A DNA stretch of 64,000 nucleotides, taken from positions 6,262,001 through 6,326,000 of the forward strand of contig JAPNXP010000003.1 of NCBI GenBank assembly GCA_028753945.1. The letters are read 5' to 3'. The notes below the pieces were generated by a model. That model made no database searches. It was not told where the DNA came from and worked only from the letters and a program-made list of their open reading frames with translations. This document shows, piece after piece, positions 1 to 64,000 of the stretch. The stretch is from Hexactinellida sp. DTS-2022. Lineage: Eukaryota; Porifera; Hexactinellida. Numbering within the stretch: the stretch's first letter is position 1; the number at the start of each line of letters is the position of its first letter. The position numbers and the translations under genes were made by a program.

Positions 1-1052
1 GTACAATATATGGCACATTGTATACAGTAGACCTTCTTTGGGATTCGAAATTCATTATATCAACCAATAACACAATGAAACATTCATACTTGCTTATCTA
101 GGACATTCTACAAAGGAGAACTTCGTTGGTATTCGCAATTTATATATCCACTTTATAACATTGTACGCATTTGAGTACAATATATAGCACATTATATACA
201 GTAGACCTTCGTTGGGATTCAAAATTCATTATATCAACCAATAACATAATGAAACATTCATACTTTCTATATCTAGGACATTCTACGATGGAGAACCTCG
301 TTAGTATTCGCTATTTATATATCCACTTTATAACATTGTACGCATTTTTCGTACAATATATAGCACATTATATACAGTAGACCTTCGTTGGGATTCAAAA
401 TTCATTATATCAACCAATAACATAATGAAACATTGATACTTTCTATATCTAGAACATTCTACAAAGGAGAACTTCGTTGGTATTCGCAATTTATATATCC
501 ACTTTATAACATTGTACGCATTTGAGTACAATATATAGCACATTATATACAGTAGACCTTCGTTGGGATTCAAAATTCATTATATCAACCAATAACATAA
601 TGAAACATTCATACTTTCTATATCTAGGACATTCTACAATGGAGAACCTCGTTAGTATTCGCTATTTATATATCCACTTTATAATATTGTACGCATTTTG
701 AGTACAATATATAGCACATTATATGCAGTAGACCTTCGTTGCGATTCGAAATTCATTATATCAACCAATAACATAATGAAACATTCATACTTGCTTATCT
801 AGGACATTCTACAAAGGAGATCCATGTTAGTATTCGCTATTTATATATCCACTTTATAACATTGTACGCATTTTGAGTACAATATATAGCACATTATATG
901 CAGTAGACCTTCGTTGTGATTCGAAATTCATTATATCAACCAATAACATAATGAAACATTCATACTTGCTATATCTAGGACATTCTACAATGGAGAACCT
1001 CGTTAGTATTCGCTATTTATATATCCACTCTATAACATTGTACGCATTTTGC
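1..1052. repeat. Diverged monomers at the window start
   Basis: Six monomers, several 174-175 bp long, mostly with broken palindromes: GCATTTGAGTAC, GCATTTTTCGTAC and GCATTTTGAGTAC instead of GCATTTTGCGTAC. Half 2 reads CTTCGTTGGTATTCGC in some copies rather than CCTCGTTAG. Bases 1 to about 615 match 4735 to about 5349 closely (offset 4734, 27 monomers), so this stretch and the 3.7-5.4 kb island share an ancestor. Confidence 0.85.
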
Positions 1053-2280
1053 GTACAATATATAGCACATTATATACAGTAGACCTTCGTTGAGATTCGA
1101 AATTCATTATATCAACCAATAACATAATGAAACATTCATACTTGCTTATCTAGGACATTCTACAAAGGAGAACCTCGTTAGTATTCGCTATTTATTTATC
1201 CACTTTATAACATTGTACGCATTTTGCGTACAATAAATAGCACATTATATACAGTAGACCTTCGTTGGGATTAGAAATTCATTATATCAACCAATAACTT
1301 AATGAAACATTCATACTTGCTATATCTAGGACATTCTACAAAGGAGAACCTCGTTTGTATTCGCAATTTATATATCCACTTTATAACATTGTACGCATTT
1401 TGCGTACAATATATAGCACATTATATACAGTAGACCTTCTTTGGGATTAGAAATTCATTATATCAACCAATAACATAAGAAACATTCGTACTTGCTTAAA
1501 CTAGGATATTCTACAAAGGAGAACCTCGTTGGTATTCGCTATTTATATATCCACTTTATAACATTGTACGCATTTTGCGTACAATATATAGCACATTATA
1601 TACAGTAGACCTTCGTTGAGATTCGAAATTCATTATATCAACCAATAACATAATGAAACATTCATACTTGCTTATCTAGGACATTCTACAAAGGAGAACC
1701 TCGTTAGTATTCGCTATTTATTTATCCACTTTATAACATTGTACGCATTTTGCGTACAATAAATAGCACATTATATACAGTAGACCTTCGTTGGGATTAG
1801 AAATTCATTATATCAACCAATAACTTAATGAAACATTCATACTTGCTATATCTAGGACATTCTACAAAGGAGAACCTCGTTTGTATTCGCAATTTATATA
1901 TCCACTTTATAACATTGTACGCATTTTGCGTACAATATATAGCACATTATATACAGTAGACCTTCTTTGGGATTAGAAATTCATTATATCAACCAATAAC
2001 ATAAGAAACATTCGTACTTGCTTAAACTAGGATATTCTACAAAGGAGAACCTCGTTGGTATTCGCTATTTATATATCCACTTTATAACATTGTACGCATT
2101 TTGCGTACAATATATAGCGCATTATATGCAGTAGACCTTCGTTGGGATTCAAAATTCATTATGTCAACCAATAACATTATGAAACATTCATACTTTCTAT
2201 ATCTAGGACATTCTACAAAGGAGAACCTCGTTAGTATTCGCTATTTATTTATCCACTTTATAACATTGTACGCATTTTGC
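1053..2280. repeat. Seven-monomer module G-L-K-G-L-K-C, copy 1
   Basis: Two G-L-K trimers followed by a C monomer. The same order occurs at 56318-57545. At 62282-63509 the order recurs except that the last monomer shows only the C-class start before an S-type monomer follows. Its presence about 55 kb apart shows that the trimer is an old, repeatedly reused unit rather than a local expansion. Confidence 0.8.
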
Positions 2281-3683
2281 GTACAATAAATAGCACATTA
2301 TATACAGTAGACCTTCGTTGGGATTAGAAATTCATTATATCAACCAAAAACTTAATGAAACATTCATACTTGCTATATCTAGGACATTCTACATAGGAGG
2401 ACCTCGTTGTTATTCGCTATTTATATATCCACTTTATAACATTGTACGCATTTTGCGTACAATATATAGCACATTATATACAGTAGACCTTCTTTGGGAT
2501 TAGAAATTCATTATATCAACCAATAACATAAGAAACATTCGTACTTGCTTAAACTAGGATATTCTACAAAGGAGAACCTCGTTGGTATTCGCTATTTATA
2601 TATCCACTTTATAACATTGTACGCATTTTGCGTACAATAAATAGCGCATTATATGCAGTAGACCTTCGTTGGGATTCAAAATTCATTATTCAACCAATAA
2701 CATTATGAAACATTCATACTTTCTATATCTAGGACATTCTACAAAGGAGAACCTCGTTAGTATTCGCTATTTATATATCCACTCTATAACATTGTACGCA
2801 TTTTGCGTACAATATATAGCACATTATATACAGTAGACCTTCGTTGAGATTCGAAATTCATTATATCAACCAATAACATAATGAAACATTCATACTTGCT
2901 TATCTAGGACATTCTACAAAGGAGAACCTCGTTAGTATTCGCTATTTATTTATCCACTTTATAACATTGTACGCATTTTGCGTACAATAAATAGCACATT
3001 ATATACAGTAGACCTTCGTTGGGATTAGAAATTCATTATATCAACCAATAACTTAATGAAACATTCATACTTGCTATATCTAGGACATTCTACAAAGGAG
3101 AACCTCGTTTGTATTCGCAATTTATATATCCACTTTATAACATTGTACGCATTTTGCGTACAATATATAGCACATTATATACAGTAGACCTTCTTTGGGA
3201 TTAGAAATTCATTATATCAACCAATAACATAAGAAACATTCGTACTTGCTTAAACTAGGATATTCTACAAAGGAGAACCTCGTTGGTATTCGCTATTTAT
3301 ATATCCACTTTATAACATTGTACGCATTTTGCGTACAATATATAGCACATTATATACAGTAGACCTTCGTTGAGATTCGAAATTCATTATATCAACCAAT
3401 AACATAATGAAACATTCATACTTGCTTATCTAGGACATTCTACAAAGGAGAACCTCGTTAGTATTCGCTATTTATTTATCCACTTTATAACATTGTACGC
3501 ATTTTGCGTACAATAAATAGCACATTATATACAGTAGACCTTCGTTGGGATTAGAAATTCATTATATCAACCAATAACTTAATGAAACATTCATACTTGC
3601 TATATCTAGGACATTCTACAAAGGAGAACCTCGTTTGTATTCGCAATTTATATATCCACTTTATAACATTGTACGCATTTTGC
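1053..3683. repeat. G-L-K trimer block with interspersed C monomers
   Basis: Order: G L K G L K C L K C G L K G L. The trimer G (175) + L (176) + K (175) gives a 526-bp period, seen directly as TTGAGATTCG recurring 526 bases apart at 1090/1616 and at 2844/3370. The L monomer at 2281 carries the rare TAGGAGG variant and CCAAAAACTTAATG. The C monomer at 2632 is 175 bp because ATTATGTCAACC is shortened to ATTATTCAACC. Confidence 0.88.
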
Positions 3684-5435
3684 GTACAATATATAGCACA
3701 TTATATACAGTAGACCTTCTTTGGGATTCAAAATTTATTATATCAACCAATAACATAATGAAACATTCATACTTGCTATATCTTGGCATTCTACAATGGA
3801 GAACCTCGTTAGTATTCGGAATTTATATATCCACTTTATGACATTGTACGCATTTTGAGTACAATACATTGCACATTGTATACAGTAGACCTTCGTTGTG
3901 ATTCAAAATTCATTATATCAACCAATAACATAATGAAACATTCATACTTGCTATATCTAGGACATTCTACAAAGGAGAACCTCGTTAGTATTCGCTATTT
4001 ATATATCCACTTTATAACATTGTACGCATTTTGCGTACAATATATAGCACATTATATACTGTAGACCTTCGTTGGGATTCGAAATTTATTATATCAACCA
4101 ATAACATAATGAAACATTCATACTTTCTATATCTAAGACATTCTACAAAGGAGAACCTCGTTAGTATTCGCAATTTATATGTCCACTTTACAACATTGTA
4201 CGCATTTGAGTACAATATATGGCACATTGTATACAGTAGACCTTCTTTGGGATTCGAAATTCATTATATCAACCAATAACACAATGAAACATTCATACTT
4301 GCTTATCTAGGACATTCTACAAAGGAGAACTTCGTTGGTATTCGCAATTTATATATCCACTTTATAACATTGTGCGCATTTGAGTACAATATATAGCACA
4401 TTATACACAGTAGACCTTCTTTGGGATTAGAAATTCATTATATCAACCAATAACATAATGAAACATTGATACTTTCTATATCTAGGACATTCTACAAAGG
4501 AGAACCTCGTTAGGATTCGCTATTTATATATCCACTTTATAACATTGTACGCATTTTGCGTACAATATATGGCACATTATATACAGTAGACCTTCGTTGG
4601 GATTCGAAATTTATTATATCAACCAATAACATAATGAAACATTCATACTTTCTATATCTAAGACATTCTACAAAGGAGAACCTCGTTAGTATTCGCAATT
4701 TATATATCCACTTTACAACATTGTACGCATTTGAGTACAATATATGGCACATTGTATACAGTAGACCTTCTTTGGGATTCGAAATTCATTATATCAACCA
4801 ATAACACAATGAAACATTCATACTTGCTTATCTAGGACATTCTACAAAGGAGAACTTCGTTGGTATTCGCAATTTATATATCCACTTTATAACATTGTAC
4901 GCATTTGAGTACAATATATAGCACATTATATACAGTAGACCTTCGTTGGGATTCAAAATTCATTATATCAACCAATAACATAATGAAACATTCATACTTT
5001 CTATATCTAGGACATTCTACAATGGAGAACCTCGTTAGTATTCGCTATTTATATATCCACTTTACAACATTGTACGCATTTTTCGTACAATATATAGCAC
5101 ATTATATACAGTAGACCTTCGTTGGGATTCAAAATTCATTATATCAACCAATAACATAATGAAACATTGATACTTTCTATATCTAGGACATTCTACAAAG
5201 GAGAACTTCGTTGGTATTCGCAATTTATATATCCACTTTATAACATTGTACGCATTTGAGTACAATATATAGCACATTATATACAGTAGACCTTCGTTGG
5301 GATTCAAAATTCATTATATCAACCAATAACATAATGAAACATTCATACTTGCTATATCTAGGACATTCTACAAAGGAGAACCTCGTTAGTATTCGCAATT
5401 TATATATCCACTTTATAACATTGTACGCATTTTGC
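3684..5435. repeat. Diverged monomer island
   Basis: Ten monomers, most with non-standard palindrome spacers (GAGTAC, TTTCGTAC) or GTGCGCATTTGAG (near 4373), plus private changes such as CTTGGCATTC near 3783, TATGTCCAC near 4188 and TATGACATTG at 3838. Copies of several of these monomers reappear inside the 5.4-16.5 kb mosaic (near 8.6, 10.3 and 14.4 kb), so this island was a source for, or shares ancestry with, that block. Confidence 0.82.
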
Positions 5436-8400
5436 GTACAATACATAGCACATTATATACAGTAGACCTTCTTTGGAATTCGAAATTCATTATATCAACC
5501 AATAACATAATGAAACATTCATTCTTGCTATATCTAGGACATTCTACAAAGGAGAACCTCGTTAGTATTCGCAATTTATATATCCACTTTATAACATTGT
5601 ACGCATTTTGCGTACAATATATAGCACACTATATACAGTAGCCCTTCGTTGGGATTCGAAATTCATTATATCAACCAATAACATAATGAAACATTCATAC
5701 TTGCTATATCTAGGACATTCTACAATGGAGAACCTCGTTAGTATTCGCAATTTATATATCCACTTTATAACATTGTACGCATTTTGCGTACAATACATAG
5801 CACATTATATACAGTAGCCCTTCTTTGGGATTCAATATTAACTATATCAACCATAACATAATGAAACATTCATCCTTTCTATATCTAGGACATTCTACAA
5901 TGGAGAACCTCGTTAGTATTCGCAATTTATATATCCACTTTATAACATTGTACGCATTTTGCGTACAATACATGGCACATTATATACAGTAGACCTTCGT
6001 TGGGATTCAAAATTCATTATATCAACTAATAACCTAATGAAACATTCATACTTGCTATATCTAGGACATTCTACAAAGGAGAACCTCGTTAGTATTCGCA
6101 ATTTATATATCCACTTTATAACATTGTACGCATTTTGCGTACAATACATAGCACATTATATACAGTAGACCTTCTTTGGGATTCAATATTAACTATATCA
6201 ACCATAACATAATGAAACATTCATCCTTTCTATATCTAGGACATTCTACAAAGGAGAACCTCGTTAGTATTCGCAATTTATATATCCACTTTATAATATT
6301 GTACGCATTTTGCGTACAATACATAGCACATTATATACAGTAGACCTTCTTTGGGCTTCAATATTAACTATATCAACCATAACATAATGAAACATTCATA
6401 CTTGCTATATCTAGGACATTCTACAAAGGAGAACCTCGTTGGTATTCGCAATTTATATATCCACTTTATAACATTGTGCGCATTTGAGTACAATATATAG
6501 CACATTATACACAGTAGACCTTCTTTGGGATTAGAAATTCATTATATCAACCAATAACATAATGAAACATTGATACTTTCTATATCTAGGACATTCTACA
6601 AAGGAGAACCTCGTTAGTATTCGCTATTTATATATCCACTTTATAACATTGTACGCATTTTGCGTACAATATATAGCACACTATATACAGTAGCCCTTCG
6701 TTGGGATTCAAAATTCATTATATCAACTAATAACCTAATGAAACATTCATACTTGCTATATCTAGGACATTCTACAAAGGAGAACCTCGTTAGTATTCGC
6801 AATTTATATATCCACTTTATAACATTGTACGCATTTTGCGTACAATACATAGCACATTATATACAGTAGACCTTCTTTGGGATTCAATATTAACTATATC
6901 AACCATAACATAATGAAACATTCATCCTTTCTATATCTAGGACATTCTACAAAGGAGAACCTCGTTAGTATTCGCTATTTATATATCCACTCTATAACAT
7001 TGTACGCATTTTGCGTACAATATATAGCGCATTATATACAGTAGACCTTCTTTGGCATTCGAAATTCATTATATCAACCAATAACATAATGAAACATTCA
7101 TACTTGCTTATCTAGGACATTCTACAAAGGAGAACCTCGTTAGTATTCGCTATTTATATATCCACTTTATAACATTGTACGCATTTTGCGTACAATATAT
7201 AGCACACTATATACAGTAGCCCTTCGTTGGGATTCGAAATTCATTATATCAACCAATAACATAATGAAACATTCATACTTGCTATATCTAGGACATTCTA
7301 CAATGGAGAACCTCGTTAGTATTCGCTATTTATATATCCACTCTATAACATTGTACGCATTTTGCGTACAATATATAGCACATTATATACAGTAGACCTT
7401 CGTTGGGATTCAAAATTCATTATATCAACCAATAACATAATGAAACATTGATACTTTCTATATCTAGGACATTCTACAAAGGAGAACTTCGTTGGTATTC
7501 GCAATTTATATATCCACTTTATAACATTGTACGCATTTGAGTACAATATATAGCACATTATATACAGTAGACCTTCGTTGGGATTCAAAATTCATTATAT
7601 CAACCAATAACATAATGAAACATTCATACTTGCTATATCTAGGACATTCTACAAAGGAGAACCTCGTTAGTATTCGCAATTTATATATCCACTTTATAAC
7701 ATTGTACGCATTTTGCGTACAATACATAGCACATTATATACAGTAGACCTTCTTTGGAATTCGAAATTCATTATATCAACCAATAACATAATGAAACATT
7801 CGTACTTTCTATATCTAAGACATTCTACAATGGAGATCCTCGTTAGTATTCGCTATTTATATATCCACTTTATAACATTGTACGCATTTTGCGTACAATA
7901 TATAGCACATTATAAACAGTAGCCCTTCGTTGGGATTCGAAATTCATTATATCAACCAATAACATAATGAAACATTCATACTTTCTATATCTAGGACATT
8001 CTACAAAGGAGAACCTCGTTAGTATTCGCTATTTATATATCCACTTTATAACATTGTACGCATTTTGCGTACAATATATAGCACACTATATACAGTAGCC
8101 CTTCGTTGGGATTCAAAATTCATTATATCAACTAATAACCTAATGAAACATTCATTCTTGCTATATGTAGGACATTCTACAAAGGAGAACCTCGTTAGTA
8201 TTCGCAATTTATATATCCACTTTATAACATTGTACGCATTTTGCGTACAATATATAGCACACTATATACAGTAGCCCTTCGTTGGGATTCGAAATTCATT
8301 ATATCAACCAATAACATAATGAAACATTCATACTTGCTATATCTAGGACATTCTACAATGGAGAACCTCGTTAGTATTCGCAATTTATATATCCACTTTA

Positions 8401-8812
8401 TAACATTGTACGCATTTTGCGTACAATACATAGCACATTATATACAGTAGACCTTCTTTGGGATTCAATATTAACTATATCAACCATAACATAATGAAAC
8501 ATTCATCCTTTCTATATCTAGGACATTCTACAAAGGAGAACCTCGTTAGGATTCGCTATTTATATATCCACTTTATAACATTGTACGCATTTTGCGTACA
8601 ATATATGGCACATTATATACAGTAGACCTTCGTTGGGATTCGAAATTTATTATATCAACCAATAACATAATGAAACATTCATACTTTCTATATCTAAGAC
8701 ATTCTACAAAGGAGAACCTCGTTAGTATTCGCAATTTATATATCCACTTTACAACATTGTACGCATTTGAGTACAATATATGGCACATTGTATACAGTAG
8801 ACCTTCTTTGGG
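5436..8812. repeat. S/N/V/H mosaic, first part
   Basis: Monomers rich in the S features CACACTATATAC and TAGCCC, V features (CAATATTAACTATATCAACC, CATCC) and H features (AACTAATAACCTAATG), with J near 7028 and a few diverged GAGTAC monomers. The part 6695-8450 (1756 bp, 10 monomers) matches 11786-13541 at an offset of 5091 (29 monomers) with few substitutions, for example CTATATGTAGG near 8163 against CTATATCTAGG. Confidence 0.82.
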
Positions 8813-11800
8813 ATTCGAAATTCATTATATCAACCAATAACATAATGAAACATTCGTACTTTCTATATCTAAGACATTCTACAATGGAGATCCTCGTTAG
8901 TATTCGCTATTTATATATCCACTTTATAACATTGTACGCATTTTGCGTACAATATATAGCACATTATAAACAGTAGCCCTTCGTTGGGATTCGAAATTCA
9001 TTATATCAACCAATAACATAATGAAACATTCATACTTTCTATATCTAGGACATTCTACAAAGGAGAACCTCGTTAGTATTCGCTATTTATATATCCACTT
9101 TATAACATTGTACGCATTTTGCGTACAATATATAGCACACTATATACAGTAGCCCTTCGTTGGGATTCAAAATTCATTATATCAACTAATAACCTAATGA
9201 AACATTCATTCTTGCTATATCTAGGACATTCTACAAAGGAGAACCTCGTTAGTATTCGCAATTTATATATCCACTTTATAACATTGTACGCATTTTGCGT
9301 ACAATATATAGCACACTATATACAGTAGCCCTTCGTTGGGATTCGAAATTCATTATATCAACCAATAACATAATGAAACATTCATACTTGCTATATCTAG
9401 GACATTCTACAATGGAGAACCTCGTTAGTATTCGCAATTTATATATCCACTTTATAACATTGTACGCATTTTGCGTACAATACATAGCACATTATATACA
9501 GTAGCCCTTCTTTGGGATTCAATATTAACTATATCAACCATAACATAATGAAACATTCATCCTTTCTATATCTAGGACATTCTACAATGGAGAACCTCGT
9601 TAGTATTCGCAATTTATATATCCACTTTATAACATTGTACGCATTTTGCGTACAATACATGGCACATTATATACAGTAGACCTTCGTTGGGATTCAAAAT
9701 TCATTATATCAACTAATAACCTAATGAAACATTCATACTTGCTATATCTAGGACATTCTACAAAGGAGAACCTCGTTAGTATTCGCAATTTATATATCCA
9801 CTTTATAACATTGTACGCATTTTGCGTACAATACATAGCACATTATATACAGTAGACCTTCTTTGGGATTCAATATTAACTATATCAACCATAACATAAT
9901 GAAACATTCATCCTTTCTATATCTAGGACATTCTACAAAGGAGAACCTCGTTAGTATTCGCAATTTATATATCCACTTTATAATATTGTACGCATTTTGC
10001 GTACAATACATAGCACATTATATACAGTAGACCTTCTTTGGGCTTCAATATTAACTATATCAACCATAACATAATGAAACATTCATACTTGCTATATCTA
10101 GGACATTCTACAAAGGAGAACCTCGTTGGTATTCGCAATTTATATATCCACTTTATAACATTGTGCGCATTTGAGTACAATATATAGCACATTATACACA
10201 GTAGACCTTCTTTGGGATTAGAAATTCATTATATCAACCAATAACATAATGAAACATTGATACTTTCTATATCTAGGACATTCTACAAAGGAGAACCTCG
10301 TTAGTATTCGCTATTTATATATCCACTTTATAACATTGTACGCATTTTGCGTACAATATATGGCACATTATATACAGTAGACCTTCGTTGGGATTCGAAA
10401 TTTATTATATCAACCAATAACATAATGAAACATTCATACTTTCTATATCTAAGACATTCTACAAAGGAGAACCTCGTTAGTATTCGCAATTTATATATCC
10501 ACTTTACAACATTGTACGCATTTGAGTACAATATATGGCACATTGTATACAGTAGACCTTCTTTGGGATTCGAAATTCATTATATCAACCAATAACACAA
10601 TGAAACATTCATACTTGCTTATCTAGGACATTCTACAAAGGAGAACTTCGTTGGTATTCGCAATTTATATATCCACTTTATAACATTGTACGCATTTGAG
10701 TACAATATATAGCACATTATATACAGTAGACCTTCGTTGGGATTCAAAATTCATTATATCAACCAATAACATAATGAAACATTCATACTTTCTATATCTA
10801 GGACATTCTACAATGGAGAACCTCGTTAGTATTCGCTATTTATATATCCACTTTATAACATTGTACGCATTTTTCGTACAATATATAGCACATTATATAC
10901 AGTAGACCTTCGTTGGGATTCAAAATTCATTATATCAACCAATAACATAATGAAACATTGATACTTTCTATATCTAGGACATTCTACAAAGGAGAACTTC
11001 GTTGGTATTCGCAATTTATATATCCACTTTATAACATTGTACGCATTTGAGTACAATATATAGCACATTATATACAGTAGACCTTCGTTGGGATTCAAAA
11101 TTCATTATATCAACCAATAACATAATGAAACATTCATACTTTCTATATCTAGGACATTCTACAAAGGAGAACCTCGTTAGTATTCGCTATTTATATATCC
11201 ACTTTATAACATTGTACGCATTTTGCGTACAATATATAGCACACTATATACAGTAGCCCTTCGTTGGGATTCAAAATTCATTATATCAACTAATAACCTA
11301 ATGAAACATTCATACTTGCTATATCTAGGACATTCTACAAAGGAGAACCTCGTTAGTATTCGCAATTTATATATCCACTTTATAACATTGTACGCATTTT
11401 GCGTACAATATATAGCACACTATATACAGTAGCCCTTCGTTGGGATTCGAAATTCATTATATCAACCAATAACATAATGAAACATTCATACTTGCTATAT
11501 CTAGGACATTCTACAATGGAGAACCTCGTTAGTATTCGCAATTTATATATCCACTTTATAACATTGTACGCATTTTGCGTACAATACATAGCACATTATA
11601 TACAGTAGACCTTCGTTGGGATTCGAAATTCATTATATCAACCAATAACATAATGAAACATTCATACTTGCTATATCTAGGACATTCTACAATGGAGAAC
11701 CTCGTTAGTATTCGCAATTTATATATCCACTTTATAACATTGTACGCATTTTGCGTACAATACATGGCACATTATATACAGTAGACCTTCGTTGGGATTC

Positions 11801-12496
11801 AAAATTCATTATATCAACTAATAACCTAATGAAACATTCATGCTTGCTATATCTAGGACATTCTACAAAGGAGAACCTCGTTAGTATTCGCAATTTATAT
11901 ATCCACTTTATAACATTGTACGCATTTTGCGTACAATACATAGCACATTATATACAGTAGACCTTCTTTGGGATTCAATATTAACTATATCAACCATAAC
12001 ATAATGAAACATTCATCCTTTCTATATCTAGGACATTCTACAAAGGAGAACCTCGTTAGTATTCGCTATTTATATATCCACTCTATAACATTGTACGCAT
12101 TTTGCGTACAATATATAGCGCATTATATACAGTAGACCTTCTTTGGCATTCGAAATTCATTATATCAACCAATAACATAATGAAACATTCATACTTGCTT
12201 ATCTAGGACATTCTACAAAGGAGAACCTCGTTAGTATTCGCTATTTATATATCCACTTTATAACATTGTACGCATTTTGCGTACAATATATAGCACACTA
12301 TATACAGTAGCCCTTCGTTGGGATTCGAAATTCATTATATCAACCAATAACATAATGAAACATTCATACTTGCTATATCTAGGACATTCTACAATGGAGA
12401 ACCTCGTTAGTATTCGCTATTTATATATCCACTCTATAACATTGTACGCATTTTGCGTACAATATATAGCACATTATATACAGTAGACCTTCGTTG
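8813..12496. repeat. 3.68-kb segmental duplication, copy 1 (21 monomers)
   Basis: This stretch matches 12850-16533 at a constant offset of 4037 bases (23 monomers). The flanks mismatch immediately at 8812/12849 and 12497/16534. The only internal difference I noticed is CATGCTTGC at 11841 against CATACTTGC in the other copy. It contains SH chimeras, N, V, H, one J and several diverged GAGTAC monomers, so distinctive monomers mark the copy clearly. Confidence 0.88.
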
Positions 12497-12849
12497 GGAT
12501 TCAAAATTCATTATATCAACCAATAACATAATGAAACATTGATACTTTCTATATCTAGGACATTCTACAAAGGAGAACTTCGTTGGTATTCGCAATTTAT
12601 ATATCCACTTTATAACATTGTACGCATTTGAGTACAATATATAGCACATTATATACAGTAGACCTTCGTTGGGATTCAAAATTCATTATATCAACCAATA
12701 ACATAATGAAACATTCATACTTGCTATATCTAGGACATTCTACAAAGGAGAACCTCGTTAGTATTCGCAATTTATATATCCACTTTATAACATTGTACGC
12801 ATTTTGCGTACAATACATAGCACATTATATACAGTAGACCTTCTTTGGA

Positions 12850-15800
12850 ATTCGAAATTCATTATATCAACCAATAACATAATGAAACATTCGTACTTTC
12901 TATATCTAAGACATTCTACAATGGAGATCCTCGTTAGTATTCGCTATTTATATATCCACTTTATAACATTGTACGCATTTTGCGTACAATATATAGCACA
13001 TTATAAACAGTAGCCCTTCGTTGGGATTCGAAATTCATTATATCAACCAATAACATAATGAAACATTCATACTTTCTATATCTAGGACATTCTACAAAGG
13101 AGAACCTCGTTAGTATTCGCTATTTATATATCCACTTTATAACATTGTACGCATTTTGCGTACAATATATAGCACACTATATACAGTAGCCCTTCGTTGG
13201 GATTCAAAATTCATTATATCAACTAATAACCTAATGAAACATTCATTCTTGCTATATCTAGGACATTCTACAAAGGAGAACCTCGTTAGTATTCGCAATT
13301 TATATATCCACTTTATAACATTGTACGCATTTTGCGTACAATATATAGCACACTATATACAGTAGCCCTTCGTTGGGATTCGAAATTCATTATATCAACC
13401 AATAACATAATGAAACATTCATACTTGCTATATCTAGGACATTCTACAATGGAGAACCTCGTTAGTATTCGCAATTTATATATCCACTTTATAACATTGT
13501 ACGCATTTTGCGTACAATACATAGCACATTATATACAGTAGCCCTTCTTTGGGATTCAATATTAACTATATCAACCATAACATAATGAAACATTCATCCT
13601 TTCTATATCTAGGACATTCTACAATGGAGAACCTCGTTAGTATTCGCAATTTATATATCCACTTTATAACATTGTACGCATTTTGCGTACAATACATGGC
13701 ACATTATATACAGTAGACCTTCGTTGGGATTCAAAATTCATTATATCAACTAATAACCTAATGAAACATTCATACTTGCTATATCTAGGACATTCTACAA
13801 AGGAGAACCTCGTTAGTATTCGCAATTTATATATCCACTTTATAACATTGTACGCATTTTGCGTACAATACATAGCACATTATATACAGTAGACCTTCTT
13901 TGGGATTCAATATTAACTATATCAACCATAACATAATGAAACATTCATCCTTTCTATATCTAGGACATTCTACAAAGGAGAACCTCGTTAGTATTCGCAA
14001 TTTATATATCCACTTTATAATATTGTACGCATTTTGCGTACAATACATAGCACATTATATACAGTAGACCTTCTTTGGGCTTCAATATTAACTATATCAA
14101 CCATAACATAATGAAACATTCATACTTGCTATATCTAGGACATTCTACAAAGGAGAACCTCGTTGGTATTCGCAATTTATATATCCACTTTATAACATTG
14201 TGCGCATTTGAGTACAATATATAGCACATTATACACAGTAGACCTTCTTTGGGATTAGAAATTCATTATATCAACCAATAACATAATGAAACATTGATAC
14301 TTTCTATATCTAGGACATTCTACAAAGGAGAACCTCGTTAGTATTCGCTATTTATATATCCACTTTATAACATTGTACGCATTTTGCGTACAATATATGG
14401 CACATTATATACAGTAGACCTTCGTTGGGATTCGAAATTTATTATATCAACCAATAACATAATGAAACATTCATACTTTCTATATCTAAGACATTCTACA
14501 AAGGAGAACCTCGTTAGTATTCGCAATTTATATATCCACTTTACAACATTGTACGCATTTGAGTACAATATATGGCACATTGTATACAGTAGACCTTCTT
14601 TGGGATTCGAAATTCATTATATCAACCAATAACACAATGAAACATTCATACTTGCTTATCTAGGACATTCTACAAAGGAGAACTTCGTTGGTATTCGCAA
14701 TTTATATATCCACTTTATAACATTGTACGCATTTGAGTACAATATATAGCACATTATATACAGTAGACCTTCGTTGGGATTCAAAATTCATTATATCAAC
14801 CAATAACATAATGAAACATTCATACTTTCTATATCTAGGACATTCTACAATGGAGAACCTCGTTAGTATTCGCTATTTATATATCCACTTTATAACATTG
14901 TACGCATTTTTCGTACAATATATAGCACATTATATACAGTAGACCTTCGTTGGGATTCAAAATTCATTATATCAACCAATAACATAATGAAACATTGATA
15001 CTTTCTATATCTAGGACATTCTACAAAGGAGAACTTCGTTGGTATTCGCAATTTATATATCCACTTTATAACATTGTACGCATTTGAGTACAATATATAG
15101 CACATTATATACAGTAGACCTTCGTTGGGATTCAAAATTCATTATATCAACCAATAACATAATGAAACATTCATACTTTCTATATCTAGGACATTCTACA
15201 AAGGAGAACCTCGTTAGTATTCGCTATTTATATATCCACTTTATAACATTGTACGCATTTTGCGTACAATATATAGCACACTATATACAGTAGCCCTTCG
15301 TTGGGATTCAAAATTCATTATATCAACTAATAACCTAATGAAACATTCATACTTGCTATATCTAGGACATTCTACAAAGGAGAACCTCGTTAGTATTCGC
15401 AATTTATATATCCACTTTATAACATTGTACGCATTTTGCGTACAATATATAGCACACTATATACAGTAGCCCTTCGTTGGGATTCGAAATTCATTATATC
15501 AACCAATAACATAATGAAACATTCATACTTGCTATATCTAGGACATTCTACAATGGAGAACCTCGTTAGTATTCGCAATTTATATATCCACTTTATAACA
15601 TTGTACGCATTTTGCGTACAATACATAGCACATTATATACAGTAGACCTTCGTTGGGATTCGAAATTCATTATATCAACCAATAACATAATGAAACATTC
15701 ATACTTGCTATATCTAGGACATTCTACAATGGAGAACCTCGTTAGTATTCGCAATTTATATATCCACTTTATAACATTGTACGCATTTTGCGTACAATAC

Positions 15801-16533
15801 ATGGCACATTATATACAGTAGACCTTCGTTGGGATTCAAAATTCATTATATCAACTAATAACCTAATGAAACATTCATACTTGCTATATCTAGGACATTC
15901 TACAAAGGAGAACCTCGTTAGTATTCGCAATTTATATATCCACTTTATAACATTGTACGCATTTTGCGTACAATACATAGCACATTATATACAGTAGACC
16001 TTCTTTGGGATTCAATATTAACTATATCAACCATAACATAATGAAACATTCATCCTTTCTATATCTAGGACATTCTACAAAGGAGAACCTCGTTAGTATT
16101 CGCTATTTATATATCCACTCTATAACATTGTACGCATTTTGCGTACAATATATAGCGCATTATATACAGTAGACCTTCTTTGGCATTCGAAATTCATTAT
16201 ATCAACCAATAACATAATGAAACATTCATACTTGCTTATCTAGGACATTCTACAAAGGAGAACCTCGTTAGTATTCGCTATTTATATATCCACTTTATAA
16301 CATTGTACGCATTTTGCGTACAATATATAGCACACTATATACAGTAGCCCTTCGTTGGGATTCGAAATTCATTATATCAACCAATAACATAATGAAACAT
16401 TCATACTTGCTATATCTAGGACATTCTACAATGGAGAACCTCGTTAGTATTCGCTATTTATATATCCACTCTATAACATTGTACGCATTTTGCGTACAAT
16501 ATATAGCACATTATATACAGTAGACCTTCGTTG
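12850..16533. repeat. 3.68-kb segmental duplication, copy 2 (21 monomers)
   Basis: Near-identical partner of 8813-12496, the next copy in the same orientation, separated from it by only two monomers. Near identity over 3.7 kb points to a recent unequal exchange or amplification. The right end passes directly into G-type sequence (TTGAGATTCG), a different neighbour from copy 1. Confidence 0.88.
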
Positions 16534-19500
16534 AGATTCGAAATTCATTATATCAACCAATAACATAATGAAACATTCATACTTGCTTATCTAGGACATT
16601 CTACAAAGGAGAACCTCGTTAGTATTCGCAATTTATATATCCACTTTATAATATTGTACGCATTTTGCGTACAATACATAGCACATTATATACAGTAGAC
16701 CTTCTTTGGGATTCAATATTAACTATATCTATCATAACATAATGAAACATTCATACTTGCTATATCTAGGACATTCTACAAAGGAGAACCTCGTTAGTAT
16801 TCGCTATTTATATATCCACTCTATAACATTGTACGCATTTTGCGTACAATATATAGCGCATTATATACAGTAGACCTTCTTTGGCATTCGAAATTCATTA
16901 TATCAACCAATAACATAATGAAACATTCATACTTGCTTATCTAGGACATTCTACAAAGGAGAACCTCGTTAGTATTCGCTATTTATATATCCACTTTATA
17001 ACATTGTACGCATTTTGCGTACAATATATAGCACACTATATACAGTAGCCCTTCGTTGGGATTCGAAATTCATTATATCAACCAATAACATAATGAAACA
17101 TTCATACTTGCTATATCTAGGACATTCTACAATGGAGAACCTCGTTAGTATTCGCTATTTATATATCCACTCTATAACATTGTACGCATTTTGCGTACAA
17201 TATATAGCACATTATATACAGTAGACCTTCGTTGAGATTCGAAATTCATTATATCAACCAATAACATAATGAAACATTCATACTTGCTTATCTAGGACAT
17301 TCTACAAAGGAGAACCTCGTTTGTATTCGCAATTTATATATCCACTTTATAACATTGTACGCATTTTGCGTACAATATATAGCACATTATATACAGTAGA
17401 CCTTCTTTGGGATTAGAAATTCATTATATCAACCAATAACATAAGAAACATTCGTACTTGCTTAAACTAGGATATTCTACAAAGGAGAACCTCGTTGGTA
17501 TTCGCTATTTATATATCCACTTTATAACATTGTACGCATTTTGCGTACAATATATAGCACATTATATACAGTAGACCTTCGTTGAGATTCGAAATTCATT
17601 ATATCAACCAATAACATAATGAAACATTCATACTTGCTTATCTAGGACATTCTACAAAGGAGAACCTCGTTAGTATTCGCTATTTATTTATCCACTTTAT
17701 AACATTGTACGCATTTTGCGTACAATAAATAGCACATTATATACAGTAGACCTTCGTTGGGATTAGAAATTCATTAAATCAACCAATAACTTAATGAAAC
17801 ATTCATACTTGCTATATCTAGGACATTCTACAAAGGAGAACCTCGTTTGTATTCGCAATTTATATATCCACTTTATAACATTGTACGCATTTTGCGTACA
17901 ATATATAGCACATTATATACAGTAGACCTTCTTTGGGATTAGAAATTCATTATATCAACCAATAACATAAGAAACATTCGTACTTGCTTAAACTAGGATA
18001 TTCTACAAAGGAGAACCTCGTTGGTATTCGCTATTTATATATCCACTTTATAACATTGTACGCATTTTGCGTACAATATATAGCGCATTATATGCAGTAG
18101 ACCTTCGTTGGGATTCAAAATTCATTATGTCAACCAATAACATTATGAAACATTCATACTTTCTATATCTAGGACATTCTACAAAGGAGAACCTCGTTAG
18201 TATTCGCTATTTATATATCCACTTTATAACATTGTACGCATTTTGCGTACAATATATAGCACACTATATACAGTAGCCCTTCGTTGGGATTCGAAATTCA
18301 TTATATCAACCAATAACATAATGAAACATTCATACTTGCTATATCTAGGACATTCTACAATGGAGAACCTCGTTAGTATTCGCTATTTATATATCCACTC
18401 TATAACATTGTACGCATTTTGCGTACAATATATAGCACATTATATACAGTAGACCTTCGTTGAGATTCGAAATTCATTATATCAACCAATAACATAATGA
18501 AACATTCATACTTGCTTATCTAGGACATTCTACAAAGGAGAACCTCGTTAGTATTCGCTATTTATTTATCCACTTTATAACATTGTACGCATTTTGCGTA
18601 CAATAAATAGCACATTATATACAGTAGACCTTCGTTGGGATTAGAAATTCATTATATCAACCAATAACTTAATGAAACATTCATACTTGCTATATCTAGG
18701 ACATTCTACATAGGAGGACCTCGTTGGTATTCGCTATTTATATATCCACTTTATAACATTGTACGCATTTTGCGTACAATATATAGCACATTATATACAG
18801 TAGACCTTCTTTGGGATTAGAAATTCATTATATCAACCAATAACATAAGAAACATTCGTACTTGCTTAAACTAGGATATTCTACAATGGAGAACCTCGTT
18901 GGTATTCGCTATTTATATATCCACTTTATAACATTGTACGCATTTTGCGTACAATAAATAGCGCATTATATGCAGTAGACCTTCGTTGGGATTCAAAATT
19001 CATTATATCAACCAATAACATAATGAAACATTCATACTTGCTATATCTAGGACATTCTACAAAGGAGAACCTCGTTAGTATTCGCTATTTATATATCCAC
19101 TCTATAACATTGTACGCATTTTGCGTACAATATATAGCACATTATATACAGTAGACCTTCGTTGAGATTCGAAATTCATTATATCAACCAATAACATAAT
19201 GAAACATTCATACTTGCTTATCTAGGACATTCTACAAAGGAGAACCTCGTTAGTATTCGCTATTTATTTATCCACTTTATAACATTGTACGCATTTTGCG
19301 TACAATAAATAGCACATTATATACAGTAGACCTTCGTTGGGATTAGAAATTCATTATATCAACCAATAACTTAATGAAACATTCATACTTGCTATATCTA
19401 GGACATTCTACAAAGGAGAACCTCGTTTGTATTCGCAATTTATATATCCACTTTATAACATTGTACGCATTTTGCGTACAATATATAGCACATTATATAC

Positions 19501-20704
19501 AGTAGACCTTCTTTGGGATTAGAAATTCATTATATCAACCAATAACATAAGAAACATTCGTACTTGCTTAAACTAGGATATTCTACAAAGGAGAACCTCG
19601 TTGGTATTCGCTATTTATATATCCACTTTATAACATTGTACGCATTTTGCGTACAATATATAGCACATTATATACAGTAGACCTTCGTTGGGATTCGAAA
19701 TTCATTATATCAACCAATAACTTAATGAAACATTCATACTTGCTATATCTAGGACATTCTACAAAGGAGAACCTCGTTTGTATTCGCAATTTATATATCC
19801 ACTTTATAACATTGTACGCATTTTGCGTACAATATATAGCACATTATATACAGTAGACCTTCTTTGGGATTATAAATTCATTATATCAACCAATAACATA
19901 AGAAACATTCGTACTTGCTTAAACTAGGATATTCTACAAAGGAGAACCTCGTTGGTATTCGCTATTTATATATCCACTTTATAACATTGTACGCATTTTG
20001 CGTACAATATATAGCGCATTATATGCAGTAGACCTTCGTTGGGATTCAAAATTCATTATGTCAACCAATAACATTATGAAACATTCATACTTTCTATATC
20101 TAGGACATTCTACAAAGGAGAACCTCGTTAGTATTCGCTATTTATATATCCACTTTATAACATTGTACGCATTTTGCGTACAATAAATAGCGCATTATAT
20201 GCAGTAGACCTTCGTTGGGATTCAAAATTCATTATGTCAACCAATAACATTATGAAACATTCATACTTTCTATATCTAGGACATTCTACAAAGGAGAACC
20301 TCGTTAGTATTCGCTATTTATATATCCACTCTATAACATTGTACGCATTTTGCGTACAATATATAGCACATTATATACAGTAGACCTTCGTTGAGATTCG
20401 AAATTCATTATATCAACCAATAACATAATGAAACATTCATACTTGCTTATCTAGGACATTCTACAAAGGAGAACCTCGTTAGTATTCGCTATTTATTTAT
20501 CCACTTTATAACATTGTACGCATTTTGCGTACAATAAATAGCACATTATATACAGTAGACCTTCGTTGGGATTAGAAATTCATTATATCAACCAATAACT
20601 TAATGAAACATTCATACTTGCTATATCTAGGACATTCTACAAAGGAGAACCTCGTTAGTATTCGCAATTTATATATCCACTTTATAACATTGTACGCATT
20701 TTGC
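16494..20704. repeat. G/L/K/C/S mosaic block
   Basis: Approximate order: G U J S G K G L K C S G L K C G L K L-like K C C G L. It contains the rare L variant TAGGAGG at 18711, the L variant ATTAAATCAACC near 17773, and a K variant with GGGATTATAAATTC near 19866. These private variants are shared with HOR blocks 20-40 kb downstream. No stable long period is maintained here. Confidence 0.8.
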
Positions 20705-23700
20705 GTACAATATATAGCACACTATATACAGTAGCCCTTCGTTGGGATTCAAAATTCATTATATCAACTAATAACCTAATGAAACATTCATACTTGCTAT
20801 ATCTAGGACATTCTACAAAGGAGAACCTCGTTAGTATTCGCAATTTATATATCCACTTTATAACATTGTACGCATTTTGCGTACAATATATAGCACACTA
20901 TATACAGTAGCCCTTCGTGGGGATTCGAAATTCATTATATCAACCAATAACATAATGAAACATTCATACTTGCTATATCTAGGACATTCTACAAAGGAGA
21001 ACCTCGTTAGTATTCGCAATTTATATATCCACTTTATAACATTGTACGCATTTTGCATACAATACATAGCACATTATATACAGTAGACCTTCGTTGGGAT
21101 TCGAAATTCATTATATCAACCAATAACATAATGAAACATTCATACTTGCTATATCTAGGACATTCTACAATGGAGAACCTCGTTAGTATTCGCAATTTAT
21201 ATATCCACTTTATAACATTGTACGCATTTTGCGTACAATACATAGCACATTATATACAGTAGCCCTTCTTTGGGATTCAATATTAACTATATCAACCAAT
21301 AACATAATGAAACATTCATACTTGCTATATCTAGGACATTCTACAATGGAGAACCTCGTTAGTATTCGCAATTTATATATCCACTTTATAACATTGTACG
21401 CATTTTGCGTACAATACATAGCACATTATATACAGTAGCCCTTCTTTGGGATTCAATATTAACTATATCAACCATAACATAATGAAACATTCATCCTTTC
21501 TATATCTAGGACATTCTACAATGGAGAACCTCGTTAGTATTCGCAATTTATATATCCACTTTATAACATTGTACGCATTTTGCATACAATACATAGCACA
21601 TTATATACAGTAGACCTTCGTTGGGATTCGAAATTCATTATATCAACCAATAACATAATGAAACATTCATACTTGCTATATCTAGGACATTCTACAATGG
21701 AGAACCTCGTTAGTATTCGCAATTTATATATCCACTTTATAACATTGTACGCATTTTGCGTACAATACATAGCACATTATATACAGTAGCCCTTCTTTGG
21801 GATTCAATATTAACTATATCAACCATAACATAATGAAACATTCATCCTTTCTATATCTAGGACATTCTACAATGGAGAACCTCGTTAGTATTCGCAATTT
21901 ATATATCCACTTTATAACATTGTACGCATTTTGCGTACAATACATGGCACATTATATACAGTAGACCTTCGTTGGGATTCAAAATTCATTATATCAACTA
22001 ATAACCTAATGAAACATTCATACTTGCTATATCTAGGACATTCTACAAAGGAGAACCTCGTTAGTATTCGCAATTTATATATCCACTTTATAACATTGTA
22101 CGCATTTTGCGTACAATACATAGCACATTATATACAGTAGACCTTCTTTGGGATTCAATATTAACTATATCAACCATAACATAATGAAACATTCATCCTT
22201 TCTATATCTAGGACATTCTACAATGGAGAACCTCGTTAGTATTCGCAATTTATATATCCACTTTATAACATTGTACGCATTTTGCGTACAATACATGGCA
22301 CATTATATACAGTAGACCTTCGTTGGGATTCAAAATTCATTATATCAACTAATAACCTAATGAAACATTCATACTTGCTATATCTAGGACATTCTACAAA
22401 GGAGAACCTCGTTAGTATTCGCAATTTATATATCCACTTTATAACATTGTACGCATTTTGCGTACAATACATAGCGCATTATATGCAGTAGACCTTCGTT
22501 GGGATTCAAAATTCATTATGTCAACCAATAACATTATGAAACATTCATACTTTCTATATCTAGGACATTCTACAAAGGAGAACCTCGTTAGTATTCGCTA
22601 TTTATATATCCACTTTATAACATTGTACGCATTTTGCGTACAATATATAGCACACTATATACAGTAGCCCTTCGTTGGGATTCGAAATTCATTATATCAA
22701 CCAATAACATAATGAAACATTCATACTTGCTATATCTAGGACATTCTACAATGGAGAACCTCGTTAGTATTCGCTATTTATATATCCACTCTATAACATT
22801 GTACGCATTTTGCGTACAATATATAGCACATTATATACAGTAGACCTTCGTTGAGATTCGAAATTCATTATATCAACCAATAACATAATGAAACATTCAT
22901 ACTTGCTTATCTAGGACATTCTACAAAGGAGAACCTCGTTAGTATTCGCTATTTATTTATCCACTTTATAACATTGTACGCATTTTGCGTACAATAAATA
23001 GCACATTATATACAGTAGACCTTCGTTGGGATTAGAAATTCATTATATCAACCAATAACTTAATGAAACATTCATACTTGCTATATCTAGGACATTCTAC
23101 AAAGGAGAACCTCGTTTGTATTCGCAATTTATATATCCACTTTATAACATTGTACGCATTTTTCGTACAATATATAGCACATTATATACAGTAGACCTTC
23201 GTTGGGATTCAAAATTCATTATATCAACCAATAACATAATGAAACATTGATACTTTCTATATCTAGGACATTCTACAAAGGAGAACTTCGTTGGTATTCG
23301 CAATTTATATATCCACTTTATAACATTGTACGCATTTGAGTACAATATATAGCACATTATATACAGTAGACCTTCGTTGGGATTCAAAATTCATTATATC
23401 AACCAATAACATAATGAAACATTCATACTTTCTATATCTAGGACATTCTACAAAGGAGAACCTCGTTAGTATTCGCTATTTATATATCCACTTTATAACA
23501 TTGTACGCATTTTGCGTACAATATATAGCACACTATATACAGTAGCCCTTCGTTGGGATTCAAAATTCATTATATCAACTAATAACCTAATGAAACATTC
23601 ATACTTGCTATATCTAGGACATTCTACAAAGGAGAACCTCGTTAGTATTCGCAATTTATATATCCACTTTATAACATTGTACGCATTTTGCGTACAATAT

Positions 23701-24919
23701 ATAGCACACTATATACAGTAGCCCTTCGTTGGGATTCGAAATTCATTATATCAACCAATAACATAATGAAACATTCATACTTGCTATATCTAGGACATTC
23801 TACAATGGAGAACCTCGTTAGTATTCGCAATTTATATATCCACTTTATAACATTGTACGCATTTTGCGTACAATACATAGCACATTATATACAGTAGACC
23901 TTCGTTGGGATTCGAAATTCATTATATCAACCAATAACATAATGAAACATTCATACTTGCTATATCTAGGACATTCTACAATGGAGAACCTCGTTAGTAT
24001 TCGCAATTTATATATCCACTTTATAACATTGTACGCATTTTGCGTACAATACATAGCACATTATATACAGTAGCCCTTCTTTGGGATTCAATATTAACTA
24101 TATCAACCATAACATAATGAAACATTCATCCTTTCTATATCTAGGACATTCTACAATGGAGAACCTCGTTAGTATTCGCAATTTATATATCCACTTTATA
24201 ACATTGTACGCATTTTGCGTACAATACATGGCACATTATATACAGTAGACCTTCGTTGGGATTCAAAATTCATTATATCAACTAATAACCTAATGAAACA
24301 TTCATACTTGCTATATCTAGGACATTCTACAAAGGAGAACCTCGTTAGTATTCGCAATTTATATATCCACTTTATAACATTGTACGCATTTTGCGTACAA
24401 TACATAGCACATTATATACAGTAGACCTTCTTTGGGATTCAATATTAACTATATCAACCATAACATAATGAAACATTCATCCTTTCTATATCTAGGACAT
24501 TCTACAAAGGAGAACCTCGTTAGTATTCGCAATTTATATATCCACTTTATAATATTGTACGCATTTTGCGTACAATACATAGCACATTATATACAGTAGA
24601 CCTTCTTTGGGATTCAATATTAACTATATCTATCATAACATAATGAAACATTCATACTTGCTATATCTAGGACATTCTACAAAGGAGAACCTCGTTAGTA
24701 TTCGCTATTTATATATCCACTCTATAACATTGTACGCATTTTGCGTACAATATATAGCGCATTATATACAGTAGACCTTCTTTGGCATTCGAAATTCATT
24801 ATATCAACCAATAACATAATGAAACATTCATACTTGCTTATCTAGGACATTCTACAAAGGAGAACCTCGTTAGTATTCGCTATTTATATATCCACTTTAT
24901 AACATTGTACGCATTTTGC
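20705..24919. repeat. V/H/N-rich mosaic leading into the 12-mer HOR
   Basis: Order: SH-chimera, Sn, N, V-like, V, N, V, H, V, H, C, S, G, L, then two diverged monomers (palindrome spacers TTTCGTAC at 23162 and GAGTAC at 23339), SH, Sn, N, V, H, V, U, J. The V-H pair repeats with a 351-bp period at 21935/22286. The stretch from about 23.16 to 24.04 kb matches 10.87-11.75 kb at an offset of 12289 (70 monomers). Two monomers carry GCATTTTGCATAC (near 21056 and 21583), a rare palindrome change. Confidence 0.8.
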
Positions 24920-27185
24920 GTACAATATATAGCACACTATATACAGTAGCCCTTCGTTGGGATTCGAAATTCATTATATCAACCAATAACATAATGAAAC
25001 ATTCATACTTGCTATATCTAGGACATTCTACAATGGAGAACCTCGTTAGTATTCGCTATTTATATATCCACTTTATAACATTGTACGCATTTTGCGTACA
25101 ATACATAGCACATTATATACAGTAGACCTTCGTTGGGATTCGAAATTCATTATATCAACCAATAACATAATGAAACATTCATACTTGCTATATCTAGGAC
25201 ATTCTACAATGGAGAACCTCGTTAGTATTCGCAATTTATATATCCACTTTATAACATTGTACGCATTTTGCGTACAATACATAGCACATTATATACAGTA
25301 GCCCTTCTTTGGGATTCAATATTAACTATATCAACCATAACATAATGAAACATTCATCCTTTCTATATCTAGGACATTCTACAATGGAGAACCTCGTTAG
25401 TATTCGCAATTTATATATCCACTTTATAACATTGTACGCATTTTGCGTACAATACATGGCACATTATATACAGTAGACCTTCGTTGGGATTCAAAATTCA
25501 TTATATCAACTAATAACCTAATGAAACATTCATACTTGCTATATCTAGGACATTCTACAAAGGAGAACCTCGTTAGTATTCGCAATTTATATATCCACTT
25601 TATAACATTGTACGCATTTTGCGTACAATACATAGCACATTATATACAGTAGACCTTCTTTGGGATTCAATATTAACTATATCAACCATAACATAATGAA
25701 ACATTCATCCTTTCTATATCTAGGACATTCTACAAAGGAGAACCTCGTTAGTATTCGCAATTTATATATCCACTTTATAATATTGTACGCATTTTGCGTA
25801 CAATACATAGCACATTATATACAGTAGACCTTCTTTGGGATTCAATATTAACTATATCTATCATAACATAATGAAACATTCATACTTGCTATATCTAGGA
25901 CATTCTACAAAGGAGAACCTCGTTAGTATTCGCTATTTATATATCCACTCTATAACATTGTACGCATTTTGCGTACAATATATAGCGCATTATATACAGT
26001 AGACCTTCTTTGGCATTCGAAATTCATTATATCAACCAATAACATAATGAAACATTCATACTTGCTTATCTAGGACATTCTACAAAGGAGAACCTCGTTG
26101 GTATTCGCTATTTATATATCCACTTTATAACATTGTACGCATTTTGCGTACAATATATAGCACATTATATACAGTAGACCTTCGTTGAGATTCGAAATTC
26201 ATTATATCAACCAATAACATAATGAAACATTCATACTTGCTTATCTAGGACATTCTACAAAGGAGAACCTCGTTAGTATTCGCTATTTATTTATCCACTT
26301 TATAACATTGTACGCATTTTGCGTACAATAAATAGCACATTATATACAGTAGACCTTCGTTGGGATTAGAAATTCATTAAATCAACCAATAACTTAATGA
26401 AACATTCATACTTGCTATATCTAGGACATTCTACAAAGGAGAACCTCGTTTGTATTCGCAATTTATATATCCACTTTATAACATTGTACGCATTTTGCGT
26501 ACAATATATAGCACATTATATACAGTAGACCTTCTTTGGGATTAGAAATTCATTATATCAACCAATAACATAAGAAACATTCGTACTTGCTTAAACTAGG
26601 ATATTCTACAAAGGAGAACCTCGTTGGTATTCGCTATTTATATATCCACTTTATAACATTGTACGCATTTTGCGTACAATATATAGCACATTATATGCAG
26701 TAGACCTTCGTTGGGATTCAAAATTCATTATGTCAACCAATAACATTATGAAACATTCATACTTTCTATATCTAGGACATTCTACAAAGGAGAACCTCGT
26801 TAGTATTCGCTATTTATATATCCACTTTATAACATTGTACGCATTTTGCGTACAATATATAGCACACTATATACAGTAGCCCTTCGTTGGGATTCGAAAT
26901 TCATTATATCAACCAATAACATAATGAAACATTCATACTTGCTATATCTAGGACATTCTACAAAGGAGAACCTCGTTAGTATTCGCAATTTATATATCCA
27001 CTTTATAACATTGTACGCATTTTGCGTACAATATATAGCACACTATATACAGTAGCCCTTCGTTGGGATTCGAAATTCATTATATCAACCAATAACATAA
27101 TGAAACATTCATACTTGCTATATCTAGGACATTCTACAATGGAGAACCTCGTTAGTATTCGCAATTTATATATCCACTTTATAAC

Positions 27186-27208
27186 ATTGTACGCATTTTG
27201 CGTACAAT
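27186..27208. other. Conserved 23-bp palindrome at the monomer junction (example)
   Basis: Arms ATTGTACGCA and TGCGTACAAT are exact reverse complements, separated by TTT. The site occurs once per monomer and is intact in the great majority of copies after about 5.4 kb, while nearby positions vary freely between classes. Broken forms (GCATTTGAGTAC, GCATTTTGAGTAC, GCATTTTTCGTAC, GTGCGCATTTGAG, GCATTTTGCATAC) are mostly confined to diverged monomers and their copies. A dyad of this kind could be a homodimer protein-binding site, a cruciform-forming site or a recombination hotspot. No function is demonstrated. Confidence 0.9.
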
Positions 27209-27233
27209 ACATAGCACATTATATACAGTAGAC

Positions 27234-27250
27234 CTTCGTTGGGATTCGAA
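27234..27250 (+). other. CENP-B-box-like motif (example)
   Basis: CTTCGTTGGGATTCGAA shares its first nine bases, CTTCGTTGG, with the human alpha-satellite CENP-B box CTTCGTTGGAAACGGGA. The essential pattern is TTCG-n4-A-n2-CGGG. Here TTCG is followed by five bases, then A, two bases and CGAA. So the first core is exact, the spacer is one base longer and the last core keeps only CG. It is a resemblance, not a canonical box. Classes G, S and N keep TTCG and ATTCG. L, C and H keep TTCG but lose the second CG (ATTAG or ATTCA). K, V, U and J read TTCT. Confidence 0.45.
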
Positions 27251-27323
27251 ATTCATTATATCAACCAATAACATAATGAAACATTCATACTTGCTATATC
27301 TAGGACATTCTACAATGGAGAAC
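27235..27323 (+). repeat. Half-monomer 1 (~89 bp), ancestral subrepeat
   Basis: This half starts TTCGTTGGGATTCGAAATT and ends GGAGAAC. It aligns with the following 87 bases: TTCGTTGG/ATTCG/AATT, then TATATC, then ATAACAT, CATT, TATAT..AG.ACATT, TACA, AGA-ACC occur in the same order in both. By eye the first 40 bases are about three-quarters identical and the remainder weaker. The 176-bp unit therefore looks like a diverged dimer of an ancestral repeat of about 88 bp. Confidence 0.75.
27252..27280. other. Second inverted repeat, 8-bp arms (example)
   Basis: TTCATTAT and ATAATGAA are reverse complements separated by 13 bases (ATCAACCAATAAC). The arms are intact in S, N and G monomers. Class H changes one arm base to give TTCATTA/TAATGAA (7 bp). 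K (CATAAGAAAC), L (CTTAATGAA) and C (CATTATGAA) shorten or break it. It is much less conserved than the junction palindrome. Confidence 0.7.
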
Positions 27324-27410
27324 CTCGTTAGTATTCGCAATTTATATATCCACTTTATAACATTGTACGCATTTTGCGTACAATACATAGCACATTATAT
27401 ACAGTAGCCC
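27324..27410 (+). repeat. Half-monomer 2 (~87 bp), ancestral subrepeat
   Basis: The partner of the preceding half begins CTCGTTAGTATTCGCAATTT and ends CAGTAG-CCC or CAGTAG-ACC in the next monomer. It contains the perfect palindrome, which half 1 lacks; the homologous stretch in half 1 reads GAAACATTCATACTTGC. In some monomers at the array start (for example near 120-140) this half reads CTTCGTTGGTATTCGC, almost the same as half 1. That supports a common origin and suggests those copies keep an older state. Confidence 0.75.
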
Positions 27411-29131
27411 TTCTTTGGGATTCAATATTAACTATATCAACCATAACATAATGAAACATTCATCCTTTCTATATCTAGGACATTCTACAATGGAGAACCT
27501 CGTTAGTATTCGCAATTTATATATCCACTTTATAACATTGTACGCATTTTGCGTACAATACATGGCACATTATATACAGTAGACCTTCGTTGGGATTCAA
27601 AATTCATTATATCAACTAATAACCTAATGAAACATTCATACTTGCTATATCTAGGACATTCTACAAAGGAGAACCTCGTTAGTATTCGCAATTTATATAT
27701 CCACTTTATAACATTGTACGCATTTTGCGTACAATACATAGCACATTATATACAGTAGACCTTCTTTGGGATTCAATATTAACTATATCAACCATAACAT
27801 AATGAAACATTCATCCTTTCTATATCTAGGACATTCTACAAAGGAGAACCTCGTTAGTATTCGCAATTTATATATCCACTTTATAATATTGTACGCATTT
27901 TGCGTACAATACATAGCACATTATATACAGTAGACCTTCTTTGGGATTCAATATTAACTATATCTATCATAACATAATGAAACATTCATACTTGCTATAT
28001 CTAGGACATTCTACAAAGGAGAACCTCGTTAGTATTCGCTATTTATATATCCACTCTATAACATTGTACGCATTTTGCGTACAATATATAGCGCATTATA
28101 TACAGTAGACCTTCTTTGGCATTCGAAATTCATTATATCAACCAATAACATAATGAAACATTCATACTTGCTTATCTAGGACATTCTACAAAGGAGAACC
28201 TCGTTGGTATTCGCTATTTATATATCCACTTTATAACATTGTACGCATTTTGCGTACAATATATAGCACATTATATACAGTAGACCTTCGTTGAGATTCG
28301 AAATTCATTATATCAACCAATAACATAATGAAACATTCATACTTGCTTATCTAGGACATTCTACAAAGGAGAACCTCGTTAGTATTCGCTATTTATTTAT
28401 CCACTTTATAACATTGTACGCATTTTGCGTACAATAAATAGCACATTATATACAGTAGACCTTCGTTGGGATTAGAAATTCATTAAATCAACCAATAACT
28501 TAATGAAACATTCATACTTGCTATATCTAGGACATTCTACAAAGGAGAACCTCGTTTGTATTCGCAATTTATATATCCACTTTATAACATTGTACGCATT
28601 TTGCGTACAATATATAGCACATTATATACAGTAGACCTTCTTTGGGATTAGAAATTCATTATATCAACCAATAACATAAGAAACATTCGTACTTGCTTAA
28701 ACTAGGATATTCTACAAAGGAGAACCTCGTTGGTATTCGCTATTTATATATCCACTTTATAACATTGTACGCATTTTGCGTACAATATATAGCACATTAT
28801 ATGCAGTAGACCTTCGTTGGGATTCAAAATTCATTATGTCAACCAATAACATTATGAAACATTCATACTTTCTATATCTAGGACATTCTACAAAGGAGAA
28901 CCTCGTTAGTATTCGCTATTTATATATCCACTTTATAACATTGTACGCATTTTGCGTACAATATATAGCACACTATATACAGTAGCCCTTCGTTGGGATT
29001 CGAAATTCATTATATCAACCAATAACATAATGAAACATTCATACTTGCTATATCTAGGACATTCTACAAAGGAGAACCTCGTTAGTATTCGCAATTTATA
29101 TATCCACTTTATAACATTGTACGCATTTTGC

Positions 29132-30359
29132 GTACAATATATAGCACACTATATACAGTAGCCCTTCGTTGGGATTCGAAATTCATTATATCAACCAATA
29201 ACATAATGAAACATTCATACTTGCTATATCTAGGACATTCTACAATGGAGAACCTCGTTAGTATTCGCAATTTATATATCCACTTTATAACATTGTACGC
29301 ATTTTGCGTACAATACATAGCACATTATATACAGTAGACCTTCGTTGGGATTCGAAATTCATTATATCAACCAATAACATAATGAAACATTCATACTTGC
29401 TATATCTAGGACATTCTACAATGGAGAACCTCGTTAGTATTCGCAATTTATATATCCACTTTATAACATTGTACGCATTTTGCGTACAATACATAGCACA
29501 TTATATACAGTAGCCCTTCTTTGGGATTCAATATTAACTATATCAACCATAACATAATGAAACATTCATCCTTTCTATATCTAGGACATTCTACAATGGA
29601 GAACCTCGTTAGTATTCGCAATTTATATATCCACTTTATAACATTGTACGCATTTTGCGTACAATACATGGCACATTATATACAGTAGACCTTCGTTGGG
29701 ATTCAAAATTCATTATATCAACTAATAACCTAATGAAACATTCATACTTGCTATATCTAGGACATTCTACAAAGGAGAACCTCGTTAGTATTCGCAATTT
29801 ATATATCCACTTTATAACATTGTACGCATTTTGCGTACAATACATAGCACATTATATACAGTAGACCTTCTTTGGGATTCAATATTAACTATATCAACCA
29901 TAACATAATGAAACATTCATCCTTTCTATATCTAGGACATTCTACAAAGGAGAACCTCGTTAGTATTCGCAATTTATATATCCACTTTATAATATTGTAC
30001 GCATTTTGCGTACAATACATAGCACATTATATACAGTAGCCCTTCTTTGGGATTCAATATTAACTATATCTATCATAACATAATGAAACATTCATACTTG
30101 CTATATCTAGGACATTCTACAAAGGAGAACCTCGTTAGTATTCGCTATTTATATATCCACTCTATAACATTGTACGCATTTTGCGTACAATATATAGCGC
30201 ATTATATTCAGTAGACCTTCTTTGGCATTCGAAATTCATTATATCAACCAATAACATAATGAAACATTCATACTTGCTTATCTAGGACATTCTACAAAGG
30301 AGAACCTCGTTAGTATTCGCTATTTATATATCCACTTTATAACATTGTACGCATTTTGC
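29132..30359. repeat. Partial third copy of the 12-mer HOR (7 monomers)
   Basis: Order Sn N V H V U J matches the preceding copy at a 2106-base offset to about 30310, after which the array switches to an S monomer instead of G. Private changes here include TAGCCC in the U monomer (near 30039) and ATATTCAG near 30206. The J-to-S join resembles the join at 24919/24920, as expected if the HOR was re-entered out of register by unequal exchange. Confidence 0.85.
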
Positions 30360-33300
30360 GTACAATATATAGCACACTATATACAGTAGCCCTTCGTTGG
30401 GATTCGAAATTCATTATATCAACCAATAACATAATGAAACATTCATACTTGCTATATCTAGGACATTCTACAATGGAGAACCTCGTTAGTATTCGCTATT
30501 TATATATCCACTTTATAACATTGTACGCATTTTGCGTACAATACATAGCACATTATATACAGTAGACCTTCGTTGGGATTCGAAATTCATTATATCAACC
30601 AATAACATAATGAAACATTCATACTTGCTATATCTAGGACATTCTACAATGGAGAACCTCGTTAGTATTCGCAATTTATATATCCACTTTATAACATTGT
30701 ACGCATTTTGCGTACAATACATAGCACATTATATACAGTAGCCCTTCTTTGGGATTCAATATTAACTATATCAACCATAACATAATGAAACATTCATCCT
30801 TTCTATATCTAGGACATTCTACAATGGAGAACCTCGTTAGTATTCGCAATTTATATATCCACTTTATAACATTGTACGCATTTTGCGTACAATACATGGC
30901 ACATTATATACAGTAGACCTTCGTTGGGATTCAAAATTCATTATATCAACTAATAACCTAATGAAACATTCATACTTGCTATATCTAGGACATTCTACAA
31001 AGGAGAACCTCGTTAGTATTCGCAATTTATATATCCACTTTATAACATTGTACGCATTTTGCGTACAATACATAGCACATTATATACAGTAGACCTTCTT
31101 TGGGATTCAATATTAACTATATCAACCATAACATAATGAAACATTCATCCTTTCTATATCTAGGACATTCTACAAAGGAGAACCTCGTTAGTATTCGCAA
31201 TTTATATATCCACTTTATAATATTGTACGCATTTTGCGTACAATACATAGCACATTATATACAGTAGACCTTCTTTGGGATTCAATATTAACTATATCTA
31301 TCATAACATAATGAAACATTCATACTTGCTATATCTAGGACATTCTACAAAGGAGAACCTCGTTAGTATTCGCTATTTATATATCCACTCTATAACATTG
31401 TACGCATTTTGCGTACAATATATAGCGCATTATATACAGTAGACCTTCTTTGGCATTCGAAATTCATTATATCAACCAACATAATGAAACATTCATACTT
31501 GCTTATCTAGGACATTCTACAAAGGAGAACCTCGTTGGTATTCGCTATTTATATATCCACTTTATAACATTGTACGCATTTTGCGTACAATATATAGCAC
31601 ATTATATACAGTAGACCTTCTTTGGGATTAGAAATTCATTATATCAACCAATAACATAAGAAACATTCGTACTTGCTTAAACTAGGATATTCTACAAAGG
31701 AGAACCTCGTTGGTATTCGCTATTTATATATCCACTTTATAACATTGTACGCATTTTGCGTACAATATATAGCACATTATATACAGTAGACCTTCGTTGA
31801 GATTCGAAATTCATTATATCAACCAATAACATAATGAAACATTCATACTTGCTTATCTAGGACATTCTACAAAGGAGAACCTCGTTAGTATTCGCTATTT
31901 ATTTATCCACTTTATAACATTGTACGCATTTTGCGTACAATAAATAGCACATTATATACAGTAGACCTTCGTTGGGATTAGAAATTCATTAAATCAACCA
32001 ATAACTTAATGAAACATTCATACTTGCTATATCTAGGACATTCTACAAAGGAGAACCTCGTTTGTATTCGCAATTTATATATCCACTTTATAACATTGTA
32101 CGCATTTTGCGTACAATATATAGCACATTATATACAGTAGACCTTCTTTGGGTTTAGAAATTCATTATATCAACCAATAACATAAGAAACATTCGTACTT
32201 GCTTAAACTAGGATATTCTACAAAGGAGAACCTCGTTGGTATTCGCTATTTATATATCCACTTTATAACATTGTACGCATTTTGCGTACAATATATAGCA
32301 CATTATATGCAGTAGACCTTCGTTGGGATTCAAAATTCATTATGTCAACCAATAACATTATGAAACATTCATACTTTCTATATCTAGGACATTCTACAAA
32401 GGAGAACCTCGTTAGTATTCGCTATTTATATATCCACTTTATAACATTGTACGCATTTTGCGTACAATATATAGCACACTATATACAGTAGCCCTTCGTT
32501 GGGATTCGAAATTCATTATATCAACCAATAACATAATGAAACATTCATACTTGCTATATCTAGGACATTCTACAAAGGAGAACCTCGTTAGTATTCGCAA
32601 TTTATATATCCACTTTATAACATTGTACGCATTTTGCGTACAATATATAGCACACTATATACAGTAGCCCTTCGTTGGGATTCGAAATTCATTATATCAA
32701 CCAATAACATAATGAAACATTCAAACTTGCTATATCTAGGACATTCTACAATGGAGAACCTCGTTAGTATTCGCAATTTATATATCCACTTTATAACATT
32801 GTACGCATTTTGCGTACAATACATAGCACATTATATACAGTAGACCTTCGTTGGGATTCGAAATTCATTATATCAACCAATAACATAATGAAACATTCAT
32901 ACTTGCTATATCTAGGACATTCTACAATGGAGAACCTCGTTAGTATTCGCAATTTATATATCCACTTTATAACATTGTACGCATTTTGCGTACAATACAT
33001 AGCACATTATATACAGTAGCCCTTCTTTGGGATTCAATATTAACTATATCAACCATAACATAATGAAACATTCATCCTTTCTATATCTAGGACATTCTAC
33101 AATGGAGAACCTCGTTAGTATTCGCAATTTATATATCCACTTTATAACATTGTACGCATTTTGCGTACAATACATGGCACATTATATACAGTAGACCTTC
33201 GTTGGGATTCAAAATTCATTATATCAACTAATAACCTAATGAAACATTCATACTTGCTATATCTAGGACATTCTACAAAGGAGAACCTCGTTAGTATTCG

Positions 33301-34917
33301 CAATTTATATATCCACTTTATAACATTGTACGCATTTTGCGTACAATACATAGCACATTATATACAGTAGACCTTCTTTGGGATTCAATATTAACTATAT
33401 CAACCATAACATAATGAAACATTCATCCTTTCTATATCTAGGACATTCTACAAAGGAGAACCTCGTTAGTATTCGCAATTTATATATCCACTTTATAATA
33501 TTGTACGCATTTTGCGTACAATACATAGCACATTATATACAGTAGACCTTCTTTGGGATTCAATATTAACTATATCTATCATAACATAATGAAACATTCA
33601 TACTTGCTATATCTAGGACATTCTACAAAGGAGAACCTCGTTAGTATTCGCTATTTATATATCCACTCTATAACATTGTACGCATTTTGCGTACAATATA
33701 TAGCGCATTATATACAGTAGACCTTCTTTGGCATTCGAAATTCATTATATCAACCAATAACATAATGAAACATTCATACTTGCTTATCTAGGACATTCTA
33801 CAAAGGAGAACCTCGTTAGTATTCGCTATTTATATATCCACTTTATAACATTGTACGCATTTTGCGTACAATATATAGCACACTATATACAGTAGCCCTT
33901 CGTTGGGATTCGAAATTCATTATATCAACCAATAACATAATGAAACATTCATACTTGCTATATCTAGGACATTCTACAATGGAGAACCTCGTTAGTATTC
34001 GCAATTTATATATCCACTTTATAACATTGTACGCATTTTGCGTACAATACATAGCACATTATATACAGTAGCCCTTCTTTGGGATTCAATATTAACTATA
34101 TCAACCATAACATAATGAAACATTCATCCTTTCTATATCTAGGACATTCTACAATGGAGAACCTCGTTAGTATTCGCAATTTATATATCCACTTTATAAC
34201 ATTGTACGCATTTTGCGTACAATACATGGCACATTATATACAGTAGACCTTCGTTGGGATTCAAAATTCATTATATCAACTAATAACCTAATGAAACATT
34301 CATACTTGCTATATCTAGGACATTCTACAAAGGAGAACCTCGTTAGTATTCGCAATTTATATATCCACTTTATAACATTGTACGCATTTTGCGTACAATA
34401 CATAGCACATTATATACAGTAGACCTTCTTTGGGATTCAATATTAACTATATCAACCATAACATAATGAAACATTCATCCTTTCTATATCTAGGACATTC
34501 TACAAAGGAGAACCTCGTTAGTATTCGCAATTTATATATCCACTTTATAATATTGTACGCATTTTGCGTACAATACATAGCACATTATATACAGTAGACC
34601 TTCTTTGGGATTCAATATTAACTATATCTATCATAACATAATGAAACATTCATACTTGCTATATCTAGGACATTCTACAAAGGAGAACCTCGTTAGTATT
34701 CGCTATTTATATATCCACTCTATAACATTGTACGCATTTTGCGTACAATATATAGCGCATTATATACAGTAGACCTTCTTTGGCATTCGAAATTCATTAT
34801 ATCAACCAATAACATAATGAAACATTCATACTTGCTTATCTAGGACATTCTACAAAGGAGAACCTCGTTAGTATTCGCTATTTATATATCCACTTTATAA
34901 CATTGTACGCATTTTGC
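30360..34917. repeat. 12-mer-derived HOR variants, 26 monomers
   Basis: Order: S N V H V U J* K G L K C S Sn N V H V U J Sn V H V U J. J* is a 172-bp J monomer with CAACCAACATAATG (three bases lost) at 31473. An extra K monomer (about 31585-31759) sits between J* and G; the matching places at 36.1 and 37.9 kb lack it. The V H V U J run occurs four times between 30.7 and 36.1 kb. The block is offset by 4558 bases from 34918. Confidence 0.85.
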
Positions 34918-37900
34918 GTACAATATATAGCACACTATATACAGTAGCCCTTCGTTGGGATTCGAAATTCATTATATCAACCAATAACATAATGAAACAT
35001 TCATACTTGCTATATCTAGGACATTCTACAATGGAGAACCTCGTTAGTATTCGCTATTTATATATCCACTTTATAACATTGTACGCATTTTGCGTACAAT
35101 ACATAGCACATTATATACAGTAGACCTTCGTTGGGATTCGAAATTCATTATATCAACCAATAACATAATGAAACATTCATACTTGCTATATCTAGGACAT
35201 TCTACAATGGAGAACCTCGTTAGTATTCGCAATTTATATATCCACTTTATAACATTGTACGCATTTTGCGTACAATACATAGCACATTATATACAGTAGC
35301 CCTTCTTTGGGATTCAATATTAACTATATCAACCATAACATAATGAAACATTCATCCTTTCTATATCTAGGACATTCTACAATGGAGAACCTCGTTAGTA
35401 TTCGCAATTTATATATCCACTTTATAACATTGTACGCATTTTGCGTACAATACATGGCACATTATATACAGTAGACCTTCGTTGGGATTCAAAATTCATT
35501 ATATCAACTAATAACCTAATGAAACATTCATACTTGCTATATCTAGGACATTCTACAAAGGAGAACCTCGTTAGTATTCGCAATTTATATATCCACTTTA
35601 TAACATTGTACGCATTTTGCGTACAATACATAGCACATTATATACAGTAGACCTTCTTTGGGATTCAATATTAACTATATCAACCATAACATAATGAAAC
35701 ATTCATCCTTTCTATATCTAGGACATTCTACAAAGGAGAACCTCGTTAGTATTCGCAATTTATATATCCACTTTATAATATTGTACGCATTTTGCGTACA
35801 ATACATAGCACATTATATACAGTAGACCTTCTTTGGGATTCAATATTAACTATATCTATCATAACATAATGAAACATTCATACTTGCTATATCTAGGACA
35901 TTCTACAAAGGAGAACCTCGTTAGTATTCGCTATTTATATATCCACTCTATAACATTGTACGCATTTTGCGTACAATATATAGCGCATTATATACAGTAG
36001 ACCTTCTTTGGCATTCGAAATTCATTATATCAACCAACATAATGAAACATTCATACTTGCTTATCTAGGACATTCTACAAAGGAGAACCTCGTTGGTATT
36101 CGCTATTTATATATCCACTTTATAACATTGTACGCATTTTGCGTACAATATATAGCACATTATATACAGTAGACCTTCGTTGAGATTCGAAATTCATTAT
36201 ATCAACCAATAACATAATGAAACATTCATACTTGCTTATCTAGGACATTCTACAAAGGAGAACCTCGTTAGTATTCGCTATTTATTTATCCACTTTATAA
36301 CATTGTACGCATTTTGCGTACAATAAATAGCACATTATATACAGTAGACCTTCGTTGGGATTAGAAATTCATTAAATCAACCAATAACTTAATGAAACAT
36401 TCATACTTGCTATATCTAGGACATTCTACAAAGGAGAACCTCGTTTGTATTCGCAATTTATATATCCACTTTATAACATTGTACGCATTTTGCGTACAAT
36501 ATATAGCACATTATATACAGTAGACCTTCTTTGGGATTAGAAATTCATTATATCAACCAATAACATAAGAAACATTCGTACTTGCTTAAACTAGGATATT
36601 CTACAAAGGAGAACCTCGTTGGTATTCGCTATTTATATATCCACTTTATAACATTGTACGCATTTTGCGTACAATATATAGCACATTATATGCAGTAGAC
36701 CTTCGTTGGGATTCAAAATTCATTATGTCAACCAATAACATTATGAAACATTCATACTTTCTATATCTAGGACATTCTACAAAGGAGAACCTCGTTAGTA
36801 TTCGCTATTTATATATCCACTTTATAACATTGTACGCATTTTGCGTACAATATATAGCACACTATATACAGTAGCCCTTCGTTGGGATTCGAAATTCATT
36901 ATATCAACCAATAACATAATGAAACATTCATACTTGCTATATCTAGGACATTCTACAATGGAGAACCTCGTTAGTATTCGCTATTTATATATCCACTCTA
37001 TAACATTGTACGCATTTTGCGTACAATACATAGCACATTATATACAGTAGCCCTTCTTTGGGATTCAATATTAACTATATCAACCATAACATAATGAAAC
37101 ATTCATCCTTTCTATATCTAGGACATTCTACAATGGAGAACCTCGTTAGTATTCGCAATTTATATATCCACTTTATAACATTGTACGCATTTTGCGTACA
37201 ATACATGGCACATTATATACAGTAGACCTTCGTTGGGATTCAAAATTCATTATATCAACTAATAACCTAATGAAACATTCATACTTGCTATATCTAGGAC
37301 ATTCTACAAAGGAGAACCTCGTTAGTATTCGCAATTTATATATCCACTTTATAACATTGTACGCATTTTGCGTACAATACATAGCACATTATATACAGTA
37401 GACCTTCTTTGGGATTCAATATTAACTATATCAACCATAACATAATGAAACATTCATCCTTTCTATATCTAGGACATTCTACAAAGGAGAACCTCGTTAG
37501 TATTCGCAATTTATATATCCACTTTATAATATTGTACGCATTTTGCGTACAATACATAGCACATTATATACAGTAGACCTTCTTTGGGATTCAATATTAA
37601 CTATATCTATCATAACATAATGAAACATTCATACTTGCTATATCTAGGACATTCTACAAAGGAGAACCTCGTTAGTATTCGCTATTTATATATCCACTCT
37701 ATAACATTGTACGCATTTTGCGTACAATATATAGCGCATTATATACAGTAGACCTTCTTTGGCATTCGAAATTCATTATATCAACCAACATAATGAAACA
37801 TTCATACTTGCTTATCTAGGACATTCTACAAAGGAGAACCTCGTTGGTATTCGCTATTTATATATCCACTTTATAACATTGTACGCATTTTGCGTACAAT

Positions 37901-38419
37901 ATATAGCACATTATATACAGTAGACCTTCGTTGAGATTCGAAATTCATTATATCAACCAATAACATAATGAAACATTCATACTTGCTTATCTAGGACATT
38001 CTACAAAGGAGAACCTCGTTAGTATTCGCTATTTATTTATCCACTTTATAACATTGTACGCATTTTGCGTACAATAAATAGCACATTATATACAGTAGAC
38101 CTTCGTTGGGATTAGAAATTCATTAAATCAACCAATAACTTAATGAAACATTCATACTTGCTATATCTAGGACATTCTACAAAGGAGAACCTCGTTTGTA
38201 TTCGCAATTTATATATCCACTTTATAACATTGTACGCATTTTGCGTACAATATATAGCACATTATATACAGTAGACCTTCTTTGGGATTAGAAATTCATT
38301 ATATCAACCAATAACATAAGAAACATTCGTACTTGCTTAAACTAGGATATTCTACAAAGGAGAACCTCGTTGGTATTCGCTATTTATATATCCACTTTAT
38401 AACATTGTACGCATTTTGC
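34918..38419. repeat. 10-monomer HOR, 1751 bp, two units
   Basis: Unit 1 (34918-36668) is S N V H V U J* G L K; unit 2 (36669-38419) is C S V H V U J* G L K. Lengths sum to 1751 in both. The last eight monomers match at the 1751 offset, including the 172-bp J* with the same three-base deletion (36031 and 37782). They look like shortened derivatives of the 12-mer, with two monomers of the C S Sn N segment removed in different ways. Confidence 0.87.
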
Positions 38420-41400
38420 GTACAATATATAGCACATTATATGCAGTAGACCTTCGTTGGGATTCAAAATTCATTATGTCAACCAATAACATTATGAAAC
38501 ATTCATACTTTCTATATCTAGGACATTCTACAAAGGAGAACCTCGTTAGTATTCGCTATTTATATATCCACTTTATAACATTGTACGCATTTTGCGTACA
38601 ATATATAGCACACTATATACAGTAGCCCTTCGTTGGGATTCGAAATTCATTATATCAACCAATAACATAATGAAACATTCATACTTGCTATATCTAGGAC
38701 ATTCTACAATGGAGAACCTCGTTAGTATTCGCTATTTATATATCCACTCTATAACATTGTACGCATTTTGCGTACAATATATAGCACATTATATACAGTA
38801 GACCTTCGTTGAGATTCGAAATTCATTATATCAACCAATAACATAATGAAACATTCATACTTGCTTATCTAGGACATTCTACAAAGGAGAACCTCGTTAG
38901 TATTCGCTATTTATTTATCCACTTTATAACATTGTACGCATTTTGCGTACAATAAATAGCACATTATATACAGTAGACCTTCGTTGGGATTAGAAATTCA
39001 TTATATCAACCAATAACTTAATGAAACATTCATACTTGCTATATCTAGGACATTCTACATAGGAGGACCTCGTTGGTATTCGCTATTTATATATCCACTT
39101 TATAACATTGTACGCATTTTGCGTACAATATATAGCACATTATATACAGTAGACCTTCTTTGGGATTAGAAATTCATTATATCAACCAATAACATAAGAA
39201 ACATTCGTACTTGCTTAAACTAGGATATTCTACAAAGGAGAACCTCGTTGGTATTCGCTATTTATATATCCACTTTATAACATTGTACGCATTTTGCGTA
39301 CAATAAATAGCGCATTATATGCAGTAGACCTTCGTTGGGATTCAAAATTCATTATGTCAACCAATAACATTATGAAACATTCATACTTTCTATATCTAGG
39401 ACATTCTACAAAGGAGAACCTCGTTAGTATTCGCTATTTATATATCCACTTTATAACATTGTACGCATTTTGCGTACAATATATAGCACATTATATGCAG
39501 TAGACCTTCGTTGGGATTCAAAATTCATTATGTCAACCAATAACATTATGAAACATTCATACTTTCTATATCTAGGACATTCTACAAAGGAGAACCTCGT
39601 TAGTATTCGCTATTTATATATCCACTTTATAACATTGTACGCATTTTGCGTACAATATATAGCACACTATATACAGTAGCCCTTCGTTGGGATTCGAAAT
39701 TCATTATATCAACCAATAACATAATGAAACATTCATACTTGCTATATCTAGGACATTCTACAATGGAGAACCTCGTTAGTATTCGCTATTTATATATCCA
39801 CTCTATAACATTGTACGCATTTTGCGTACAATATATAGCACATTATATACAGTAGACCTTCTTTGGGATTAGAAATTCATTATATCAACCAATAACATAA
39901 GAAACATTCGTACTTGCTTAAACTAGGATATTCTACAAAGGAGAACCTCGTTGGTATTCGCTATTTATATATCCACTTTATAACATTGTACGCATTTTGC
40001 GTACAATATATAGCACATTATATACAGTAGACCTTCGTTGAGATTCGAAATTCATTATATCAACCAATAACATAATGAAACATTCATACTTGCTTATCTA
40101 GGACATTCTACAAAGGAGAACCTCGTTAGTATTCGCTATTTATTTATCCACTTTATAACATTGTACGCATTTTGCGTACAATATATAGCACATTATATAC
40201 AGTAGACCTTCTTTGGGATTAGAAATTCATTATATCAACCAATAACATAAGAAACATTCGTACTTGCTTAAACTAGGATATTCTACAAAGGAGAACCTCG
40301 TTGGTATTCGCTATTTATATATCCACTTTATAACATTGTACGCATTTTGCGTACAATATATAGCACATTATATACAGTAGACCTTCGTTGAGATTCGAAA
40401 TTCATTATATCAACCAATAACATAATGAAACATTCATACTTGCTTATCTAGGACATTCTACAAAGGAGAACCTCGTTAGTATTCGCTATTTATTTATCCA
40501 CTTTATAACATTGTACGCATTTTGCGTACAATAAATAGCACATTATATACAGTAGACCTTCGTTGGGATTAGAAATTCATTATATCAACCAATAACTTAA
40601 TGAAACATTCATACTTGCTATATCTAGGACATTCTACAAAGGAGAACCTCGTTTGTATTCGCAATTTATATATCCACTTTATAACATTGTACGCATTTTG
40701 CGTACAATATATAGCACATTATATACAGTAGACCTTCTTTGGGATTATAAATTCATTATATCAACCAATAACATAAGAAACATTCGTACTTGCTTAAACT
40801 AGGATATTCTACAAAGGAGAACCTCGTTGGTATTCGCTATTTATATATCCACTTTATAACATTGTACGCATTTTGCGTACAATATATAGCGCATTATATG
40901 CAGTAGACCTTCGTTGGGATTCAAAATTCATTATGTCAACCAATAACATTATGAAACATTCATACTTTCTATATCTAGGACATTCTACAAAGGAGAACCT
41001 CGTTAGTATTCGCTATTTATATATCCACTCTATAACATTGTACGCATTTTGCGTACAATATATAGCACATTATATACAGTAGACCTTCGTTGAGATTCGA
41101 AATTCATTATATCAACCAATAACATAATGAAACATTCATACTTGCTTATCTAGGACATTCTACAAAGGAGAACCTCGTTAGTATTCGCTATTTATTTATC
41201 CACTTTATAACATTGTACGCATTTTGCGTACAATAAATAGCACATTATATACAGTAGACCTTCGTTGGGATTAGAAATTCATTATATCAACCAATAACTT
41301 AATGAAACATTCATACTTGCTATATCTAGGACATTCTACAAAGGAGAACCTCGTTTGTATTCGCAATTTATATACCCACTTTATAACATTGTACGCATTT

Positions 41401-43157
41401 TGCGTACAATATATAGCACATTATATACAGTAGACCTTCTTTGGGATTAGAAATTCATTATATCAACCAATAACATAAGAAACATTCGTACTTGCTTAAA
41501 CTAGGATATTCTACAAAGGAGAACCTCGTTGGTATTCGCTATTTATATATCCACTTTATAACATTGTACGCATTTTGCGTACAATATATAGCACATTATA
41601 TACAGTAGACCTTCGTTGAGATTCGAAATTCATTATATCAACCAATAACATAATGAAACATTCATACTTGCTTATCTAGGACATTCTACAAAGGAGAACC
41701 TCGTTGGTATTCGCTATTTATATATCCACTTTATAACATTGTACGCATTTTGCGTACAATATATAGCACATTATATACAGTAGACCTTCGTTGAGATTCG
41801 AAATTCATTATATCAACCAATAACATAATGAAACATTCATACTTGCTTATCTAGGACATTCTACAAAGGAGAACCTCGTTAGTATTCGCTATTTATTTAT
41901 CCACTTTATAACATTGTACGCATTTTGCGTACAATAAATAGCACATTATATACAGTAGACCTTCGTTGGGATTAGAAATTCATTAAATCAACCAATAACT
42001 TAATGAAACATTCATACTTGCTATATCTAGGACATTCTACAAAGGAGAACCTCGTTTGTATTCGCAATTTATATATCCACTTTATAACATTGTACGCATT
42101 TTGCGTACAATATATAGCACATTATATACAGTAGACCTTCTTTGGGATTAGAAATTCATTATATCAACCAATAACATAAGAAACATTCGTACTTGCTTAA
42201 ACTAGGATATTCTACAAAGGAGAACCTCGTTGGTATTCGCTATTTATATATCCACTTTATAACATTGTACGCATTTTGCGTACAATATATAGCACATTAT
42301 ATGCAGTAGACCTTCGTTGGGATTCAAAATTCATTATGTCAACCAATAACATTATGAAACATTCATACTTTCTATATCTAGGACATTCTACAAAGGAGAA
42401 CCTCGTTAGTATTCGCTATTTATATATCCACTTTATAACATTGTACGCATTTTGCGTACAATATATAGCACACTATATACAGTAGCCCTTCGTTGGGATT
42501 CGAAATTCATTATATCAACCAATAACATAATGAAACATTCATACTTGCTATATCTAGGACATTCTACAATGGAGAACCTCGTTAGTATTCGCTATTTATA
42601 TATCCACTCTATAACATTGTACGCATTTTGCGTACAATATATAGCACATTATATACAGTAGACCTTCGTTGAGATTCGAAATTCATTATATCAACCAATA
42701 ACATAATGAAACATTCATACTTGCTTATCTAGGACATTCTACAAAGGAGAACCTCGTTAGTATTCGCTATTTATTTATCCACTTTATAACATTGTACGCA
42801 TTTTGCGTACAATAAATAGCACATTATATACAGTAGACCTTCGTTGGGATTAGAAATTCATTATATCAACCAATAACTTAATGAAACATTCATACTTGCT
42901 ATATCTAGGACATTCTACATAGGAGGACCTCGTTGGTATTCGCTATTTATATATCCACTTTATAACATTGTACGCATTTTGCGTACAATATATAGCACAT
43001 TATATACAGTAGACCTTCTTTGGGATTAGAAATTCATTATATCAACCAATAACATAAGAAACATTCGTACTTGCTTAAACTAGGATATTCTACAAAGGAG
43101 AACCTCGTTGGTATTCGCTATTTATATATCCACTTTATAACATTGTACGCATTTTGC
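38420..43157. repeat. C/S/G/L/K mosaic before the 9-mer HOR
   Basis: Order: C S G L K C C S K G K G L K C G L K G G L K C S G L K. It carries the TAGGAGG L variant at 39060 and 42920, and the ATACCCAC L variant at 41375. C monomers occur directly in tandem at 39298/39474. A pair G-K without L recurs with a 350-bp period near 40.0-40.5 kb, showing loss of the L monomer from the trimer. Confidence 0.82.
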
Positions 43158-46100
43158 GTACAATAAATAGCGCATTATATGCAGTAGACCTTCGTTGGGA
43201 TTCAAAATTCATTATGTCAACCAATAACATTATGAAACATTCATACTTTCTATATCTAGGACATTCTACAAAGGAGAACCTCGTTAGTATTCGCTATTTA
43301 TATATCCACTCTATAACATTGTACGCATTTTGCGTACAATATATAGCACATTATATACAGTAGACCTTCGTTGAGATTCGAAATTCATTATATCAACCAA
43401 TAACATAATGAAACATTCATACTTGCTTATCTAGGACATTCTACAAAGGAGAACCTCGTTAGTATTCGCTATTTATTTATCCACTTTATAACATTGTACG
43501 CATTTTGCGTACAATAAATAGCACATTATATACAGTAGACCTTCGTTGGGATTAGAAATTCATTATATCAACCAATAACTTAATGAAACATTCATACTTG
43601 CTATATCTAGGACATTCTACAAAGGAGAACCTCGTTTGTATTCGCAATTTATATACCCACTTTATAACATTGTACGCATTTTGCGTACAATATATAGCAC
43701 ATTATATACAGTAGACCTTCTTTGGGATTAGAAATTCATTATATCAACCAATAACATAAGAAACATTCGTACTTGCTTAAACTAGGATATTCTACAAAGG
43801 AGAACCTCGTTGGTATTCGCTATTTATATATCCACTTTATAACATTGTACGCATTTTGCGTACAATATATAGCACATTATATACAGTAGACCTTCGTTGA
43901 GATTCGAAATTCATTATATCAACCAATAACATAATGAAACATTCATACTTGCTTATCTAGGACATTCTACAAAGGAGAACCTCGTTAGTATTCGCTATTT
44001 ATTTATCCACTTTATAACATTGTACGCATTTTGCGTACAATATATAGCACATTATATACAGTAGACCTTCTTTGGGATTAGAAATTCATTATATCAACCA
44101 ATAACATAAGAAACATTCGTACTTGCTTAAACTAGGATATTCTACAAAGGAGAACCTCGTTGGTATTCGCTATTTATATATCCACTTTATAACATTGTAC
44201 GCATTTTGCGTACAATATATAGCACATTATATACAGTAGACCTTCGTTGAGATTCGAAATTCATTATATCAACCAATAACATAATGAAACATTCATACTT
44301 GCTTATCTAGGACATTCTACAAAGGAGAACCTCGTTAGTATTCGCTATTTATTTATCCACTTTATAACATTGTACGCATTTTGCGTACAATAAATAGCAC
44401 ATTATATACAGTAGACCTTCGTTGGGATTAGAAATTCATTATATCAACCAATAACTTAATGAAACATTCATACTTGCTATATCTAGGACATTCTACAAAG
44501 GAGAACCTCGTTTGTATTCGCAATTTATATATCCACTTTATAACATTGTACGCATTTTGCGTACAATATATAGCACATTATATACAGTAGACCTTCTTTG
44601 GGATTAGAAATTCATTATATCAACCAATAACATAAGAAACATTCGTACTTGCTTAAACTAGGATATTCTACAAAGGAGAACCTCGTTGGTATTCGCTATT
44701 TATATATCCACTTTATAACATTGTACGCATTTTGCGTACAATATATAGCGCATTATATGCAGTAGACCTTCGTTGGGATTCAAAATTCATTATGTCAACC
44801 AATAACATTATGAAACATTCATACTTTCTATATCTAGGACATTCTACAAAGGAGAACCTCGTTAGTATTCGCTATTTATATATCCACTCTATAACATTGT
44901 ACGCATTTTGCGTACAATATATAGCACATTATATACAGTAGACCTTCGTTGAGATTCGAAATTCATTATATCAACCAATAACATAATGAAACATTCATAC
45001 TTGCTTATCTAGGACATTCTACAAAGGAGAACCTCGTTAGTATTCGCTATTTATTTATCCACTTTATAACATTGTACGCATTTTGCGTACAATAAATAGC
45101 ACATTATATACAGTAGACCTTCGTTGGGATTAGAAATTCATTATATCAACCAATAACTTAATGAAACATTCATACTTGCTATATCTAGGACATTCTACAA
45201 AGGAGAACCTCGTTTGTATTCGCAATTTATATACCCACTTTATAACATTGTACGCATTTTGCGTACAATATATAGCACATTATATACAGTAGACCTTCTT
45301 TGGGATTAGAAATTCATTATATCAACCAATAACATAAGAAACATTCGTACTTGCTTAAACTAGGATATTCTACAAAGGAGAACCTCGTTGGTATTCGCTA
45401 TTTATATATCCACTTTATAACATTGTACGCATTTTGCGTACAATATATAGCACATTATATACAGTAGACCTTCGTTGAGATTCGAAATTCATTATATCAA
45501 CCAATAACATAATGAAACATTCATACTTGCTTATCTAGGACATTCTACAAAGGAGAACCTCGTTAGTATTCGCTATTTATTTATCCACTTTATAACATTG
45601 TACGCATTTTGCGTACAATATATAGCACATTATATACAGTAGACCTTCTTTGGGATTAGAAATTCATTATATCAACCAATAACATAAGAAACATTCGTAC
45701 TTGCTTAAACTAGGATATTCTACAAAGGAGAACTTCGTTGGTATTCGCTATTTATATATCCACTTTATAACATTGTACGCATTTTGCGTACAATATATAG
45801 CACATTATATACAGTAGACCTTCGTTGAGATTCGAAATTCATTATATCAACCAATAACATAATGAAACATTCATACTTGCTTATCTAGGACATTCTACAA
45901 AGGAGAACCTCGTTAGTATTCGCTATTTATTTATCCACTTTATAACATTGTACGCATTTTGCGTACAATAAATAGCACATTATATACAGTAGACCTTCGT
46001 TGGGATTAGAAATTCATTATATCAACCAATAACTTAATGAAACATTCATACTTGCTATATCTAGGACATTCTACAAAGGAGAACCTCGTTTGTATTCGCA

Positions 46101-46313
46101 ATTTATATATCCACTTTATAACATTGTACGCATTTTGCGTACAATATATAGCACATTATATACAGTAGACCTTCTTTGGGATTAGAAATTCATTATATCA
46201 ACCAATAACATAAGAAACATTCGTACTTGCTTAAACTAGGATATTCTACAAAGGAGAACCTCGTTGGTATTCGCTATTTATATATCCACTTTATAACATT
46301 GTACGCATTTTGC
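43158..46313. repeat. 9-monomer HOR type A, 1578 bp, two copies
   Basis: Order per unit: C G L K G K G L K, lengths 176+175+176+175+175+175+175+176+175 = 1578. Copies are 43158-44735 and 44736-46313. A private change, ATACCCAC in the first L monomer, is present in both copies (43656 and 45234) and in the upstream relative at 41375, proving common descent. Confidence 0.92.
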
Positions 46314-47541
46314 GTACAATATATAGCGCATTATATGCAGTAGACCTTCGTTGGGATTCAAAATTCATTATGTCAACCAATAACATTATGAAACATTCAT
46401 ACTTTCTATATCTAGGACATTCTACAAAGGAGAACCTCGTTAGTATTCGCTATTTATATATCCACTCTATAACATTGTACGCATTTTGCGTACAATATAT
46501 AGCACATTATATACAGTAGACCTTCGTTGAGATTCGAAATTCATTATATCAACCAATAACATAATGAAACATTCATATTTGCTTATCTAGGACATTCTAC
46601 AAAGGAGAACCTCGTTAGTATTCGCTATTTATTTATCCACTTTATAACATTGTACGCATTTTGCGTACAATAAATAGCACATTATATACAGTAGACCTTC
46701 GTTGGGATTAGAAATTCATTATATCAACCAAATACTTAATGAAACATTCATACTTGCTATATCTAGGACATTCTACAAAGGAGAACCTCGTTTGTATTCG
46801 CAATTTATATATCCACTTTATAACATTGTACGCATTTTGCGTACAATATATAGCACATTATATACAGTAGACCTTCTTTGGGTTTAGAAATTCATTATAT
46901 CAACCAATAACATAAGAAACATTCGTACTTGCTTAAACTAGGATATTCTACAAAGGAGAACCTCGTTGGTATTCGCTATTTATATATCCACTTTATAACA
47001 TTGTACGCATTTTGCGTACAATATATAGCACATTATATACAGTAGACCTTCGTTGAGATTCGAAATTCATTATATCAACCAATAACATAATGAAACATTC
47101 ATACTTGCTTATCTAGGACATTCTACAAAGGAGAACCTCGTTAGTATTCGCTATTTATTTATCCACTTTATAACATTGTACGCATTTTGCGTACAATAAA
47201 TAGCACATTATATACAGTAGACCTTCGTTGGGATTAGAAATTCATTATATCAACCAATAACTTAATGAAACATTCATACTTGCTATATCTAGGACATTCT
47301 ACAAAGGAGAACCTCGTTTGTATTCGCAATTTATATATCCACTTTATAACATTGTACGCATTTTGCGTACAATATATAGCACATTATATACAGTAGACCT
47401 TCTTTGGGATTATAAATTCATTATATCAACCAATAACATAAGAAACATTCGTACTTGCTTAAACTAGGATATTCTACAAAGGAGAACCTCGTTGGTATTC
47501 GCTATTTATATATCCACTTTATAACATTGTACGCATTTTGC
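46314..47541. repeat. 7-monomer unit between the two 9-mer HORs
   Basis: Order: C G L' K' G L K'', 1228 bp. L' reads CCAAATACTTAATG, K' reads GGGTTTAG, K'' reads GGGATTATAAATTC, and the first G has CATATTTGC. The first four monomers are identical in type to the second half of HOR type B downstream, at an offset of 2106 (46314 to 48420). It is a transition between HOR types A and B. Confidence 0.85.
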
Positions 47542-50500
47542 GTACAATATATAGCGCATTATATGCAGTAGACCTTCGTTGGGATTCAAAATTCATTATG
47601 TCAACCAATAACATTATGAAACATTCATACTTTCTATATCTAGGACATTCTACAAAGGAGAACCTCGTTAGTATTCGCTATTTATATATCCACTTTATAA
47701 CATTGTACGCATTTTGCGTACAATATATAGCACACTATATACAGTAGCCCTTCGTTGGGATTCGAAATTCATTATATCAACCAATAACATAATGAAACAT
47801 TCATACTTGCTATATCTAGGACATTCTACAATGGAGAACCTCGTTAGTATTCGCTATTTATATATCCACTCTATAACATTGTACGCATTTTGCGTACAAT
47901 ATATAGCACATTATATACAGTAGACCTTCGTTGAGATTCGAAATTCATTATATCAACCAATAACATAATGAAACATTCATACTTGCTTATCTAGGACATT
48001 CTACAAAGGAGAACCTCGTTAGTATTCGCTATTTATTTATCCACTTTATAACATTGTACGCATTTTGCGTACAATAAATAGCACATTATATACAGTAGAC
48101 CTTCGTTGGGATTAGAAATTCATTATATCAACCAATAACTTAATGAAACATTCATACTTGCTATATCTAGGACATTCTACAAAGGAGAACCTCGTTTGTA
48201 TTCGCAATTTATATATCCACTTTATAACATTGTACGCATTTTGCGTACAATATATAGCACATTATATACAGTAGACCTTCTTTGGGATTAGAAATTCATT
48301 ATATCAACCAATAACATAAGAAACATTCGTACTTGCTTAAACTAGGATATTCTACAAAGGAGAACCTCGTTGGTATTCGCTATTTATATATCCACTTTAT
48401 AACATTGTACGCATTTTGCGTACAATATATAGCGCATTATATGCAGTAGACCTTCGTTGGGATTCAAAATTCATTATGTCAACCAATAACATTATGAAAC
48501 ATTCATACTTTCTATATCTAGGACATTCTACAAAGGAGAACCTCGTTAGTATTCGCTATTTATATATCCACTCTATAACATTGTACGCATTTTGCGTACA
48601 ATATATAGCACATTATATACAGTAGACCTTCGTTGAGATTCGAAATTCATTATATCAACCAATAACATAATGAAACATTCATATTTGCTTATCTAGGACA
48701 TTCTACAAAGGAGAACCTCGTTAGTATTCGCTATTTATTTATCCACTTTATAACATTGTACGCATTTTGCGTACAATAAATAGCACATTATATACAGTAG
48801 ACCTTCGTTGGGATTAGAAATTCATTATATCAACCAAATACTTAATGAAACATTCATACTTGCTATATCTAGGACATTCTACAAAGGAGAACCTCGTTTG
48901 TATTCGCAATTTATATATCCACTTTATAACATTGTACGCATTTTGCGTACAATATATAGCACATTATATACAGTAGACCTTCTTTGGGTTTAGAAATTCA
49001 TTATATCAACCAATAACATAAGAAACATTCGTACTTGCTTAAACTAGGATATTCTACAAAGGAGAACCTCGTTGGTATTCGCTATTTATATATCCACTTT
49101 ATAACATTGTACGCATTTTGCGTACAATATATAGCGCATTATATGCAGTAGACCTTCGTTGGGATTCAAAATTCATTATGTCAACCAATAACATTATGAA
49201 ACATTCATACTTTCTATATCTAGGACATTCTACAAAGGAGAACCTCGTTAGTATTCGCTATTTATATATCCACTTTATAACATTGTACGCATTTTGCGTA
49301 CAATATATAGCACACTATATACATTAGCCCTTCGTTGGGATTCGAAATTCATTATATCAACCAATAACATAATGAAACATTCATACTTGCTATATCTAGG
49401 ACATTCTACAATGGAGAACCTCGTTAGTATTCGCTATTTATATATCCACTCTATAACATTGTACGCATTTTGCGTACAATATATAGCACATTATATACAG
49501 TAGACCTTCGTTGAGATTCGAAATTCATTATATCAACCAATAACATAATGAAACATTCATACTTGCTTATCTAGGACATTCTATAAAGGAGAACCTCGTT
49601 AGTATTCGCTATTTATTTATCCACTTTATAACATTGTACGCATTTTGCGTACAATAAATAGCACATTATATACAGTAGACCTTCGTTGGGATTAGAAATT
49701 CATTATATCAACCAATAACTTAATGAAACATTCATACTTGCTATATCTAGGACATTCTACAAAGGAGAACCTCGTTTGTATTCGCAATTTATATATCCAC
49801 TTTATAACATTGTACGCATTTTGCGTACAATATATAGCACATTATATACAGTAGACCTTCTTTGGGATTAGAAATTCATTATATCAACCAATAACATAAG
49901 AAACATTCGTACTTGCTTAAACTAGGATATTCTACAAAGGAGAACCTCGTTGGTATTCGCTATTTATATATCCACTTTATAACATTGTACGCATTTTGCG
50001 TACAATATATAGCGCATTATATGCAGTAGACCTTCGTTGGGATTCAAAATTCATTATGTCAACCAATAACATTATGAAACATTCATACTTTCTATATCTA
50101 GGACATTCTACAAAGGAGAACCTCGTTAGTATTCGCTATTTATATATCCACTCTATAACATTGTACGCATTTTGCGTACAATATATAGCACATTATATAC
50201 AGTAGACCTTCGTTGAGATTCGAAATTCATTATATCAACCAATAACATAATGAAACATTCATATTTGCTTATCTAGGACATTCTACAAAGGAGAACCTCG
50301 TTAGTATTCGCTATTTATTTATCCACTTTATAACATTGTACGCATTTTGCGTACAATAAATAGCACATTATATACAGTAGACCTTCGTTGGGATTAGAAA
50401 TTCATTATATCAACCAAATACTTAATGAAACATTCATACTTGCTATATCTAGGACATTCTACAAAGGAGAACCTCGTTTGTATTCGCAATTTATATATCC

Positions 50501-52281
50501 ACTTTATAACATTGTACGCATTTTGCGTACAATATATAGCACATTATATACAGTAGACCTTCTTTGGGTTTAGAAATTCATTATATCAACCAATAACATA
50601 AGAAACATTCGTACTTGCTTAAACTAGGATATTCTACAAAGGAGAACCTCGTTGGTATTCGCTATTTATATATCCACTTTATAACATTGTACGCATTTTG
50701 CGTACAATATATAGCGCATTATATGCAGTAGACCTTCGTTGGGATTCAAAATTCATTATGTCAACCAATAACATTATGAAACATTCATACTTTCTATATC
50801 TAGGACATTCTACAAAGGAGAACCTCGTTAGTATTCGCTATTTATATATCCACTTTATAACATTGTACGCATTTTGCGTACAATATATAGCACACTATAT
50901 ACAGTAGCCCTTCGTTGGGATTCGAAATTCATTATATCAACCAATAACATAATGAAACATTCATACTTGCTATATCTAGGACATTCTACAATGGAGAACC
51001 TCGTTAGTATTCGCTATTTATATATCCACTCTATAACATTGTACGCATTTTGCGTACAATAAATAGCACATTATATACAGTAGACCTTCGTTGAGATTCG
51101 AAATTCATTATATCAACCAATAACATAATGAAACATTCATACTTGCTTATCTAGGACATTCTACAAAGGAGAACCTCGTTAGTATTCGCTATTTATTTAT
51201 CCACTTTATAACATTGTACGCATTTTGCGTACAATAAATAGCACATTATATACAGTAGACCTTCGTTGGGATTAGAAATTCATTATATCAACCAATAACT
51301 TAATGAAACATTCATACTTGCTATATCTAGGACATTCTACAAAGGAGAACCTCGTTTGTATTCGCAATTTATATATCCACTTTATAACATTGTACGCATT
51401 TTGCGTACAATATATAGCACATTATATACAGTAGACCTTCTTTGGGATTAGAAATTCATTATATCAACCAATAACATAAGAAACATTCGTACTTGCTTAA
51501 ACTAGGATATTCTACAAAGGAGAACCTCGTTGGTATTCGCTATTTATATATCCACTTTATAACATTGTACGCATTTTGCGTACAATATATAGCGCATTAT
51601 ATGCAGTAGACCTTCGTTGGGATTCAAAATTCATTATGTCAACCAATAACATTATGAAACATTCATACTTTCTATATCTAGGACATTCTACAAAGGAGAA
51701 CCTCGTTAGTATTCGCTATTTATATATCCACTCTATAACATTGTACGCATTTTGCGTACAATATATAGCACATTATATACAGTAGACCTTCGTTGAGATT
51801 CGAAATTCATTATATCAACCAATAACATAATGAAACATTCATATTTGCTTATCTAGGACATTCTACAAAGGAGAACCTCGTTAGTATTCGCTATTTATTT
51901 ATCCACTTTATAACATTGTACGCATTTTGCGTACAATAAATAGCACATTATATACAGTAGACCTTCGTTGGGATTAGAAATTCATTATATCAACCAAATA
52001 CTTAATGAAACATTCATACTTGCTATATCTAGGACATTCTACAAAGGAGAACCTCGTTTGTATTCGCAATTTATATATCCACTTTATAACATTGTACGCA
52101 TTTTGCGTACAATATATAGCACATTATATACAGTAGACCTTCTTTGGGTTTAGAAATTCATTATATCAACCAATAACATAAGAAACATTCGTACTTGCTT
52201 AAACTAGGATATTCTACAAAGGAGAACCTCGTTGGTATTCGCTATTTATATATCCACTTTATAACATTGTACGCATTTTGC
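47542..52281. repeat. 9-monomer HOR type B, 1580 bp, three copies
   Basis: Order per unit: C S G L K C G L' K', lengths 176+176+175+176+175+176+175+176+175 = 1580. Copies are 47542-49121, 49122-50701 and 50702-52281. All keep the marker variants CATATTTGC, CCAAATACTTAATG and GGGTTTAG. Only a handful of substitutions separate them, for example CATTAGCCC near 49323, CTATAAAGG near 49583 and AATAAATAGC in place of AATATATAGC near 51060. This is the most homogeneous stretch of the window and probably the youngest amplification. Confidence 0.94.
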
Positions 52282-54913
52282 GTACAATATATAGCGCATT
52301 ATATGCAGTAGACCTTCGTTGGGATTCAAAATTCATTATGTCAACCAATAACAATGAAACATTCATACTTTCTATATCTAGGACATTCTACAAAGGAGAA
52401 CCTCGTTAGTATTCGCTATATATATATTTCCACTTTCTAACATTGTACGCATTTTGAGTACAATATATGGCACATTATATACAGTAGACCTTCTTTGGGA
52501 TTCGAAATTCATTATATCAACCAATAACAATGAAACATACATACTTTCTAGATCTAGGACATTCTACAAAGGAGAACCTCGTTAGTATTCGCTATTTATA
52601 TATCCACTCTATAACATTGTACGCATTTTGCGTACAATATATAGCACATTATATACAGTAGACCTTCGTTGAGATTCGAAATTCATTATATCAACCAATA
52701 ACATAATGAAACATTCATACTTGCTTATCTAGGACATTCTACAAAGGAGAACCTCGTTAGTATTCGCTATTTATTTATCCACTTTATAACATTGTACGCA
52801 TTTTGCGTACAATAAATAGCACATTATATACAGTAGACCTTCGTTGGGATTAGAAATTCATTATATCAACCAATAACATAATGAAACATTCATACTTGCT
52901 TATCTAGGACATTCTACAAAGGAGAACCTCGTTAGTATTCGCTATTTATTTATCCACTTTATAACATTGTACGCATTTTGCGTACAATAAATAGCGCATT
53001 ATATGCAGTAGACCTTCGTTGGGATTCAAAATTCATTATGTCAACCAATAACATTATGAAACATTCATACTTTCTATATCTAGGACATTCTACAAAGGAG
53101 AACCTCGTTAGTATTCGCTATTTATATATCCACTCTATAACATTGTACGCATTTTGAGTACAATATATAGCACATTATACACAGTAGACCTTCGTTGGGA
53201 TTCGAAATTTATTATATCAACCAATAACATAATGAAACATTCATACTTTCTATATCTAAGACATTCTACAATGGAGATCCTCGTTAGTATTCGCTATTTA
53301 TATATCCACTTTATAACATTGTACGCATTTTGCGTACAATATATAGCACATTATATACAGTAGCCCTTCGTTGGGATTCAAAATTCATTATGTCAACCAA
53401 TAACATTATGAAACATTCATACTTTCTATATCTAGGACATTCTACAAAGGAGAACCTCGTTAGTATTCGCTATTTATATATCCACTCTATAACATTGTAC
53501 GCATTTTGAGTACAATACATAGCACATTATATACAGTAGACCTTCTTTGGAATTCGAAATTCATTATATCAACCAATAACATAATGAAACATTCGTACTT
53601 TCTATATCTAAGACATTCTACAATGGAGATCCTCGTTAGTATTCGCTATTTATATATCCACTTTATAACATTGTACGCATTTTGCGTACAATATATAGCA
53701 CATTATATACAGTAGCCCTTCGTTGGGATTCGAAATTCATTATATCAACCAATAACATAATGAAACATTCATACTTTCTATATCTAGGACATTCTACAAA
53801 GGAGAACCTCGTTAGTATTCGCTATTTATATATCCACTTTATAACATTGTACGCATTTTGCGTACAATATATAGCACACTATATACAGTAGCCCTTCGTT
53901 GGCATTAGAAATTCATTATATCAACCAATAACATAATGAAACATTCATACTTTCTATATCTAGGACATTCTACAATGGAGATCCTCGTTAGTATTCGCTA
54001 TTTATATATCCACTTTATAACATTGTACGCATTTTGCGTACAATATATAGCACATTATATACAGTAGACCTTCTTTGGAATTCGAAATTCATTATATCAA
54101 CCAATAACATAATGAAACATTCGTACTTTCTATATCTAAGACATTCTACAATGGAGAACCTCGTTAGTATTCGCTATTTATATATCCACTTTATTTCATT
54201 GTACGCATTTTGCGTACAATATATAGCACATTATACACAGTAGACCTTCTTTGGGATTCAAAATTCATTATATCAACCAATAACATAAGAAACATTAATA
54301 CTCGCTTATCTAGGACATTCTACAAAGGAGAACCTCGTTAGTATTCGCTATTTATATATCCACTTTATAACATTGTACGCATTTTGCGTACAATATATAG
54401 TACATTATATACAGTAAACCTTCGTTAGGATTACAAATTCATTTTATCAACCATTAACATAATGAAACATTCGTACTTGCTATATCTAGGACATTCTACA
54501 AAGGAGAACCTCGTTAGTATTCGCTATATATATCCACTTTATAACATTGTACGCATTTTGCGTACAATACATAGCACACTATATACAGTAGCCCTTCGTT
54601 GGGATTCAAAATTCATTATATCAACCAATAACACAATGAAACATTCATACTTGCTATATCCAGGACATTCTACAATGGAGAACCTCGTTAGTATTCGCTA
54701 TTTATATATCCACTTTATAACATTGTACGCATTTTGCGTACAATACATAGCACATTATATACAGTAGACCTTCTTTGGAATTCGAAATTTATTATATCAA
54801 CCAATAACATAATGAAACATTCATACTTGCTATATCTCGGACATTCTACAATGGAGAACCTCGTTAGTATTCGCTATTTATATTTCCACTTTATAACATT
54901 GTACGCATTTTGC
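52282..54913. repeat. Diverged, indel-bearing monomer zone
   Basis: Homogeneity collapses right after the third 1580-bp copy. Seen here: AACAATGAAAC (bases lost, near 52350 and 52527), an expanded CTATATATATATTTCCACTTTC near 52418, CTAGATCTAGG near 52549, AACATTAATACTCGC near 54293, GTAAACCTTCGTTAGG near 54414, ATTTTATCAACCATTAAC near 54442, a two-base shortening CTATATATATCC near 54525, and GAGTAC palindrome spacers near 52456, 53157 and 53509. All are still recognisable monomers in the same orientation. Such monomers typically escape homogenisation and are older. Confidence 0.87.
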
Positions 54914-56317
54914 GTACAATATATAGCACACTATATACAGTAGCCCTTCGTTGGGATTCAAAATTCATTATATCAACTAATAACCTAATGAAACATTCAT
55001 ACTTGCTATATCTAGGACATTCTACAAAGGAGAACCTCGTTAGTATTCGCAATTTATATATCCACTTTATAACATTGTACGCATTTTGCGTACAATATAT
55101 AGCACACTATATACAGTAGCCCTTCGTTGGGATTCGAAATTCATTATATCAACCAATAACATAATGAAACATTCATACTTGCTATATCTAGGACATTCTA
55201 CAATGGAGAACCTCGTTAGTATTCGCAATTTATATATCCACTTTATAACATTGTACGCATTTTGCGTACAATACATAGCACATTATATACAGTAGACCTT
55301 CTTTGGGATTCAATATTAACTATATCAACCATAACATAATGAAACATTCATCCTTTCTATATCTAGGACATTCTACAATGGAGAACCTCGTTAGTATTCG
55401 CAATTTATATATCCACTTTATAACATTGTACGCATTTTGCGTACAATACATGGCACATTATATACAGTAGACCTTCGTTGGGATTCAAAATTCATTATAT
55501 CAACTAATAACCTAATGAAACATTCATACTTGCTATATCTAGGACATTCTACAAAGGAGAACCTCGTTAGTATTCGCAATTTATATATCCACTTTATAAC
55601 ATTGTACGCATTTTGCGTACAATACATAGCACATTATATACAGTAGACCTTCTTTGGGATTCAATATTAACTATATCAACCATAACATAATGAAACATTC
55701 ATCCTTTCTATATCTAGGACATTCTACAAAGGAGAACCTCGTTAGTATTCGCAATTTATATATCCACTTTATAATATTGTACGCATTTTGCGTACAATAC
55801 ATAGCACATTATATACAGTAGACCTTCTTTGGGATTCAATATTAACTATATCAACCATAACATAATGAAACATTCATACTTGCTATATCTAGGACATTCT
55901 ACAAAGGAGAACCTCGTTAGTATTCGCTATTTATATATCCACTCTATAACATTGTACGCATTTTGCGTACAATATATAGCGCATTATATACAGTAGACCT
56001 TCTTTGGCATTCGAAATTCATTATATCAACCAATAACATAATGAAACATTCATACTTGCTTATCTAGGACATTCTACAAAGGAGAACCTCGTTAGTATTC
56101 GCTATTTATATATCCACTTTATAACATTGTACGCATTTTGCGTACAATATATAGCACACTATATACAGTAGCCCTTCGTTGGGATTCGAAATTCATTATA
56201 TCAACCAATAACATAATGAAACATTCATACTTGCTATATCTAGGACATTCTACAATGGAGAACCTCGTTAGTATTCGCTATTTATATATCCACTCTATAA
56301 CATTGTACGCATTTTGC
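54914..56317. repeat. SH-Sn-V-H-V-V-J-S run, copy of the 12-mer-type region
   Basis: Order: SH chimera, Sn, V, H, V, V with CATACTTG ending, J, S. It resembles the runs near 33.8-34.9 kb and 23.5-24.9 kb, showing that the V-H-V-U-J cassette also exists downstream of the diverged zone. The fifth V differs from U by keeping TATCAACCATAAC. Confidence 0.82.
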
Positions 56318-59300
56318 GTACAATATATAGCACATTATATACAGTAGACCTTCGTTGAGATTCGAAATTCATTATATCAACCAATAACATAATGAAACAT
56401 TCATACTTGCTTATCTAGGACATTCTACAAAGGAGAACCTCGTTAGTATTCGCTATTTATTTATCCACTTTATAACATTGTACGCATTTTGCGTACAATA
56501 AATAGCACATTATATACAGTAGACCTTCGTTGGGATTAGAAATTCATTATATCAACCAATAACTTAATGAAACATTCATACTTGCTATATCTAGGACATT
56601 CTACAAAGGAGAACCTCGTTTGTATTCGCAATTTATATATCCACTTTATAACATTGTACGCATTTTGCGTACAATATATAGCACATTATATACAGTAGAC
56701 CTTCTTTGGGATTAGAAATTCATTATATCAACCAATAACATAAGAAACATTCGTACTTGCTTAAACTAGGATATTCTACAAAGGAGAACCTCGTTGGTAT
56801 TCGCTATTTATATATCCACTTTATAACATTGTACGCATTTTGCGTACAATATATAGCACATTATATACAGTAGACCTTCGTTGAGATTCGAAATTCATTA
56901 TATCAACCAATAACATAATGAAACATTCATACTTGCTTATCTAGGACATTCTACAAAGGAGAACCTCGTTAGTATTCGCTATTTATTTATCCACTTTATA
57001 ACATTGTACGCATTTTGCGTACAATAAATAGCACATTATATACAGTAGACCTTCGTTGGGATTAGAAATTCATTATATCAACCAATAACTTAATGAAACA
57101 TTCATACTTGCTATATCTAGGACATTCTACAAAGGAGAACCTCGTTTGTATTCGCAATTTATATATCCACTTTATAACATTGTACGCATTTTGCGTACAA
57201 TATATAGCACATTATATACAGTAGACCTTCTTTGGGATTAGAAATTCATTATATCAACCAATAACATAAGATACATTCGTACTTGCTTAAACTAGGATAT
57301 TCTACAAAGGAGAACCTCGTTGGTATTCGCTATTTATATATCCACTTTATAACATTGTACGCATTTTGCGTACAATATATAGCGCATTATATGCAGTAGA
57401 CCTTCGTTGGGATTCAAAATTCATTATGTCAACCAATAACATTATGAAACATTCATACTTTCTATATCTAGGACATTCTACAAAGGAGAACCTCGTTAGT
57501 ATTCGCTATTTATATATCCACTTTATAACATTGTACGCATTTTGCGTACAATATATAGCACACTATATACAGTAGCCCTTCGTTGGGATTCGAAATTCAT
57601 TATATCAACCAATAACATAATGAAACATTCATACTTGCTATATCTAGGACATTCTACAATGGAGAACCTCGTTAGTATTCGCTATTTATATATCCACTCT
57701 ATAACATTGTACGCATTTTGCGTACAATATATAGCACATTATATACAGTAGACCTTCGTTGAGATTCGAAATTCATTATATCAACCAATAACATAATGAA
57801 ACATTCATACTTGCTTATCTAGGACATTCTACAAAGGAGAACCTCGTTAGTATTCGCTATTTATTTATCCACTTTATAACATTGTACGCATTTTGCGTAC
57901 AATAAATAGCACATTATATACAGTAGACCTTCGTTGGGATTAGAAATTCATTATATCAACCAATAACTTAATGAAACATTCATACTTGCTATATCTAGGA
58001 CATTCTACATAGGAGGACCTCGTTGGTATTCGCTATTTATATATCCACTTTATAACATTGTACGCATTTTGCGTACAATATATAGCACATTATATACAGT
58101 AGACCTTCTTTGGGATTAGAAATTCATTATATCAACCAATAACATAAGAAACATTCGTACTTGCTTAAACTAGGATATTCTACAAAGGAGAACCTCGTTG
58201 GTATTCGCTATTTATATATCCACTTTATAACATTGTACGCATTTTGCGTACAATATATAGCACATTATATACAGTAGACCTTCGTTGAGATTCGAAATTC
58301 ATTATATCAACCAATAACATAATGAAACATTCATACTTGCTTATCTAGGACATTCTACAAAGGAGAACCTCGTTAGTATTCGCTATTTATTTATCCACTT
58401 TATAACATTGTACGCATTTTGCGTACAATAAATAGCACATTATATACAGTAGACCTTCGTTGGGATTAGAAATTCATTATATCAACCAATAACTTAATGA
58501 AACATTCATACTTGCTATATCTAGGACATTCTACAAAGGAGAACCTCGTTTGTATTCGCAATTTATATATCCACTTTATAACATTGTACGCATTTTGCGT
58601 ACAATAAATAGCACATTATATACAGTAGACCTTCGTTGGGATTAGAAATTCATTATATCAACCAATAACTTAATGAAACATTCATACTTGCTATATCTAG
58701 GACATTCTACAAAGGAGAACCTCGTTTGTATTCGCAATTTATATATCCACTTTATAACATTGTACGCATTTTGCGTACAATATATAGCACATTATATACA
58801 GTAGACCTTCTTTGGGATTAGAAATTCATTATATCAACCAATAACATAAGAAACATTCGTACTTGCTTAAACTAGGATATTCTACAAAGGAGAACCTCGT
58901 TGGTATTCGCTATTTATATATCCACTTTATAACATTGTACGCATTTTGCGTACAATATATAGCACACTATATACAGTAGCCCTTCGTTGGGATTCGAAAT
59001 TCATTATATCAACCAATAACATAATGAAACATTCATACTTGCTATATCTAGGACATTCTACAATGGAGAACCTCGTTAGTATTCGCTATTTATATATCCA
59101 CTCTATAACATTGTACGCATTTTGCGTACAATATATAGCACATTATATACAGTAGACCTTCGTTGAGATTCGAAATTCATTATATCAACCAATAACATAA
59201 TGAAACATTCATACTTGCTTATCTAGGACATTCTACAAAGGAGAACCTCGTTAGTATTCGCTATTTATTTATCCACTTTATAACATTGTACGCATTTTGC

Positions 59301-60703
59301 GTACAATAAATAGCACATTATATACAGTAGACCTTCGTTGGGATTAGAAATTCATTATATCAACCAATAACTTAATGAAACATTCATACTTGCTATATCT
59401 AGGACATTCTACAAAGGAGAACCTCGTTAGTATTCGCTATTTATATATCCACTTTATAACATTGTACGCATTTTGCGTACAATATATAGCACACTATATA
59501 CAGTAGCCCTTCGTTGGGATTCGAAATTCATTATATCAACCAATAACATAATGAAACATTCATACTTGCTATATCTAGGACATTCTACAATGGAGAACCT
59601 CGTTAGTATTCGCTATTTATATATCCACTCTATAACATTGTACGCATTTTGCGTACAATATATAGCACATTATATACAGTAGACCTTCGTTGAGATTCGA
59701 AATTCATTATATCAACCAATAACATAATGAAACATTCATACTTGCTTATCTAGGACATTCTACAAAGGAGAACCTCGTTAGTATTCGCTATTTATTTATC
59801 CACTTTATAACATTGTACGCATTTTGCGTACAATAAATAGCACATTATATACAGTAGACCTTCGTTGGGATTAGAAATTCATTATATCAACCAATAACTT
59901 AATGAAACATTCATACTTGCTATATCTAGGACATTCTACAAAGGAGAACCTCGTTTGTATTCGCAATTTATATATCCACTTTATAACATTGTACGCATTT
60001 TGCGTACAATATATAGCACATTATATACAGTAGACCTTCTTTGGGATTAGAAATTCATTATATCAACCAATAACATAAGAAACATTCGTACTTGCTTAAA
60101 CTAGGATATTCTACAAAGGAGAACCTCGTTGGTATTCGCTATTTATATATCCACTTTATAACATTGTACGCATTTTGCGTACAATATATAGCACATTATA
60201 TACAGTAGACCTTCGTTGTGATTCGAAATTCATTATATCAACCAATAACATAAGAAACATTCGTACTTGCTTAAACTAGGATATTCTACAAAGGAGAACC
60301 TCGTTGGTATTCGCTATTTATATATCCACTTTATAAGATTGTACGCATTTTGCGTACAATATATAGCACATTATATACAGTAGACCTTCGTTGAGATTCG
60401 AAATTCATTATATCAACCAATAACATAATGAAACATTCATACTTGCTTATCTAGGACATTCTACAAAGGAGAACCTCGTTAGTATTCGCTATTTATTTAT
60501 CCACTTTATAACATTGTACGCATTTTGCGTACAATAAATAGCACATTATATACAGTAGACCTTCTTTGGGATTCAATATTAACTATATCAACCATAACAT
60601 AATGAAACATTCATACTTGCTATATCTAGGACATTCTACAAAGGAGAACCTCGTTAGTATTCGCTATTTATATATCCACTCTATAACATTGTACGCATTT
60701 TGC
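56318..60703. repeat. G-L-K mosaic, downstream copy
   Basis: Order: G L K G L K C S G L K G L L K S G L S G L K GK-hybrid G L/V-hybrid. It begins with the module G-L-K-G-L-K-C (56318-57545). The TAGGAGG L variant recurs at 58011. Two L monomers lie in direct tandem at about 58423-58774. A recombinant G/K monomer lies at 60179-60353 and a recombinant L/V monomer at about 60529-60703. Confidence 0.82.
60179..60353 (+). repeat. Recombinant monomer, G front and K back
   Basis: The first part reads TTCGTTGTGATTCGAAATTC, one base from the G class, while the rest reads CATAAGAAACATTCG, GCTTAAACTAGGATATTC and CGTTGGTATTCGC, the K class. The switch lies between about 60222 and 60252. It replaces the usual K with its TTCT box-like motif by one with TTCG. 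Gene conversion or crossover within the monomer explains it; independent mutation of three linked positions is less likely. Confidence 0.75.
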
Positions 60704-62807
60704 GTACAATATATAGCGCATTATATACAGTAGACCTTCTTTGGCATTCGAAATTCATTATATCAACCAATAACATAATGAAACATTCATACTTGCTTAT
60801 CTAGGACATTCTACAAAGGAGAACCTCGTTAGTATTCGCTATTTATATATCCACTTTATAACATTGTACGCATTTTGCGTACAATATATAGCACACTATA
60901 TACAGTAGCCCTTCGTTGGGATTCGAAATTCATTATATCAACCAATAACCTAATGAAACATTCATACTTGCTATATCTAGGACATTCTACAATGGAGAAC
61001 CTCGTTAGTATTCGTTATTTATATATCCACTCTATAACATTGTACGCATTTTGCGTACAATATATAGCACATTATATACAGTAGACCTTCGTTGAGATTC
61101 GAAATTCATTATATCAACCAATAACATAATGAAACATTCATACTTGCTTATCTAGGACATTCTACAAAGGAGAACCTCGTTAGTATTCGCTATTTATTTA
61201 TCCACTTTATAACATTGTACGCATTTTGCGTACAATAAATAGCACATTATATACAGTAGACCTTCGTTGGGATTAGAAATTCATTATATCAACCAATAAC
61301 TTAATGAAACATTCATACTTGCTATATCTAGGACATTCTACAAAGGAGAACCTCGTTTGTATTCGCAATTTATATATCCACTTTATAACATTGTACGCAT
61401 TTTGCGTACAATATATAGCACATTATATACAGTAGACCTTCTTTGGGATTAGAAATTCATTATATCAACCAATAACATAAGAAACATTCGTACTTGCTTA
61501 AACTAGGATATTCTACAAAGGAGAACCTCGTTGGTATTCGCTATTTATATATCCACTTTATAACATTGTACGCATTTTGCGTACAATACATAGCACATTA
61601 TATACAGTAGACCTTCTTTGGGATTCAATATTAACTATATCAACCATAACATAATGAAACATTCATCCTTTCTATATCTAGGACATTCTACAAAGGAGAA
61701 CCTCGTTAGTATTCGCAATTTATATATCCACTTTATAATATTGTACGCATTTTGCGTACAATACATAGCACATTATATACAGTTGACCTTCTTTGGGATT
61801 CAATATTAACTATATCAACCATAACATAATGAAACATTCATACTTGCTATATCTAGGACATTCTACAAAGGAGAACCTCGTTAGTATTCGCTATTTATAT
61901 ATCCACTCTATAACATTGTACGCATTTTGCGTACAATATATAGCGCATTATATACAGTAGACCTTCTTTGGCATTCGAAATTCATTATATCAACCAATAA
62001 CATAATGAAACATTCATACTTGCTTATCTAGGACATTCTACAAAGGAGAACCTCGTTAGTATTCGCTATTTATATATCCACTTTATAACATTGTACGCAT
62101 TTTGCGTACAATATATAGCACACTATATACAGTAGCCCTTCGTTGGGATTCGAAATTCATTATATCAACCAATAACCTAATGAAACATTCATACTTGCTA
62201 TATCTAGGACATTCTACAATGGAGAACCTCGTTAGTATTCGCTATTTATATATCCACTCTATAACATTGTACGCATTTTGCGTACAATATATAGCACATT
62301 ATATACAGTAGACCTTCGTTGAGATTCGAAATTCATTATATCAACCAATAACATAATGAAACATTCATACTTGCTTATCTAGGACATTCTACAAAGGAGA
62401 ACCTCGTTAGTATTCGCTATTTATTTATCCACTTTATAACATTGTACGCATTTTGCGTACAATAAATAGCACATTATATACAGTAGACCTTCGTTGGGAT
62501 TAGAAATTCATTATATCAACCAATAACTTAATGAAACATTCATACTTGCTATATCTAGGGCATTCTACAAAGGAGAACCTCGTTTGTATTCGCAATTTAT
62601 ATATCCACTTTATAACATTGTACGCATTTTGCGTACAATATATAGCACATTATATACAGTAGACCTTCTTTGGGATTAGAAATTCATTATATCAACCAAT
62701 AACATAAGAAACATTCGTACTTGCTTAAACTAGGATATTCTACAAAGGAGAACCTCGTTGGTATTCGCTATTTATATATCCACTTTATAACATTGTACGC
62801 ATTTTGC
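60704..62807. repeat. 7-monomer repeat J-S-G-L-K-V-V, 1227 bp
   Basis: Copy 1 is J S G L K V V(U-like), 60704-61930. Copy 2 repeats J S G L K at 61931-62807 and then continues with G instead of V. The S monomer in both copies has AACCTAATG in place of AACATAATG, a shared private change that confirms duplication. CGTTATTT near 61014 is private to copy 1. Confidence 0.85.
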
Positions 62808-64000
62808 GTACAATATATAGCACATTATATACAGTAGACCTTCGTTGAGATTCGAAATTCATTATATCAACCAATAACATAATGAAACATTCATACTTGC
62901 TTATCTAGGACATTCTACAAAGGAGAACCTCGTTAGTATTCGCTATTTATTTATCCACTTTATAACATTGTACGCATTTTGCGTACAATAAATAGCACAT
63001 TATATACAGTAGACCTTCGTTGGGATTAGAAATTCATTATATCAACCAATAACTTAATGAAACATTCATACTTGCTATATCTAGGACATTCTACAAAGGA
63101 GAACCTCGTTTGTATTCGCAATTTATATATCCACTTTATAACATTGTACGCATTTTGCGTACAATATATAGCACATTATATACAGTAGACCTTCTTTGGG
63201 ATTAGAAATTCATTATATCAACCAATAACATAAGAAACATTCGTACTTGCTTAAACTAGGATATTCTACAAAGGAGAACCTCGTTGGTATTCGCTATTTA
63301 TATATCCACTTTATAACATTGTACGCATTTTGCGTACAATATATAGCGCATTATATGCAGTAGACCTTCGTTGGGATTCAAAATTCATTATGTCAACCAA
63401 TAACATTATGAAACATTCATACTTTCTATATCTAGGACATTCTACAAAGGAGAACCTCGTTAGTATTCGCTATTTATATATCCACTTTATAACATTGTAC
63501 GCATTTTGCGTACAATATATAGCACACTATATACAGTAGCCCTTCGTTGGGATTCGAAATTCATTATATCAACCAATAACATAATGAAACATTCATCCTT
63601 TCTATATCTAGGACATTCTACAAAGGAGAACCTCGTTAGTATTCGCAATTTATATATCCACTTTATAATATTGTACGCATTTTGCGTACAATACATAGCA
63701 CATTATATACAGTTGACCTTCTTTGGGATTCAATATTAACTATATCAACCATAACATAATGAAACATTCATACTTGCTATATCTAGGACATTCTACAAAG
63801 GAGAACCTCGTTAGTATTCGCTATTTATATATCCACCCTATAACATTGTACGCATTTTGCGTACAATATATAGCGCATTATATACAGTAGACCTTCTTTG
63901 GCATTCGAAATTCATTATATCAACCAATAACATAATGAAACATTCATACTTGCTTATCTAGGACATTCTACAAAGGAGAACCTCGTTAGTATTCGCTATT
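62808..64000. repeat. G-L-K-C-S/V-U-J run to the window end
   Basis: Order: G L K C S/V-chimera, U-like with CAGTTGACC (near 63711), J cut by the window end. CAGTTGACC also occurs near 61782 (offset 1930, 11 monomers). CCACCCTATAAC near 63836 is private. The last base lies inside a monomer, so the array continues. Confidence 0.82.

Follow-up and report, generated by a model that had tools for sequence, protein, structure and literature searches.

The satellite array and its 23-bp dyad

The window, by which we mean the whole 64,000-nucleotide stretch analysed here (C12:6262001-6326000 in a 112-Mb glass sponge assembly of 18 contigs), is a single tandem satellite array extending from 1 to 64000 on the plus strand (TRF period 176, 364.8 copies, 94% match). 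Wrap-around alignment of this 176-bp dimeric monomer gave 364 complete monomers, 109 of them distinct. Each monomer has a place for a 23-bp dyad, ATTGTACGCATTTTGCGTACAAT, called the B box below. The exact copy closest to the start of the interval covered by a preliminary description (5436-64000) is at 5420-5442, and the next is 176 bp further, at 5596-5618. Between them, at 5509-5531, the other ~88-bp half of the monomer carries a changed counterpart of the dyad, the A box AATGAAACATTCATTCTTGCTAT, recognized by reading and by alignment of the halves.

The preliminary description had reported this palindrome in nearly every monomer, and the counts agree: the exact 23-mer is present in 331 of the 364 complete monomers of the window and in 312/333 within the interval just given. 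The remaining 33 dyads belong to five variants, so that the window has six dyad haplotypes in all. The commonest broken form, ATTGTACGCA-TTTGAGTACAAT (16/364 monomers; one copy, read from the sequence, is at 5245-5266), has a spacer one base short and an altered inner right arm, with the outer half-sites intact. A G17>A change (ATTGTACGCATTTTGCATACAAT) was found in two copies, one of them at 21041-21063. Matches to the dyad at up to 3 mismatches do not occur in any of 100 dinucleotide shuffles. The variable flank beside a constant dyad is also as had been described: over the whole window, the 30 bp that start 10 bp past the dyad fall into 34 haplotypes (18 with at least 3 copies), compared with six for the dyad.

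A perfect dyad kept among otherwise differing monomers had been taken to suggest selection, for example on a dimeric protein-binding site. Among the 109 distinct monomers, the mean non-majority frequency is 0.010 for the 20 arm bases, 0.028 for the loop and 0.043 elsewhere, where the median is 0.009. Among cyclic 23-bp windows the dyad ranks 1/176 for low variability, a rank shared with the window shifted by one base (2/176 under a tie-counting rule). Since the dyad is the least variable window and its collapsed arms stay below the monomer average, the C12 array lacks the uniform variability that would have spoken against selection on the arms. Invariant columns are more frequent in the arms than outside the dyad (16/20 versus 70/153; Mann-Whitney P-value = 0.0036, with columns that are not independent), and many non-dyad columns of this array are likewise invariant. 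The left arm is the least variable 10-mer in the window; variants at its inner end put the right arm at rank 17 among all monomers and 29 among unique ones.

The dyad in other arrays of the genome

The palindrome reaches beyond the window into further arrays of the genome, where the exact 23-mer occurs 4,995 times (2,600 + 2,395) and, read backwards, 0 times. We took 15 array samples from 11 contigs, comprising 793 complete monomers, of which 364 come from C12 alone; loci L072-L080 are outside this set. As to ASCERTAINMENT, the majority of the 15 samples were reached via near-dyad patterns, and two queries with dyad-free DNA served as a check. Four classes of unit length were found: 88 bp (C6, C11, C15), 154 bp (two kinds, one on C8 and C18 left, the other on C13 left and C18 right), 158 bp (C17) and ~176 bp (C12, C9, C16, C1). 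There is typically one dyad per unit in all of them. The dyad is exact in 593/793 sampled monomers and in 262/429 outside C12, and exact copies are a minority in the samples from C1 (20/59), C8 (10/25), C17 (8/24) and C18 left (7/25). Many dyads of the two 10-kb C1 samples have an altered inner right arm; other stretches of C1 are richer in exact dyads, and the first 100 places listed genome-wide are all on this contig.

The two dyad-free queries led to an array on C2 and a right-end array on C13, plus short arrays and fragments. All 17 units read on C13 right (17/17) have the exact dyad. The C2 array has 2/8 exact dyads, 4/8 with A10>T alone, in which the 9-bp arms are intact, and 2/8 degraded at the array margin; both 9-bp arms are thus kept in 6/8. 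Exact dyads account for 13/17 in a second C15 stretch (L080) and 3/4 in a short array at C12:6.099 Mb. The dyad may also have originated from transposon ends; the few copies read outside large arrays are satellite fragments, with one (L073), two (L078) and four (L077, all four inner) changes to the dyad. At L078 (~150-345, C1:386 kb), parts of the satellite are mutually inverted within one fragment.

We compared consensus sequences over 12 arrays and found the dyad near-fixed while the rest of the unit diverges (divergence 0.011 versus 0.207, the latter inflated by ragged, gapped ends of the flank alignment; rank 1/122 windows). Several arrays other than those of the C12 group have a longer symmetry, ATATTGTACGCA-TTT-TGCGTACAATAT. 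Compared by eye with the 176-bp unit, ~22 bp are missing from each 154-bp type, just upstream of the dyad in one and from ~7 bp downstream of it in the other.

A recent common origin, or conversion between chromosomes, could also explain why the dyads are nearly identical. All arrays would then descend recently from one seed, with the dyad unchanged by chance or kept alike by exchange between chromosomes. Such neutral homogenization would account for a conserved block that slightly exceeds the dyad (TATAA before and ATATAG after it in most aligned arrays), and several arrays share inner-arm variants, A10>T for example, as ancestry or exchange would give. However, the flanks have diverged or been lost and the box has not. 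Together with the distribution of variants described below, this makes the neutral explanation rather unlikely in our view.

Chromosomal location of the arrays

The arrays lie no more than ~0.4 Mb from contig ends on C2, C6, C8, C9, C11, C12, C13, C15, C16, C17 and C18. The C1 array is internal (9.88-10.03 of 17.64 Mb), and C1 might, as a guess, be a fusion chromosome. By position only, this arrangement fits near-terminal centromeres or subtelomeric heterochromatin. The satellite family is present near both ends of C13 (86-95 kb; 5.41-5.43 of 5.64 Mb) and of C18 (~0.16-0.32; 6.53-6.60 of 6.62 Mb), and the opposite ends of each carry different 154-bp types. Arrays at two ends are hard to square with a single centromere per chromosome. 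No member of the family on C3, C4, C5, C7 or C14 is among the matches listed. The starts of C4, C5, C7, C10, C14, C17 and C18 (L050, L051, L067-L071) share a similar repeat (...GCTGGGAACGAA...), perhaps a subtelomeric unit. A count of 18 chromosomes recurs among published demosponge assemblies, according to three abstracts. An NHL-repeat protein is encoded ~75 kb beyond the window (L049).

Variation of outer and inner dyad positions

Inside single arrays the dyad is mostly unremarkable, as expected under neutral homogenization. Its rank for low variability ranges from 2/176 (C12) to 71/88 (C15) and is at or below 0.05 in 1/15 samples (C12); in C8 and C15 its variability slightly exceeds that of the remaining unit. 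The proposition that it is the least variable window in every array was rejected, being true of C12 only. Ranks combined over arrays by Fisher's method gave P-value = 0.026 for all monomers, 0.029 for unique monomers and 0.19 for variant types.

When arrays are pooled, constraint appears to sit on the outer half-sites ATTGTAC...GTACAAT. Their 7+7 columns, a division chosen post hoc from the variant list, have 0.181 variant types per column-array versus 0.311 elsewhere (random rotations, P-value = 0.0005). Without C12 and C1 the values are 0.137 versus 0.215 (P-value = 0.02 for variant types, 0.001 by non-majority frequency), and the variant-type count for the whole dyad gives P-value = 0.10. 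Both half-sites are intact in 718/793 monomers (360/429 outside C12), compared with 62% on average when 7+7 columns are put at any place in the unit, and exceed this control in 14/15 samples, the exception being C8. The six inner columns show no such depletion relative to the rest (P-value 0.67-0.94 over the tests run). The selection proposed earlier is partly supported, by the near-invariant consensus across array types, the pooled depletion of variants in the outer half-sites and the rarity of short spacings; constraint on all 20 arm bases is not supported, as it does not extend to the inner pairs. An outer part that is kept and inner positions that vary within the same 23 bp are not predicted by block conversion, which counts against the neutral explanation.

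The dyad might instead be maintained as a structure, a selected cruciform or hairpin that would mark the array when extruded, as has been suggested for centromeres rich in dyads. The 23-mer is well suited to this, with a predicted hairpin of -9.3 kcal/mol versus -1.5 for shuffles (z -5.6). However, 183 of the 263 one-sided arm changes affect the loop-proximal pairs 8-10, the opening of which costs most stability, and the hairpin of the C1 variant falls from -9.3 to -3.5 kcal/mol. Compensated double changes, which the preliminary description would have taken as support alongside rarity of one-arm changes, amount to 1 pair cell among 793 monomers x 10 pairs; hairpin covariation inside arrays was rejected on this count. 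Moreover, the outer-arm sequence itself is conserved, beyond what pairing demands. A structural role for the dyad therefore seems quite improbable, even with the symmetry of the A box described below.

The spacing of the half-sites is near-fixed as well. Perfect 8-bp arms with a spacer of 0-4 (the range searched) occur at 13 genome sites, all with spacer 4, versus spacer 5 in the 4,995 exact 23-mers. A loop that begins with C or G between perfect arms was found at 3 genome sites. Single-base variants of an otherwise exact dyad are similarly rare at mirror positions (C7, 38 sites; G17, 29 sites). Near-fixed spacing, tolerated inner changes and the lack of compensation are better explained by a dimeric protein that would read ATTGTAC/GTACAAT than by a hairpin.

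A and B boxes in two ~88-bp halves

Units of 154-184 bp consist of two related ~88-bp halves, one with the dyad and the other with the A box at the corresponding position. The half alignment runs through similar flanks (taacat/tataat before; mostly tatagcacatt or ctaggacatt after), which makes the halves homologous with a different box in each. The A box is generally ATTGAAA...TTTCTAT-like. A long form, ATTGAAA(G/C)CATTTGTCCTTTCTAT, is present in C13 right and C17, with close forms in C2, C8, C18 left and the short C12 array; a shorter form, AATGAAACATTCATACTT(T/G)CTAT, is found in most of the 176-bp group, C13 left and C18 right. Exact copies of the long form number 307 in the genome, all on one strand; among the first 100 listed, C9 has two (C9:2513392, C9:2513918), C10 one (C10:168679) and C17 the remainder (C17:4538364 onward).

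In A boxes, 4-7 of the 9 mirror positions can pair. Two double changes that distinguish the C17 form from the dyad leave pairing intact, which arises in ~2% of simulated histories (P-value ~0.02; a simple simulation of a single post hoc comparison). This partial symmetry would be in keeping with selection on a cruciform or hairpin, as considered above. For the neutral explanation the two boxes provide a control of equal location and age: the B box is near-fixed, whereas its A-box partner within these units differs from array to array.

Insertions and junctions near the dyad

The preliminary description also offered a role of the palindrome in exchange itself. On this account the palindrome would be a preferred site of breaks, and exchange and conversion initiated at these would maintain the uniformity of the dyad. 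We found 7/19 junctions within 15 bp of the dyad centre versus ~3.6 expected (P-value = 0.05), a borderline result selected after looking, with junction phases and independence judged by eye. Insertions adjoin the dyad in L040 and L072, and in both 154-bp types the missing ~22 bp lie within ~10 bp of it, upstream in one and downstream in the other (by eye). However, the AT-rich flank beside the dyad may simply be a transposon target. A part in exchange is only hinted at, and we regard a recombination or insertion hotspot as an improbable cause of the dyad's uniformity.

The L072 insertion (~76-193, C2:6.233 Mb) is ~116 bp long, has inverted ends (ccctcg...cgaggg) and abuts the right edge of the dyad. 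At L041 on C1, apparently the same ~564-bp insertion is present twice (~5556-6119 and 6995-7558) with 875 bp of satellite between, apparently co-amplified with the surrounding units.

A candidate site for a dimeric protein

We suggest, giving the proposal about an even chance, that the dyad is a CENP-B-box-like candidate site for a dimeric protein in a terminal or centromere-type satellite family. A two-fold symmetric protein, presumably a homodimer, would contact the inverted half-sites ATTGTAC and GTACAAT, held at a fixed distance by the 5 bp between 9-bp arms. Arrays losing the site would be less often amplified or kept, and for this reason the box would outlast unequal exchange, surviving about once per unit as unit length and flanks change. 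The 154-176-bp units may have arisen by duplication of an ancestral ~88-bp half, one copy of which would have kept the strict B box and the other diverged to the looser, still partly symmetric A box. The protein, its binding as a dimer, the mode of selection and any role in centromeres or heterochromatin are what we infer from these sequence patterns.

The likeness to the CENP-B box is one of kind. Identity with it was rejected, as its essential bases (TTCG....A..CGGG) give 0 matches in the window. Among the 15 array consensuses no fit exceeds 5-6 of 9 essential bases, a level that shuffles reach as well. CENP-B_N domain matches were found at 23 places in the genome, none linked to the dyad; the same domain family also matches in two bacterial control genomes. 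One of the 23 matches falls in a 339-aa open frame on the minus strand (L063, 619-1638), which reads like a pogo-type gene.

A bolder version of the dimeric-site reading would be that a distant animal has independently evolved its own equivalent of the paired CENP-B and pJalpha boxes of primates. Strict B and relaxed A dyads in alternating ~88-bp halves would be read by two related dimeric proteins, or by one with two affinities, and binding would decide which satellite variants spread over chromosomes. We consider this speculation unlikely.

Sequence-specific satellite boxes are known to be firmly tied to a protein in few lineages, and whether satellite DNA sequence matters beyond its repetitiveness is a long-standing question. 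Here sequence specificity can be tested on a dyad that persists over four unit lengths, the diverged paralogous box within those units serving as an internal control. A dimeric protein is predicted to make 7+7 bp contacts and to find the inner bases dispensable.

Comparison with known satellite boxes

Among the matches listed for the arm sequence there is no satellite paper by title, and among those listed for sponges or Porifera, dyads and conserved boxes (titles and abstract starts) no title names this satellite. The A/B alternation of halves recalls alpha satellite. According to passages of PMC4585704, monomers with a CENP-B box (B-type) and with pJalpha (A-type) alternate regularly in great-ape alpha satellite, and monomeric arrays exist too. 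Judged from this source and from sequence likeness, the two satellites would share a dimeric organization with a protein-recognition box in one monomer type and a different box in the other. In contrast, the box described here is a dyad with near-fixed spacing, the alternating halves are ~88 bp long, the sampled monomeric 88-bp arrays hold the strict box, and the CENP-B-box sequence is absent.

Meloidogyne satellites, as presented in passages of PMC3694981 and PMC9673304, contain a conserved Box 1 or CENP-B box-like motif, and a role in breaks and exchange has been proposed for such boxes. As in the sponge, one short motif is near-fixed among satellites of low identity in one genome, with a possible link to junctions. 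The passages do not describe the Meloidogyne boxes as palindromic, a word that does not occur in PMC9673304, whereas ours is a dyad; the Meloidogyne box has a weak likeness to the CENP-B box, and here there is none above chance.

Centromeres rich in dyad symmetry and non-B DNA (Kasinathan and Henikoff, as described in a passage of PMC9070824) have short inverted repeats, under 10 bp, that can form cruciforms. The sponge dyad is likewise a short inverted repeat with this predicted capacity, but it is conserved as a single specific sequence, and its variation lies in the loop-proximal pairs. Overall, the satellite belongs with the known kind that carries a conserved box, and its own features are the dyad, the near-fixed spacing and the paralogous box in the partner half.
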